From assembly GCA_001189345.1 (NCBI GenBank), contig LFKV01000002.1:1-64000 (forward strand): 64,000 bases of DNA. Reading direction: 5' to 3'. Below the pieces are notes generated by a model. It did no database searches. It saw nothing but the letters and a program-made list of their open reading frames with translations, and was not told the origin of the DNA. This DNA comes from Candidatus Paraburkholderia kirkii (GTDB lineage Bacteria; Pseudomonadota; Gammaproteobacteria; Burkholderiales; Burkholderiaceae). Shown here in pieces: positions 1-64,000 of this stretch (the stretch's first letter is position 1; each line of letters opens with the position of its first letter). Both the position numbers and the translations under genes were made by a program.

Positions 1-740
1 GCATGTGCCAGGCACGCAGCTTCCCGGATCTGACCACCGGCGTAGAGTTCCGCGTAGCCGGCAAACGCGTCAGCCTGCAGTACGCCCTTGAAGCTGGCAA
101 GGTGTCGCTGCGGATGTTCGCCGCGACGATCCGGTGTATCAGCGAACCAGACTGCTGGAGCCTCAGTCGAACCACTGGGCCAATCATCGCGCACATATAC
201 CCAGAGCCGCCCCGTCTTCGTCTTGCCATTGCCCGGCGCGAGCACTGGCAACGGCGTGTCGTCGGCGTGAACCTTGGTGCCACCGAGCGCATAGCGGCGC
301 ACTGCGTCCACCAGCGGATCGAGCAGCCATGTCTGGCTGCCCAGCCAGTGGCACATGGTGCCCGACTCAATCTCGACGCCATCGCGCGCGTACATGACAG
401 ATTGCCGATAGAGCGGGATGTGATAGGCAAACTTCGATGTCGCGATATGTGCGAGCAATGCAGGCCCAGGAAGGCCCCGGTCAATTGGACGACTCGGCGC
501 GGCAGCCTGCACGATGCAGTCACAGCACGAACAGGCGAGTTTGGATTCGAGCTGCTCGGATATGTCTTCGCCCAGTGGCTTGAGCGTGCCACCGCAGCCG
601 GGGCAACGTTCTTCGGCCGGACGGTGCATGCGCTCTTCGCGTTCCAGATGATTGCGACCGAACTGCATGCGACGCAACTTCGCGATCCTCAGCTTCAGAT
701 CATCGATGTCGTCGGGCAGGTCGCTACCGGTCAGATCCAT
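1..740 (-). pseudogene. tnpC: IS66 transposase TnpC (DDE), partial
   Basis: The frame is open from ATG at 740 to the window edge, about 246 codons. It shows the LRRMQFGR segment, a CPGCGG zinc-binding knuckle, the CDCIVQA linker, and then the transposase core with the acidic motifs VHADDTP and LQADAFAGY that belong to the DDE catalytic site. Compared with the usual IS66 protein, the stretch between MQFGR and REERMHRP and the stretch before KLACS look shorter. This suggests in-frame internal deletions, from memory of the family rather than an alignment. The C-terminal half including the last catalytic residue is outside the window. An in-frame TAA lies just upstream of the ATG. Confidence 0.7.
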
Positions 741-791
741 GGCAGCAGTTTACGACTGTCTGCTGCACGCGGATCATCAGGTAACTGACGT

Positions 792-1139
792 TTACAAAGC
801 GCTGCGCGGGCGTGCTGCCTCGATCGGTTCGCGCCAGTCAAACCCTTCGAGAAGCAGCGCCAGTTGAGCCGTTGTCAGCGCCACAACACCAGTGTCAGCA
901 CGTGGCCATGCAAAACGTCCTTTCTCAAGGCGCTTTGCAAACAGACATAGGCCGCCATCGCTCCAGTACAACGCCTTCATAAGGTCACCACGGCGCCCTC
1001 TGAAGATAAAAACCTGGCCACCGTACGGATCCTTCTCAAGCACTGTCTGCACCTTCGCTGCAAGCGCATTAAAGCCGGATCACATGTCAGTGACGCCTGC
1101 GGCGATCCAGATCCGCGTATTTGCAGGCAGGCCGATCAT
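792..1139 (-). pseudogene. tnpB: IS66 TnpB (Orf2), interrupted by a nonsense codon
   Basis: Reading from ATG at 1139 gives the usual TnpB start (MIGLPANTRIWIAAGVTDM), then TGA at 1082-1080, after which the family sequence resumes in the same frame (VQTVLEKDPYGG, FRGRRGDLMKALYW, LLEGFDWREP) to a stop at 792. The stop replaces an arginine in the usual TDMRSGFN motif, so it is a point nonsense mutation at codon 20. The start overlaps the restored tnpA stop as TGATG, the normal IS66 arrangement for translational coupling. TnpB is an accessory protein needed by many IS66 elements, so the element is probably immobile unless complemented. Confidence 0.85.
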
Positions 1140-1545
1140 CAGAGAAGCCGCTCGAGTACCAGGCGCAAGATCGTCGCGTCGGGCGTGCCTTCTATCCGGA
1201 CGGAAGTATTGCCGTGCTGAAGCTCAATCCTGCCGCTCGTAGTAACTGGAGCGGCCTGCACAACTTCGTCGAATCCGGCAGATGGTCAGTTGCCCGATCG
1301 GGCTGAACATCGACAACAACAGGCAACATGGCCTGCGTCTGAGCATCTTCGACCAGCAGGCCCTGCGCGTACAGTTTGCGCCACGCCCATACCTGGTTGG
1401 CATTGACGTTGTTGTCGCGGGCGACCCGAGCGACCGAGGCTCCTGGTTCAAATGTCTGCTCGACGACCGTTCGTTTCCATTCCAACGGATGCCGCCGGTT
1501 CTGGCGCTTGGCCGGCAATTCGACTGTCTGAGACACTGTGTCCAT
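1139..1545 (-). pseudogene. tnpA: IS66 TnpA (Orf1), frameshifted
   Basis: From ATG at 1545 the protein has the family helix-turn-helix region (RRHPLEWKRTVVEQT, VARVARDNNVNANQVWAWR). Near 1283 the frame is lost. The expected C-terminus (DEVVQAAPV, SGRIELQHGN, ILRLVLERLL) is found in the next frame and ends at TGA 1141-1139, overlapping the tnpB start. Without the shift the product ends in unrelated residues. TnpA is thought to be a DNA-binding helper of IS66 transposition. A TTG at 1575 would extend the frame by ten codons, but the ATG at 1545 fits the family better. Confidence 0.8.
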
Positions 1546-1645
1546 TCTCCGCAGTTCGTGGACACTGTCGGTCAATCGCGTCCGTTGCGGCTGATGATTG
1601 CATCTTCTACCTAGAACGAGACAACGGTACAGATCGAGCGCTTAC

Positions 1646-2371
1646 GCGGCGGCGAACGCAATGGTCATCGGGTCGGCTTGCGAATCGGCGCCGCCATAGT
1701 ACACGAGGCCCGGGTTCGTCGACTTGATCTTGGTCAGAATCGCCTTGAAGTCCACGGCCTTGTCGTTCGTGAACTCGCGGTCGACGATCGTGCCGCCCGC
1801 CGCCTTCTCGAACTGGTCGGCAAGACCCTGGCCGTAAGCCGTGCGGTCGTCGACGATCGCGATCTTCTTAACCTTCAGGTTCTTCACCGCGAACTCACCC
1901 GCGACCGAGCCTTGCTGCGTGTCCGAGGTCATCATGCGGAAGGCGGTCTTGAAGCCTTGCGTCGTGTACTCGGGCGCCGTCGCCATCGCGATTTCCGGGA
2001 TGCCCACATTCGCGTAGATGCGCGATGCCGGGATCGTCGTGCCCGAGTTGAAGTGGCCGAGCATGCCCTTGATGCCGTCGTCGACGAGGCGCTGCGCGAC
2101 GGTCGTGCCCGTGCGCGGGTCGGCCTGGTCGTCCGCCGAGTTCAACACGATGCGAACCGGCTTGCCGCCGATCACCGGCTTCGTCGCGTTGAAATCTTCG
2201 ACGGCGAGCGTGATGCCGTTCTGCATGTCCTTACCGTAGTGCGCCTGCGCACCTGTCAGCGGTCCGGCGTAACCGATCTTCACGTCCTCTGTCTGCTGTG
2301 CGACGCGGTCCCCGCGAACAGGCCGGCGAGCGTCATGGCTGCCGCCAGCTTGGTCGTCGTGTGCTTCATAG
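1646..2371 (-). pseudogene. Branched-chain amino acid ABC transporter substrate-binding protein, truncated by IS66
   Basis: ATG at 2371 follows a clear AGGAGA ribosome site and opens a signal peptide (MKHTTTKLAAAMTLAGLF). The frame breaks near 2312: the mature start AQQTEDVKIGYAGPLTGAQ is in another frame. The mature part then runs well (GKDMQNGITLAVEDFNA, DDQADPRTGTTVAQRLVDD, VDDRTAYGQGLADQFEK), matching the periplasmic-binding-protein type 1 fold of LivK/LivJ. It is cut after about 213 residues by the IS66 end at 1645, where a full-length protein has about 370. It is thus doubly broken. An intact paralogue lies at 43823-44968. Confidence 0.88.
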
Positions 2372-2470
2372 CTTCTCCTGGTTCCAGTGTGGATGGGCAG
2401 CCTGTGCCGGGATCGCCGTGCCTGCTGCCGCTTGTTTGAATTCGTTTGAATCGAGCGTTCGAGCGATAAC

Positions 2471-5400
2471 TCAACCGATCGTCATCAAATTCGCATTACC
2501 GCCCGCCGCCGCCGTGTTCACACTCACCGAGCGTTCGGTCAGCAGACGTTCGAGCGCGTAGTCCTCGCCGTCGTGGCCGGCGTCGGCGAACGCTCCCGCC
2601 GCCACGCCCTGCACCGACACGATCGGCCCCGGGCGCTTCGCGACTTCCTTCACGAGCGACAGCAGCTCATCGCTGTCGCCCTCGAACAGCACGGCGTCGA
2701 AATCTGCCGATACGTCCTTGGCGCCTTTCTTCACCGATACATATGCCTTGAGCGCGGCCAGCAACGATGCCGCCAGCTGCTCGCCCGCCGAGCCCGAGAA
2801 CAACGCGCGATTGCCCGTCGCGAGCACGGCGGCCAGCTGGGCGCGCGCGCCGCTGGCAGTGGCCGGCACGCACAGCACCGTGCCGCGCGCGCCGAGCGTG
2901 TACGTGTTGCGCTCGCCGGTCGGGCCCGAGAGCGCCGCCGTCGCGCCCGCCATCACGTGCTGCAGATAATCGTCGCAACGCGCGGCCGTCTGCGGATCGC
3001 GCTCGCCGATCGCCCAGTCGCGCAAGGCGGTGAGCGCCGCGGCCGGCGTGCCCTTCGCCGCCGCCTGATCGACCACGAGCGTGCTCGCGAGCGACTTCGG
3101 CAAGCCCGTCGGGCGCTTGGCCAGCAAGCGCTGCAGATACAGCGCGCCGCCCGCCTTCGGACCCGTGCCCGACAACCCTTCGCCGCCGAACGGCTGCACG
3201 CCGACCACCGCGCCGATCACGTTGCGGTTCACGTAGATGTTGCCCACGTGCGCCCGTGCGATCACATGCGCGATGGTTTCGTCGATGCGCGTATGGATGC
3301 CGAGCGTGAGGCCATAGCCGGTCGAGCGAATTTGGTCGAGGAGTTTCAAGATTCGCCCGGCGATAACGCACCACGTGCAGCACCGGGCCGAACACTTCGC
3401 GCTTCAGCTCGTCGATGCCGTCGAGCTCGATGAGTGTCGGCGGCACGAACGTGCCCTGCGCGCAGCTCTCCGGCAGCGGCAGCTGCACCACCTTGCGGCC
3501 TTTCTCGCGCATCGCGGCGATGTGCGCATCGATGCCGCGCTTCGCATCGGCGTCAATCACCGGGCCGACGTCGACCGAGAGGCGATCCGGATTGCCGACC
3601 GCCAGCTGGTTCATCGCGCCGGTGAGCATCTCGAGCGTGCGGTCGGCGATGTCGTCCTGCAGGCACAGCACGCGCAGCGCCGAGCAGCGCTGGCCCGCCG
3701 AATCGAACGACGACTGCAGCACGTCCGCCACCACCTGCTCCGCGAGCGCCGACGAATCGACGATCATCGCGTTCTGGCCGCCCGTTTCGGCGATCAGCGG
3801 AATCGGCCGGCCGTCCGGATCGAGGCGTTCGGAGAGCGTCTTGTTGATGAGGCGCGCCACTTCCGTCGAACCCGTGAACATCACGGCGCGCGTGCGCGGA
3901 TCGGGACGAGCGCCGCGCCCACGGTCTCGCCGTTGCCCGGCAGCAGTTGCACCGCGCCCGTCGGCACGCCCGCTTCGCGCAGGATGCGCACGGCTTGCGC
4001 GGCGATCAGCGGCGTCTGCTCGGCGGGCTTCGCGAGCACCGGATTGCCGGCCGCGAGCGCGGCGGCCACCTGGCCCATGAAGATCGCGAGCGGGAAATTC
4101 CACGGGCTGATGCACACTAACCGGACCGAGCGGGCGATGCGTATCGTTCGAGAACTCGCCGCGAATCTGCGCGGAGTAGTAGCGCAGGAAGTCGATGGCT
4201 TCGCGGATCTCGGCCACCGCGTTCGGCAGCGACTTGCCCGCTTCGCGCACGACGAGGCCCATCAACGTGTGCATCTGCGCCTCGAGCAGGTCGGCGGCGC
4301 GCGCGAGGCAATCCGCGCGATCCTCGACGGGCGTCGCCTGCCAGATCGGCGCGGCGGCGACCGCATTCGCGATCGCTGTGCTCACCTCTTCCGGCGACGC
4401 TTCCACCACCGTGCCGACGACATCGCGCAGATCCGACGGATTGCGGACCTCGCGCACGACGCCGCTGCCAAAGCTGCCGCCTTCGAGCATCGGTTCGGCG
4501 CGCCACGGATGATTCGCGCTCGCGAGCAGTGCCGACGACAGCGACGCCAGGCGATGCTCGTTCGACAGATCGAGGCCCATCGAGTTGGCACGCTCGTTGC
4601 CGTACAGATGGCGCGGCAGCAGAATCTTCGCGTGCGACGCGCCGAGCGGCACGATCTGCTGCGCTTCCTCGATCGGATCCTGCACGAGATCCTTCACCGG
4701 AATCGTTTCGTCGGCGATGCGGTTCACGAACGACGTGTTCGCCCCGTTCTCCAGCAGACGGCGCACGAGGTACGCGAGCAGCGTCTCGTGCGTGCCGACC
4801 GGCGCGTACACGCGGCACGGACGGTTCAGCTTGTCGCGGCCGGTGACTTCCTCATACAGCGGCTCGCCCATGCCGTGCAGGCACTGGAACTCGTACTGGC
4901 CGGGATAGTAGTTCTGACCCGCGAGGTGATAGATGGCCGAGAGCGTGTAGGCGTTGTGCGTCGCGAATTGCGGATAGACCGCATCGGGCGCCGCGAGCGG
5001 CTTCTTCGCGCACGCGAGGTACGAGATGTCCGTGTAGATCTTGCGCGTGTACACCGGATAGCCTTCGAGGCCGCCGACCTGCGCGCGCTTGATTTCCGTG
5101 TCCCAGTACGCGCCCTTCACGAGGCGGATCATCAGGCGATGGCGGCTGCGGCGCGCCAAATCGATCAGATAGTCGATCATGAACAGGCAGCGCTTCTGAT
5201 ACCCCTACATCACGAAGCCGATGCCGTTCCAGTCCGAGAGCTCCGGATCGAAGCACAGCGCTTCGAGCAGATCGAGCGACAATTCCAGACGGTCGGCTTC
5301 CTCGGCGTCGATGTTCAGGCCGATGTCATAGCGGCGCGCCAGTTGCGCGAGCGCGCGGCAGCAGCTCGTTCATCGTGCGTTCCTGCTGGGCGCGCGAGTA

Positions 5401-6422
5401 GCGCGGATGCAGCGCGGGGAGCTTGATCGAGATGCCCGGGCCTTCGTAGATGCCGCGCACGCCGCCGCCTTGCCGATCGCGTGGATCGCCTGCTCGTAGG
5501 AGGCGTAGTAGCGCTGCGCGTCTTCCTCGGTCGTCGCGGCTTCGCCGAGCATGTCGTAGGAGTAGCGGAAACCGCGCGCCTCGTACTTGCCGGCTGTTCG
5601 CGAGCGCCTCGGAAATCGTCTCGCCGGTGACGAACTGCTCGCCCATCAGGCGCATCGCCATGTCCACCACGCCCTTGCGGATCAGCGGCTCGCCGCCACG
5701 GCCGATCAGGCGCGTGAGCGCGGAGGAAAGGCCCACTTCGCTGTTCGTCGTCACCAGCTTGCCGGTAATCATCAAACCCCAAGTCGCCGCGTTCACGAAC
5801 AGCGACGGCGCCTGGCCCATGTGCGATTTCCAGTCGCCCTTGCTGATCTTGTCGCGGATCAGCGCATCGCGCGTGGCGCGGTCGCGCATCGCGCGTGGCG
5901 CGGTCGGGAATACGCAGCAGCGCCTCGGCGAGGCACATCAGCGCGACGCCTTCCTGGCTGGAGAGAGAACTCGTGGATCAGCCCTTCGACGCCGCCGCCC
6001 GTGTGCTTCGCGCGCAGCGCTTCGACAAGCCGGGTCGCGAGCTTCTCCGTCTCGGCCGCGACCGTCGCGGGCAGGCGCGCCTGCCCGATCAGGAACGGCA
6101 CGCACTCCGGCTCGGGGCGGCGATAGGCGGCGGTGGTCGCGGCGCGCAGCATCGATTGCGGCTGCACGTTCTGCGCGAAGTCGAGGAAGGGATGCGGGGC
6201 ACCGTCTTCGTCGTTGTCCACGGAAGCGGCATCCGCCAGCTCGGACGAGCCGTTCGCGCCCGTCAGTTCGGGCGAAAGCTGACCGTGTTCGATGCGCTCG
6301 AGGTAAGCGAAGATCGCCTCCTTGATCAGCCAGTGAGGAGTGCGCTCGAGACGCGTCGCGGCATCCTTGAGCCGGGAACGCAGCAAATCGTCGACTTTGA
6401 CGCCTAGGGTTGTGCTCGCCAT
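2471..6422 (-). pseudogene. putA: Trifunctional proline utilization protein PutA, multiply disrupted
   Basis: PutA oxidises proline to glutamate through proline dehydrogenase and P5C dehydrogenase and, in this long form, represses its own operon through an N-terminal ribbon-helix-helix. All parts are recognisable: RHH (TTLGVKVDDLLRSRLKDAA, TPHWLIKEAIFAYLE) after ATG 6422, the PRODH barrel (EGPGISIKLPALHPRYS, RLMIRLVKGAYWD), the aldehyde dehydrogenase (AETGGQNAMIVDSSA, FDSAGQRCSALRV) and the C-terminal ENANLMTIG-like end at 2471. The length of about 1317 codons is normal, but the frame is broken at about 5968 (loss of 2 in a TC run), 5862-5905 (22-bp tandem duplication), about 5600, about 5460, about 5350, about 4120, about 3905 and about 3349. 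A TAG replaces a glutamine codon at 5207-5205. Adjacent priA and hemE are clean, which argues against uniformly poor sequence. Confidence 0.92.
5862..5905. repeat. Perfect 22-bp tandem duplication inside putA
   Basis: The bases 5862-5883 are repeated exactly at 5884-5905. In protein terms the duplication repeats the DRATRDA segment of PutA and, because 22 is not a multiple of three, shifts the frame. It is a slippage- or recombination-type event rather than a base-call error. Confidence 0.95.
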
Positions 6423-6735
6423 GTTTCCTTCGTTTGCCGGTCGCGCCCACCCGGCCGATGACCAAAAAGTTGGCGAATCGTACCCCGCTGTAATAAAAGG
6501 CGCAACCGAGATTTTCGATAGGGTTGCACCATATTGAAAGCCTTGTGGCACAAGGCTTTCAGCGGTGCGCCACCGGATGGCGGCCAGCACTTTTTGCCTA
6601 GTAGTTTCCCTAACCCAAATATTTTTGGGACAACCCCCTACGTAAATCCCGGGACGTCGCCGATATAAACGCAATGCGAGCCGCCGGCGCGGCATTCGCA
6701 GTCAAGGCACCGCGGTCTCGGGGAGAGCAACGAGC
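6423..6735. other. Intergenic region putA / small membrane protein
   Basis: This is a divergent promoter region of about 310 bp, richer in A/T than the flanking genes. It holds the candidate PutA operator and the three inverted repeats described separately. I see no further gene. A purine-rich GGGGAGAGC precedes the small ORF starting at 6736. Confidence 0.6.
6502..6561. promoter_or_regulatory. Candidate PutA operator and inverted repeats upstream of putA
   Basis: GTTGCA at 6523-6528 matches the hexamer recognised by the PutA ribbon-helix-helix in E. coli. A facing GCAACC lies at 6502-6507, giving an inverted pair. Directly beside it is a near-perfect inverted repeat with 13-bp arms (6535-6547 and 6549-6561). 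A third, short one is at 6616-6631 (CCCAAA/TTTGGG). Since the adjacent gene encodes an RHH-type PutA, autoregulation at this site is plausible, though unproven. Confidence 0.45.
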
Positions 6736-6891
6736 ATGAGCATTTGGATGGTCGTAACAAGCGTTTGGGTGATGTTCGCAATCTGCGTCGTCTTGTTCGT
6801 GAGGGGCGCGTCGCCGCACGTGCAGCGGTCCGACGAGGTCCGCGACGACGGCGGCGAGGCGCCCGCGGAGATGCCCCGCGCGAAAATCTGA
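6736..6891 (+). CDS. Small single-pass membrane protein, 51 aa, unknown function
   Basis: ATG at 6736 follows GGGGAGAGC at suitable spacing. The product starts MSIWMVVTSVWVMFAICVVL, a strongly hydrophobic N-terminal helix of about 20 residues, followed by a short charged tail (QRSDEVRDDGGE) ending at TGA 6889-6891. The topology suggests a membrane-anchored micropeptide with a soluble tail. It stands alone on the plus strand between putA and priA, both minus. I do not recognise the family. Function is unknown and the call rests on start, RBS and composition only. Confidence 0.55.
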   Translation: MSIWMVVTSVWVMFAICVVLFVRGASPHVQRSDEVRDDGGEAPAEMPRAKI

Positions 6892-6942
6892 ATGGCGTGA
6901 GGCGCCGGTTGCGCCGCGGGGCGCGGCCGGCTCTCGCCGGCA

Positions 6943-9195
6943 TCACACGTCCTGCGGATCGACTTCCACGCTCCAACGCAGCACGCCCTTAAGCGAACGC
7001 AGTACCGGCTGCCACGCGCGCAGCGACGCCTGGAGCGCAGCCCGCGAGGCGCTTTCCAGCAGCAGTTGCGCCCGGTGCACGTTGAACACCTTCACGATGG
7101 TGAACGGCACCGCGTCGTAGACCGTCACGCGGTCCGCGCCGGGCAAGGATCCGAACGCCGCCGCCGCCCCTTCCAGAAACGCCAGCGCCGCTTCCAGCGT
7201 GCGGCCTTCGGCGCGCAGCATCGCCTGATAGACGAAGGGGGGCAGACGCGCGTCGCGCCGTTCGGCGAGCGTCGCGTTGGCGAAGCCGACGTAGTCCTGC
7301 CACGTCAGCGCCTGAAACAGCGCGTGGCGCGGATAGCGCGTCTGAATCATCACTTCGCCGGGCAATCCGGCACGCCCGGCGCGTCCGCTGACTTGTGTCA
7401 GTTGCACGAAGAGGCGTTCGCCCGCGCGGAAGTCGTGCGAGAAGAGCGCGGTATCCGCATTGAGCACGCCGACGAGCGTCACGCGCCGGAAGTCGTGGCC
7501 CTTGGCGATCATCTGAGTGCCGACGAGGATGTCGACTTCGCCCGCGTGCACATCGGAAAAGAGCGCCTGCGCGCTGCCCTTGCGGCGCGTGCTGTCGGCA
7601 TCGATGCGCAGCACCCGCGCGCCCGGCACCACGCTGGCGAGCGTTTCCTCGACGCGCTGCGTGCCGCGGCCCATCGGCGCGATATCGATGTTGCCGCAGT
7701 CCGGACACGACTTCGGAATGCGCGCTTCCCAGCCGCAGTGATGGCAGCGCAGCGCGCGCTCGGGCTTGTACAGCACGGCGTACGCGCTGCAGCGCGGGCA
7801 GCCGGCGACCCAGCCGCACGCGTCGCACGAAAGGATCGGCGCATAGCCCCGCCGGTTCAGGAACACGAGGCTCTGCTCGCCGCGCTCGAGGCGCGTCTTC
7901 AAGGCGGCGATGAGCGGCCCCGCCAGCCCTTCGACCCATGCGCGGCCGCGCCGCCTTTCCTCTTCGAGGTCGATGAGCTTGACGCTCGGCAACGCCGCTT
8001 CGGCAACGGCGCGGCGCGTGAGCGTCAGGCGCGTGTAGCGGCCTTGCTCCGCCTGCCACCAGGTTTCGAGCGAGGGCGTCGCCGATCCGAGCACGACGGG
8101 AATGTCGAGTTGCTTCGCGCGATAGATCGCCAGATCGCGCGCGGAGTAGCGCAAGCCTTCCTGCTGCTTGTAGGCGGGATCGTGCTCCTCATCGACGACG
8201 ATGATCGCGAGCCGGGGCATCGACGCGAGAATCGCGAGGCGCGTGCCGAGCACGATGCGCGCGCTTCCCGTATGCGCCGCAAGCCAGTTGCGCGCTCGCT
8301 CGCCTTCGGCGAGGCCGCTGTGCATCGTGACGATCGACCCTTCGGCCAAGGCCGCGAACCGCGCGCGAAAGGCGGCCTCGAATTGCGGTGTCAGGTTGAT
8401 TTCGGGCACGAAAACGAGTGCTTGCGCATCGGGACGCACGGCGAGCAGTTCGGCCAGCGCGTGCAGATACACCTCGGTCTTGCCACTGCCCGTCACGCCG
8501 TGCAGCAGGAACGGCGCGAAGCCTTCCGCGCCCGAGATGGCTTCGACGGCGTCGCGCTGTTCGTCCGTCAGCACGGGCAGCGCCGCGGAACCTGCCGGCG
8601 CGACGCGCATTTGCGCGGGTTCAGCCGCGGCGCCGTCACTCGACTCCGCGAGCTCGATCCAGCCGCGCGCCAGCCAGTCCTCGAAAGTTGCGCTTGCCTT
8701 GGGATGCAGCGCACGGGCGTCGGACATGCCGAGCGACGGCTGCTCGGCAAGCGCATCCGCCAGGCGGCGCAAGGCGCTCGCACGTGAGGGCAGCGCGCCG
8801 GGCAGTTGCGCGCGGCCTGCCGGCAAGAGCCGGTAGCGTTCGTCGACCGCGAAAAGACGATTCCACCGCGATGCGTCGCGCAATGCCTGAGGCAGCGCCG
8901 GCAACGCGACTTCACCCAGGCCGCGCTGATAATAATCGGCGGCGAAACCGGCAAGCGCGATCCATGCGTCGGACAGCGGCGCGCAGGCAGAACAGATGGC
9001 GCTGACGTTGCGCAGCTTGTCGGCGGGCACGTCGCTCGTCGCGATGACTTCGCAGATCAGTCCCACCACCTCGCGCCGTCCGAACGGAACCAGCACGAGC
9101 GAGCCGGCGGCGGGCGGCTCGGGCAACGCATAGCGGTAATCGAACAGCACGGGCATCGGCTGATCGACGGCCACCCGGACGAAAACGTCCGTCAT
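6943..9195 (-). CDS. priA: Primosomal protein N' (replication restart helicase PriA)
   Basis: PriA reloads the replisome at collapsed forks. The 750-residue protein from ATG 9195 (MTDVFVRVAV) has the N-terminal DNA-binding region (PMPVLFDYRYALPE, LVPFGRREVVG). Its helicase core shows Walker A GVTGSGKTEVYL near residue 240 and the DEEH box (VVDEEHDPAYKQQEGLRYS). Eight cysteines form the zinc module (CDACGW, CPRCS, CHHCGW, CPDCG), and conserved C-terminal helicase motifs follow (GTQMIAKGHDF, QVSGRAGRAG). The reading frame could start five codons earlier, but MTDVFVRVAV fits the family. Gene intact. It is preceded by a 436-bp gap containing DnaA-box-like sequences. Confidence 0.97.
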   Translation of the reverse strand: MTDVFVRVAVDQPMPVLFDYRYALPEPPAAGSLVLVPFGRREVVGLICEVIATSDVPADKLRNVSAICSACAPLSDAWIALAGFAADYYQRGLGEVALPALPQALRDASRWNRLFAVDERYRLLPAGRAQLPGALPSRASALRRLADALAEQPSLGMSDARALHPKASATFEDWLARGWIELAESSDGAAAEPAQMRVAPAGSAALPVLTDEQRDAVEAISGAEGFAPFLLHGVTGSGKTEVYLHALAELLAVRPDAQALVFVPEINLTPQFEAAFRARFAALAEGSIVTMHSGLAEGERARNWLAAHTGSARIVLGTRLAILASMPRLAIIVVDEEHDPAYKQQEGLRYSARDLAIYRAKQLDIPVVLGSATPSLETWWQAEQGRYTRLTLTRRAVAEAALPSVKLIDLEEERRRGRAWVEGLAGPLIAALKTRLERGEQSLVFLNRRGYAPILSCDACGWVAGCPRCSAYAVLYKPERALRCHHCGWEARIPKSCPDCGNIDIAPMGRGTQRVEETLASVVPGARVLRIDADSTRRKGSAQALFSDVHAGEVDILVGTQMIAKGHDFRRVTLVGVLNADTALFSHDFRAGERLFVQLTQVSGRAGRAGLPGEVMIQTRYPRHALFQALTWQDYVGFANATLAERRDARLPPFVYQAMLRAEGRTLEAALAFLEGAAAAFGSLPGADRVTVYDAVPFTIVKVFNVHRAQLLLESASRAALQASLRAWQPVLRSLKGVLRWSVEVDPQDV

Positions 9196-9631
9196 CGTGC
9201 GCAACTCCACGCACGGAGGCTCGATACGAGGGCGCGGCTCGGCCGGGCGAAGTTAAAGTAAAACATCAGAAACGCCGATAAACCGCAGATTATTTTTGGA
9301 TTTCCGCTGCTTTCCACAGGTCTGTGGATAACTTTGTTGAGAAGTCCCGCCGGGGTTGCCGCAAACAATGACAGGAATCCCTTATGTGCGTTTGCCCACA
9401 TTTCGGGTAAAACTGCCGAATTTCGTTAAAAATCATTCACTTACACAGCACATAGAGATCTGTTATTGGTTGCGGCGTGCCATATGTCTGATGGCGCGCC
9501 GCAGCGAACAAAATGTGCATAAGTACGGTCTTGACATCGCACGCGGCCGCGTAAGGCGGGCGATCCCGACGAAATCCTCAAGACGCTGGCGCTCCGGTCC
9601 GGCGCCTCGATACTGCGTTGCAACATGCCTC
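9196..9631. other. Intergenic region hemE-priA with DnaA-box-like sites
   Basis: This is an A/T-richer interval upstream of priA and downstream of hemE. It contains TGTGGATAA at 9323-9331 (exact reverse complement of the TTATCCACA DnaA box) and a facing TTTCCACA at 9311-9318. Together these give 7-bp arms 9313-9319 and 9322-9328. A weaker TGTGCATAA lies at 9514-9522. No open frame here looks like a gene. It probably includes the priA promoter. Confidence 0.5.
9471..9503 (-). terminator. Strong hairpin downstream of hemE (terminator or mRNA 3' end)
   Basis: Arms 9471-9482 and 9492-9503 pair over 12 bp with a single G-T wobble and a 9-nt loop. It lies about 130 bp after the hemE stop on the same strand. 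There is no T-run after it, so it is not a canonical intrinsic terminator. It could mark an mRNA end or block read-through into priA. Confidence 0.4.
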
Positions 9632-10750
9632 TCATTGCCGGATTCGGTGCGCATTCAGCGCGCGGCCTGCCCCGCGCATCGCCCGGCTGTGGCGATGCAC
9701 TTCGTCCACGAACTCAGCGACGTGCTCCGGGGGCGTGAATTGCGAGATGCCGTGGCCGAGATTGAAGACATGGCCCGGAAAATTCCCGAAGCTTTCCAGC
9801 ACCGCGCGCGCTTCGGTTCGGATCGTCGCGGGCGGCGCGAACAGCACGCTCGGGTCGATGTTCCCTTGCAGCGCCACGCGCGACCCGACCTTCTCGCGCG
9901 CGATGCCCAGATTCATGGTCCAGTCGAGACCGACCGCATCGACGCCCGTCGTCGCGATCTCTTCGAGCCATAGGCCACCGCCTTTCGTGAACGTGATGAC
10001 CGGCACCCGCGCGCCATCGTGCTCGCGCTTAAGACTCGCCACGACCTTCGCGACGTAATCGAGCGAGAAGCGCTGATACGCGCCGTCGGCGAGCGCGCCG
10101 CCCCAGGTATCGAAGATCATCACGGCCTGCGCGCCCGCTTCGATCTGCGCGTTCAGGTACGCGGTCACGGCTTGCGCATTGACCTCGAGAATGCGGTGCA
10201 TCAGATCGGGCCGGGCATAAGCCATCGACTTGACCGTGCGGTGGTCGTCCGAGCCACCGCCCTCGACCATGTAGCACGCGAGCGTCCACGGACTGCCGGA
10301 GAAGCCGATCAGCGGCACCTTCTGACGGCCTTGTTCATCGGTGAGCGCGCGGCGAATCTGGCTGACGGCGTCGGTGACGTAGCGCAGCGTCGCGTCGATA
10401 TCCGGCGCGGCGAGGCGTTTCACGTCGTCCTCCGTGCACACGGTGCGCTCGAAGCGCGGACCCTCGCCCTGCACGAAATGCAGGCCGAGTCCCATCGCGT
10501 CCGGCACGGTGAGGATGTCCGAGAAGAGGATCGCGGCGTCGAGCGGAAAGCGTTCGAGCGGCTGAAGCGTCACTTCGGTCGCGTAGTCGGGGTTCTTCGC
10601 CAGGCCGAGGAAGCTGCCCGCGCGCGCGCGCGTGGCGTTGTACTCAGGCAAGTAGCGGCCAGCCTGGCGCATCAGCCAGATCGGCGTGTAGTCGGTCGGC
10701 TGGCGCAGGAGCGCGCGCAGGAAGGTGTCGTTCAGGAGAGTGTGTGCCAC
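9632..10750 (-). CDS. hemE: Uroporphyrinogen decarboxylase
   Basis: HemE converts uroporphyrinogen III to coproporphyrinogen III in haem synthesis. The family signature [15 protein letters not shown] is near the N-terminus, followed by [45 protein letters not shown] and the C-terminal [16 protein letters not shown]. The gene is intact. I chose GTG at 10750, giving [10 protein letters not shown] and 372 residues, because this matches the usual start. An upstream ATG at 10783 would add eleven residues ([11 protein letters not shown]) that the family lacks. It is transcribed toward priA, but the long gap makes an operon uncertain. Confidence 0.96.
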
Positions 10751-10929
10751 GTCGCTCGATGCTGAAGGCAAAGAATCTTCCATTCTACCGGACCGGCCCC
10801 GCGTTTTCGTTGACTGAGCCCGGCAATTCGGGGAGTCTCATGCAGCGCGGCCTATGCCGTTTGGCCGAGTGTTCAGATACCCGGCGGCCTCGTTATGATC
10901 GACGGGCGTACACAACTAGAACCAGGAGA

Positions 10930-11772
10930 ATCGAAAACGCATGTCTGTCTCGCCGCATCCGTTTGCGCCGTCGCGCTGTCGTTCGCGTTCGCGGGCGCCG
11001 CGCAGTCTCAAACGGTGCAGGCCGGCACCGTGGCCGGCAAGCCGCCCGCGCCAGCAGCCGCGGCCGCCGCACCCGCCTCGCGGCTCGATGACATCCTCGC
11101 CCGCCATACTCTGCGCGTCTGCACGACGGGCGACTACAAGCCGTACTCGTTCCTGCGTCCGGACGGACAGTTCGAGGGCGTTAACATCGACCTCGCGGAG
11201 AGCCTCGCGAAATCGCTCGGCGCGAAGACGAAGTACGTGAAGACATCGTGGTCGAACCTGATGAACGACTTCATCGCCAAATGCGATATCGCCGTGGGCG
11301 GCGTCTCGACCACACTCGAGCGGCAAAAGCGCGCGTTCTTCACGGCGCCGTACATGGAGGACGGCAAGACGCCGATCGTCCGCTGCGACGACGTGGACAA
11401 GTACCAGACAGTCGCGCAGATCGATCAGCCGAGCGTGCGCACCATCGTCAATCCGGGCGGCACGAACGCTTCGCGAAGCAGTTCTTCCCGCACTCGCAGC
11501 TGATCAAGTATCCGGACAACGTGACGATCTTCAAGCAGATTCTCGACGGCAAGGCCGACGTCATGGTCACCGACGCGTCGGAAACGCTGCTCCAGCAAAA
11601 GCTCAATCCTGGCTTGTGCTCGGTGCATCCGGACAAGCCGTTCCAGTTCGGCGAAAAGGCATATCTGCTGCCGCGCGGCGACGTCGCGTTCCAGCAATAT
11701 GTCGATCAATGGCTGCATCTCGCCCGTTCGTCGGGCGAGTTTCAGGCCGTGTACGACAAATGGCTGAAGTGA
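10930..11772 (+). pseudogene. pheC: Periplasmic cyclohexadienyl dehydratase-like protein, frameshifted
   Basis: The sequence closely follows PheC, a periplasmic solute-binding-fold enzyme that dehydrates prephenate or arogenate toward phenylalanine. Seen here: an Ala-rich signal peptide (CLAASVCAVALSFAFAGAAQ), RLDDILARHTLRVCTTGDYKP, SWSNLMNDFIAKCDIAVGGVS, YMEDGKTPIVRC, IVNPGGTNA and, in another frame, FPDNVTIF-like YPDNVTIFKQILDGKADVM, FGEKAYLLPRGD and YVDQWLHLA. The frame breaks near 11475, consistent with loss of four bases before FAKQFF. At the start, AGGAGA is followed by ATCG where ATG would be expected, so a one-base insertion may also have destroyed the start codon. An amino-acid ABC binding protein is the alternative name. 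Confidence 0.8.
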
Positions 11773-11789
11773 GCGCGATGCGCCTGAAG

Positions 11790-12731
11790 CTATCCGCGCA
11801 CGAGTTCGCCGGTGCGCTCGCCGATCTTGCGCAGCCAGGCAAGCGCCGCTCCCGATTGCGAATGCAGGCGCGCGAAGCCGTGCGTCATGTCGCGGGCATC
11901 AATCATTTCGACACGGCCGCCGTTGGCTTCCAGGAAACGCTGGAGTTCGTACGCGTCGTCGTAGAGCGGATCGTAAGCCGCCGCGACGACGAGCGCGCGT
12001 GCCGGCATGCGCTCGAACGGTTCCGAGAGCGGGAACGCGCGAACGTCGTGGTCGCGAGGCGTTTCGCCGGAGAGGAACCGGGCCCCGTACCACTTCATTT
12101 CCTCGTTCGTGAGGCCGGGGCCGTTCGCATTGGCGATGCAGCTGGGACTCTCGAACTGCCGCCGCATCACCGGATACAGCAGCAGTTGCAAGCCGACGAG
12201 TCCGGCCACACGCTCGTTCGCACCGCGCGCCGCGACGACGGCCAGATGCGCGCCCGCGCTGTCGCCGCCGACCGCAAGACGGTCGGTCGCGAGGCCCAGT
12301 CGCGAGCGATGCTCCGCGAGCCAGATCAGCCCGTCGAGCGCGTCGTCGCAGGGCGCGGGAAACGGATGCTCGGGCGCGAGGCGGTAATCGACGCTCGCGA
12401 CGGCACACTGGGAATCCTGCGCGAGCCGCTCGACGAGGCCGTCGTGCGTTTCGAGATCGCCGACCACCCAGCCGCCGCCGAGGAAATAGACAATGAGCGG
12501 CAATGTCCCGCGTGCTGCTTTCGGCCTGTAGATGCGCGCGGCGAGCGTACGGCCCTCGAGCGGAATGTCGATGTCTTCGGCAGTGACCGCGTCGCTGCGC
12601 GCTCGCGCGTAAGCCTTTGCCACATCGCTGAAGCGACCTCGCACCGCTTGCGCGTCGGCATCCGGCGCCAGAGGCGGAAAGGCCTCCGTAATGCCGTGGT
12701 AGTAGCGAAACAGGGCCGCATCGATAGTCAT
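11790..12731 (-). CDS. Alpha/beta hydrolase, hormone-sensitive-lipase family, with altered oxyanion motif
   Basis: From ATG 12731, after GGAGATACGC, the 313-residue protein shows an HSL-type esterase fold: RIYRPK, the strand IVYF, the nucleophile elbow GGDSAGAHLA, an aspartate in AAAYDPLYDDA and the histidine in DMTHGFARLH. The usual HGGG oxyanion-hole motif reads LGGG here (FLGGGWVVGD): the histidine is replaced by leucine through CAC to CTC. That should weaken or abolish esterase activity (inference from the family). Otherwise full length and uninterrupted. Substrate unknown. Neighbours give no pathway hint. Confidence 0.82.
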   Translation of the reverse strand: MTIDAALFRYYHGITEAFPPLAPDADAQAVRGRFSDVAKAYARARSDAVTAEDIDIPLEGRTLAARIYRPKAARGTLPLIVYFLGGGWVVGDLETHDGLVERLAQDSQCAVASVDYRLAPEHPFPAPCDDALDGLIWLAEHRSRLGLATDRLAVGGDSAGAHLAVVAARGANERVAGLVGLQLLLYPVMRRQFESPSCIANANGPGLTNEEMKWYGARFLSGETPRDHDVRAFPLSEPFERMPARALVVAAAYDPLYDDAYELQRFLEANGGRVEMIDARDMTHGFARLHSQSGAALAWLRKIGERTGELVRG

Positions 12732-13130
12732 GCGTATCTCCATAAGCATTTTTGTGGGAGGCGTGGGGCGTTTTGCGCATCGTTTTCATGTGTCCACGCG
12801 TTCTATTTTCTCGGAAGATTAGAATAATCGCACTAGTCCGAAAATCGGCGTTTGTTCGTCTGCTCAAGCCGATCGAATAAGCGATCTGAATAACAGACAA
12901 CATATTCGCAAAAATCGCCCTGTTTGCGCGCGAAAATTTCCTCGGAGCCTTGCAGGACGGGGGGGGGGGGGGGGGTACAACTTGAAACACTTTGTTACGG
13001 CGACCCGGAATCAATTCGCCCACAATTTGTTTATATGGTTTTAATATGGATGTATTCGGGCGCGCTGTGCAAAAGCCGCGTGTTTCCGGTGGTCGGCTTT
13101 GGCTGAAGCTCTGATAGGGGCATCTTTGCT
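12732..13130. other. Non-coding interval with a 17-G homopolymer
   Basis: No convincing gene is seen. The first part holds the promoter side of the hydrolase gene. A run of 17 G lies at 12959-12975. After it the DNA becomes A/T-rich (13020-13050) before the structured region that ends at the terminator near 13234. Confidence 0.6.
12959..12975. repeat. Poly-G tract of 17 bases
   Basis: There are seventeen consecutive G residues, by far the longest homopolymer I noticed in the window. It is not inside a recognisable gene. Such tracts vary by slippage and are also error-prone in sequencing, so the exact length is uncertain. Confidence 0.9.
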
Positions 13131-13234
13131 GGAATGTTTTCGAATGCGAGGCATTCGAAAACATTCCACGTTTGATCTCCTCGCGCTAACCCCGTAGCGC
13201 GTGGTTTTTAGCGGGCTCCAGGCCCGCTTTTTTT
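13070..13234 (+). ncRNA. Candidate structured small RNA ending in an intrinsic terminator
   Basis: Four inverted repeats follow each other on the plus strand. The first is AAAGCCG/CGGCTTT around 13071-13100. The second is a perfect 17-bp stem with a 3-nt loop (13131-13147 and 13151-13167). The third is a perfect 7-bp stem (13182-13188 and 13195-13201). The last is a GC-rich hairpin (13211-13216 and 13222-13227) followed by seven T. No coding sequence lies upstream on this strand and the next gene points the other way. The terminator therefore seems to belong to a non-coding transcript. Start point and promoter are not clear. I do not recognise the RNA family. Confidence 0.45.
13211..13234 (+). 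terminator. Rho-independent terminator of an unassigned plus-strand transcript
   Basis: A 6-bp GC stem (GCGGGC/GCCCGC, loop TCCAG) is followed by TTTTTTT at 13228-13234. No plus-strand protein gene precedes it. Confidence 0.8.
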
Positions 13235-13298
13235 CGCCCGGACAAACGTTTGCGCCATTTGAAAGATTCAGGGTGCGAACTTTTCATCCAATGACAGA

Positions 13299-13321
13299 AA
13301 GGGAGCGCACTGCGCTCCCTT
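13299..13321 (-). terminator. Terminator of the acyl-CoA ligase gene
   Basis: An inverted repeat (13299-13309 with 13311-13321) lies 23 bp past the ligase stop. On the minus strand it is followed by TTTCT. Confidence 0.65.
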
Positions 13322-13343
13322 CGTCGTTTGTCCCCCGCGAAGA

Positions 13344-14776
13344 TCAAGCCGTCCGTGCCTCGGCGAGCTTCAGTTCGTCGATCATCCGCGCGCGCATTAC
13401 GAACTTCTGCGCCTTGCCGGTGACGGTCATCGGCAGTTCGTCGACGAAGCGGATGTAGCGCGGAATCTTGTAATGCGCGATCTGTCCCTGACAGAACTCC
13501 CGGATCTCTTCTTCGCTCGCCTGTTCGCCCGGACGCACGACGATCCAGGCACAGACTTCCTCGCCGTACTTCTGGTCGGGCACGCTGAATACCTGCACGG
13601 ACTGCACTTTCGGGTGGCGGAACAAGAATTCCTCGATTTCGCGCGGATAGACATTCTCGTCGCCGCGAATCAGCATGTCCTTCAACCGCCCGACGATGTT
13701 GCAGTAGCCTTCCGCGTCGAGCGTCGCGAGATCCCCGGTGCTCATCCAGCTGTCGACGATCGCCTCGCGCGTCTTGGCGTCGTCTCCCCAGTAGAGCCTT
13801 TCATCACCGAGTAGCCGCGCGTGCACAGCTCGCCCGTCTCGCCGACGGGCACGATGTTGCCCAGCGGATCGACGATCTTCACCTCGAGATGCGGCTGGAT
13901 GCGCCCGACTGTCGTGGTGCGCTTGTCGAGCGGATCGGTGGTCGAACTCTGGAACGACACCGGGCTCGTCTCCGTCATGCCGTATGCAATGGTGATCTCG
14001 CCCAGATGCATCTTCGAGACCACGCGCTTCATCGTTTCGTCGGACACGGAGAGCCCGCCATGATGCCGGTGCGCAACCGGTCGACACGCACGCGAGCACC
14101 GCCAGCACCATGCCGAAGCAGTGATAGAGCGGCACGGGGATGCACAGCGAATCCTGCTCGCTGAGGCGCATCGCCATCGCGATCGATATAGCGCGCGTTG
14201 TTGACGATGTTCCGATGCGTGAGCGTCGCGCCCGCGCCCATGCGAATCACGGCGCGCAATTCCGGCAGCCTGGTGGCGTTGAGCGCGTTCGGCGCCGCGT
14301 CGGCAAGTTCCGGCGCGAGCGCCTGCAGCATCTCCAGATATTTCGACGTCTTGAACTGCTCGGCCGCGATGATCGCCTTGCAGCCGACCTTGTTCAGCGC
14401 GTACTCGAGTTCGGCCAGCCGATACGCCGGATTGATGTTCACGAGCACGGCACCCACGCGCGCGGTGGCGAATTGCGTCAGCAGCCATCCGACCCGATTC
14501 GGCGACCAGATGCCCACGCGATCGCCTGCCTGAATGCCGAGCGCGAGCAATCCGCTGGCGAGTACGTCGACCTCGTTCGCGAATTCGCGCCAGGTCCAGC
14601 GGATGTTCTGCTCCCGAAACACGACTGCCGGCCGATCGGGGAACCGACGGACCGTTTCCAGAAGAAAGCGCGATACGGTTTGCGTCGCTCAAGGGAATAT
14701 CGGTCGCGCCGCGAACGTAGGAAATACCGTCGCGCGGTTCGATCTGCGCGCCGGCCTGCGTCGGGTCAGTTGCCAT
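13344..14776 (-). pseudogene. AMP-forming acyl-CoA ligase, frameshifted and internally deleted
   Basis: The gene belongs to the ANL superfamily of fatty-acid/medium-chain acyl-CoA ligases. ATG 14776 starts MATDPTQAGAQIEPRDG. The frame shifts near 14690, after which the N-domain continues ([36 protein letters not shown]). Two segments normally present are missing. One contains the P-loop TSGTTGxPKG, with RMGA joined directly to GATLTHRN near 14230. The other is the block between ACVSTG and RTGIMAGSP near 14080. The C-domain ([57 protein letters not shown]) is readable in pieces. With the ATP-binding loop gone, this cannot be an active ligase. Confidence 0.9.
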
Positions 14777-15020
14777 CGATGGTCTCCGCCAGTGTGAATC
14801 GTCGCCTGAATGAGGCTCGCGTGGAATGGCCGCGATGAAGGCCAATTGGAAGGCCATTGTGCATCGCGAAACGGCATGCAGGCATTGAGTATTTCCCCCG
14901 CAATGCGATTTTGAAACGGCGTGCGAAAACACCGACGAATCAACGCATTAGCCGTTTCGGCGGAGGACCCGCACATCCGATATGCAGAATTGCGCGCGCG
15001 ATCCGCCGATTTTGGCGTAT
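14777..15020. other. Intergenic region between ligase gene and atp terminator
   Basis: About 245 bp are upstream of the ligase pseudogene. Nothing beyond a probable promoter region is seen. Confidence 0.5.
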
Positions 15021-15046
15021 AAAAAAAGCAGCCCGGAGGCTGCTTT
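15021..15046 (-). terminator. Rho-independent terminator of the atp operon
   Basis: AGCAGCC (15027-15033) pairs with GGCTGCT (15038-15044) across a 4-nt loop. On the minus strand a run of seven T follows. It lies about 50 bp after the atpC stop. Confidence 0.9.
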
Positions 15047-15093
15047 CTTCAGACTGCTGAACGCGCGTTTGAAACTCGTCGCGCGCAAGACGC

Positions 15094-15519
15094 TTAATGC
15101 TTCGCGTGCGCCTTGCGCAGTCGCTGGATCGCCGCGAGTTGGGCCGTCGCGTACGCCAGCTCGGCTTGCGCCGTCGCGTACTCGAGTTCCGAGGTGTTGT
15201 TCTGAATCGCTTCCTCGGCGCGCTTCTTCGCCTGCTCGGCCTTCGCTTCGTCGAGATCGGCGCCGCGAATGGCGGTATCGGCGAGCACGGTCACGACGCC
15301 CGGCTGGATTTCGAGAATCCCGCCCGCGACGAACACGAACTCTTCCGAACCGTCTTCCGCCTCGATGCGCACCGCGCCCGGACGGATGCGCGTGATGAGC
15401 GGCGTGTGGCCCGGCAGAATACCGAGCTCACCGGCTTCGCCCGGCAGCGCGACGAACTTCGCCTGGCCCGAGAAGATCTGCTCTTCCGCGCTGACGACGT
15501 CTACCTTGATGGTTGCCAT
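15094..15519 (-). CDS. atpC: ATP synthase F1 subunit epsilon
   Basis: The 141-residue protein begins [19 protein letters not shown] and carries the epsilon beta-sandwich ([18 protein letters not shown]) and the C-terminal helical hairpin ([17 protein letters not shown]) that couples rotation to catalysis and inhibits ATP hydrolysis. It is the last gene of the operon, 76 bp after atpD, and is followed by an intrinsic terminator. Intact and of normal length. Confidence 0.97.
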
Positions 15520-15595
15520 TTATGTCGACTCCAAGTGAGTGTAGTGCGTGAACGCCAGCGCGCCGCGCTGACGTCCGCTTCGATACACCCGACCT

Positions 15596-17017
<1,422 letters not shown>

Positions 17018-17028
17018 TCACGCGGCCA

Positions 17029-17913
17029 TCAGACCGCTGCGGCGCCGCCGACGATTTCCGACAATTCCTTCGTAATCGCGGCCTGGCGGCTCTTGTTGTA
17101 GACGAGCTGCAGTTCGTTGATCACTTGCTTCGCGTTGTCGGACGCGGCCTTCATCGCGACCATGCGCGCCGATTGCTCCGACGCCATGTTTTCCGCGACC
17201 GCCTGATAGACGAGCGCTTCGACGTAGCGCACGAGCAACTCGTCCACCACGGTTTGCGCGTCCGGCTCGTAGATGTAATCCCACGACGTCTTCGGCGTTT
17301 CGCCGTCTTCTCCCTTCGCGTGGAGATCATCCACCGACAACGGCAGCAGCTGCTCGATCACCGCTTCCTGCTTCATCGTGTTGATGAAGCGCGTGTACGC
17401 TAGGTACACCGCGTTGATCTTGCCTTCCGAATACAAGTCGAGCTGCACCTTGATAGCGCCGATCAGCTTTTCCAGATGCGGCGTATCGCCCAGTTGCGTG
17501 ACTTGCGACACGACCTTGGCTTTCAGCCGGTTCAGGAAGCCGAGCCCCTTGCCGCCGATCGCCGACGCCTCGATGCTCAAGCCGCTCTGATCGAGTTCCT
17601 TGATCTTGTTCAGCGACACACGCAGAATGTTCGTGTTCATGCCGCCGCACAAACCCTTGTCGGTCGTGACGAGGATCAGGCCGGCCGTCTTCGCGCCGTC
17701 GTTCTTCACCATGAACGGGTGACGATACTCGGGGTTCGCCTCGCTCATGTGCGACGCGATTGCGCGGACCTTGTCGGCATACGGACGGGCGGAACGCATG
17801 CGCTCCTGGGCGCGGCGCATCTTCGATGCGGCGACCATTTCCATCGCTTTCGTGATCTTTCGCGTGTTCTGCACGCTCTTGATCTTGCCGCGAATTTCCT
17901 TCATTCCAGCCAT
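17029..17913 (-). CDS. atpG: ATP synthase F1 subunit gamma
   Basis: I placed the start at ATG 17913 ([19 protein letters not shown]), since the family begins here. The frame is open further upstream but that extension is unlike gamma. The long N- and C-terminal helices of the central shaft are present ([17 protein letters not shown] and [18 protein letters not shown]), with [12 protein letters not shown] in the middle. 294 residues, intact. Confidence 0.97.
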
Positions 17914-17974
17914 TGCTGACTCCTTGATCGAAGCCGCGCGGCGCTTAGGCACCGCGCGTTGCCTCTAGTCCCGA

Positions 17975-19516
<1,542 letters not shown>

Positions 19517-19574
19517 TATTCGCTCCTGATAGTCAATTCTGTTGCGTGCCAGCCATGAGACACGGGGTGGCCGC

Positions 19575-20117
19575 TCAAGTGGTCAGGGCCGTCTGCATGC
19601 TGGCGAGGCGCGCGCGGACCGAGGTATCGAGCACTTCGTCGCCAACCGTCACGCGAACGCCGCCGATCAGCGACTGATCCACGAAGACGATCGGTTTCAG
19701 CTTGCGCTGGAACTTGCGTTCGAGGCTTGCAACGAGGTCGTTCAACTGTTCGCCTTCGAAGGGGAACGCGCTCATGATGTAAGCATCGGCGGCACCTTCG
19801 CGGGCGTTCTTCAGCTCGTCGAACTGGACGGCGATTTCCTGCAGCAGCGGCAGACGATGGTTCTCGACCAGCATGCCGACGAAGTTCTTCGCCTGAGCAT
19901 TACCCTGCGCGAGCGGTGACTTCACTGCGGCGAGCAGGAGATCGACGATTTGCTGACGGCTCACCTTCGGGCTCGAAGAGACCGATTCCACTTCGGGCAG
20001 ACGCGCAACCTGTGCCAGCTCCTCGACGAAAGTGGACCAGCCCGCGAGATCACCGCTTTCGGCCACGCGGAACAGCGCTTCTGCGTAAGGACGAGCGATG
20101 GTTGCAAGTTCGGCCAT
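19575..20117 (-). CDS. atpH: ATP synthase F1 subunit delta
   Basis: The 180-residue stator protein begins [19 protein letters not shown] and ends with the conserved [20 protein letters not shown] segment. It links the alpha/beta head to the b-subunit stalk. Only 3 bp separate it from atpF, consistent with translational coupling. Intact. Confidence 0.96.
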
Positions 20118-20120
20118 GGA

Positions 20121-20591
20121 TCAGAGCTCGGTTTTGAGTTGATTCAGCAGATCAGCGTGAGCCTTCTGATCGACTTCGCGCTTCAGAATTTGCTCGGCGC
20201 CCTTGACGGCCAGCGCCGCGACTTCGGCGCGCAGCGATTCGCGCGCCTTCACGATTTGCTGGTCGGCGTCCGCCTTGGCTTGCGCGATGATGCGCGCGGC
20301 TTCGGCCTGAGCGTTGGCCTTGATTTCTTCTGCGACAGCGGCGGCGCGCTTTTCGGCGTCGGCGATGCGTTGCTGACCGTCGGTGCGCGCTTGCGCGAGC
20401 TCCTGGTCGACGCGCTTGTGCGCTGCTTCGAGTTCCGCTTTGCCCTTGTCGGCGGCGGCGAGGCCGTCGGCAATCTTCTTCGAGCGCTCGTCGAGGGCGT
20501 TGATCAACGGCGGCCACACGAACTTCATCGTGAACCACGTGAGGATCAGAAACACGACCATTTGCGCAAACAGGGTTGCGTTGAGATTCAC
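20121..20591 (-). CDS. atpF: ATP synthase Fo subunit b
   Basis: The 156-residue peripheral stalk protein has one N-terminal membrane helix ([20 protein letters not shown]), then a long charged Ala/Lys/Glu coiled coil for dimerisation, ending with the delta-binding region ([17 protein letters not shown]). Intact and of normal length. A terminator-like hairpin separates it from atpE. Confidence 0.97.
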
Positions 20592-20632
20592 GGTGTTTCC
20601 TTAAACGTTGCTTGATCGGAGGTGAAACGGTT

Positions 20633-20670
20633 AAAAGGCGCTCATCGGCTTGTTGAGCTCGATCAGCGCC
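20633..20670 (-). promoter_or_regulatory. Terminator-like hairpin between atpE and atpF
   Basis: GGCGCT (20637-20642) plus ATCG (20644-20647) pair with CGAT (20660-20663) and AGCGCC (20665-20670), with one mismatch. On the minus strand the hairpin is followed by TTTT. It sits directly after the c-subunit gene. Partial termination or 3'-end protection there could help produce the excess c subunit needed for the ring (inference). Confidence 0.5.
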
Positions 20671-20725
20671 TCACCCGTTCCGTTCTAGCGTCTTTAAAAA
20701 GTCAGACGCACACTTCCGAGGAACC

Positions 20726-21088
<363 letters not shown>

Positions 21089-21940
21089 TCAGTGCGCGTC
21101 ATGCGCCTGGCCGATGTACACCAGCGTCAGCATCATGAAAATGAACGCCTGCAACAGCACGATCAGAATGTGGAAGATCGCCCAAACCGTGCCCGCGATC
21201 ACATGACCGATGAAGCCGAGCAACGAAGCGTCCGAACCGAACGTCCACATGCTGCCCAGAAGGGCGATCAGGAGGAACAGCAGTTCGCCGGAGTACATGT
21301 TGCCGAAAAGCCGCATGCCGAGCGAAACCGTCTTGGCGACGAACTCGATGATGTTCAGCGCGAGGTTCGGAATCCACAGGAGCGGATGCGCGCCGAACGG
21401 AGCGGACAGCAGCTCGTGTACGAAGCCGCCCGCGCCCTTGATCTTGAAGTTGTAGTAGATCATCAGCACGAACACGCCGAGCGCGATGCCGATGGTGCCG
21501 TTGAGGTCAGCCGTCGGAACGATGCGATGATGGGGCAGGGCGTGCTCGAGACCCAGCCAGCCGATGATGCGCGGCGGCAGGTCCACCGGGATGAAGTCGA
21601 GCGAATTCATCAGGGCGACCCAGACGAACACGGTCAGCGCGAGCGGAGCGATGAAACGGCGGCTGCCGTGGATCATCGACTTCGACTGGTCTTCGACCAT
21701 TTCGACCAGCATCTCGATTGCGCACTGGAAACGGCCGGGAACGCCGGACGTCGCCTTGCGGGCCGCGAGACCGAGAATGATGATGGTCACGAGACCGCAC
21801 ACGATCGACCAGAACAACGTGTCGAGATTCCAGACGTGGATATCGAAGATCGACGTCTGCACGTGCGTGGAAAGATTCTGCAAGTGGTGCGCAATGTACT
21901 CAGACGGATCCAGAGCGTGCGTTCCTTCACTAGCTGCCAT
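21089..21940 (-). CDS. atpB: ATP synthase Fo subunit a
   Basis: The 283-residue membrane subunit forms the proton half-channels. The essential arginine is in [16 protein letters not shown], and downstream helices ([22 protein letters not shown]) are complete. The start is uncertain between ATG 21940 ([15 protein letters not shown]) and ATG 21952 ([10 protein letters not shown]). I prefer the former from family memory. The latter has a weak GGGTGG upstream. Intact. Confidence 0.95.
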
Positions 21941-22114
21941 ATCGTCTGCCATATCGTTAAAGCCACCCAAATTGTCAAAAATCTTTCGCCACCTGCCGCT
22001 TCCGAGCCGTCGCTTCGCGTTACGTCTCCGGGGCGGAACCTGGTCCACACTAATTCATACGTGATGCTACTTACATTCGGTACTACCGGCACTTACCTGG
22101 AACGTCAAGAATCG

Positions 22115-22474
22115 TCACCGTAGCGCCATCGCCACCCAGTAAGTCTTCAAAGCGACGATGTACGTAACGAGCAGCGGCAGCCACAACGCGCTCTTGTACC
22201 AGTACGCGACCGCCACAAACATGGCGATCGTCGCTCCCATCTTGAGCGCCTCGCCGATCATCCAGCTCACGATCGTTTCCGCGCCGCTCTTTGCTTTCAG
22301 GCGCGCAGCGAACAAAGCGCTCGGCACCCAGCAGATTGCTCCTCCCAGAAAGGCGGACAGCGCAGCATCGCCCGGCGGCTTGTAGAACAGCCACCACAAC
22401 AGCGTCGCACCCAGGGACAAAACCATTTGCGCTGCCACGACCCTGTAGGGCGTGACACGCGATGGACGACTCAC
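22115..22474 (-). CDS. atpI: ATP synthase assembly protein AtpI
   Basis: The 119-residue protein has four hydrophobic segments (VVAAQMVLSLGATLLWWLF, ALSAFLGGAICWVPSALF, MGATIAMFVAVAYWY, LWLPLLVTYIVAL). AtpI assists c-ring assembly and sits first in atp operons. The start is GTG at 22474, overlapping the stop of the preceding small ORF as GTGA, which indicates translational coupling. Confidence 0.9.
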   Translation of the reverse strand: MSRPSRVTPYRVVAAQMVLSLGATLLWWLFYKPPGDAALSAFLGGAICWVPSALFAARLKAKSGAETIVSWMIGEALKMGATIAMFVAVAYWYKSALWLPLLVTYIVALKTYWVAMALR

Positions 22475-22662
22475 TTCGGGGCAAACAGCTTCTCTGCCTG
22501 ATCCCGCCGCGTGAGCGGAACGATATTGTTATCTTGCGCCTCGGCATCCCACGGCTCGCTAGACGAACTGCGCGGCTGATCTCCGGAGGCGCTCGCTTCG
22601 CCGGTTGCGTGAGCGTTCGGCGCTCGATTTTCCTCTCGCACCGTCTTCAAACCTTCAACCAA
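22471..22662 (-). CDS. Small hydrophilic protein of unknown function at the head of the atp operon
   Basis: A 63-residue frame (EGLKTVREENRAPN at one end, TRRDQAEKLFAPK at the other) ends in TGA overlapping the atpI GTG. It lacks membrane segments and is rich in Ser, Glu and Asp. The only in-frame start I see is TTG at 22662, without a strong ribosome site, so the true start is uncertain. The coupling to atpI and its place after the promoter suggest it is translated, perhaps as a leader. I do not recognise a family. Confidence 0.5.
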   Translation of the reverse strand: MVEGLKTVREENRAPNAHATGEASASGDQPRSSSSEPWDAEAQDNNIVPLTRRDQAEKLFAPK

Positions 22663-22718
22663 AAGTCCGGGGAAATCACCTTGCGCTTTCGAGGTGGCCT
22701 AGCTGATAAATCCGGAGG

Positions 22719-22747
22719 ATTGTAAGCGATTGTTGTCACGGATTCAA
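22719..22747 (-). promoter_or_regulatory. Sigma-70 promoter for the atp operon
   Basis: On the minus strand TTGAAT (22747-22742) and TACAAT (22724-22719) are separated by exactly 17 bases. This is a near-consensus promoter, about 57 bp upstream of the first small ORF and 245 bp upstream of atpI. No other comparably good promoter was seen in front of the operon. Confidence 0.75.
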
Positions 22748-22862
22748 TAGTTTAGGCACGCCAAAAGCCAAGCGGACAGACCTTAAAAAACGGTCTCCAA
22801 AGCGAGATTTTTCTTGCAATTGCGAGAAGATTTTCAGTCGATGCCCAAGCCTCCGCTGAGCG

Positions 22863-23990
22863 TCAAATGAGCGCCCAACCGATTACCATTGCCACGATCC
22901 AGAATGGTATCGACACGATGTGAAACGGCATCCACATGCCCTTTTCACCGGACAGTCGAACTGCGATGAGATTGGCCAGCGAACCGATCGCGACGCCGAA
23001 TCCGCCCACGCTCACGCCGAACGCAAGCGCGCGCCAGTCCTTGGAGAACTCCGCGAGCAGGATGACCGCGGGCACGTTGCTGATCGCTTGCGAAAGCACG
23101 GCACCTGCCGCATACGCGCGCATCGGCGTGCCCACGCCAAGACGGGCGATGGCTTCGTGGATCGCGGGCAAAGCGGCGGCGTTGCGCAGCACGATGAACA
23201 TCAACACGAAGATGAGCAGCAGTAGCCAGTCGATCCTGAATACGACCTCGCGGCGCCACAGCAGGAAGCCGATGGCGAGCGCGGGCCCGGCATGATGCGC
23301 ATCGGCGAGCGCCACGAAGGCCGCGAATGCCAGCACGCTGACGCCGCACAGCACGCGGTCGACACAGTGCGCCTCGACATCGCCGGAGAGATCGAGCGGT
23401 TGAGCCCGGAACATCGCGAACGTCACGACGCCGAGCAAGACCATTAACGCGGCGCACAAAGGCAGCAGCGCCCACACGAACGCGGGAAACCCGACGCCGC
23501 TCGTCTGCCAGAGGAACAGGTTCTGCGGATTGCCGAGCGGCGTGAGGATGGATCCGGCATTGACCGCCAGCGCGATCACGATGACGAGCCGCTTGATCGG
23601 CAGCGGCGCGAGCTTATGCAGCGACAATGCGAGCGGCACGACGGCAAAGAGCGCGACATCGTTGGTCAGCACCGTCGAAAGTCCGGCCGCGAGCGCGACG
23701 AGCAACAGCGCCAGCGTGCGCTCGCCGTGAACGTGATGCACCAGTCGATGCGCCGCCCACATCAGGAATCCTGACAATTCGATGGCTTTGGTCAGGATCA
23801 GAAGACCGGCGAGCGTCAGCACCGTCTGCCAGTCGACGAGCCCGGGCAGCGACCTCCACGCGCGCGGATGCGCGACCTGCAGCACGACGAGCGCGAGCAC
23901 GAGAATCGCGAGAACCGGCTCCTTCGAGACGGCTCTCCAGATGCGTGTGAAGAAATCGGGCCGCGTGCGCTTGACGTTGAACTCGGACAA
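22863..23990 (-). CDS. Anion/ion transporter, SLC13/ArsB-like superfamily
   Basis: The 375-residue protein has about ten hydrophobic helices (VLAILVLALVVLQVA, LALLLVALAAGLSTVLTNDVALF and others). Motifs typical of ArsB/CitM-type permeases are present: LSTVLTNDVALFAVVPLAL and GSILTPLGNPQNLFLW, with the related ISNVPAVILL in the second half. The substrate cannot be read from sequence. The start is TTG at 23990, 12 bp after the parB stop, so it may be co-transcribed with parAB. No strong ribosome site is visible. Intact. Confidence 0.8.
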   Translation of the reverse strand: MSEFNVKRTRPDFFTRIWRAVSKEPVLAILVLALVVLQVAHPRAWRSLPGLVDWQTVLTLAGLLILTKAIELSGFLMWAAHRLVHHVHGERTLALLLVALAAGLSTVLTNDVALFAVVPLALSLHKLAPLPIKRLVIVIALAVNAGSILTPLGNPQNLFLWQTSGVGFPAFVWALLPLCAALMVLLGVVTFAMFRAQPLDLSGDVEAHCVDRVLCGVSVLAFAAFVALADAHHAGPALAIGFLLWRREVVFRIDWLLLLIFVLMFIVLRNAAALPAIHEAIARLGVGTPMRAYAAGAVLSQAISNVPAVILLAEFSKDWRALAFGVSVGGFGVAIGSLANLIAVRLSGEKGMWMPFHIVSIPFWIVAMVIGWALI

Positions 23991-24002
23991 GATATGCGCG
24001 AA

Positions 24003-24905
24003 TCAGGCTGCCGGAGCCGGCGCCTCAATGCTGCCGCGCAGCTTCGTCAGGATGTCCTCGAGCGAATCGAGATTGCCGAAGTCGATGGTGACCTTGCCGC
24101 GTCCTCGTCCACCGAGCTTGATCTTCACGTTGGCGGACAGCAGATCCGACAGCTCCTCTTCGAGACGACGCGTATCGCGGCCGCCGTCGTTCGCGGCGCG
24201 TGCCTTCGTCGCCGGTGCTTCCTTGGTCATCGCGGCGACGAGCCGTTCGGTTTCACGCACCGACAGGCGACGGTTCACGACGTGATTGGCGAGCTGGATC
24301 TGCGTGGCGGCATCAACGGCAAGCAGCGCGCGCGCGTGACCCATGTCGAAATCGCCGGCGAGCAGCATCGTCTGCACGGGCGTGGCGAGGTTCAGCAGAC
24401 GCAGAAGGTTCGATACCGCGCTGCGCGAGCGCCCGACCGACTCGGCCGCCTGCTCGTGCGTGAAGCGGAACTCGTCGAGCAGCCGCTGGATGCCCTGTGC
24501 CTCCTCCAGCGGATTCAGATCCTCGCGCTGGATGTTTTCGATCAGCGCCATCGCTGCGGCGACCTGATCTGGCACGTTTTTCACCAGGACCGGCACTTCG
24601 TCGAATCCGGCAAGGCGCGCGGCGCGAAAGCGTCGCTCGCCCGCGATGATTTCGTAACGATCTTCGCCCACCGAGCGCACGAGAATGGGCTGCATCAGGC
24701 CTTGCGCGCGGATGCTGGCGGCGAGCTCCTGGAGCGCGCCTTCGTCCATCCGTGTCCGCGGCTGATACTTGCCGAGCTGCATCTTGTCGAGCGGCAGCAT
24801 CGAGGGCGTACCCTCGCCGCGCACGGCCTCCGTAATGTCGACGCTACCGCCGAGCAATGCATCCAGGCCTCGGCCCAAACCCTTCTTCTTCATCACAGCG
24901 CTCAT
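24003..24905 (-). CDS. parB: Chromosome partitioning protein ParB
   Basis: The 300-residue CTP-dependent clamp binds parS. Seen: an N-terminal KKKGLGRGLDALLGG ParA-interaction motif, the nucleotide-binding motif GERRFRAARLAG, ENIQREDLNPLEEA, and the DNA-binding HTH (TTHEQAAESVGRSRSAVSNL-like segment). The C-terminal dimer domain ends ILTKLRG. Two perfect parS sites are within the window (27001 and 28545). Intact. Confidence 0.97.
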   Translation of the reverse strand: MSAVMKKKGLGRGLDALLGGSVDITEAVRGEGTPSMLPLDKMQLGKYQPRTRMDEGALQELAASIRAQGLMQPILVRSVGEDRYEIIAGERRFRAARLAGFDEVPVLVKNVPDQVAAAMALIENIQREDLNPLEEAQGIQRLLDEFRFTHEQAAESVGRSRSAVSNLLRLLNLATPVQTMLLAGDFDMGHARALLAVDAATQIQLANHVVNRRLSVRETERLVAAMTKEAPATKARAANDGGRDTRRLEEELSDLLSANVKIKLGGRGRGKVTIDFGNLDSLEDILTKLRGSIEAPAPAA

Positions 24906-24950
24906 CTCGGTTCCTCCGTCGGCGTCCCCCGCCGCATCGAGTGGGTTTGA

Positions 24951-25730
24951 CTAGTTCACGTTGAGCGCACGCACGCGCTCGATCATTTCCGTGCCGAACT
25001 GGATATATGCCTGCGCGCCGCGCGACGACTTGTCGAACACGACGCCCGGCAGCCCGTAACTCGGCGCCTCGGCAAGACGCACGTTACGCGGAATGACGAC
25101 GTCGAACAGCTTGCTGCCGAAGTGTTCCTTCAGCTGGTCGGACACCTGTTGCTGCAGCGTGATCCGTGGATCGAACATCACGCGCAACAAGCCGATGACC
25201 TTCAGATCGCGATTGAGGTTCGCGTGGACCTGCTTGATGGTGTTCACTAGATCCGACAGTCCTTCCAGCGCGAAGTATTCGCACTGCATCGGAATCACGA
25301 CGCCGTGCGCCGCGCACAACGCGTTGAGGGTCAGCAGCGAAAGCGCAGGAGGGCAATCGATCAGCGCGAAGTCATAGTCATCGACTACCTCGGCAATCGC
25401 GCCGCGAAGTATGCGCTCGCGATTCTCCATGTCCACGAGTTCGACTTCCGCGCCCGCGAGCTCGCGATTCGCCGGCAACACGTCGTACCCGACGGCGGCC
25501 GGGCGCAGGCGCGCCTCGCGCAGCGTCACGCCATCGACGAGTACTTCGTAGACCGTGCTCTCGCACGCGGCCTTGTCGATGCCGCTGCCCATCGTGGCAT
25601 TGCCCTGCGGGTCCAGATCGATCAGCAGTACGCGCTGATCGAGCCCCGCGAGGCTTGCCGCGAGATTGACCGCTGTCGTGGTCTTTCCAACGCCGCCCTT
25701 CTGATTTGCGACGCAGAAGATTTTTGCCAT
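24951..25730 (-). CDS. parA: Chromosome partitioning ATPase ParA (Soj)
   Basis: The 259-residue protein has the deviant Walker A KGGVGKTTTAVNLA near the N-terminus, LLIDLDPQGNATMG (Walker A'), and DFALIDCPPALS (Walker B). It uses ATP to move ParB-parS complexes over the nucleoid. It lies between rsmG and parB in the common rsmG-parA-parB order. Intact. Confidence 0.97.
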   Translation of the reverse strand: MAKIFCVANQKGGVGKTTTAVNLAASLAGLDQRVLLIDLDPQGNATMGSGIDKAACESTVYEVLVDGVTLREARLRPAAVGYDVLPANRELAGAEVELVDMENRERILRGAIAEVVDDYDFALIDCPPALSLLTLNALCAAHGVVIPMQCEYFALEGLSDLVNTIKQVHANLNRDLKVIGLLRVMFDPRITLQQQVSDQLKEHFGSKLFDVVIPRNVRLAEAPSYGLPGVVFDKSSRGAQAYIQFGTEMIERVRALNVN

Positions 25731-25807
25731 CTTTTAGTGTCCTCGTTTTCTCGCTGTCAGAAAATCAGCGTGCCTGGAATACCGGATCGAAACGGTGCGG
25801 CAGACCG

Positions 25808-26473
25808 TCATCCTGGCCCGACGGCAACCTCCACGAGATGCCGCTCCGCGTCGAGCCTGGGAACGTTCAGGCGCTCGATGCCGAGCACCGTGGCGCCTTC
25901 CGGCAGACGCGCGGTTTCGGCATCGGGCCTCACGCCCTTCATCGCCAGAATCCGTCCATCGTCGGCAACCAGATGACGCGCAAGTGTCACGAAATCGGAG
26001 AGCTCTGCGAATGCGCGCGACACGATCACGTCGAATTTTTCCGGCACTGCGATGCCCGGGCGCAGACTTTCGACACGGCCGGTCACGACCGACAGGTTGC
26101 TCAACCCCAATTGCACCTTTGCCTGCGACTGAAACGCCGTCTTTTTATGAACGATGTCGTTCAACGTGACACGCAGTTCGGGCAGCGCAATCGCCAGCAC
26201 GATGCCGGGCAATCCGCCGCCGGAACCGACGTCGAGCGCCGTCGCCGGATTACGCGCGGCCGCCGCCGGAACGATGGCAAGCGAATCCAGAATGTGTTGA
26301 ATCATCATCTGCTGCGGATCGCGGATCGCCGTCAGGTTGTAGACGGCGTTCCACTTGCCGAGCAGCGCGACGTAATCGAGCAGCTTTTGTTTCTGCGAAG
26401 GTGACAGCGCAAGGCCGAGTTCGGCGACGTCCTCATCGAGCGTCGTCGCCAAGGATAAATTGCGCTCCGTCAT
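25808..26473 (-). CDS. rsmG: 16S rRNA m7G527 methyltransferase RsmG (GidB)
   Basis: The 221-residue SAM enzyme shows [28 protein letters not shown] split over the N-terminal region and the SAM motif [16 protein letters not shown]. Also present is [12 protein letters not shown]. It methylates G527 of 16S rRNA. Its start overlaps the mnmG stop by 4 bp (ATGA), so the two are coupled. Intact. Confidence 0.96.
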
Positions 26474-28434
26474 TGAACCGCCGTCGTGTTACCTGCCGCG
26501 CCATCCCCTTCCGCCGAATTGCGGCCGCGGCGGCCGATTCCGCGCTTCAGATGCACCATCAGAAGGGAAATCGCGGCCGGCGTGATACCGGAGATGCGCG
26601 ACGCCTGGCCGATCGTCTCCGGGCGATGCTGAATCAGCTTCTGGCGTGCTTCGAAAGATAACCCGCGAACTTCGTTGTAGTCGATTCCTTCCGGCAAACG
26701 CGTGTTTTCCTGCGCGCCGTTTCGCACGATTTCATCTGCCTGGCGATCGATATAGCCCTGGTACTTCACGCCGATCTCGATCTGTTCCTTGATCTGCGCC
26801 AGCAGTACCGGATCATCGGCAAGCGGCACTTCGGAGCCGCACGTGCCTTCGCGGAGCGCACAGATTTCGTCATACGATACGCCCGGACGACGCAGAAGGT
26901 CCGCAAGGCTGTATTCGTGATCGATCGGTTTTCCGAGCAAGGCGGTCGCGTCCTCCGCCGACAGGGTCTTCGGATTGACCCAGGTCGAGCGAAGACGCTG
27001 TGTTTCACGTGAAACAGCATCGCGCTTGCGGCTGAAAGCGTCCCAGCGAACGTCATCGATAACGCCGAGTTCTCGCCCGATTTCGGTCAGCCGCATATCC
27101 GCGTTGTCTTCTCGGAGCGAGAGGCGGTATTCCGCCCGGCTCGTGAACATACGATACGGTTCGGAGACGCCGCGCGTGACGAGCTCATCCACGAGCACGC
27201 CCAGATAAGCCTGATCGCGGCGCGGCGACCAAGGTTCCCTGCCTTGGACCTGCAGGCCCGCGTTAATGCCGGCGAGAAGCCCTTGCGCCGCGGCCTCCTC
27301 ATATCCGGTCGTGCCGTTGATCTGCCCCGCGAAGAACAGACCGTTAATCGCCTTGGTTTCGAGCGACGCCTTCAACGCGCGCGGATCGAAATAGTCGTAC
27401 TCGATGGCATAGCCGGGACGCAGGATATGCGCGTGTTCGAGCCCGTGCATGGAACGAACGAGATCGAGCTGGACGTCGAAAGGAAGGCTCGTGGAGATTC
27501 CGTTCGGATAAAACTCGTTCGTCGTCAGCCCTTCCGGCTCCAGAAAGATCTGATGGGCGTCTTTCGATGCAAACCGATGGATCTTGTCCTCGATCGACGG
27601 GCAGTAACGCGGCCCAACGCCTTCGATGACGCCCGTGTACATCGGCGAACGGTCCAGGCCGGAGCGAATGATGTCGTGCGTTTTCGCATTCGTGTGCGTG
27701 ACCCAGCACGGCATCTGACGGGGATGCTGTTCGACACGCCCGAGGAAGGAGAAAACCAGGATCGGATCGAGGTCGCCCGGCTGCTCTTCCAGCTTCGAAA
27801 AGTCGATGGTACGGCCGTCTATGCGCGGCGGCGTGCCGGTCTTGAGGCGGCCTTGCGGCAGCTTCAGCTCTTTGAGGCGAGCCGAAAGCGACACCGCGGC
27901 CGGATCGCCCGCGCGCCCGCCGACATAGTTGTTCAGCCCCACGTGGATCTTTCCGTCGAGGAACGTTCCAGCGGTTAGGACGACGGCGCGGGCACGAAAG
28001 CGCAACCCGACCTGCGTGACGGCACCGACGACACGGTCGCCCTCGACCATCAGATCATCCACCGCCTGCTGAAACAGCCACAGATTCGGCTGATTCTCCA
28101 GCCGATGACGGACCGCCTGCTTGTACAGCAGCCGATCGGCTTGCGCACGCGTCGCGCGCACGGCAGGACCCTTCGAGGAGTTGAGAATTCGGAACTGAAT
28201 GCCCGCCTCGTCTGTAGCCGCCGCCATGGCGCCGCCGAGCGCATCGACTTCCTTGACCAGATGACCCTTGCCGATGCCGCCAATCGACGGATTGCAGCTC
28301 ATTTGACCCAGCGTCTCGATGTTATGGGTCAAAAGGAGCGTTTTGCACCCCATGCGCGCGGACGCAAACGCGGCCTCGGTGCCTGCGTGACCGCCGCCAA
28401 CGACGATCACCTCGAATTCTGTCGGATAAAGCAT
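26470..28434 (-). CDS. mnmG: tRNA uridine-34 carboxymethylaminomethyl modification enzyme MnmG (GidA)
   Basis: The 654-residue protein begins at ATG 28434 ([18 protein letters not shown]), a Rossmann FAD-binding motif. It continues with [62 protein letters not shown] and the C-terminal [19 protein letters not shown]. With MnmE it modifies the wobble uridine of several tRNAs. A longer upstream frame exists but the family starts here. Unusually, a perfect parS lies inside the coding sequence at 27001-27016 (encoding AVSRET). Intact. Confidence 0.97.
27001..27016. promoter_or_regulatory. parS: parS centromere site (perfect) inside mnmG
   Basis: The sequence TGTTTCACGTGAAACA is an exact match to the bacterial parS consensus bound by ParB. 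It is within the mnmG reading frame, about 2 kb from parB. Confidence 0.97.
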
Positions 28435-28532
28435 GGAGATCTCGTGTACGAACGACACGAACCTGAAGAGGAATAGCTTTGGATTATAACGGTTTCTTTC
28501 TTGCCTCGAATTCGACCGTTCGGCCAAGGACG

Positions 28533-28566
28533 AAAAAAATGGCGTGTTTCACGTGAAACACGCCAT
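28533..28566 (-). terminator. parS-containing palindrome shaped as an intrinsic terminator
   Basis: The perfect palindrome 28539-28566 can fold into a stem. On the minus strand, downstream of livF, it is followed by a T-run (A on plus at 28533-28539). It lies between the livF stop (28592) and the mnmG start (28434). It could end liv transcripts as well as bind ParB. The termination role is inferred from shape only; the palindrome has no unpaired loop, so a few central pairs would have to open. Confidence 0.55.
28545..28560. promoter_or_regulatory. parS: parS centromere site (perfect) between livF and mnmG
   Basis: This is a second exact TGTTTCACGTGAAACA, 1,544 bp from the first. It forms the centre of a longer perfect 28-bp palindrome (28539-28566). 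Confidence 0.97.
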
Positions 28567-28591
28567 CGTCGGGCACTCGCGGATGTGGCAT

Positions 28592-29355
28592 TTATGCGAC
28601 TTTTTTCGTCAGGCCAAGATAAGTCTCGATGACTTGCGGGTTGTGCTGCAAATCATCCGCATTACCTTCGAGTGCGAACTCCCCGTTTCCAGCACATAAC
28701 CGTAATCGGAGATCTGCAGCGCAGCGCGAGCGTTCTGCTCGATCAAAAGCGTCGCAACACCCGTCTGGCGAAGCACGCTGATGATGTGAAAAATCCCCTT
28801 CACGATCAGCGGCGCGAGACCCAGACTGGGCTCATCCAGCATGAGCAACTGCGGCTTGCCCATCAGCGCCCTGCCGACCGCCAGCATTTGCCGCTCTCCA
28901 CCCGACAGCTCCCGCTGCCTGCTTGCGGCGCTCCTTGAGCCTGGGAAACAACCCGAATACGTGGTCGAGCTGATCGAGGTAACTTCGCTCGCCAGCACGC
29001 TTGCGCCGATAGGCGCCGAGAACCAGATTGTCCTCGACGGGCATCGTCGAAAACAGCTCGCGTTTCTCGGGTACGAGGCACATTCCACGTGAAACACGGC
29101 GCTCGATTGCGAGCGCCGACTCTCCCCCAGATAACGCACGATGCCCCTAGCATGCCCTGTCTGCGGCAACGCGCCCATGATCGCGTTGAGCAGTGTCGAT
29201 TTCCCCGCGCCATTCGGCCCGATCACCGAAACGATCTGCCCCGCCCCCACCGTCAGCTTGCCGTCGTGCAGCGCTTCGACCTTGCCGTATCGCACGGACA
29301 AGCCTTCCACCTGCAGGATCGGATTAGCCACTGCGTTCGATCCATTCGCCATCAT
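28592..29355 (-). pseudogene. livF: Branched-chain amino acid ABC transporter ATPase LivF, frameshifted
   Basis: The start ATG 29355 overlaps the livG stop (ATGA). Seen in frame: LQVEGLSVRYGKVEALHD, Walker [17 protein letters not shown]. An extra dinucleotide near 29115 shifts the frame, so CLVPEKRELFSTMPVEDNLVLGA is read elsewhere. The frame returns near 28915 with the signature LSGGERQMLAVGRAL and Walker B LLMLDEPSLGLAP. A one-base loss near 28685 again displaces the C-terminus, whose correct end (YLGLTKKVA) stops at 28592. The Q-loop to helical-domain segment is lost, so the product should be inactive. Confidence 0.88.
29083..29098. promoter_or_regulatory. Degenerate parS-like site within livF
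   Basis: CATTCCACGTGAAACA matches parS at 13 of 16 positions, with one half-site perfect. It lies 538 bp from the nearest perfect parS. It may be an eroded third parS. Confidence 0.45.
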
Positions 29356-31132
29356 TCCACCCCGCCCAGATACGCTTCGAGCACCGCCGGATCTTTCTGG
29401 ACGTCCTTCGGCAGTCCTTCCGCGATCTTCGTGCCGAATTCCATCACCACCAGACGATCCGTGAGATTCATCACGAAATCCATGTCGTGCTCGACCAGCA
29501 GAATGCTCATGCCTTCCGCTCGCAACTTTCTCAACAAATCGGCGAGTTGCAGCTTCTCCTGATAACGCAGGCCCGCCGCAGGCTCGTCCAGCTAGCAACG
29601 TCGATCGCAGCACAGCGCTCGCACGATTTCGAGAATCCGCTGCTGCCCGAGCGCAAGACTGCCCGCTTCGCTGTAGATGTGTTTCTCCAGACCGACGCGC
29701 GCAATCTGCTTCGCGACTCCGACATCAGCCGGGCCTCTTCGGCCGCATTGAGCCGCACGATACTGCGCCAGACGCCCGTATTGCCACGCAGATGCGCGCC
29801 GATCGCGACGTTCTCTCCAGCACGGTCATCCCGGGCAGCATCTTGACGTGCTGAAACGTCCGCCCGATACCGCGCTTGACAATTTCACGTGAAGTGAGCT
29901 GCTCGATTCGCTCGCCGTGAAAACTGATCGCGCCGCTCGTCGCCTGAAGCACGCCGGTGACGAGATTGAACGTCGTGGATTTGCCCGCGCCATTAGGTCC
30001 GATCAAGCCGATGATCTCGCCCGCCTTCACCTCGAAACTCACATCGTTGACGGCGACGAGCCCGCCGAACTGCTTGCGCGCCTTTTCGACGATCAGCAAC
30101 GGCTCGCCCGACGCAGGTTTGCTGCGCAGCGGCAACGATTCGCCGTGATCGGGCACGTGCGCACGCAGTCCCCGCGGAAAGATTCGAGCCACGAACGGCC
30201 AGACGCCTTGCCGCGCGTATTGCAGCAACAGCACCATCACGACGCCGAAGACGATGATTTCGAAATTGCCGTTGGCGCCGATCAGCTTCGGCAGCAGGGT
30301 CTGGAGATAGTCCTGCAGAATGGTGAAGATCGTTGCACCGAGAATCGCATCCCAGACATGCGAGACGCCGCCGACCACGGCCATGAACAGGAACTCGATG
30401 CCGTGATTCAGCCCGAACGGCGTCGGGTTCACCGCCCGCTGCAAATGAGCGTACAGAAAGCCCGAAATGGCCGCCAGAACGGCCGCATAGATAAAGATGA
30501 CCACGCATCCACGCGGTATTGACGCCCATCGCCTCGGCCATCGTGCCGCCGCCGCGCAGTGCACGGATCGCGCGTCCCGGGCGGCTATTAAGCAAGTTTT
30601 GAACAGAAATCACCGCGAGCAGTACGACGACCCAGATCCGGTATTAGATGCTGCGGCCGGATTCGAGCTGCCATCCGAACAGGTTGAGCACAGGGATGCC
30701 GTTGATGCCGTCGTACTTGCCGAACAGTTCCATGTTTCCGAACAGATAGAACAGCGACAAGCCTCATGCGATCGTCCCGAGCGGCAGGAAGTGCCCGGAA
30801 AGCCGCATCGTGACGAGCCCGAGCAGGAGCGCAATGAATGCCGTCAGCACGACGCCCGCGATTAGTGCGAACCAGGACGAAACGCCGTAGCGCGTCGTCA
30901 GAAAGGCGGTCGCGTAGGCGCCTACGCCCACGAATGCGGCCTGCCCGAAGCTCGTCATGCCGCCGATGCCCGTCAGCAGCACGAGCCCGATCGCGACGAT
31001 CGAATACAGGCCAATGTAGTTCAGCAGCGTGATCCAGTATTCGGGCACGGCGACCGGGCGCGGAAGCACGGGCAACGCGAAGACGATCACCAGGAAGATC
31101 CAGAAGAATCGATATCGATGCAGGACTTTCAT
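29352..31132 (-). pseudogene. Fused LivM permease - LivG ATPase of a branched-chain amino acid ABC transporter, broken
   Basis: ATG 31132 follows GAGGAG and begins the LivM helices ([46 protein letters not shown]). TGA at 30766-30764 replaces a tryptophan (GTIA-stop-GLSLFYLF) and TAA at 30646-30644 replaces a tyrosine, both in the same frame. A frameshift follows near 30505. The LivM part then runs straight into a LivG domain ([36 protein letters not shown]), a fusion seen in Burkholderia relatives. Further shifts at about 29825, 29720 and 29590 break LivG, including the Walker B region. The end [15 protein letters not shown] is readable. No livH is found beside it. Confidence 0.88.
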
Positions 31133-31514
31133 CGGCTTACTCCTCGTCCTCATCCGAATGCGGGCCGACCCAGCCGCTCAGCCAGCTTGACGACGCACCG
31201 CCTGGATCCGGAAGCGTTTGATTTCGTGCATGACGCTTTAATGCATTGCACCAAAATCCACGAGAAGGCAGATTGTCGCAGCTACGCGGCACCAGTCGCA
31301 TGCTTTCATTTCTCTAAAGGCGCCATTTCGTCGATTTTCATTTAATTTGCGCGCGTAACTTGTCAATTCTAACCCCTGCGACATTCTGACGTGTTGCGGC
31401 CACACACAACATATGCTTGCAAGTTTGGCGCGCTCAATTAGCATGAGTCTTGCGGTCACCCCCTTTTAAATACATAGCTAATTGCGAAACGGTTTTCGTT
31501 TGGAGGCTATACAC
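31133..31514. other. Intergenic region, livM / small secreted protein
   Basis: About 380 bp separate divergent genes. No livH or other gene fragment is recognised. An A/T-rich stretch (TTAAATACATAGCTAATT region near 31467) probably contains the promoter of the secreted protein. Confidence 0.5.
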
Positions 31515-31861
31515 ATGAAGAAACGCGCCAGTGCTCTTTTCGCGATGATGGGCTTGTTCGCCGTCGTGTCCGCCGCGCAAGCTCAAGATAGCGTTATTCA
31601 GCCTCAGAAGACGTTCACCTTCCGGCCCGATTCGTATGGCTGCCTGTCCAAGGACAAGTTCGATTCGGCCGATCAGCACGCAAGAGCCGGCGAGCATCAG
31701 AAGATGCAGCAGTATTTCGAAGGCTATGAATGCATTTCGACTCCAGTCGATTCGCATTTCCGCGTATTGTGCGCGTAGTTGGACATGACGTCGAATTCGT
31801 CAATGCCTCCAACAGCGATACGCAAGGCATGTGGACTGCCGACCGGTTCATTGATCAATAA
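31515..31861 (+). pseudogene. Small secreted protein of unknown function, 3' frameshift
   Basis: TTGGAGGC precedes ATG 31515. The product begins with a clear signal peptide (KKRASALFAMMGLFAVVSAAQA) and continues QKTFTFRPDSYGCLSKDKF with two cysteines. In frame it stops at 31778 after FRVLCA. A one-base shift restores a longer tail (VRVVGHDVEFVNASNSD, MWTADRFIDQ) ending at TAA 31861 that continues the protein naturally. The original was about 115 residues and the present product is 87. Periplasmic location inferred, function unknown. Confidence 0.65.
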
Positions 31862-32145
31862 ACCGGCTCCTCACGTACACGCACTTCTGCCATCCGGCGC
31901 GATTTTTGAATCGCACCGGAGCTTCGATTTAGCCGCGAATTAACAGGCGGCATAAATCCCGCGCATTTTCGAGCTTTTTTCTTCGGCGCGACGGGCGAAT
32001 TGCCCGCGCGCGTCTCTGTGTCTTCCAAATCCTCGTCGATTCGCCGCACGATGTCGATCGCGCGCGGCTGAGCGCGCCGCACCGATCGGCTTTCGATCCC
32101 GCTCACTCCCAATTTTCCGGCCGACGAACCGGCTCCTGACTCTGA

Positions 32146-32697
32146 ATGGCTCTCAAATCCACGATCTACAAGGCAGACCTCCAGATTGCCGACATGGATC
32201 GCCACTACTACGGCGATCATTCCCTGACTATCGCGCGCCATCCGTCCGAGACCGACGAGCGGATGATGGTGCGCGTCGCCGCGTTCAGCCTCTTCGCGAA
32301 CGAGCGCCTGGAGTTCTGCAAGGGTCTGTCCGATACCGACGAGCCGGATCTCTGGCAAAAAGACCTCACCGGACAGATTCAGACCTGGATCGAAGTGGGC
32401 CAACCCGACGAGCGCCGCATCTCGAAGGCGAGCGGCCGTTCGGAGCGCGTGGTCGTCATCGCATATGCAGGCAGGACCGCGGACATCTGGTGGCAAGGCG
32501 TGAAAGGCAAGGTCGAGCGGCTGCAGAACGTGACGATCTGGTCGCTCGCGGATGGCGTCGCCGAAGCGCTCGGCAAGCTCGCCGAACGGACGATGCGCTT
32601 GCAATTGATGGTGCAGGACGGCGAGGCGTCGCTGGGCAGCGAGAAGATGGGCCCCGTCGCGATTCGCTGGAATCCGCTCAAGGGCGACGCGAACTGA
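32146..32697 (+). CDS. YaeQ family protein
   Basis: The 183-residue protein starts MALKSTIYKADLQIADMDRH and shows the conserved YaeQ segments YYGDHSLTIARHPSETDERMM, WIEVGQPDERRISKASGR and WNPLKGDAN-type end. YaeQ has a PD-(D/E)XK nuclease-like fold but no settled function. Intact, standing alone on the plus strand and convergent with the VOC gene. Confidence 0.93.
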   Translation: MALKSTIYKADLQIADMDRHYYGDHSLTIARHPSETDERMMVRVAAFSLFANERLEFCKGLSDTDEPDLWQKDLTGQIQTWIEVGQPDERRISKASGRSERVVVIAYAGRTADIWWQGVKGKVERLQNVTIWSLADGVAEALGKLAERTMRLQLMVQDGEASLGSEKMGPVAIRWNPLKGDAN

Positions 32698-32700
32698 TGC

Positions 32701-33085
32701 TCACGCTTCGGGCGGCCCCTTGAGCTCGATCATGTTGCCTTCGGGATCGAACAGATAGAGCGAAGGACCGAAACCCTCGGCGCCATAGCGCCGCGCCTCT
32801 TCGCCGATGCGCGCGCCGTGCATCCGGATCGAACGGCTCGACGCGTACGCACAAGTGATCCATGTTGCGGCCCGCGCCCGGCTGGCCGCTGTCCGGACGG
32901 TCGATCTTCGCGTCCACGGCCAGCAGGTCGATGAACGAGCGGCCCGCGCGCATCTGCACGAGACCGAGGTCGCGCTGCTCCTTATCGACCGGACAGCCGA
33001 GCGCGGTGCGATAGAAATGCACCATGTTGTCGAGATCGGCACAGCGGATCTCGACGTGGTCGATTTTGCGGATATTGAAGCGCAT
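32701..33085 (-). pseudogene. Glyoxalase/VOC family protein, frameshifted
   Basis: ATG 33085 begins MRFNIRKIDHVEIRCADL, a vicinal-oxygen-chelate fold start, with FYRTALGCPVDKEQRDLGL and NMDHLCVRVEPFD. Near 32820 the frame shifts. The natural C-terminus (EEARRYGAEGFGPSLYLFDPEGNMIEL) is in the next frame and ends at 32701. The first and second metal-binding histidine positions are in different frames from the final glutamate, so the protein is likely non-functional. Substrate unknown. Confidence 0.82.
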
Positions 33086-33156
33086 GCCACCCCTCTCAGG
33101 TTCGACGGGAAAGTCAGTTTAACGCGACGGGAAGCGGAGGCTGGAGAGGGGAAATG

Positions 33157-33188
33157 AAAAAGGGCCTGGCGTTCAAGCCAGGCCCTTT
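33157..33188 (-). terminator. Terminator of the tRNA-Ala gene
   Basis: A perfect 12-bp stem (33159-33170 and 33177-33188) with a 6-nt loop is followed on the minus strand by TTTTT. It begins 8 bp after the tRNA 3' end. Confidence 0.9.
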
Positions 33189-33195
33189 GAATTCG

Positions 33196-33271
<76 letters not shown>

Positions 33272-33331
33272 AACGAATGAAAATTGTACCACAGCCGCCA
33301 CGCCGAAAGGCAAGCCCTCCGACGATTCGGC

Positions 33332-33676
33332 CTACTTTTGCGGCGCGCCCGCCAGCACCCACGCGACGACGGTCCTGATATCCGCATCGGTCATCTTGGG
33401 ATGCGGACGGCATCGGAATCGAGCCCCAGACGCCCGCGCCGCCGTTCTTGACCTTCTTGTCGAGCCTGGCGCTCGCCTGCGCATCGCCCTTGTACTTCTC
33501 GGCGATCTGCTGAAACGATGGCCCCACGGCTTGCGATCGATCGCGTGACAACCCATGCACGCGTTACCGCGCGCGATCGCCATGGCGTCGGCGGAAGAAA
33601 CGGGCTGCTCCGCGGCGGACACGCCGAAAGACGCGGCGACGAGCACCGCGCCGGACATCACGCGCAACGTCCTCAT
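33332..33676 (-). pseudogene. Class I c-type cytochrome (c551/c552-like), internal frameshift pair
   Basis: The signal peptide (MRTLRVMSGAVLVAASFGVSA) and haem site CMGCH are in frame from ATG 33676. After HAIDRK the frame slips, and the natural middle (AVGPSFQQIAEKYKGD, WGSIPMPS with the Met ligand) is read in another frame. It then returns for HPKMTDADIRTVVAWVL. About 45 residues are therefore wrong in the middle, including the Met ligand. It overlaps the stop of the BON lipoprotein gene by 4 bp (ATGA) and is probably co-transcribed with it. Confidence 0.8.
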
Positions 33677-34479
33677 TTCGCCGCCGGCGCCGGATTCGGA
33701 TTACCCGGATGCACGTCCGAGTTCTTGACTGGCGCGGGCGACTGCTGATCCAGCGGACGCGAAGTCACGCCCGAATCCGGCACTGTGCCGACCGTCGCTT
33801 CGGCCGGCGCCGGCGCGCTCGCCGCGGACACCGCGCTCGCATCGGATGCGGCCGCCGCTTCCAGCGCCTGCACCTCTTCCGGCTTGATGTACTGGAACAC
33901 CTTCACGACCTGCTCGACGCCCGGCACGCGCGCCGCGACATCCGCGCCATGCGCGCCCTCGTCCTGCGTCACGAGCCCCATCAGATAGACAATGCCCCGC
34001 TCGCACACGACCTTGTAGTAGTTCGCGCGCAAGTCCTTCTCGCCAACCATCGCGGTCTTCACGCGGCCCTCGAGATACGAGTCGTTCGCGCGGGACGAGA
34101 TCGAGCTCGCACCCTGGACCGACAGTTCGTTCACGATGCTGACGACATTGTTGATATCGCGCGCGACCGCCTCGGCCTTCTGCTTCGACGCGTCGTCGGG
34201 CACCTCGCCGGTCAGCAGCACGCGCCGGTTGAAGGCGGTCACGTTGGCATGCGCCGTATTGGGCAGGTTCTCGTTGATCCGCGAGAGCGCCTTCACCTGA
34301 ATCTCGCGGTCTTCGGTCTGCGCACCGAGCGTGCGGCGATCGGTGGCGATCAACGTGCCGCCCGCCGCCGCGCCGACGACCACGAGCGCGCAGCCCTGCA
34401 ACGTCAATGCGACTCCCGACAACATGCTCACCACGAGCGTGGCGTTGGCCAGCGTCGCCTTGACGCGTGTCTTGTTCAT
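33673..34479 (-). CDS. BON-domain outer-membrane lipoprotein (DolP/YraP-like)
   Basis: The lipobox in VALTLQGCALVVVG follows a typical signal. Two BON domains follow (DREIQVKALSRINENLP ... VNELSV, and GRVKTAMVGEKDLRAN ... VVKVFQYI). A Pro/Ala-rich low-complexity tail is added relative to the E. coli protein. DolP maintains outer-membrane integrity. The order rsmI-yraN-diaA-dolP matches E. coli yraL-N-O-P, supporting the call. The start at ATG 34479 has GGGGGAACGAAG upstream; a longer frame exists but puts the signal peptide in the wrong place. Intact. Confidence 0.85.
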   Translation of the reverse strand: MNKTRVKATLANATLVVSMLSGVALTLQGCALVVVGAAAGGTLIATDRRTLGAQTEDREIQVKALSRINENLPNTAHANVTAFNRRVLLTGEVPDDASKQKAEAVARDINNVVSIVNELSVQGASSISSRANDSYLEGRVKTAMVGEKDLRANYYKVVCERGIVYLMGLVTQDEGAHGADVAARVPGVEQVVKVFQYIKPEEVQALEAAAASDASAVSAASAPAPAEATVGTVPDSGVTSRPLDQQSPAPVKNSDVHPGNPNPAPAAK

Positions 34480-34507
34480 CAACTTCGTTCCCCCCCTTTT
34501 TTCAGTT

Positions 34508-35095
34508 TCAATCGTCGCCGAGCAGCATCGCATCGATGCCGTCGCACAGACAGTGAATGGTCAGCAGATGGACTTCCTGAATACGCGCCGTCCGCTTGGC
34601 GGGCACGCAAATGTGGATATCGGTCTCGGCGAGCACCTCGGATAACACGCCGCCGCCGTTGCCGGTCAGCGCGATCACGATCATTTCGCGCTCGTGCGCT
34701 TCCTGAATGGCCGCGAGCACGTTGACAGAGTTCCCCGACGTGCTGATCGCGAGCAGCACGTCGCCCGCCTGGCCGAGCGCGCGCACCTGATTCGAGAAAA
34801 TCTGCTCGAACGCATAGTCGTTGCCGATGGCCGTGAGAATCGACGTGTCGGTCGTCAGCGCGATGGCCGGCAAGCCCGGACGCTCGCGCTCGAAACGGCC
34901 GATCAGTTGCGCGGCAAAGCGTTGCGCATCGGCAGCGGAACCGCCGTTGCCGCAGACCAGAATCTTGGAGCCGTTGGCGAGCGCGTCGAACAGCGTGTCG
35001 ACGGCGGCCGCGATCGGGACCGCCAGCGTGTCGAGTGCTTCGAGTGTGAGCGCCGCGTTGTCGCGGAAGTGCTGTCGGATACGTTCGACTGACAT
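34508..35095 (-). CDS. diaA: SIS-domain protein, DnaA initiator-associating DiaA / phosphoheptose-isomerase family
   Basis: The 195-residue single SIS domain has [21 protein letters not shown] and [21 protein letters not shown]. It resembles both GmhA (sedoheptulose-7-phosphate isomerase) and DiaA (DnaA-binding replication timing factor). Location between yraN and the DolP-like gene, as in E. coli yraN-diaA-dolP, favours DiaA. Intact while both flanking yraN and the cytochrome gene are frameshifted. Confidence 0.88.
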
Positions 35096-35221
35096 CGAGT
35101 CTCGATTATCGGCCGCGCCGTGCGGCCCTGTGTGGCACGTGACTTGAGCATCCGAAGCATCATTGCCCGGGCGCAGGTTGTTGCGCAGTTTACCGCAAGC
35201 ATCACTCGGCGCACCGCAGGT

Positions 35222-35577
35222 TCAGGCTTCGTCGGCGCGAAAAGCATCGGCCAGCCAGTGGATGCGGCCCGCATCGAACGCGACGACGTCGAAGCGGCAC
35301 GCGGGCATCGCGCCGCGCCAGGTCGCGAGGAAATGCTGCGCGGCATGCACGAGCCGCGCGCGCGCTTTCTCGCATCGATGCTCGCCGCGGCATTCGCGAA
35401 CCGCCTGCTGCTTCTCGCCCGCACTTCGACGAAGACGAGCGCGCCGCGCTCATCGAGCATGACGAGATCAATCTCGCCGCCGCGGCACGTCACGTTGCGC
35501 GCGACGAGGCGCAGTCGTTGCCGCCGCAGAAATTCGAGCGCGCGCGACTCGAAAGCGTCGCCGAGCGTTTTGAACAC
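35222..35577 (-). pseudogene. yraN: UPF0102 nuclease-fold protein YraN, frameshifted
   Basis: The family core is clear: [28 protein letters not shown] and [22 protein letters not shown] one-base slip in a GC repeat near 35365 moves the C-terminus ([34 protein letters not shown]) to another frame, ending at 35222. The start is also unclear: GTG 35577 begins [13 protein letters not shown], while the in-frame upstream sequence (NNFYGEVV) looks coding but has no start. Function of YraN is not established. Confidence 0.78.
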
Positions 35578-35627
35578 GACTTCTCCATAAAAGTTGTTGG
35601 CGGGCCAGCGAGTTCGCGCGTGGCAAA

Positions 35628-36548
35628 ATGACGTCCTTTCTCTCGATGCCCGCGCTCATGCTTCAGCTCTCCGAACTCGCCGATGGGCAGACCTATCCGA
35701 CGGGCGCGCTGTATGTCGTCGCGACGCCGATCGGCAACGTCGCGGACATCACCGTGCGCGCGCTCCACGTGCTCGCGCTCGTGGACCGCATCGCCGCCGA
35801 GGACACGCGCAACACCGCGCAGCTGCTCGCGCGCTATGGCATTTCGAAGCCTTCGATCGCGGTGCACGAGCACAATGAGAAGAGCGCCGCCGCGCGCGTG
35901 ATCGAGCATCTGAAGAACGGCGAGCGCATCGCGTGCGTGTCGGACGCGGGCACGCCCGGCATTTCCGATCCCGGCGCGCGTCTCGTCGATGCCGTGCGCA
36001 AAGCGGGACTGCCCGTCATTCCGCTGCCGGGCGCGAGCGCGCTCACCACCGCCCTGAGCGCGGCGGGCGCGTGGATGAGCGGCTTCTCCTTCATCGGCTT
36101 TCTGCCCGCCAAACCGAAGCAGCGCGCGACGCAATTGCGCACGCTCGCGCATCATCCGATGGCGCTGGTGTTCTACGAAGCGCCGCATCGCATCGTCGAG
36201 ACGACGCGCGCGCTTGCCGACGCCCTCGGCGGCGAACGGCAACTGTTGATCGCCCGCGAATTGACGAAGTTACACGAGAGCCTGCACCGCTGCACCCTGG
36301 CCGAAGGGCCAGCATGGCTCGAGGCCGATGCGAATCGTCAGCGCGGGGAATTCGTGCTGGTGGTGGAAGGCGCGCCCGAGACACCGGACGCGGACGACGC
36401 GCACGATGCGCTGCTCTCGACACTGCTGGAGGAGTTGTCGGTGAAGAGCGCGGCGCGCATCGCCGCGACGCTGATGGGCGCGTCGCGAAACGCGCTTTAC
36501 GAGCGCGCGCTCGCGCTCGTAAAGCGCGACGACAGCGAAGAGGAATAA
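35628..36548 (+). CDS. rsmI: 16S rRNA 2'-O-ribose C1402 methyltransferase RsmI
   Basis: The 306-residue SAM enzyme shows [69 protein letters not shown] and [13 protein letters not shown], all diagnostic of the tetrapyrrole-methylase-like RsmI family. It is divergent from yraN, as in relatives. The first ATG (35628) gives [12 protein letters not shown] later ATG at 35658 ([10 protein letters not shown]) is also possible. Intact. Confidence 0.95.
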
Positions 36549-36576
36549 AAAAACGGGCCGTCGCGAGACGGCCCGT
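36547..36576 (-). terminator. Terminator for rlpA
   Basis: A perfect 10-bp stem (36553-36562 and 36567-36576, loop GCGA) is followed on the minus strand by a run of seven T. It overlaps the 3' end of the convergent rsmI gene. Confidence 0.88.
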
Positions 36577-36611
36577 CATGGATTGCAAACTTTCGCAGCG
36601 AGTCTGACCGA

Positions 36612-37216
36612 TCAGTTCACGCTGTCGTCGGCGAGAGACTGAGCCTGCTCTGCGCGCGCCGCGCGCGCTTCTTGCTGCGTGAGACCCTCGATCTTCACCT
36701 TCTGCGTGCCGACGCCGCGCATGCCGAGCGCCGCCGCGACAGGTACGACAAGTCGATCACGCGTCCGCGCACATAAGGACCACGGTCGTTGATCTTCACG
36801 ACCACCGTCTTGTGATTGGACTCGTTCGTCACGCGCACCCACGACGCGAGCGGCAGTGTGCGGTGCGCCGCGGTCATGGCGTTCATGTTGAACTTCTCAC
36901 CGCTCGCGGTCTTGCGGCCATGGAACATGCGGCCGTACCACGACGCCTTGCCCTTCTGTTCGAAGTTGCCGACGTCCGGACCGGTCGTGATCGGCTCGGC
37001 GTTCGCGAGCGACCGATCCTGGCTCGGTTTTTCGGCCGGAACCGCGGAAAGGTGCGAATCGAATGCGAGTGGCGCCGTCGAGCGGGCACCGACCGTGCTG
37101 AGGGAGTTTGTGGTCTGAGGATTGGATGCGACATCGCCCGAACCCGGCGCGGCGCAACCCGCCAGCGCGCCAACTGCTAGCAGGCTCCCGACATGTCGAA
37201 TGAATCGAGCATTCAT
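36612..37216 (-). pseudogene. rlpA: Septal ring lytic transglycosylase RlpA, frameshifted
   Basis: A lipoprotein signal ends in [11 protein letters not shown]. The double-psi beta-barrel follows: [67 protein letters not shown]. Just after that catalytic region the frame shifts near 36745. The correct tail ([19 protein letters not shown]) is in another frame and stops at 36612. RlpA cleaves denuded glycan at division sites. The barrel is nearly complete, so residual activity cannot be excluded, but the end of the domain is lost. Confidence 0.85.
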
Positions 37217-37879
37217 AAACGTGTATCAACGATAAAGGAGCGGCCGCGCTGCGCTGGTCGGCGCGCGCAAGGTCGCTCGAGGCTTTGGCCGTGCAAAGCA
37301 CAACGCCGTTCGGCGAAGCGAACGGCGGGCCCTGCTCGGACGCGGCGTAATCGTGCCGCAAACGCCCGGTTATTGTTCACGTCTGGCGCAACCTGTCCCG
37401 ACAGCCTGACCAGACCCCACATGCCGCCATCGAACGTGGCATCACGTTCGTGCGCTGGAAAAACAAGTGCGAGCGCAGGAACGGCGGCGTAGGCCCCATC
37501 CGGCGTAATGGCGGCAAAGGCCATTTGACAGACGCGCGGCGTCTGGCCGGGCAAGACGTGTGCACGTACTGACGGTGCTTGAGTTGCAATTGCGAAGCTT
37601 TTGGCCCCCAACAGCGTACTGATGGCGATTGTAAAAACACACTGGCGTTCTGACATTCGCCCGTTGACGGCCTGGTTAACTCCAGGCACAAATAGTGCCA
37701 TTATACAAAAAACCGGGTTCGACTCGCCGGACTGTGCAAACAGTAATTGATTTTCGCTATGAACGTAAGAATTGCCGGGTTTTAGCGCTTTTTGACGGCC
37801 GAAACGGTCCGCGTCGCGGATGTTTCGGCACCGGTACAATGAACGCTTTTACAGGCCGACTTGTACCGACGACAGTCAT
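37217..37879. other. Long intergenic region, rlpA / metallo-hydrolase
   Basis: About 660 bp carry no gene I can support. A minus-strand frame spans it, but it has no recognisable motif and atypical composition. A nested inverted repeat lies at 37799-37828 (CCGAAAC/GTTTCGG outside, TCCGCG/CGCGGA inside), directly before a TACAAT (37835-37840) that could be the -10 of the downstream gene. The interval may hold the remains of a lost gene. Confidence 0.5.
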
Positions 37880-38524
37880 ATGAAAGTCATTCTCGTTCCC
37901 GTGACGCCTTTCCAGCAGAACTGTTCCATCGTGATCTGCGAGACGACGAAGCGCGCCGCCATCGTCGATCCCGGCGGCAACATCGAGCGCCTCATCGCGG
38001 AAGTCGAACGGCAGGGCGTCACTGTCGAGAAGATTCTTCTGACGCATGGCCACCTCGATCACTGCGGCGGCGCGAAGGCCCTCGCGAATCACTACGGCAT
38101 CGATATCGAAGGTCCGCATCGGGAGGACGCCTTCTGGATCGACCAATTGCCCGCCCAGACCCAGCGATTCGGCTTCGCGGACGCACAGGCATTCACGCCC
38201 GAGCGCCGGCTCGACGACGGCGACGCCGTGCAATTCGGCGACGAAACCATGGAAGTCCATTTCTGCTCGGGCCATACGCCCGGCCATGTGGTTTTCTTCA
38301 GCCGCAAGCACCGGCTGGCATTCGTCGGCGACGTGCTGTTCGCCGGTTCGATCGGCCGCACGGATTTTCCGCGCGGCAATCATGCGGACCTCGTCCGCTC
38401 GATCCGGGAAAAGCTCTGGCCGCTCGGCGAGGACGTCACGTTCGTTCCCGGTCACGGCCCCGCCTCGACCTGCGGCGAGGAGCGCCGCAGCAATCCGTTC
38501 GTCGGCGACGGAGTGGCGGCGTGA
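37880..38524 (+). CDS. MBL-fold metallo-hydrolase (GloB/YcbL-like)
   Basis: The 214-residue protein [16 protein letters not shown] has the zinc-binding [10 protein letters not shown] motif, [31 protein letters not shown] and FVPGHGPAS. These give the two-metal site of glyoxalase II-like hydrolases. E. coli YcbL/GloC is the nearest familiar relative; activity on S-lactoylglutathione is plausible but not shown. It overlaps the downstream exonuclease gene (GTGA). Intact. Confidence 0.88.
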
Positions 38525-39162
38525 ACGCAATCCCCGAAATCTACGTCAGCACGGATGTCGAAGCCGACGGCCCGATTCCCGGTCCGCACTCGATGCTGAG
38601 CTTCGCATCGGCGGCGTTCACGGCCGGCAAGCAGCTGATCGCCACGTTCTCCGCCAATCTCGAGACGCTCGAGGGCTCGGCGCCGCATCCGGTCCAGGCC
38701 GCGTGGTGGAAGACGCAGCCGGACGCCTGGGCGGCATGCCGCAAGGATCTGCAGAAGCCGGAAATCGCCCTGCCCGCCTATGTCGAATGGGTGGAGGCGC
38801 TGCCGGGCAAGCCGGTGTTCGTCGCGTACCCGGCGGGCTTCGACTTCACCTATATGTTCTGGTACATGATGCGCTTTGCCGAGCGCTGCCCGTTTTCATG
38901 GTCGGCACTCGACATCAAGACGCTCGCGTTCACGATGACGGGCCTGCCGTATCGCAAGGCGATCAAGCCGCGTCTGCCGAAGCACTGGTTCGACGAGCTG
39001 CCGCACACGCACGTCGCGCTCGACGATGCGATCGAGCAAGGCGCGCTCTTCTGCAACATGCTCGCGGAACTGCGGGCGTCTCAAGCCGGGTCGGCGCAGG
39101 CATCGGCCGAGGCGAACGGCGACACGGAAGGTAAAAAACGCGCAGGCAGGCCAGTGAGTTAG
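38521..39162 (+). CDS. DEDDh-type 3'-5' exonuclease-like protein
   Basis: GTG 38521 overlaps the preceding stop. The 213-residue protein has the first catalytic acidic motif [12 protein letters not shown], a central [17 protein letters not shown], and [13 protein letters not shown] as the terminal H/D motif. This supports an RNase H-like exonuclease fold. Specific substrate unknown. The tail after [10 protein letters not shown] is Ala/Glu rich and non-conserved. Intact. Confidence 0.8.
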
Positions 39163-39252
39163 TGAAACTACCTCAGTGCGGGCACATTGCATTGCGTTTC
39201 TTTTCCGGCGCCTCTACCATTAGAGTCAGATCACGACCGAACGGAGGCGCAG

Positions 39253-39711
39253 TTGACTCTCGATACATTCTCACAAAAAATCTTGCGTCTTCTGCAGCTG
39301 GACGCACGACGCTCCGTTCAGGAAATCTCCGATCAGGTCGGCTTGTCGAGTACGCCGTGCTGGCGGCGTATTAAGGACATGGAGCAATCCGGCGTCATTC
39401 AGCGCTATACCGCGCTGCTCGACCGGGAAAAGCTCGGCCTGCACGTGTGCGCACTCGCGCATATTCATCTGACCCGGCACACGGAAGGCGGCGTCGAGCA
39501 GTTCGAACACGAAATCGCCACGTGCCCCGAAGTGACCGAGTGCTACAGCACAACCGGCGAGTCCGACTACATCCTCAAGATCGTCGCACCGGACATCAAG
39601 GCGTACGACGCGTTCCTGCACGATCGCATCTTCAAGATACCCGCCGTGGCGCAGGTACGCACCAGCGTCATGCTGCGCGAAATCAAGTTCGACACGCAAC
39701 TGCCGCTCTGA
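39253..39711 (+). CDS. Lrp/AsnC family transcriptional regulator
   Basis: The 152-residue protein has an N-terminal winged HTH (KILRLLQLDARRSVQEI, GLSSTPCWRRIKDME) and an AsnC ligand-binding domain (HVCALAHIHLTRHTEGG, VTECYSTTGESDYILKIV). The start is TTG 39253: GGAGG lies 6 bases before it and it gives the standard MTLDTFSQK start. The next in-frame ATG is within the HTH. Target unknown. The neighbouring exonuclease is upstream and a cation transporter converges. Intact. Confidence 0.9.
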   Translation: MTLDTFSQKILRLLQLDARRSVQEISDQVGLSSTPCWRRIKDMEQSGVIQRYTALLDREKLGLHVCALAHIHLTRHTEGGVEQFEHEIATCPEVTECYSTTGESDYILKIVAPDIKAYDAFLHDRIFKIPAVAQVRTSVMLREIKFDTQLPL

Positions 39712-39720
39712 CGCGCGGCC

Positions 39721-40911
39721 TCAGCGCGGCGTGCCGAGCGCATGACCCGGCGTCGCCGCAGGCGCCGCGATATCGAGCGCCTGCGTCACGCGGATTTCGC
39801 GCGCGCCGAGCCGACGCCTGAGCGCAGCGAAATCGATCGCCTTCAGCCTGGAAGCCGCATCGTGCGCGGTCGACGCCGGCAGCACGACGTCGACATCGAA
39901 GCCGCCGCCCAAGTAGTGCAGATTCAGCGACTCGACCGGAATGCTCTGTTGCGCGAACGCGGCGCGGATGGCGTCGCTCACCGTCGAGCGCGATGGGAAA
40001 TTGCCCGGCAGCGGATTGAGTTCGTCGCTTTCCGGATCGACGTGAATGAGCGCATCGATGACGCGAGGATCAGCCAGCACGTGCGCGCGCGCCGATTCGG
40101 CAATGAAATGTCCCTCCGAAACCGAAATCAGCGGATCGACGAGAATATGCGCGTCGACGATCGCGAGGTCGCCCATTTTTCGCGTGCGCAATTCGTGAAC
40201 CTCGCGCACGCCGGGCGTGCTCAGCAAAATGCCGCGCAAATCGTCCGTGGTCGATTGATCGAGCGCGCGATCGGAGAGATCCTGTAGCGCATCCCACGCG
40301 AACGTCCACCCCATTTTGCCGATCAAAAATCCGACGAGCGCGGCGGCGATCGGGTCCAATATTCGAAATCCCGCCAGACTGCCGATAATTCCGAGCGCGA
40401 CGACGAGTGAAGAAGCGGCGTCCGAGCGCGCATGCCAGGCATTTGCAACCAGCATGGCGGAACGAACGCGCTCGGCGGCGCGAAGCATATAGCGAAAAAG
40501 CGCTTCCTTTGAAACAAGCACGATTATCGCGACTGCTAGCGCGACGGCGTGTACCGGCGGAATATCCTGAAGGTTCACGATCCGCGTTCCGGCCCGCCAC
40601 AACATTCCGACGCCGACCGCGATCAACAATCCGCCGAGGAATAACGAGGCCACCGTTTCATAGCGGCTATGGCCATAGTTATGGTCCACATCGGGTGCGG
40701 CGGCGGCCTGTCGATTGGCAATCAGCACGATAAAATCAGACACGATATCCGCCAGCGAATGAATGCCGTCGGCAATCAATGCCTGAGAATGCGCAATAGT
40801 ACCGACGACGAGTTGCGCGGCGGTAAGCCCGCTATTAAGCGCAATGTTCGTCCAGGTAGTTCGGCGCGCGACCGCCTGCTTTTCCGCAGCGTGCGATGTC
40901 GAAAGCGACAT
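39721..40911 (-). CDS. Cation diffusion facilitator (CDF) transporter
   Basis: The 396-residue membrane protein has about six helices and the two metal-binding motifs DGIHSLADIVSDF and HARSDAASSL. A C-terminal cytoplasmic domain (GVREVHELRTRKMGDLAIVDAHILVD) follows. CDF proteins export Zn, Co, Mn or Fe in exchange for protons. The DxxxD/HxxxD pattern fits, but the metal cannot be told. I used ATG 40911 (MSLSTSHAAEK). Intact. Confidence 0.9.
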   Translation of the reverse strand: MSLSTSHAAEKQAVARRTTWTNIALNSGLTAAQLVVGTIAHSQALIADGIHSLADIVSDFIVLIANRQAAAAPDVDHNYGHSRYETVASLFLGGLLIAVGVGMLWRAGTRIVNLQDIPPVHAVALAVAIIVLVSKEALFRYMLRAAERVRSAMLVANAWHARSDAASSLVVALGIIGSLAGFRILDPIAAALVGFLIGKMGWTFAWDALQDLSDRALDQSTTDDLRGILLSTPGVREVHELRTRKMGDLAIVDAHILVDPLISVSEGHFIAESARAHVLADPRVIDALIHVDPESDELNPLPGNFPSRSTVSDAIRAAFAQQSIPVESLNLHYLGGGFDVDVVLPASTAHDAASRLKAIDFAALRRRLGAREIRVTQALDIAAPAATPGHALGTPR

Positions 40912-41068
40912 GTAATATGCCTCTGGCCACGATTCAGGCACTTTATCACCCGCGACGCGCGTACGTCTCCGGGCGGCCTGACAGTAAGCCTTTCAAATTA
41001 TACATTTAATTGCGCCGCAATTTCCGGCTAGCCGAATGGCCACGGACCCGAAAACCGGTGGCGCAAAT

Positions 41069-41098
41069 GAAAAGGCCGCGTCACCCGGACGCGGCCTT
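41069..41098 (-). terminator. Terminator of the H-NS gene
   Basis: A perfect 11-bp stem (41072-41082 and 41088-41098) with loop ACCCG is followed on the minus strand by TTTTC, 25 bp after the stop. Confidence 0.85.
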
Positions 41099-41122
41099 GG
41101 AAAGCGAAATTCGACGCTGAAT

Positions 41123-41425
41123 TTACTTGCTGATCAGGAAACTGTCGCGATCTTGCCCGGCAATCCACTTAGGCGGTTTTCCGCGGCCGGACCAGGTGCT
41201 GCCGCTTTCCGGATCGCGATATTTCGGCGCTACACTAGAACGGCTGCGCGATGCCTTCGAGGCCTTCGCGCCTCGGCTGCCTGCGAGTTCCTGAAGTGTG
41301 ATGCCATAATCGGCCATTTTCTGCTTGATCTCATTAAGCACTTCGGCGTATTCGCGCGACTTCGCTTCTTCAATCTGACGTTCGAGAGACTCGCGCTGTG
41401 CGAGGAGTTCCTTGTATGAAGGCAT
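41123..41425 (-). CDS. H-NS family nucleoid protein
   Basis: The 100-residue protein has a coiled-coil oligomerisation domain (YKELLAQRESLERQIEEAKS) and a basic linker. The C-terminal DNA-binding motif is KYRDPESGSTWSGRGKPPKWI, shown here as the family's TWSGRGKPP loop. Such proteins silence A/T-rich and horizontally acquired DNA. It is followed by a good terminator. Intact. Confidence 0.93.
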   Translation of the reverse strand: MPSYKELLAQRESLERQIEEAKSREYAEVLNEIKQKMADYGITLQELAGSRGAKASKASRSRSSVAPKYRDPESGSTWSGRGKPPKWIAGQDRDSFLISK

Positions 41426-41788
41426 GGCAATTCCCTAAGTGGTTTGCTGACTTGCGAATCGGCGCGCTCGCTTGTAGTTATCAGTATAGCCTCGGACTGG
41501 CACGCAGATTAACACAAATCTTATTTTAGCGGCACGCGCGAATTGCCACTTAATTAAACTTTAGGGACTTTCTTCGTAACATTTGCCGAATATTCCGAAA
41601 TCCAGAGCGGTCAGTGATCCGCGCTAAAAGATGCTGCTCGCATGCAGATTGAACTTGGCACTGGCATAAAATGAAAGCACGGCATGCTTTTGCATTGGAA
41701 CGTTTCATGGAATGGCAACTTCGCTCTTTCTTTTGCACGTGTAATGCAATGTAATTCGGGCCGCAACAGCGTTATCCAGACGCAAAAT
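41426..41788. other. A/T-rich intergenic region upstream of the H-NS gene
   Basis: About 360 bp are clearly richer in A/T than the flanking genes, as is common at autoregulated H-NS promoters. No gene seen. Confidence 0.5.
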
Positions 41789-42452
41789 TCAACTCTGCCT
41801 CTCAAAACAATCGATAAGCACCGACTTCAACGCTTCGTTCATCAGTCGCGGCTTATCGAATGTAAAACGATTGCGAGTGCCTTCAAGCAACAAATCGCAG
41901 CCATAACGGTCTATCCCCAATAATTGGAGATTGGCGCGGCGACCGGGATAAGCGTCGAAATATTCACACAGCGAAGCTTCGTCCTGGTACGAAAGCGGCG
42001 CCAGCGAATCGAGTTCGTCGCCGGCAAGCCAGCCCATCGCCCCAAAACCGCCGATATAGCGCATCCGCTCCAGCGACATCACCCAGAAACAGAATTCGCC
42101 GAGTTCCAGATAACGCCTGGCCGCCGGGTGATAGCGCACATAGCGCCGCGCGAGTTCGCCGCTCGCTTCCGGCAAAACAGGCGCGAAACGTCCAAGCATC
42201 GTGAGGCGCTGTCCTTCCAGCACGCCGCCTCCCGCCGCGTGCGTCACCAGAAAGCCGGCGCGCGGGTCGGCTTGTAGATTGCGCGTGTGCTCGGCGAGAT
42301 GACTGACGAGCAGCATCGGCATATGGCTCGCGGTGAGCGCGAACGGCCGCCGTCGGATACGGAAAGCCGAGCGGCTCGCGGGAATGCGTGGCGAGCGTGC
42401 CGTCGGACACGTGATGCAGCAAATGAAGCGGTGCTTGCGACGGAATGTTCAT
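41789..42452 (-). pseudogene. HugZ-like / pyridoxamine-phosphate-oxidase-fold protein, frameshifted
   Basis: ATG 42452 begins MNIPSQAPLHLLHHVSDGTLATHSREPLG in part, then the frame slips near 42350. The rest of the split barrel follows in another frame (MPMLLVSHLAEHTRNLQADPRAGFLV, RYVRYHPAARRYLELGEF, YIGGFGAMGWLAG, GIDRYGCDLL). The family includes haem-degrading HugZ and flavin-binding proteins. Function here is only inferred from fold resemblance. Confidence 0.72.
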
Positions 42453-42551
42453 CCGAGCCTTATGCGATTGCGAACTGGTCGACCGATGGTAATGCAGCGC
42501 GATCGAGCGTATCTCCTGGCCGTTCGATAGAATCGAAAGCCTTCGCGTGCG

Positions 42552-43766
42552 ATGGCATCATCTCCGGTTGCCTCTCGTTTTCGCGCAATCCTCCAGAACG
42601 GCTCTTCTGTGTCCGACTCGACTACCGCATCCCCCGCCGCCCGCGAGTCCAATCCGACGCTCGCGCTGCACCGCAGCCTTCCGCGCGCCATCCGCGCCCG
42701 CGCGCGCTACGCGACCATGGCCGTCTTCTTCATCCAGGCATGATGTACGCCTCGTGGGGCGTGCACGTGCCGACGGTGCGCGACAAATTCGCGCTGAGCC
42801 CGGGCATGCTCTCGTTCGCGCTGCTCGCGGTTGCGGGCAGCTCGATCTTCGCGATGCTCACCACCGGCTCGTGAATCGCGCGCGCCGGCACGCGCACGGC
42901 GTGCATGGCGGGCGGCATCACGATGATGATTTGCGGCTCGCTGATTCTCGTGACGCCCTGGTTCTGGCTGCTGCTGGTCGTGCTCGCGGTGTTCGGCTTC
43001 GGCATGGCGACGCTCGATGTCGCGATGAACGCCGAGGCGAGCGCGGTCGAGCAGGCGCTCGGGCAGCCGATCATGTCGTCGCTGCACGGCATGTTCAGCA
43101 TCGGCGGCATGGCGGGCGCGGCCGCGGGCGGCGCGCTGCTCGCGCTGGCGTCGGGCGCGAGTCTGCTAGTGCTGCTGCTTCGATGCCCGCGGTGCTGCCG
43201 CACGTGCCGCAAGGGCCTCGTCCTCGAACCGCTGGCGCTCGGCGGCCTGGCGCTCGTTGCGCTGATCGCCGAAGGCGCGATGTATGACTGGGCGACCGTC
43301 TATATGCGCGATGTCGTGGAGGCGTCGCCCTCGGTCTCGAGCGCCGCGTATGCCGCGTTCTCGGGCGGCATGGCGGCCGGCCGCTTCGGCGGCGACGCGG
43401 TGCGCGCGCGCTTCGGCGCGCCGCAGCTGATTTTCGGCAGCGCCGGGCTCGCGTTCATCGGCATGGTGATGGCGCTCGTGTTGCCGAACACCATCGTCAC
43501 GATGACCGGATTCACGCTGATGGGCCTGGTCTCGCGAACATGATGCCGGTGCTGTTCGCGGCGGCGGCGCGCGTCGAAGGCGTGACGGCGGCCGAAGGCC
43601 TCGCGCAGGTCGCGGGCTCGCGTATTTCGGCTTGTTGCTCGGGCCGGTGCTGATCGGCGGCGTCGCGCAAATCAGCAATCTGCCGATCGGGCTATGCGTC
43701 GTCGCGGCGTGCTGCGCGGCGATCACGCTCATCGGGCCGAAAATTCTCAAGCGGCTGAAGATATAA
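42552..43766 (+). pseudogene. Major facilitator superfamily transporter, nonsense and frameshift mutations
   Basis: The N-terminal helices begin at RYATMAVFFIQ, with a frame slip near 42739. GMMYASWGVHVPTVRDKF follows, then LLAVAGSSIFAMLTTGS and TGA at 42872-42874 where a tryptophan is expected. The same frame continues with GGITMMICGSLILVTPWFW and HGMFSIGGMAGAAAGG. Further slips occur near 43165, where the helix starting ASMPAVLPHVP is displaced, and near 43530, where FAAAARVEGVTAAEGLAQVAG is out of frame. The end KILKRLKI stops at 43766. Sugar- or drug-exporter-like MFS; substrate unknown. Confidence 0.85.
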
Positions 43767-43799
43767 AAAACGCGCGGATCTTTCGAATCCGCGCGTTTT
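43767..43799. terminator. Bidirectional terminator between MFS and livK genes
   Basis: A perfect 13-bp stem (43767-43779 and 43787-43799) has T-runs on both strands, serving the convergent MFS and livK genes. Confidence 0.88.
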
Positions 43800-43822
43800 C
43801 CGGGACCGAAGTCCTCGGGTGC

Positions 43823-44968
43823 TTACATCTTCACGACGTCCAGCAGGGTCTTCTTGCCCTTCTTGTAGTCGTACAGCGAGATCACGCCGTGCTTCAGGTC
43901 GCCCTTCGAATCGAAGGTCGTCTGGCCGATCACGCCCTTGTAGTCCGTGTTCGGCATCGCGGCGAGGATCTTCGCCGGGTCGACCGAGTTCGCGCGCTTC
44001 ATCGCGTCGACGATGATGTACACCGCGTCATACGTGAACGGCGCGTAGATCTGGATCGGCTGGCCAAAGCGCTTCAGATACTTCGCCTGGAACGCCGCGC
44101 CGCCTTCCATCTTCTCGAGCGCCATGCCGGCTTCCGAGCACACGACGTTGTCGGTCGCGTCGCCGGCGAGGTCAGCCAGCTTTTCCGTGCAGACGCCGTC
44201 GCCCGCGAGCACCTTCGCGCGCAGGCCGAGCTGCTTCGCCTGCTTGGCAAACGGGCCGCCGGTGGCGTCCATGCCACCGTACATCACGGCGTCGGGGTTC
44301 TCACCCTTGATCTTGGTCAGGATCGCGCGGAAATCGACGGCCTTGTCGTTGGTCGCGTCGTGCGAGATCACCTTCAGGCCGAGCGACTTGGCGGTCTTCT
44401 CGAACTCGTTCGCGAGACCCTGGCCGTAAGAGGTCGAGTCGTCGACGACGGCGACGCTCTTCACCTTCAGATTCTTCGCTGCATAGTTGGCGAGCGCCGG
44501 GCCTTGCTGCGCATCGGTCGCGACGACGCGGTACGTCGTCTTGAAGCCTTGCTGCGTGTAGGTCGGATTCGTTGCCGACGGGGAAATCTGGACGATGCCC
44601 GCGTCGCTATAGATCTTCGATGCCGGGATCGACGTGCCGGAGTTCAGGTGACCGACGACCGCGACGACCTTGTCGTCGACGAGCTTCTGCGCGACCTGCG
44701 TGGCGGTACGCGGGTCAGCGGCGTCGTCTTGCGGGTCCAGTTGCAGCGTGATCTTCTCGCCGCCGATCGTGAGACCCTTCGCATTGATCTCTTCGACTGC
44801 GAGCCGCGCGCCGTTTTCGTTGTCCTTGCCCAGGTGAGCAATGCCGCCGGTCAGCGGAGCGACGTGACCGATCTTGACGACCTGGTCGGCTGCTGCGGTC
44901 GTTGCCAACGTAGCGAACAGCACGGCTGCGGCGCTGATCGGCAACAGTTTGTGAAGCTTGGTGTTCAT
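43823..44968 (-). CDS. Branched-chain amino acid ABC transporter substrate-binding protein (intact LivK paralogue)
   Basis: ATG 44968 after GGAG gives a 381-residue precursor with signal peptide (LPISAAAVLFATLATTAAA). The mature protein is VVKIGHVAPLTGGIAHLG, with DDAADPRTATQVAQKLVDDK, VVGHLNSGTSIPASKIY, VDDSTSYGQGLANEFEK and AMPNTDYKGVIGQTTFD. This is the type 1 periplasmic binding fold of LivJ/LivK. It is intact although the adjacent-type permease and ATPase genes at 28592-31132 are broken, so it may serve a transporter elsewhere or be an orphan. Confidence 0.92.
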   Translation of the reverse strand: MNTKLHKLLPISAAAVLFATLATTAAADQVVKIGHVAPLTGGIAHLGKDNENGARLAVEEINAKGLTIGGEKITLQLDPQDDAADPRTATQVAQKLVDDKVVAVVGHLNSGTSIPASKIYSDAGIVQISPSATNPTYTQQGFKTTYRVVATDAQQGPALANYAAKNLKVKSVAVVDDSTSYGQGLANEFEKTAKSLGLKVISHDATNDKAVDFRAILTKIKGENPDAVMYGGMDATGGPFAKQAKQLGLRAKVLAGDGVCTEKLADLAGDATDNVVCSEAGMALEKMEGGAAFQAKYLKRFGQPIQIYAPFTYDAVYIIVDAMKRANSVDPAKILAAMPNTDYKGVIGQTTFDSKGDLKHGVISLYDYKKGKKTLLDVVKM

Positions 44969-45514
44969 GTAAGTCTCCAGTTTCGGTCCCAAAAACAACG
45001 TAATCGCCCTGTGCCCCGTCTTCCATCACGATCGCTCAGTCCCGTGGACGACCATGCCGGATGCATCGTCATGCACTTGGCAAGTCCTTCCAGCAGGCCG
45101 TTTGTGGCGGCCGCCGTCCGCACTGCGCGCAAGTGTAGGGTTGTCAAATTAATTTAGGGAAATTTTTTAAGATACTGGTGTCACTACCAATTAGCGGCCA
45201 GTTGTGAGACGCCGTCGTTTGTGGTGGCGTTTGCGCGAAGATGCCCAGTACATGAGGGTTTCCGCGACATCGGCACGCAAAGGTTTGGGCCTCATTCAAG
45301 TTTGATGGACGCGCGCCGATAATCTCTGCCCACCGGCATCTATTAGGCTGTTTTTTTTAAAGCGGTTTTAGCTCGTGTTTAGATGCGCGCCTCTAAAAAT
45401 CGATCCGCTCGTCAAACGACGTGCCAGGCGCCGCCACGCGCGTCCAGGGCGTATGAAAGGGAAAGCTGGCAAACTCGCCCGATCAACCTTTCCACAATCA
45501 CAAGGAGCTTCGAC
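44969..45514. other. Intergenic region, livK / dienelactone hydrolase
   Basis: About 545 bp separate divergent genes. Promoter regions of both are presumed here, with A/T-rich DNA around 45140-45190 and a run of T near 45351. No gene recognised. Confidence 0.5.
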
Positions 45515-46222
45515 GTGACCGTATCCGTGACTTCGCGCTGGATTGACATTCCCACCGATGGCGGCAGCTTCCAGGGTTATCTCGCGCTGCCCAAAACGGG
45601 CACCGGACCGGCCGTGATCATCCTGCAGGAGATCTTCGGCATGAACGCGCATATCCGCAGCGTCGCAGACCAGTACGCGGCCGACAGCTATATCGCGCTC
45701 GCACCCGACGTCTTCTGGTGCACGCAGCCGCGCGTCGAGCTGGGCTACGAAGGCGCGGATCGCCAGAAGGCGATGGAGCTGCTGCAAAAGACCGATGCCG
45801 ATGCCGCGGTCGCCGATGTCGGCGCGGCGGCGAAGGCGCTGCGCGCGCTGCCCGAAGTGACGGGCAAGGTCGCGGCGATCGGCTACTGCTTCGGCGGCCG
45901 GCTCGCTTATCTCGCGGCGGCGCAGGGATCGGTGGATGTGGCGGTCGCCTACTATGGCGGCGGCATTCAGAACGCGCTCGACAAGGCCGATCAGATCAAG
46001 GCGCCGATACAGTTTCACTACGGCGAACTCGATGCGCACATCCCGGCCGACGCCGTGGACACCGTGCGCCAGCGCTTCGCGGGCCGCAAGGATGCGGAAG
46101 TCCACGTGTACCCGCAGGCCGACCACGGTTTCAACTGCGGCGATCGCGCCTCGTACAACGCGAAGGCGTCAGGGCTCGCGCACGAACGCACGCTCACGTT
46201 CCTCGGCGAGCATCGGCAATAA
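45515..46222 (+). CDS. Dienelactone hydrolase family protein
   Basis: GTG 45515 with AAGGAGC upstream gives a 235-residue alpha/beta hydrolase. The nucleophile cysteine is in IGYCFGGRLAYLAA, the aspartate in YGELDAHIP, the histidine in QADHGFNC, and the family glutamate in ILQEIFGMN. These are the Cys-Asp-His residues of DLH, which opens dienelactones in chloroaromatic catabolism, though many homologues have other roles. Intact. Confidence 0.9.
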   Translation: MTVSVTSRWIDIPTDGGSFQGYLALPKTGTGPAVIILQEIFGMNAHIRSVADQYAADSYIALAPDVFWCTQPRVELGYEGADRQKAMELLQKTDADAAVADVGAAAKALRALPEVTGKVAAIGYCFGGRLAYLAAAQGSVDVAVAYYGGGIQNALDKADQIKAPIQFHYGELDAHIPADAVDTVRQRFAGRKDAEVHVYPQADHGFNCGDRASYNAKASGLAHERTLTFLGEHRQ

Positions 46223-46232
46223 AGGGGGAGGC

Positions 46233-46256
46233 AGGCACGGGGCGCCGTGCCTTTGA
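46233..46256 (+). terminator. Possible terminator after dienelactone hydrolase
   Basis: AGGCACGG (46233-46240) pairs with CCGTGCCT (46245-46252), loop GGCG. Only a short T-run follows (TTGA), so strength is doubtful. Confidence 0.45.
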
Positions 46257-46329
46257 CAAGAAATCGCGCGTGCGCCGATGCGCGCGACGAGCACGCATCG
46301 TCGAAAACCGCGCCTCGGGCTGAATCACG

Positions 46330-46500
46330 CTATATCAGCGCAGGCAGCCCTTCGACGAGCAGAAACGCGGCCAGCACGCCGAATACACGCAACACGTTGT
46401 TCTTGAAATGCGTCGCGCAGGGAATGACCCCGACGAACAGAGCGCCGGCCAGCGCCATCGGTATGACCAGAATGAAGTCGCCGATCGTGAAGTACGTCAT
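46330..46500 (-). CDS. Small two-helix membrane protein, 56 aa, unknown function
   Basis: ATG 46500, preceded by GGGAGACGC, gives MTYFTIGDFILVIPMALAG then VFGVLAAFLLVEGLPALI to TAG at 46330. It shows two probable transmembrane helices separated by a short polar loop (CATHFKNN). It stands alone on the minus strand, convergent with the hydrolase. I do not recognise it. The good RBS and hydrophobic pattern support translation. Confidence 0.6.
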   Translation of the reverse strand: MTYFTIGDFILVIPMALAGALFVGVIPCATHFKNNVLRVFGVLAAFLLVEGLPALI

Positions 46501-46733
46501 AGTGCGTCTCCCATCATCGCTTGTCGCTTTGGTCGTCGCGCGATGAAAACCGCCTCAACGATTCGAGTATAGGCAGTATAGGCCGCTCCATGCAAAGCGT
46601 CGGCCCATCTTCGTGCGACGAGAAACGACTGCGTCGGTAAATGCCTTACGCCACAAGGTCCTGCGCGCGGCGTCATTTAAGCGTCCACGTAAAAACCCTT
46701 AGATTCCTCTGATTTCAATTCGCTTTCGACGGC

Positions 46734-47971
46734 TCAGGCGACCGCGGCGCGCTCGCGCCGGTTCAGGTACGCCGCGCCCGCCAGGCCGACGAGCAGCAGC
46801 GCGCCGATCAATCCGGCCACGCCGGGCCATCCGAACGCGGTCCAGAAGTGGCCGCCATACGATCCGATCAGGCTCGAGCCGATGTAGTACGCGAGCAGAT
46901 AAAGCGCGGCGACCTGCCCTTTCGCCTGCGCGGCGAGCCGTCCGACCCAGCCGCTCGCGATCGAGTGCCCGGCGAAGAAGCCGAACGTCAGGCAGGCGAT
47001 GCCCGCGATGATCACCGGCAAGGAGAACGACAGCGTGAGCGCGATGCCGAGCATCATCAGCAGGAGGTTGGCGATCAGCACGCGGCCGCGTCCGAAGGCG
47101 TCGGCCATCTTGCCGGACCAGGGCGAAGCGACCACGCCCGTCAGATACACGGTGAAAATCGCGCCGATTTCCGTCTGATTCAGCCGAAACGGCGCGCCCA
47201 GCAGCCGGTAGCCGACATAGTTGTAGAGCGTGACGAAACCGCCCATCAGCACGAAGCAGATCAGGAAAAGGAACGGCAGACCGCGATGCTGCAAATGCCC
47301 GGCAAGCGAGCGCCGATGGTGGGCAAACCCGACGCCGCGCCGCGGCTCGAAGCGCCGCGACGGCGGCAGAAGCGAGCGGAACGCGAGCGTGGCGAGCAGG
47401 ACCAGCAGCCCGATTCCGCCGATCGCGACGCGCCAGCCGAACAGATCCGCGAGGATGCCCGCTGATCACGCGCCCCGCCATGCCACCGATGGCCGTTCCG
47501 CCAATATACAGGCCCATTGCGAGACCGAGGCCTTCGGGATGCACTTCTTCCGCGAGGTACGCCATCGCGACCGCGGGCACGCCGCCGAGCGCGAAGCCTT
47601 CGAGCGCGCACGACGAGCAGCGCATGCCAGTCGGGCAGCACAGCCGCGACGACCGTCAACACCGACGAGGCGAGCAGCGAGAGCGTCATCAGCCGGTGGC
47701 GGCTCCAGCTTTCGGAGACGAATCCCGCGATGAAGATCGCGATCGCCAGCGCCGCCGTGCTCAACGCCGGACTGACCCCGAATGCCTTGGTAAACTCGGG
47801 AAGCAGCGGCTGCACGCAATACAGCAGCGAAAAGGTCGCATAACCGGCGAACAGCAGCGCAAGCGAAGCGCGCCAGTACGCGCGCGAGCCGCGTTCGAGA
47901 TACGGAGCCGCGCCGGCAGGTCGGTCCACGCTGCCTTCGGAATTCGGCGGCGGCGCCGGTGAAGCGTTCAC
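46734..47971 (-). pseudogene. MFS transporter (YnfM-like), compensating frameshifts
   Basis: GTG 47971 begins MNASPAPPPNSEG. Helices ASLALLFAGYATFSLLYCV and FIAGFVSESWSRHRLMTLSLL follow. Near 47605 the frame slips, displacing GFALGGVPAVAMAYLAEEVHPEG and MGLYIGGTAIGGMAG, and it slips again near 47460 into the frame carrying the rest. The C-terminal half (LYNYVGYRLLGAPFRLNQTE, FGFFAGHSIASGWVG, AYLNRRERAAVA) is readable. About 50 residues including helix 4-5 are wrong. The 12-TM protein is probably a metabolite or drug exporter, now non-functional. Confidence 0.82.
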
Positions 47972-48295
47972 GTTTTAAGCCTCCGCTAACAAAACCCTCA
48001 ACGATACGCCGATATAAGGGTTTTGCCCAATACGACGACGCCTTTTCGACGATGACCGCCGGATAATTGGTGCCGGTCGTCTGCGATCGGTAACATAACG
48101 CGACGATGGCATCGCGTCCGCGTGCCGCGATGCGCTAAAGTAAGCGCACAATCGTTCATGAACGCCGCGCTTGTCGCGCTTCCCGCAACAAAGACGCGGC
48201 GAAAAGTCTGATGCACGAGCCGTTAAAAGCCTGTGCTTGGTGAAATATATGACCGGCGCGTTATCCTCAGCCGGCGCTGAAATGGGGAATTCATC
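47972..48295. other. Intergenic region with a 9-bp inverted repeat
   Basis: About 320 bp carry CAAAACCCT (47990-47998) facing AGGGTTTTG (48017-48025), 19 bp upstream of the MFS start, in an operator-like position. No gene is seen. Confidence 0.5.
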
Positions 48296-48507
48296 ATGCA
48301 AATCGGTTCGATTGTCCGCTCCGTGCATATTGCCGTGCCTCAGGGCGCGCGCGGCATCGTGATGCGCATTCTCGGCGACATGACGATGTCGCGTGGTACG
48401 CGGGCGAGCCCGGCGTGACCAAGCTGCTCAATACGGAGCCGTTCTTCCTCGAAGACCTGATCGATACCGGCGACATCGTGCGTCCGGCGAACACGGTCGT
48501 CCATTGA
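48296..48507 (+). pseudogene. Small conserved-looking hypothetical protein, frameshifted
   Basis: ATG 48296 after AATGGGGAATTC begins MQIGSIVRSVHIAVPQGARG and IVMRILGDM. A one-base slip near 48385 moves the rest to another frame (WYAGEPGVTKLLNTEPFFLED, LIDTGDIVRPANTVVH) ending at TGA 48507. The combined protein would be about 70 residues. Function unknown. The frame-corrected sequence has the even composition of a real protein. Confidence 0.55.
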
Positions 48508-48570
48508 GAAACGGCGCGCCGCGTCGATCGCGCTGATGCCGTCGGCGCCAAGGCGGGGCACAATGCCGGG

Positions 48571-49612
48571 ATGAACCCGATCCATCCCGATTCCCTCGGC
48601 ACGCCCGTGCCGCATGACGGCGACGACGCGCCGCCCTTCGCCGGCCTCACGCCCGAGCGCGTGCTCGATGCTCGACAGCGTACTGATGCCCACGGGCGCG
48701 CGCACCGATGGCCGCCTGCTGCCGCTCAACAGCTACGAGAACCGCGTCTATCAGGTGGCCGTCGAAGACGGCGCGCCGGTCGTCGCCAAGTTCTATCGGT
48801 CGAAGCGCTGGTCGAATGCGGCGATTCTCGAGGAGCATGCGTTCGTCGCGAACCTCGTCGCACGGGAGATTCCGGCGGTGCCCGCGCGCGTGCTCGAAGG
48901 CGCGACGCTGCACGAATTCGAAGGCTTCCGCTTTTCCGTCTTCGAGCGGCGCGGCGGCCGCGCGCCCGATCTCGACCGCAGCGACACGCTCGAATGGCTC
49001 GGACGCTTCATCGGGCGGATTCACGCGGTGGGCGCGATCGAACCGTATCGCGAGCGGCCGACGCTCGACATCCGGACCTTTGGCTACGAGCCGCGCGACT
49101 ATCTGCTGACGCACGGCTTCGTTCCCTCCGACGTGCGCGAGGCCTACGAAGCCGTCGTGTCGATGGCGCTCGAAGGCGTCGCGCAATGCTTCGACCGCGC
49201 GGGCAGCGTACGCCAGCTGCGCCTGCATGGGGATTGTCATCCGAGCAACGTGCTCTGGACCGACGCCGGCCCGCATTTCGTCGATTTCGACGACAGCCGC
49301 ATGGGTCCGGCGATCCAGGATCTATGGCTACTGCTGCCCGCGGGCCGCGCGGATGCATCGCGTGCGCTCACGGATCTGCTCGCCGGATATGAAGATTTCT
49401 TCGAGTTCGACCCGCGCGAACTGCATCTCATCGAAGCGCTGCGCACGCTGCGGCTGATTCACTACTCCGCCTGGCTCGCCCGCCGCTGGAACGACCCGGC
49501 GTTCCCCGCCGCCTTTCCCTGGTTCAACACGCAGCGCTACTGGGAAGACCGCATCCTCGAATTACGGGAGCAAGTCGGCGCCATTCAGGAAGGCCCGCTG
49601 TGGCCCGTTTGA
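48571..49612 (+). pseudogene. srkA: Stress response kinase A (SrkA/YihE), N-terminal frameshift
   Basis: ATG 48571 begins MNPIHPDSLGTPVP and PFAGLTPERVL, the family start. A one-base deletion near 48667 shifts the frame. The body then continues in the second frame: PLNSYENRVYQVAVEDG, VAKFYRSKRWSNAAILEEHAF, the catalytic RLHGDCHPSNVLW, and VDFDDSRMGPAIQDLWLLL. SrkA phosphorylates proteins and counters stress-induced killing. Use of an internal start (48614 or later) could still give most of the kinase, so partial function is possible. Confidence 0.85.
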
Positions 49613-49689
49613 AATTTTTCGTCACAAAAGCGCACTAAAAGCGCACTGTCAGGCAATCGCAAAAGATTGAAAAGCAATTTCGCGCGTGC

Positions 49690-49708
49690 AATGATAACAA
49701 TTCTCATT
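49690..49708. promoter_or_regulatory. Fur box upstream of the PepSY protein
   Basis: The 19 bases AATGATAACAATTCTCATT form an imperfect palindrome matching the Fur consensus GATAATGATAATCATTATC in register. It lies 94 bp before the start of the PepSY membrane protein, suggesting iron-dependent repression. Confidence 0.75.
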
Positions 49709-49801
49709 TGCTTGCCGCTCGTCGATCGCCGCGCCTGAGTCTGCGTCCTGCCGATCGGGGCGTGGCTTTGCCTGCCCAATCCCGAATCCCTGGAAAGACG
49801 C

Positions 49802-50530
49802 GTGAACGCGCCTGACACCCTCAATCCGCAGCCGCCCGCGACGAGCGGCTCGACGCAGTATCGGCCGCACGGCCGCCTGATCGACGACGCCGAGCAATTC
49901 GTGCGCAAGAACCGTTCGCGCCGCTCGACGTTCCTGAAATGGCTGCGCAAGGTGCACGGCTGGGTCGGCTTGTGGGGCGCGCTGCTCGGCCTGCTGTTCG
50001 GCGTGACGGGTTTCCTGCTGAATCACCGCGCGCCGCCGCTGCGCATTTCCACCGGCGAACCGCAGGTGTCACAGATGCAGATGCCGCTGCCGGCGCAAGG
50101 CTTTAAGACGCCGCGCGACATGGGCATGTGGCTCAAGAAGGAATTGAAGATCGAAGGCAATCTCGGACGCACGCGGCGCGAGCCCGCGCATCCGGTCGGC
50201 TGGGGCGACAAGAGCACGATGCAGCCGGAGCAATGGTCGGTCATGGTGGCGTCGCCGGGCGGCAGCGTGATGGCGGAATACTGGGTGGGCAACAACTTCG
50301 TCTCGGTGAAGCGCACCGAGAACACCTTCCTCGCGATGATGACGAACCTGCACAAGGGCGTCGGCCTGAGCGTGGGCTGGGTGCTGCTGATCGATTCGTT
50401 CGCGGGCAGCATCGTCCTGCTCTCGCTGACGGGCGTGCTGCTGTGGACCGAGCTCAACAAGCGCCGGACGGCGGGCGTGGTGATCGTCGCCGTTTCGCTG
50501 GTCGCGGCGATCGTTTGCGGATTGATTTGA
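49802..50530 (+). CDS. PepSY-associated transmembrane protein
   Basis: GTG 49802 starts a 242-residue protein with a long Arg/Lys-rich N-terminus, a first membrane helix (GWVGLWGALLGLLFGVTGFLLNH), and a periplasmic domain (EQWSVMVASPGGSVMAEYWVG). Two C-terminal helices follow (VGWVLLIDSFAGSIVLLSLTGVLL, TAGVVIVAVSLVAAIVCGL), with a conserved NLHKG before the second. PepSY_TM proteins include iron/siderophore reductases and the Fur box upstream fits such a role, but that is inference. Intact. Confidence 0.85.
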   Translation: MNAPDTLNPQPPATSGSTQYRPHGRLIDDAEQFVRKNRSRRSTFLKWLRKVHGWVGLWGALLGLLFGVTGFLLNHRAPPLRISTGEPQVSQMQMPLPAQGFKTPRDMGMWLKKELKIEGNLGRTRREPAHPVGWGDKSTMQPEQWSVMVASPGGSVMAEYWVGNNFVSVKRTENTFLAMMTNLHKGVGLSVGWVLLIDSFAGSIVLLSLTGVLLWTELNKRRTAGVVIVAVSLVAAIVCGLI

Positions 50531-50606
50531 CCGATGAGGCCTGTCCGCTTCATCGGGCGGACGGAAAGCACCGGAGAAAGATCGCCGCGCGAGCCGGGTG
50601 GCGCGC

Positions 50607-51626
50607 TCAAACGCGGCACACCTCGTCCTTCCCGGCGACTTCACGCGCCGCCTTCGCGCCCTCCACCTGCAGCAGCTGGGGCAGTGACACGCCGTTCTTC
50701 GCCGCCGTCACTTCCGCGAGAATCGACACGGCGATCTCGGGGGCGTCCGGCTGCCAATATAGATGCCGACCGACCCATGCAGCCGCGCGAGCTCGGCATC
50801 GCTCAGATCGAACTCCTTCAGGCGCTCGCGCCGCGCCGCGTTATTGCGCCGCGAGCCGAGCGCGCCGACGTAGAACGCCAGCGTCTTCAACGCTTCCATC
50901 AGCGCGAGATCGTCGAGCTTGGGGTCGTGGGTGAGCGCGACCACCGCGCAACGCTCGTCGAGCTTCATGTCCATGACGGTGTCGTCGGGCATGGTGCGCA
51001 CGATCGTCGTGCCGGGCACGTCCCACTCCTCCGTGTATTCCTCGCGCGGATCGCAGACCGTGACCTGATAGTCGAGCCCGACCGCGATGCTGCACAGATA
51101 CCACGACAACTGCCCCGCGCCGATCACGAGCATGCGATAGCGCGGGCCGTGAATCGTCAGGAACCGCTTTTCGTCGAAAAGCACGCCGTCGGTTGCCTGC
51201 GCGGGTTCGAGGCGCGCCTCGCCCGTCGTCATGTCGAGCGTGCGCGCGACGAGCCTGCCGCTTTCCAACGCCGCGCACAGCGCCGCGATGCCGCTCTCGC
51301 GCGTCAGCGGCTCCAGCACGAGCCGGATCGTGCCGCCGCACGGCAAGCCGAAGCGATGCGCCTCTTCCGCGCTGATGCCGTATTTCACCGCTTCGGGCTT
51401 CGTCTGCTCGATGCCCTGCCGTCGCACGCGGTCGATGAGATCGTCCTCGATGCACCCGCCCGATACCGAGCCGACGACATGTCCGTCGCCGCGCACGGCG
51501 AGCATCGCGCCCTCGGGCCGCGGCGACGAGCCCCCACGTCTTCACCACCGTGACGAGCAGGATGCGATGCCCTTCCTCGAGCCATCGCGCGCTGCTCTTC
51601 AGGACTTCGAGATCCACGCTGTCCAT
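50607..51626 (-). pseudogene. XdhC/CoxI-family molybdenum cofactor maturation factor, frameshifted
   Basis: ATG 51626 begins MDSVDLEVLKSSARWLEEG and VTVVKTWG. Near 51530 the frame slips. The middle runs well (MLAVRGDGHVVGSVSGGCIEDD, FGLPCGGTIRLVLEPL, RMLVIGAGQLSWYLCSIAVG with the NAD-type fold, FYVGALGSRRNN). A second slip near 50745 displaces the C-terminus (AVSILAEVTAAKNGVSLPQLL). XdhC-type proteins load sulfurated molybdenum cofactor into xanthine dehydrogenase or CO dehydrogenase. It belongs with the downstream-to-upstream cox-type cluster on this strand. Confidence 0.85.
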
Positions 51627-52141
51627 GATTTCTTTCCCTTTTCCTGCACTTCCCCGCCGCCTTCATCCCCGGCGGCGGCATCCTGCGGTTCCTGTCCGCC
51701 CTGCAGCTGCGCGCCGAATCGCTTGAAGAATTCTCCCGCAATCTTGCGCGCCACGCCGTCGACGAGCCGCGAGCCGATTTGCGCGAGCTTGCCGCCGACC
51801 TGCGCTTTCGCGCTGTACATGAGCTTCGTCGTGTCCGATTCGTCGCCGGGCTCGAGATTCACTGTCGCGCTGCCCTTGCTGAAACCAGCCGCGCCGCCCT
51901 GCCCCTCGAACACGATCGTGTAGGTATGCGGGGCGTCGATATCCGTGAGCTCCATTCTCCCCTTGAAGCGTGCCCTCACCGGGCCGACCGCGGCCGTCAT
52001 CGCGACGTTGTAGGCATGCTCGCCGTCCGCTTCGATGCTGTCGCAGCCCGGAATGCAGACCTTCAGGATCGAGGTGTCGTTGAGCGCTTCCCACGCGCGC
52101 GCCTGCGGCACCGGCAAGGTGTGTGTTTCGGTCAGTTCCAT
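51599..52141 (-). CDS. coxG: CoxG-like SRPBCC protein
   Basis: The 180-residue protein (MELTETHTLPVPQARAWEAL, ILKVCIPGCDSIEADGEHAY, GGAAGFSKGSATVNLEP, GGKLAQIGSRLVDGVARKI) matches CoxG, a START-fold protein thought to anchor CO dehydrogenase to the membrane. The C-terminal Gln/Glu/Gly-rich tail lacks conserved features. It overlaps the XdhC gene by 28 bp. Intact. Confidence 0.9.
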   Translation of the reverse strand: MELTETHTLPVPQARAWEALNDTSILKVCIPGCDSIEADGEHAYNVAMTAAVGPVRARFKGRMELTDIDAPHTYTIVFEGQGGAAGFSKGSATVNLEPGDESDTTKLMYSAKAQVGGKLAQIGSRLVDGVARKIAGEFFKRFGAQLQGGQEPQDAAAGDEGGGEVQEKGKKSWTAWISKS

Positions 52142-52142
52142 C

Positions 52143-53342
52143 TCAGGATTCCAGGAAGCGTACGAGGCGCGCCGCGTCGGGAAAGCACCACCAGTTCCCG
52201 ACCGACCGCGCCGAGGCTGTCGAGGTTATGGGCCGCGAGCATCGCGTCGACGTGCGGCAGAATCGCGCGCACGCCGCGCGCGGCGTGAAATCGGCGAAAC
52301 GCAGCAGCGGATTGAGCCACACCAGCCGATGCGCGAAGCGCTGGAGCCTTTGCATCTCCACATCGAGCACGTCGATGGCTTCGTGATCGAAGCCGTCGGT
52401 GACGAGCAGCACCGTCGCCCGGCCGGCGAGCACGCGGCGCGCCCAGCGCCGATTGAACTCCGCGAGCGCCACGCCGATGCGCGTGCCGCCCGACCAGTCC
52501 GCCACGTTGTGTCCGAGCGTGGCAATGGCGATGTCCGGATCCCGTTCCCGCAAGGCGCGCGTTGCGTGGGTCAGGCGCGTGCCGAAAAGAAATACCTGCA
52601 AGCGCTCGCGCGATTGCAGGGGCGCATGGCAGAAATAGAGCACGGCGCGCGAATACGCTCTCATCAATCCGGAGATGTCGAGCAGCAGGACCAGCGGCGG
52701 CCGGCGTTCCACCGCCGCGCGGTATTTCCATATGGTCCAGTCGCCGCCCGAGCGCACGGCGTGGCGCGCGCTCGCCTTCAGGTCCGCGTGCGTGCCGCGC
52801 GACGCCGCCTTCAGCCTGCGCGTCGGCTCGGTCGCGAACGGCAGCCGATGCGCGCGGATCTGGTGCCGCAGCTTGCACCATTCGTCGGCGGTGAGCGTAT
52901 CGAAATCGCGGTGACTCAGGCGCTCCTGCGAGCTGAACGTGATGCGCGCATACGTGTCTTCCGGCTTCGATCCGGACGGCGACTCGCGTCGATCGCGCGC
53001 GTCGGCGGCTCGCGCGGCGAGCGCATCGGCGAGGCGGTTGTTGCGTGCCGGCGGCGGCATGCCGTTCGCCACTTTCGGCAGGAGCAGCGCGCGCAGCTTG
53101 CCTTCCCAATCCGGATCGTGCCAGAAGAGATCGAACGCGGCGTCGAAGATCTCGCGCTCGTCGCTCGCGTGAACGAGCAGGCAGGCGAGCGTCGCGCGGA
53201 CGTCGTCGCGGCGGTTCAGATCGACGAAGCGCAGCGCGTCGAGCGCATCGACCGCATGCGCGGGCGACATGCCGAGGCCCGCGCCTCGCAGCAGTCTCAC
53301 GAAATGCACGACGTTGCGGGCGAACGGCTCCATGATCGTCAC
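52143..53342 (-). pseudogene. coxE: CoxE-like VWA-domain protein with C-terminal frame slip and altered MIDAS
   Basis: GTG 53342 gives about 399 residues: HFVRLLRGAGLGMSPAHAVDAL, FDLFWHDPDWEGKLRALL, YARITFSSQERLSHRDFDTL, then a VWA domain. Its metal-site motif DISGSM reads DISGLM, losing one metal-coordinating serine. Near 52290 the frame slips, so ILPHVDAMLAAHNLDSLGAVGREL is in another frame. It returns near 52190 for PDAARLVRFLES. CoxE works with the CoxD ATPase in assembling the copper-sulfur-molybdenum centre. The gene begins 3 bp after the moxR/coxD stop. Likely non-functional. Confidence 0.82.
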
Positions 53343-53345
53343 GCC

Positions 53346-54240
53346 TCAAGCCGATGCGGAGAGACATCGCGCGAGCGCATCGGCGTCCATGCGCGCGAGG
53401 TCGTCCTGATACTTGAGGAGCACGCCGAGCGTGTCCTGCACCGATTGCGAATCGAGCTCCGAGACCGACAGCGCCGCGAGCGCCCGGCACCAGTCGATCG
53501 TCTCCGTGACGCCCGGCGCCTTGAACAAATCCATCGTGCGCAGTTCGTGCACGAACGCCACGGCGCGCGTCTGCAACGCCTAACCCGCTTCCGGCGCGCG
53601 CGCCGCGACGATCGCCAGTTCCACATCGCGCTCCGGATAGCCGATCCACTGGTAGAGACAGCGGTGCTTCAGCGCATCGTGCACTTCGCGCGTGCGGTTC
53701 GACGTCATCATGACGAGCGGCGGCTGCGCCGCGCGCACGGTGCCGTATTCGGGAATCGATACCTGAAAGTCCGACAGCAGTTCGAGCAGGAACGCCTCGA
53801 ACTGCTCGTCCGCGCGATCGATTTCGTCGATCAGCAGGACGCGGCGCGCGTCGGGGTTCTCCGGATCGGGCAGGAGCGTCTGCAGCAGCGGACGCTTCAG
53901 CAGGAACTCGCCGCGATAGAGCGAATCGTTCGACGGCGTTTCGCCCGAGGCTTCCGCGAGCCGCAGCGCCATGATCTGCCGCAGATAGTCCCATTCGTAC
54001 AGCGAGCTCGCCGTGTCAAGCCCCTCGTAGCATTGCAGGCGCAGGAGCATCGTGCCGCACAGGCCAGCCACCGCCTTCGCGAGCTCGGTCTTGCCGACGC
54101 CCGGGCTCGCCTTCGAGAAACAGCGGCCGCTGCATCTTCAGCGCGAGAAAGAGCGCCGTCGCGAGCTCGCGATTCGCGAAGTAACGATGCTCGCGCAGAC
54201 GCGCGAGCATGTCGTCGATGGAATCGGGCTCGCCCGGCAT
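53346..54240 (-). pseudogene. coxD: MoxR/CoxD-type AAA+ ATPase, broken in Walker A and by a nonsense codon
   Basis: ATG 54240 overlaps the coxM stop (TGATG). MLARLREHRYFANRELATALFLAL leads to PLFLEGEPG, where an extra G near 54113 shifts the frame exactly inside the Walker A. The true motif VGKTELAKAVAGLCG follows in the next frame, with Walker B RVLLIDEIDRADEQF and VMMTSNRTREVHDALKHRCLY. TAG at 53582-53580 then interrupts after ARAPEAG. The remainder (AVAFVHELRTMDLFKAPGVTETIDW) continues in frame to 53346. Two independent lesions, so a clear pseudogene of the CODH assembly ATPase. Confidence 0.9.
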
Positions 54241-55046
54241 CACGCCTGGAACGACAGTGCGCGCTCGATCGCGCGGCCCGCAAGCACCGGAATCAGATGC
54301 GCGCGATAGACCGCACTGGCGTGCATGTCGTCGTTGAGCTCGTCGGGCAGGATCGTCACGCTGCGCGCCGACGCGACCGAAAAGTCATTCGACAACGCCG
54401 CCTCGAGTTCCGCCGGACGAAACACGGAAGACGCCGCGCCCGTCACGCCAACGCGCACGCCGTCCCTGAACTTCGCGACGAACACGCCGACGAGCGTGAA
54501 GTGCGACGCGGGATTGCGAAACTTCTCGTAGCCCGCGCCCTCGGCCAGCGGAAATTCGACGGCGGTGATCAGTTCGTCGGGTTCGAGCGCCGTCTGATAC
54601 ATGTCGATGAAGAAATCGTCCGCCGCGATGCGCCTTCTATCCGTCACGACCGTCACGTTCAGCGCGAGCACGGCGGCGGGATAGCATGCCGCCGGATCGT
54701 CGTTGGCAAGCGAGCCGCCGACCGTCCCGCGCTCGCGCACCTGCCTGTCGCCGATGTGGCCCGCGAGGTCCGCGAGACCCGGCAGCGCCTGCTTCACGTC
54801 CGCGTTCGCGGCGACGTCCACGTGGCACACTGCGCCGCCGATGGTCAGCTTGTCGCCCTCGAGCGCGACGGTCTTCATCGCGGCGATGCGCGTCACGTCG
54901 ACGAGCGCGGAGGGCTGCGCGAAACGCAGGCGCATCGTCGGCAGGAGGCTCTGGCCGCCCGCGAGATACTTGGCCTTGCCGTTGGCGGACAGCGCCGCGA
55001 CCGCCGCCTTGGCTTCGCCGGGCCGTTGATAGTCGAATGTGTACAT
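54240..55046 (-). CDS. coxM: FAD-binding medium subunit of a molybdenum hydroxylase (CoxM-like)
   Basis: The 268-residue protein begins [19 protein letters not shown] after a GGGAGAG ribosome site. It has [37 protein letters not shown] (FAD-binding loops), [16 protein letters not shown] and the C-terminal CO-dehydrogenase-flavoprotein domain. It carries electrons from the small subunit's FeS clusters to acceptors. Intact, unlike its large-subunit partner. Confidence 0.92.
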
Positions 55047-55057
55047 GGCCGCTCTCC

Positions 55058-57434
55058 CTATGCGTGTTGGGCGTTGTGCATCGCGGTCCATACGCGGTGC
55101 GGCGTCGCGGGCATCTGCAAGTCCTTCACGCCGAGCGGCGCGAGCGCATCGAGGATCGCGTTGATGACAGCGGGCGGCGAGCCGATGGCGCCCGCCTCGC
55201 CGCAGCCCTTCACGCCGAGTGGATTGTGCGTGCACGGCGTGCCCTTCGCAGTCTCCACCGTGAAGCTCGGCAAGTCGATGGCGTGCGGCATCGCGTAATC
55301 CATGAACGAGCCGAAAAGCAGCTGGCCGGTGCTGTCGTCGTAGACGCAGCGTTTGAGCATCGCCTGGCCGATGCCCTGCCCCAGCCCGCCGTGCACCTGT
55401 CCTTCGACGATCATCGGATTGATCACGTTGCCGAAATCGTCGACGGCGGTGAACTTCTCGATGCGCGTCTCGCCCGTGTCCGGATCGACTTCGACCTCGC
55501 ACACATACGCGCCCGACGGATACGTGAAATTGGCCGGATCGTAGAACGCGTTTTCGTTGAGGCCCGGCTCCATCTGATCGAGCGGGAAGTTGTGCGGCAC
55601 GTAGGCGGCGAGCGATACGTCGACGAAAGTCTTGGTGCGGTCCGTGCCCGCGACGCGGAACACACCGTTCTTGAACTCGATGTCCTCCGCCGCCGCTTCG
55701 AGCAGATGCGCGGCGATCTTCTTCGCCTTCGCTTCGACCTTGTCGAGCGCCTTCATGATCGCCGAGCCGCCGACCGAGATCGAACGCGAGCCGTACGTGC
55801 CCATGCCGAACGGAATGCGTCAGGTATCGCCGTAAATGATCTCGACGTTCTCGATCGGGACGCCGAGCCCGGTCCGCGACGACTTGCGCGAAGGTCGTCT
55901 CGTGCCCCCTGACCATGGCTGTGCAAACCGGTAAAACACGGTGACCGAGCCGGTCGGATGCACGCGCACCTCGCCCGCTTCGAACAAGCCCGCGCGCGCC
56001 CAGCACGCCCGCGACGTTCGACGGCGCGAGCCCGCACGCCTCGATGTAGCACGAATGGCCGAGGCCGCGCAGCTTGCCCCTCTGCTTCGATGCTTCCCGG
56101 CGCGCGGCGAAGCCCTTCACGTCGGCAAGCTCCAGCGCGCGATCGAGGCAGGCGTCGTAATCGCCGGTGCCGTAGGTGAGGCCAACCGGCGTCGCGTACG
56201 GAAACTCGCGGATGAAATTGCGGCGGCACAACTCGACCGGATCGATGTTCAGCTCGCGCGCCGCCGTTTCGACCAGACGCTCGACGACGTACGTCGCTTC
56301 GGAGCGGCCCGCGCCGCGATAGGCATCGACGGGCACCGTGTTCGTGAACACCGCTTTCACTTCGGCATAGATCGCGGGCGTCGTGTACTGGCCGGCGAGG
56401 AGCGTCGCGTAGAGCACGGTCGGAATCGACGATGCGAACGTCGACAGATACGCGCCCATGTTCGCCGTCGTGTGCACGCGCATGCCGATGAACTTGCCGT
56501 CCTTGTCGAGCGCGAGCTCGGCCTTCGTGACGTGGTCGCGGCCCTGTGCGCGTCGGAGAGAAACGCTTCGGAGCGCTCAGCGGTCCATTTGATCGGCCGC
56601 CCTACTTTCTTCGATGCCCACGTCAGCGCGACGTCTTCCGGATACAGGAAAATCTTCGAGCCGAAGCCGCCACCCACGTCCGGCGCGATCACGCGCAGCT
56701 TCGATTCCGGCAGCGACAGCACGAACGCCGCCATCAGCAGGCGCTCGACGTGCGGGTTCTGATTCGCAACATAGACAGTATAGCTGTCGTCGTGCTTCGA
56801 ATAGCTCGCGTTCACGGCGCGCGGCTCGATCGCGTTCGGCACGAGCCGCTGATTCACGATGTCGAGCGTCGTTACGTGCGCGGCCTGCGCGAACGCGGCA
56901 TCGGTCCTGGCCTTGTCGCCGTGGCCCCAGTTGAAGCAGACGTTGTTCGGCACGCTGTCGTGCACGAGCGGCTGGCCGGCAATCCGATGCGCTCGCCGTA
57001 TCGACCACGGCGGACAGCACGTCGTAATCGACCTCGATGAGCTCGGCGGCATCCTTCACCGATTCGGCGACGACGAGCGCGACCTGATCGCCCACGTGCA
57101 GCACCTTGTTGTGCGCGATGACGAGATGCGACGGCTCGTGCATCGGCGAGCCGTCGATGCTGTGAATGAGCCAGCCGCACGGCAGGCCGCCGACATTCTC
57201 GCCCGCCATGTCACGTCCGGTAAAGATGCCGATCACGCCCGGCGACGCCTTCGCCGCTTCGATGTCGATGCTCTTGATCTTCGCGTGCGCGTGCGGCGAG
57301 CGCAGGAACACGCCATGGCTTTGCTGCGGCAGAACGATGTCGTCCGTGTACTGGCCCGCGCCCGTCAGGAAGCGATAGTCTTCCTTGCGCTTGACGCCGG
57401 CGCCGATCAATTTCTGCTGCTCAGGGGTATTCAT
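55058..57434 (-). pseudogene. coxL: Molybdopterin-binding large subunit, form II CO dehydrogenase-like, broken
   Basis: ATG 57434 begins MNTPEQQKLIGAGVKRKEDYRFL. Readable parts include GAGQYTDDIVLPQQSHGVFLRSPHAHA, APDVGGGFGSKIFLYPEDVAL and [17 protein letters not shown]. The AYRGAGR loop is the form II (putative CO dehydrogenase) version, as opposed to AYRCSFR of form I. Frame slips occur near 57000, 56550, 56010, 55910 and 55870, and TGA at 55822-55820 interrupts the last third. That part continues to TAG 55058 ([33 protein letters not shown]). The active-site loop and the cofactor-binding part cannot be made as one protein. Confidence 0.92.
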
Positions 57435-57496
57435 CGCGGTCTCCTGTATCGGCGCGATTCATCTGGGAGAGGTGGGATTGCGCGGCGCGGATGACG

Positions 57497-57976
57497 TCAC
57501 GCGCCGGCTTTTTTCATGGCTTGCGCGCCCTGCAGGACCGCTTTCACGATGTTGTGATAGCCGGTACAGCGGCAGAGATTGCCGTCGAGCTGCTCGCGCA
57601 CGGTTTCCTCGGAGAGATCGGCCGATTGCGCGACCAGCGCGCTCGCACACATCACCATGCCCGGCGTACAGAAGCCGCACTGCAAGCCGTGGCATTCTCT
57701 GAAGGCCGCCTGCATCGGATGAAGCTGGCCGTCTTTCGCCATGCCTTCGATGGTCGTCACGTCCATGCCGTCCGCCTGCGCGGCGAGCACGTTGCACGAG
57801 TCGATCGCGCGGCCGTCGAGATGAACGGTGCAGGCGCCGCACTGCGCGGTATCGCAGCCGACGTGCGTGCCGGTGAGCCTGAGTTGATCGCGGAGAAACT
57901 GGACGAGCAGAAGATGCGGTTCGACGGTGGCGGTCACGGGTTTTCCGTTGACCGTCAGGCTGATGCTGAGCGCCAT
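57497..57976 (-). CDS. coxS: 2Fe-2S small subunit of a molybdenum hydroxylase (CoxS-like)
   Basis: ATG 57976 with AGGAGA upstream gives 159 residues. The plant-type cluster cysteines are in [20 protein letters not shown], and the second cluster in [15 protein letters not shown] and [18 protein letters not shown]. All eight cysteines are present. First gene of the cox-type cluster, 62 bp before coxL. Intact. Confidence 0.94.
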
Positions 57977-58220
57977 TTCACTGTCTCCTAGGGGATGGAA
58001 CCAACTTCGCGTCACGCACCTGCCTACTGCCGCAGTGAGCGTTCAGCCGGATTTGGTGTTATGTGCTTGTGACAATGAGTAAAACACAAATCGGCGGGCC
58101 TCGCCATCGGTCGAACGCCCGTCTCAATTTCGCGGCCCGGCACGCGCGGCGCGCCCCCAAATGCAAAGCGCCGCCTCTCGGGCAGTGCTTTGCTGCGGAG
58201 CGGGCGTCGTTGAAACGCGC

Positions 58221-59660
58221 TCAGTTCGTGACGGTTTCGCGCGTCGCGGAGCCGGCGCGCGAGACTTCGGCACCCGGCCGGCCGAGCAGCGCGTGCCGGC
58301 GCGAATACAGGAAGTAGATCGCGAGGCCGATCACGAGCCACACGCCGAACGCGATCCACGTCATCGCCTGCAGATTGGCCATCAGGAAAAGGCACGACGC
58401 GACCGCCAGAACCGACACGACGGGCACGCCCGGGCAGCGGAACGCGCGCGGCAGGTCCGGATGCATGCGGCGCAGGATCAGCACGGCGATGGACACCATC
58501 GAGAACGCCGCGAGGGTGCCGATGTTGATCAGCTCGGCGAGCACGTTGAGCGGAACGAGCGCGCCGATCAGCCCGAAGAAGATGCCGACGAGCCAGGTCG
58601 TGAAGAAGGGCGTCGAGAAACGCGGATGCACCTTCGAGAGCTTCGCGGGCAGGAGGCCGTCGCGCGACATCGCGTAGATGATGCGCGTCTGGCCGTAGCT
58701 CATCACGAGAATCACGGTGAGCATGCCGAGCACGGCGCCGAGATCGATGAAGCCCGCCACCCAGTTCTGGCCGGCGACTTGCAGCGCGAACGAGACCGGA
58801 TGCGGATTGTTCGCGAATTGCGCCGACGGCACGATGTCCGTCACGACCGCCGCGACCGCCGCGACCGCCACGTACAGCACCGCGCACACCGCCAGCGACG
58901 AGATGATGCCGATCGGCAGATCGCGCTTCGGATTCTTCACTTCCTCCGCCGCCGACGACACCGAATCGAAGCCGATGAACGCGAAGAACATCACCGCCGC
59001 GGCGCCGAACACGCCGGACCAGCCGTTCGGCATGAACGACTGCCAGTTCGCCGGCTTGACGTGGAACACGCCCACGGCGATCACCAGCACGACGGTCACC
59101 TCCATGATGTTGTTCACGCGCGTGGATTCCTTCACGCCGAGGGAGAGCAGCGCGGTGATCGCCATCATCACGAGAAAAGCGGGCAGGTTGAAATACGTGA
59201 GATGGCCGGGCAGGGCGCCGGGCGCGGCCGTGAGTGCGGTCGGCAGCGAAATGCCGAAGCCGGACAGCAGGGATTGCAGGTAGCCCGACCAGCCGACCGA
59301 CACGGCGGACGTCGCGAGCCCGTACTCGAGCATCAGATCCCAGCCGATGATCCATGCGGCCAGCTCGCCGAGCGTCGCGTACGAATAGGTATAGATGGAG
59401 CCGGCGACGGGAATCGTCGACGAGAACTCTGCGTAGGCGAGGGCGGCGAAGCAGCATGCGATCGCCGCGACGATGAACGAGATCATGAGCGCCGGGCCGG
59501 CCTGCACGGCGCCCGTCCCGGTGAGCACGAAAATCCCCGTGCCGACGATGGCCCCGATGCCGAGGAAAGTCAGATCGAGGGCGCCGAGCGTCTTCTTGAG
59601 CGACGTGCTGTGCGCACTGGCCAGCATGTGCTCGATGTTTTTCTTGCGGAACAACGACAT
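58221..59660 (-). CDS. APC-superfamily amino acid permease (cationic amino acid transporter-like)
   Basis: The 479-residue protein (MSLFRKKNIEHMLASAH) has about twelve hydrophobic segments. It has the APC motif LGIGAIVGTGIFVLTGTGAVQAGPA early and FFAFIGFDSVSSAAEEVKNPKRDLPIGI in the middle, typical of YfnA/CAT-type permeases. Substrate not determined. Intact. Confidence 0.9.
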   Translation of the reverse strand: MSLFRKKNIEHMLASAHSTSLKKTLGALDLTFLGIGAIVGTGIFVLTGTGAVQAGPALMISFIVAAIACCFAALAYAEFSSTIPVAGSIYTYSYATLGELAAWIIGWDLMLEYGLATSAVSVGWSGYLQSLLSGFGISLPTALTAAPGALPGHLTYFNLPAFLVMMAITALLSLGVKESTRVNNIMEVTVVLVIAVGVFHVKPANWQSFMPNGWSGVFGAAAVMFFAFIGFDSVSSAAEEVKNPKRDLPIGIISSLAVCAVLYVAVAAVAAVVTDIVPSAQFANNPHPVSFALQVAGQNWVAGFIDLGAVLGMLTVILVMSYGQTRIIYAMSRDGLLPAKLSKVHPRFSTPFFTTWLVGIFFGLIGALVPLNVLAELINIGTLAAFSMVSIAVLILRRMHPDLPRAFRCPGVPVVSVLAVASCLFLMANLQAMTWIAFGVWLVIGLAIYFLYSRRHALLGRPGAEVSRAGSATRETVTN

Positions 59661-59818
59661 TGCGATGAATCGCCTTCTGGCGCGCGGGCGCCCCTTGCTG
59701 CGTGAAAACCTGCCATTCTATCGGAGATTCGGAGGTTGCCCGGAAGTCGGGTAAGCAGCGCACTGCTGCGATGATTTCTTGCAGATCAGCCGCGATTTAT
59801 CTTGTTCAAGATAAATCT

Positions 59819-60443
59819 TCAACCGGCGATGACCGGATTCATGTCGATGAGCCGGTTGCTCATCACACATAGAACCTGAGCTCCGCGTTATTGGCCAGCT
59901 TCATCTTCTCCAACAACCGTGCGCGATAAACGCTCACCGTTTTCACGGAAGCCAGCATGCACAGCGTCTGATATTCGCGGTCCGAGAGCTTCTCGTGCGG
60001 CATGCGCTCGGTGTCGAGCGAAACGTAGGTCGCGAGCGCTTCGGCCATCTCCGGGCTCACGTACTTCCGGCCCGCCGCGACCTGCTGGATCGCGCCGATC
60101 CGATCATGAGGGCGGGGTCGGCCATCTTCGACAGATAGCCCGAAGCGCCCGCCTTCAGCGCGCGCACCGCGTACTGATCCTCGCGATACATCGAGAACAT
60201 CAGCACCGGCAGGCGCGGCGTCTCGCGCTTGATGCGCTTGAGCAGATCGATTCCGTTGACATCCGGCAGCGAGATATCGAGCATCACGACGTCGAGCGGC
60301 CGTCGCGCGGCGAGCGCGAGCGCCTGCATGCCGGTCTCGGCCTCCGACTCCGATACTTCGGTGGCGATGCCGCGTTCCAGCAGCAGTTGCGCGACGCCGC
60401 GGCGCACGATGGCGTGATCGTCCGCGAGCAAGATCTTGAGCAT
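59819..60443 (-). pseudogene. NarL/FixJ-type response regulator, frameshifted and with HTH deletion
   Basis: ATG 60443 begins MLKILLADDHAIVRRGVAQLL with phospho-acceptor region VVMLDISLPDVNGIDLLKRI, SMYREDQYAVRALKAGASGYLSK. Near 60095 the frame slips. The output domain then reads EKLSDREYQTLCMLAS joined directly to VKTVSVYRARLLEKM. About fourteen residues of the LuxR-type HTH (the usual GKT...AERL..S part) are missing. Another small slip near 59865 displaces the tail MSNRLIDMNPVIAG. With receiver and DNA-binding parts separated and the HTH truncated, the regulator should not bind DNA. Confidence 0.88.
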
Positions 60444-60454
60444 CGCGGGCAACC

Positions 60455-61309
60455 TCAGGCGTAGACCACGCTGAGCGCGAACAGCCCGGGACGCGCCACC
60501 GTCCATGGCAGGCGAGCGCGCACGCTGGTTCCGGCGGGCTTCGCCGCGACGATGCGCAGGCTGCCGCCGAGCGCCTCGCAGCGCGCGCATGCTGGAAAGG
60601 CCGAAGCGGCCGCGCTGATGCCGATGCCGTCGTCCTCGACGGACAGCATCACGCCGTCCCGGTCGAGGTCGATTTTCACGCTCGCACTCGCCGCGCCGGC
60701 GTGACGCGCGATGTTGCCGAGCGCCTCCTGCATCACGCGAAGGAGCGCGAGCGACATGTCGCGCGACAGGCGTTCCAGCCGCGCATCGGTCGGGCAGGAA
60801 AAATCGACGGGAATCACGGTGCGCGCACGGAAGCGCTCGATCCACGCGTCGAGCGCGGACGCGAGACCGGCGTCAAGGGCCGGCGCCTGCAGCCCTTCGA
60901 CGATGCGATGGCTCGTCTCGCTGACATCCGCCGGGGCTTCGCGCGCCTGGCGCAGCGCATCGCCGAGCGCGGCAGGCGCGTCGGCGGGCAGCCAGTGTGC
61001 GGCGCGCGCGAGCGCCAGATTGGCGACCGTGAGCGCGGCGCCGGTTTCGTCGTGGAGATCCCGGGCGAGCGCCTGGCGTGCTCGCTCCTCGGTCGCGGCG
61101 AGCAGCGCGGCCAGTTCCTGGATGCGGGCGGTGAGACGCTGGATCTGGCGATCGCCCTCGAGCTTCGCGTCGATCAGCGCGGAATGGGGCGAAACGGAAG
61201 GAAGGGCAAAAGACGAACCGGCACATTCCGGCGCCGGCGACGAAACCCCGCGCAGCGATGCGCGGCGAATCGGGCTCTCATCGAGCGTGACCATGGCCGA
61301 CAGGTTCAT
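60455..61309 (-). pseudogene. NarX-type sensor histidine kinase with out-of-frame G2 box
   Basis: The 284-residue soluble kinase (HPK7 type) shows the phospho-acceptor ALARDLHDETGAALT, N box EALGNIARHAGA, and G1 VEDDGIGIS. There the frame slips and slips back: the expected GRFGLSSMR box is read as AAASAFPACA before RCEALGGSLRIVAA resumes. Total length is preserved but the nucleotide-lid motif is lost, so ATP binding is probably impaired. No N-terminal membrane helices are seen, so the sensor may be cytosolic. It partners the adjacent regulator; 11 bp separate them. Confidence 0.72.
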
Positions 61310-61527
61310 TCACTATCCTCGCTTTGAGCGCAACTGGAGCTACATCCTCGGCGAACTCACGAGCGGCGTAACTGAATTTACACTCTGTAACATCGAAGAC
61401 GGACTGCGCGGTAGCGCGCGTCGTCTCAGCGCGAGTGGATCATATCTCAAAAATATTATAGATCCTTGTCCAATAAGGCTTCAACGGACGAACTTCATGT
61501 CATTTGACAAGTATGGTGCACACAATA

Positions 61528-61547
61528 CGTAGGAAAAAATACCTACG
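61528..61547. promoter_or_regulatory. Inverted repeat CGTAGG-8-CCTACG, possible operator
   Basis: Perfect 6-bp arms (61528-61533 and 61542-61547) flank an A-rich 8-nt spacer, about 220 bp upstream of the NarX-like kinase gene. NarL-type regulators bind such short inverted repeats, so it may be a site for the neighbouring regulator (inference). Confidence 0.4.
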
Positions 61548-61609
61548 ACGATCCGCCGATCACACCGAATCTGTAACAGCGGATGTCCCACGCGCCGCCG
61601 TCGACGGCG

Positions 61610-61632
61610 AAAAAACGGAGCATGAAGCTCCG
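61610..61632 (-). terminator. Terminator of fpr
   Basis: CGGAGC (61616-61621) pairs with GCTCCG (61627-61632). On the minus strand a run of six T follows, 27 bp after the fpr stop. Confidence 0.85.
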
Positions 61633-61658
61633 GTTTTCCTGAACGTGGGGCTTGCCGA

Positions 61659-62429
61659 TCAGCCGACGAAAGCCTTTTCGACGACATAATGGCCAGGATG
61701 GTTGTTGCTGCCTTCCTGAAAGCCCATTGCGTCGAGCAACTGACGCGTGTCGCGCAGCATATGCGGGCTGCCGCAGAGCATCACGCGATCGTTCTCGACC
61801 GAGAACGGCTCCACCGAAAGGTCCGCGAACAGCTTCTTCGTCTCGATCAGATCGGTGATGCGGCCACGGTTCGCGAACTCCTCGCGCGTGACGGTCGGAT
61901 AGTAGACGAGCTTCTCGGAGACGATCTCGCCGATGTGCTCGTGCGCCGGCAAGTGCTCCGTGATGAAGTCCTTGTACGCGAGTTCGTCGACGAAGCGGCA
62001 GGTATGCGTCAGCACGATCTTCTCGTAGCGGTCGTACACGTCCGGGTCCTTGATGATCGACATGAACGGCGCGAGACCCGTGCCCGTGGAGAGCAGCCAC
62101 AGCGTCTTGCCGGGCAGCAGGTTGTCGGCGACGAGCGTGCCCGTCGGCTTCTTGCCGATCAGCACGGAATCGCCGACTTTCAGGTGCTGCAGACGCGAGG
62201 TGAGCGGGCCGTCCGGAACCTTGATGCTCAAAAATTCGAGATACTCTTCGTAGTTCGCGCTCGCGAGACTGTAGGCGCGCAGAAGCGGCTTGCCGTCGAC
62301 TTCGAGGCCCACCATCGCGAACTGGCCGTTTTCGAAGCGAAACGCGGAGTCGCGGGTGCAGGTGAAACTGAAAAGCGTGTCGGTCCAGTGATGGACGCTC
62401 AGAACGGTTTGAGAATTAAGGTTGCTCAT
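61659..62429 (-). CDS. fpr: Ferredoxin-NADP(+) reductase
   Basis: The 256-residue flavoenzyme shows the FAD motif LLRAYSLASANYEEYLEF, LTSRLQHLKVGDSVLIG and the NADPH-binding LLSTGTGLAPFMSII. VMLCGSPHMLRDTRQLL and the C-terminal EKAFVG end follow. It shuttles electrons between NADPH and ferredoxin or flavodoxin, important in oxidative stress and FeS biogenesis. Intact and followed by a strong terminator. Confidence 0.96.
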   Translation of the reverse strand: MSNLNSQTVLSVHHWTDTLFSFTCTRDSAFRFENGQFAMVGLEVDGKPLLRAYSLASANYEEYLEFLSIKVPDGPLTSRLQHLKVGDSVLIGKKPTGTLVADNLLPGKTLWLLSTGTGLAPFMSIIKDPDVYDRYEKIVLTHTCRFVDELAYKDFITEHLPAHEHIGEIVSEKLVYYPTVTREEFANRGRITDLIETKKLFADLSVEPFSVENDRVMLCGSPHMLRDTRQLLDAMGFQEGSNNHPGHYVVEKAFVG

Positions 62430-62928
62430 GGCTTCTTATTCTTAAACTGTGCGAAAGCGGTGCCACTCCGACACTCGCGGCTGACTTGCGGGCAACCCTG
62501 CCACGCGGCCAGGCCCGACTCCGCGATGAGAGCGCGCTACGAAGGCGCTGCGCGAAAGGGCGATCGAACGTGACGAACGGCCGCGTGTTCGATGCGAAGG
62601 CAGCAATTCACGCCGCGCCTTGCGTGAACGTCGCGCGAAAAACCAGACAGCCCGGCGCAATCGACTATTTTAACCCGATAGCCGGTCGGCATCGTCGAGC
62701 GCCGCGCAAGAGGCTGTCGCGGCAAAGGCGCGCACGCGGCCTCGTGGGCGAACGTGCGCTGAAACGAAGCGCTTTCGGCTGGCAACAAATTGCTGGCTAT
62801 AGACAGACAGCATTCCGGCGCCGATCGCAATCGCTGCCGAAAAACCGGCGAGCCACCATCATAACAACGGATGCCGCGCTATCCCGAAATACCCTTTCTG
62901 GCGAAAGGCTTGCGCGCGGCCGGACGCC
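62430..62928. other. Intergenic region, aldo/keto reductase to fpr
   Basis: About 500 bp contain no gene I can support, only unconvincing short frames. An A/T-rich stretch before 62429 is probably the fpr promoter. The rest may be a decayed gene beyond recognition. Confidence 0.5.
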
Positions 62929-63972
62929 TCAGATGCGCTGATCGGTGGACGGCTTCTCCCACAGGTTGACGCCGCCTTCCTGCGCGTGCTGATCGATTTC
63001 CGCGAGCTCTTCCTTCGTAAACTCTAGGTTCTTCAGCGCGCCGACGTTTTCCGCGACCTGTTCCGCGCGGCTCGCCCCGATCAGCACGGAGGTCACGCGT
63101 CCCCCGCGCAGCGCCCAGGCGAGTGCCATCTGCGCGAGGCTCTGGCCGCGCTTCTGCGCGAGTTCGTTGAGCTTGCGTACGTGTGCGAGATTTGCCTCGC
63201 TCAAATGCTCCTGCTTGAGCGAAGCGCCGCCCGGCTTGTTTACGCGCGCGTCCTGCGGCACGCCGTTCAGGTATTTGTTCGTCAGAAGCCCCTGGGCGAG
63301 CGGCGTGAACGCGATGCTGCCCGCGCCGATATCGTCGAGCGTGTCGAGCAGGTCCTTTTCGATCCAGCGGTTCAGCATGTTGTACGAAGGCTGATGGATC
63401 AGCAGCGGCACCTTGTGCTCGGCGAGCAGCTTCGCCATTTCGCACGTTTTCGCCGCCGAGTATGACGAAATGCCCACGTAGAGCGCCTTGCCGGAATGCA
63501 CGGCGGTCGCGAGCGCGCCGGCGGTTTCCTCGAGCGGCGTGTCGGCATCGAAACGGTGCGAGTAGAAGATGTCGACGTACTCGAGGCCCATGCGCTTCAA
63601 GCTCTGGTCGAGGCTCGCGAGCACGTACTTGCGCGAGCCGCCGCCCTGGCCGTACGGGCCGGGCCACATGTCCCAGCCGGCCTTCGACGAAATCAGCAGC
63701 TCGTCGCGATACGGCTGGAAGTCGTCCTTGAAGATGCGCCCGAAATTCGTCTCGGCGCTGCCGTACGGCGGGCCGTAGTTGTTCGCGAGATCGAAATGCG
63801 TGATGCCGAGATCGAACGCGGTGCGCAGGATCTCGCGTTGCGTAGAGATCGGCGTCGTGTCGCCGAAGTTGTGCCACAAGCCCAGCGACACCGCGGGCAA
63901 TTTCAACCCGCTCCTGCCGCAGGTGCGGTATTGCATCTGCGTGTATCGCTCGGACGCTGCTTCGTAGGCCAT
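62929..63972 (-). CDS. Aldo/keto reductase (YghZ/MgrA-like)
   Basis: The 347-residue TIM-barrel protein has the catalytic tetrad region: Asp/Tyr in FDLANNYGPPYGSAE, Lys in LLISSKAGWDMWPGP, His in IFYSHRFDADTPLEE. NADPH is bound by VLIGASRAEQVAEN near the end. The GPYG(Q)GGSRKY insert matches the YghZ (L-glyceraldehyde-3-phosphate reductase) branch, often in methylglyoxal detoxification. Intact; the start MAYEAASERYTQMQYR is at 63972. Confidence 0.93.
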   Translation of the reverse strand: MAYEAASERYTQMQYRTCGRSGLKLPAVSLGLWHNFGDTTPISTQREILRTAFDLGITHFDLANNYGPPYGSAETNFGRIFKDDFQPYRDELLISSKAGWDMWPGPYGQGGGSRKYVLASLDQSLKRMGLEYVDIFYSHRFDADTPLEETAGALATAVHSGKALYVGISSYSAAKTCEMAKLLAEHKVPLLIHQPSYNMLNRWIEKDLLDTLDDIGAGSIAFTPLAQGLLTNKYLNGVPQDARVNKPGGASLKQEHLSEANLAHVRKLNELAQKRGQSLAQMALAWALRGGRVTSVLIGASRAEQVAENVGALKNLEFTKEELAEIDQHAQEGGVNLWEKPSTDQRI

Positions 63973-64000
63973 GACGGAATTCCTCTGCGGATTGCGAATT

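Follow-up and report, generated by a model that had tools for sequence, protein, structure and literature searches.

Leaf-nodule symbionts of the Rubiaceae, including Candidatus Burkholderia kirkii, have reportedly been treated by Carlier and Eberl in 2012 and by Pinto-Carbo in 2016. For the leaf-nodule Burkholderia of Psychotria, parts of a published account describe massive genome erosion with EEVS carried by a plasmid, and give the size of plasmid pKIR01 as 140 kb (PMC8599487). Gene decay of the kind described here is already known for this group. A second parallel is found in Sodalis, where excerpts of two reports set two young host-restricted genomes, those of Sodalis pierantonius SOPE and Sodalis glossinidius, against strain HS, a close relative whose genome is intact (PMC3499248, PMC3914690).

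The window analyzed here is a stretch of 64,000 nucleotides in which over a third of the genes are freshly broken and the genes for basic cell life are intact. We are highly confident that it is part of the chromosome of a recently host-restricted Caballeronia, most likely a Rubiaceae leaf-nodule symbiont. The genus assignment to Caballeronia was confirmed, and the closest of the 57 other genus genomes is G069, at about 93% DNA identity over 4.4 kb. The genome measures 3.91 Mb, compared with 7.7 Mb in this un-reduced sister and mostly 6-10 Mb in the genus. G069, which has the window's broken genes open, served as the reference for loci; genes were called on it and then traced into the window. 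When codon usage was the sole criterion, long antisense ORFs were called; the score used in the end also takes in how differences from other relatives fall on third codon positions.

Compared with G069, 23 of the 60 window loci are broken, cut or deleted, in agreement with the preliminary description, which had counted more than twenty genes with frameshifts, nonsense codons or deletions. Twenty-one are broken by frameshift, nonsense codon or truncation, one livH-like gene is cut by an inversion, and one gene of 207 aa is deleted. The automatic pipeline counted 22 broken and 2 partial among 59; its flags on mnmG and on a kinase gene (48614-49612) were start-codon effects (nt 0 and nt 9) and were dropped, and both genes were reclassified as intact. 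The same pipeline found 0 of 58 broken in each of the full-size relatives G001 and G011 with start-edge flags excluded (1/59 and 0/59, respectively, with them included). G036 and G005, which cover the first block only, each had 1 of 23 broken. The 21 broken genes carry 54 frameshifting window-branch indels, the small-indel pseudogenes of a SOPE-type genome, and six nonsense codons are spread over five broken genes. Disrupting mutations number 60 in 22.6 kb of broken gene, about 2.7 per kb.

The window begins (strand follows coordinates) with an insertion element (1..1640, -) that we take to be IS66-like; an HTH_Tnp_1 transposase ORF (Pfam) lies at 1192-1575 and a second frame with stops at 784-1152. 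It adjoins a truncated, frameshifted branched-chain amino acid ABC binding protein gene (1642..2369, -). The putA gene for proline catabolism (2471..6422, -) is broken by 8 frameshift events and 1 nonsense codon. Intact priA (6943..9210, -) and hemE (9632..10783, -; its C-terminal end differs) are followed by a broken amino acid ABC binding protein gene (10934..11772, +), an intact esterase/lipase gene of the hormone-sensitive lipase type (11790..12749, -), and an acyl-CoA ligase gene (13344..14776, -) broken by 4 frameshift events, with 83% of its length aligned. The atp operon (15094..22474, -) was thought to hold ten frames; nine genes were found, all intact. Eight were named by NCBIfam and atpI by the weaker match of the G001 copy, and the window's 119-aa atpI frame had no NCBIfam match at 1e-20, a limit stricter than the relative's own 2e-12 match. 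An apparent atpI lesion from an early pass was rejected: it lies upstream of the relative's conserved AtpI domain, and the window has an unbroken copy of the shorter gene called in G069. The frame of a CitMHS-type transporter gene (22863..23990, -) is intact and its start codon differs; parB and parA (24003..25730, -) and rsmG and mnmG (25808..28434, -) are intact. A livF-type ATPase gene (3 frameshifts) and a livM-livG-type fusion (3 frameshifts, 2 nonsense codons), one half of which is presumably LivM, are both broken (28592..31132, -), and an inversion with its breakpoint at 31165/31173 has cut the livH-type permease gene down to a remnant (31137..31173, -).

Beyond the breakpoint, the sap1 surface attachment gene (31515..31861, +), a small gene with weak methylmalonyl-CoA epimerase-type similarity (32701..33085, -) and an 83-aa unnamed gene (33332..33583, -) are broken, yaeQ (32146..32697, +) is intact, and a tRNA-Ala (CGC) lies at 33196..33271 (-). 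Both gmhA (34508..35095, -) and rsmI (35628..36548, +) are intact; yraN (35222..35577, -) and an rlpA family gene (36612..37216, -) are broken. An intact CDF cation exporter gene (39721..40941, -) is followed by a broken CREG/PNPOx-like gene (41789..42452, -) and by an MFS-type transporter gene with a weak family match (42609..43765, +), broken by 7 frameshift events, 1 nonsense codon and 1 large in-frame deletion. A second branched-chain amino acid binding protein gene (43823..44998, -) is intact, and an MFS transporter gene (46734..47971, -) and a 70-aa unnamed gene (48296..48507, +) are broken. The 207-aa gene of G069 is deleted at 50531..50606. In the molybdenum hydroxylase operon (50607..57434, -), the xdhC-like gene, a 401-aa unnamed gene (near its C-terminus), the madB-like ATPase gene and the large subunit gene are broken, and the coxG-like and medium subunit genes are intact, as is the gene for the small subunit of the operon's oxidoreductase (57497..57976, -). 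The remaining genes are an intact BcaP-type amino acid permease gene (58221..59660, -), a response regulator/sensor kinase gene pair in which each gene is broken (59819..61294, -), intact fpr (61659..62429, -) and an intact aldo/keto reductase gene (62929..63972, -). Lesions had been placed nearly all in transport, catabolism, signaling or mobile elements. Many do lie there, but the broken set also takes in yraN, rlpA, sap1, the CREG/PNPOx-like gene and two small unnamed genes. Transport and catabolic genes that are still intact include those for the BcaP-type permease, the CDF exporter, the CitMHS-type transporter, one binding protein and an esterase.

None of the 18 genes in an essential-type set (priA, hemE, nine atp genes, parA, parB, rsmG, mnmG, gmhA, rsmI, fpr), chosen by function and compiled after the lesions were known, is broken, compared with 23 of the 42 other loci (one-sided Fisher p = 1.9e-5). 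When 60 lesions are placed randomly by length, the chance that all miss these genes is p = 2.6e-10, and 0 of 20,000 length-weighted draws of 21 hit genes missed all of them. The earlier reading of priA, hemE, parAB, rsmG, mnmG, rsmI and fpr as clean is borne out, and the equal lesion rate in essential genes that it had named as contrary evidence is not seen in the window. Its wording that core genes are intact and accessory genes broken is too strong genome-wide because the conserved but dispensable housekeeping genes miaB, hflC and pepA, which lie outside the window, are also broken. The rule of gene loss is dispensability, not core versus accessory.

A pseudogene count for the whole genome had also been suggested, and a sample elsewhere in the genome gave 32 of 110 genes broken and 78 intact (coverage of at least 75%). 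The 32 carry 61 frameshifts and 5 nonsense codons. The sample came from ten anchor pairs, one of which (L174/L175) failed to align and was left out; genes below 75% coverage were left out as well, many of them located past the ends of the paired stretches. A first pass (68 intact, 42 broken, 7 partial, 43 absent) was redone after 9 of its alignable genes, 7 scored as broken and 2 as intact, proved to be antisense ORFs. An ABC-domain family was dropped as a genome-wide control: in G069 scoring covered the best 150 of 280 candidates, which leaves fragments there invisible. LysR genes number 67 in the present genome and at least 135 each in G069, G001 and G011.

The N:S ratio on the window branch, relative to the G069 branch, is 1.82x in essential-type genes (95% bootstrap 1.28-2.45), 2.03x in other intact genes (1.45-2.98) and 1.97x in broken genes (1.47-2.69). 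The first two values show relaxed selection on the remaining intact genes, as in a SOPE-type genome. In the window, broken genes are not faster than other intact genes (0.186 vs 0.187), and the wider sample has a small excess in broken genes (0.156 vs 0.118). The dN/dS comparison of intact and broken genes proposed earlier gave an approximately doubled rate on the window branch, in intact genes too, but no excess in the window's broken genes, and the window rates give no support for relaxed selection on broken genes as such. An initial comparison with the more distant G001 (window, 0.095 intact and 0.108 broken; G011, 0.087 and 0.088) was replaced by this branch-specific one. Since the broken genes evolve like the window's other intact genes, the breaks appear to be recent. 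The time for which these genes have been neutral comes to roughly one tenth of the branch after the sister split, or less, and to about 15% at the upper bootstrap limit.

Across the genome, one IS element has at least 56 match segments at 97-100% identity (40 of 148 candidates scored), compared with a single 66% match in G069 (40 of 92 candidates scored); this is IS expansion of the SOPE type for one element. Contig C43 (74.9 kb, 56.4% GC) holds two putative EEVS-type matches. One lies in a cyclitol-type cluster, where seven frames with Pfam matches follow one another on one strand, beside GT20, class III aminotransferase, nucleotidyl transferase and MFS genes; a sugar phosphate cyclase in this setting would match what is described for leaf-nodule symbionts (PMC8599487). 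The cluster had no match among plasmid records, a collection that may leave out the genome's own record.

The ongoing reduction of a host-restricted Caballeronia that the preliminary description had suspected is supported by the genus, the genome size, the broken genes outside the window, the IS expansion, the nearly doubled nonsynonymous rate and the EEVS-type genes. From the sequence we infer host restriction, a leaf-nodule host and, as the cause of the raised rate, a small effective population size. In such a lineage, many inherited genes for amino acid uptake and breakdown, other transport and sensing would no longer be needed in the host, and selection would therefore have ceased to purge their mutations. 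The damage now seen in these genes, from small indels and nonsense changes to an IS copy and one inversion, would have accumulated in this way, and genes required for growth within the host would be retained.

The lesions could instead be sequencing or assembly errors, given the draft state of the assembly (48 contigs) and the finding that the broken genes are no more relaxed than the other intact window genes. This is very improbable. The avoidance of essential-type genes departs strongly from a uniform spread, as the preliminary description had argued of random error. Furthermore, homopolymers of at least 4 hold only 4 of the 62 window-branch indels of broken genes, 18 of the 62 are 4 bp or longer, and five broken genes hold six nonsense codons between them. 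The indel spectrum is unlike sequencing error, which is unlikely to explain it, and the repeat-element copies listed are 97-100% identical, though assemblers can smooth repeats. A mutator that has lost mismatch repair would fit the many indels beside little nonsynonymous excess in broken genes. In parts of a study of MMR-deficient Vibrio lines, however, single-base indels fell mostly within homopolymer runs (PMC5854121), where few are found here, and essential-type genes have no indels inside the frame. The MutS and MutL reading frames, the two repair genes checked, are full length, and we give a mutator as driver of the lesions, in place of relaxed selection, hardly any weight.

It is also conceivable, though rather unlikely, that the decay is real and that the host is a fungus, an insect or another plant, as reduced-genome Burkholderia-related lineages are described from fungi and insects in parts of the literature. 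The two EEVS-type genes, one of them clustered, argue against this, as does the combination of plasmid-borne EEVS and massive erosion given for Psychotria symbionts in the same portions of PMC8599487. Decay in a leaf-nodule symbiont is the reading that we prefer.

Breaks shared with other reduced genomes are no more than suggestive. G074, a separate reduced genome, has breaks in 8 of the 12 window-broken genes that are testable there and in none of 8 essential-type genes, and one lesion coincides with a window lesion in place and size. The overlap is not significant against other genes (6/13, p = 0.43); the comparison with all window-intact genes gives p = 0.066. The reduced G003 has breaks in 3 of 5 window-broken genes, in 1 of 2 other genes and in 1 of 15 of the essential type, where atpI is flagged as broken. 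Four other reduced genus genomes (G003, G025, G035 and G079) still have an intact PutA, and loss of putA is thus not a rule of this lifestyle.

With an eroding symbiont and an un-reduced sister that share about 93% identity, the order, speed and convergence of plant-symbiosis gene loss could be measured directly. Tentatively, and with somewhat less than even confidence, we regard the present genome and G069 as the equivalent among plant symbionts of the Sodalis HS/SOPE pair, caught in an early burst of loss that takes about half the genome. On this reading, the neutral phase of the broken genes covers no more than about 10-15% of the branch since the split, many open genes may already be unselected, and nonsynonymous change in essential-type genes is nearly doubled. 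Sodalis belongs to a different bacterial class. As far as the published excerpts go, its hosts are insects, unlike that proposed here, and the likenesses are small frameshifting indels as the commonest lesions, IS expansion in SOPE, and relaxed selection on intact genes, with dN/dS likewise failing to pick out cryptic pseudogenes (PMC3499248, PMC3914690). The same excerpts estimate 2 disrupting mutations per kb for SOPE and 4.39 for S. glossinidius; the broken genes of the window have about 2.7 per kb, although the denominators differ (PMC3499248, PMC3914690). Massive erosion of leaf-nodule Burkholderia is already published, at least in the parts of that account used here, and our finding confirms this picture rather than altering it (PMC8599487). 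The genome resembles those of Rubiaceae leaf-nodule symbionts such as Candidatus Burkholderia kirkii, as that account portrays them, in its Caballeronia-type lineage, its erosion and its putative EEVS-type cyclitol genes on a possible accessory element, and differs in that C43 is 74.9 kb in the draft, compared with the 140-kb pKIR01 (PMC8599487).

The draft genome holding the window is 3.91 Mb in 48 contigs and 97% complete; contig C2 is 91 kb, and the window covers its first 64 kb. The window PriA shares 90% identity with its Caballeronia pedi counterpart and 86-88% with those of C. grimmiae, C. catudaia and C. arvi. The nearest among 57 other genomes of the genus is the un-reduced sister genome G069 (7.7 Mb), with 93% DNA identity over 4.4 kb around parAB-rsmG-mnmG; the runner-up reaches 87% there. 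Genomes of the genus are mostly 6-10 Mb, and eight further ones (G003, G025, G034, G035, G061, G074, G075 and G079) are 2.4-4.2 Mb.

Lesions were identified by tracing 60 loci into the window with G069 as the reference. Frameshifts, nonsense codons or truncation were found in 21 of the 60, the inversion described below cuts one locus, and another is deleted. With the identical pipeline and start-edge flags excluded, none of 58 loci was broken in either full-size relative, G001 or G011. Two further controls, G036 and G005, gave 1/23 each for the first block only, and these single flags are indel pairs 20-30 bases apart that cancel each other. Genes were named by NCBIfam and Pfam matches, using the relatives' copies for broken genes; several matches fell under curated cut-offs, and those names are only of "like" grade. 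The sparing of essential genes claimed in the preliminary description was upheld: none of 18 essential-type genes, a function-based list that we compiled, was broken, cut or deleted, versus 23 of the 42 other loci (one-sided p = 1.9e-5). The lesions are clustered, with 60 events within 21 genes versus 34 genes expected by length. The oxidoreductase operon at 50607-57976 retains open frames for its medium and small subunits, but those of the large subunit and the helper genes are broken.

Random sequencing error, already discounted in that description, was weighed against the 62 indels inside broken genes that fall on the window branch, the lineage since the split from G069. Homopolymers of at least 4 hold only 4 of these; tandem-unit events account for 13, and 18 have a length of at least 4 bp. 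No uncompensated frameshift was found at 3%-93% of the frame in the essential-type genes (16.5 kb), for which three window-branch indels are listed; two of them compensate each other, and the third is at the start of mnmG. An indel within the final codons of hemE is ambiguous as to branch. This evidence from sequence comparison, strong but indirect, argues that the lesions are not sequencing error.

Decay was also found beyond the window. Ten anchor regions paired with G069 were taken from the positions of earlier searches; nine aligned, and 32 of 110 sampled genes (coverage at least 75%) were broken. From a non-random choice of ten broken and ten intact genes, matches named 7/10 broken, including hflC, leucyl aminopeptidase (pepA), isocitrate lyase, miaB and an EnvZ-like kinase, and 9/10 intact, including enolase, hisZ, lnt, zapE and a CysN-type protein. 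Since the broken set includes hflC, pepA and miaB, what separates the two sets seems to be whether the cell can dispense with a gene, not core versus accessory. The original contrast of intact core and broken accessory genes is too strong genome-wide, given the breakage of these three genes outside the window. This genome has 67 LysR-type domains, against 135 or more apiece in G069, G001 and G011. In the elongation-factor GTPase family, its matches at C48:47550 and C48:48035 are two halves of one split gene, and no stops were found in the remaining matches listed for the family.

The window consists of a block collinear with relatives (1662-31165) and a block inverted relative to them (31173-64000). 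Because G001 and G011 share the alternative arrangement, G011 with an additional stretch of ~44 kb, we infer that an inversion of ~100 kb arose on the window's lineage; G069 is not informative, as its two blocks lie on separate contigs. The breakpoint placed at 31165-31173 by comparison with G001 and G011 cuts a permease gene. No insertion element was seen by eye in the 480 bases around the junction, and none of the matches listed places a copy of the 1-1640 element there. This insertion element, at positions 1-1640, matches at least 56 segments of the window's genome, nine of them over almost its whole length, and several of these segments lie at contig starts. Among the matches listed, G069 has a single distant one.

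Among the other reduced genomes, G074 is broken in 8/12 testable window-broken genes, 0/8 essential-type genes and 6/13 other window-intact genes, and one lesion in its large oxidoreductase subunit matches a window lesion in position and size. G003 is broken in 3/5 window-broken genes, 1/15 essential-type genes (atpI) and 1/2 other window-intact genes. PutA is split in the window's genome and also broken in G075, and in G074 it lacks the C-terminus; G003, G025, G035 and G079 have it at full length, and no PutA match at 1e-60 was found in G061 or G034.

To compare selection, substitutions were split between the window and G069 branches with G001 as outgroup, excluding codons adjoining indels. 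In the essential-type set the nonsynonymous-to-synonymous rate was 0.109 on the window branch versus 0.060 on the G069 branch; it was 0.187 versus 0.092 in the other intact genes and 0.186 versus 0.094 in the broken ones. Since the window-branch ratios are higher in all three sets, selection looks weaker there throughout. On the window branch the broken genes did not exceed the other intact genes and appear to be under no weaker selection. If the whole rise from 0.094 to 0.186 reflects neutrality, the arithmetic gives the broken genes a neutral time of ~10% of the branch, which the upper bootstrap limit (0.232) raises to ~15%; it is near none if the other intact genes are the baseline. In the wider genome sample of 110 genes, pairwise ratios were 0.156 (0.134-0.182) for broken and 0.118 (0.105-0.131) for intact genes. 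Some of the window's other intact genes may be cryptic pseudogenes. In SOPE, according to PMC3499248, dN/dS likewise failed to reveal cryptic pseudogenes; SOPE and the window are alike in that dN/dS does not single out decayed genes.

The genome has four DHQ-synthase-family matches. The two on contig C43 are of a lower-scoring type also present in G003, G015, G025, G066 and G079, and from score group and neighbourhood we take them to be EEVS-type. One has as neighbours an RmlD-like reductase, GT20, a class III aminotransferase, a dehydrogenase-like protein, MFS and a nucleotidyl transferase. Besides the two EEVS-type genes, C43 (74.9 kb, 56.4% GC) encodes transposases and a DUF3326 protein; it may be a plasmid. 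A second AroB-like match, at C41:24275-24613, has a frame of only 189 aa, and the full-length one is on C5; the two AroB-like matches of G069 have frames of 367 and 381 aa. The host-restricted symbiont reading rests on the insertion element copies and the C43 EEVS-type genes, likened to the symbionts of PMC8599487. According to that paper, plasmid pKIR01 of Ca. Burkholderia kirkii carries EEVS, cyclitol genes are now pseudogenes in several symbionts, and leaf-nodule symbiont genomes of this kind are massively eroded; the erosion phenomenon is, by this account, already published there and in the papers it cites.
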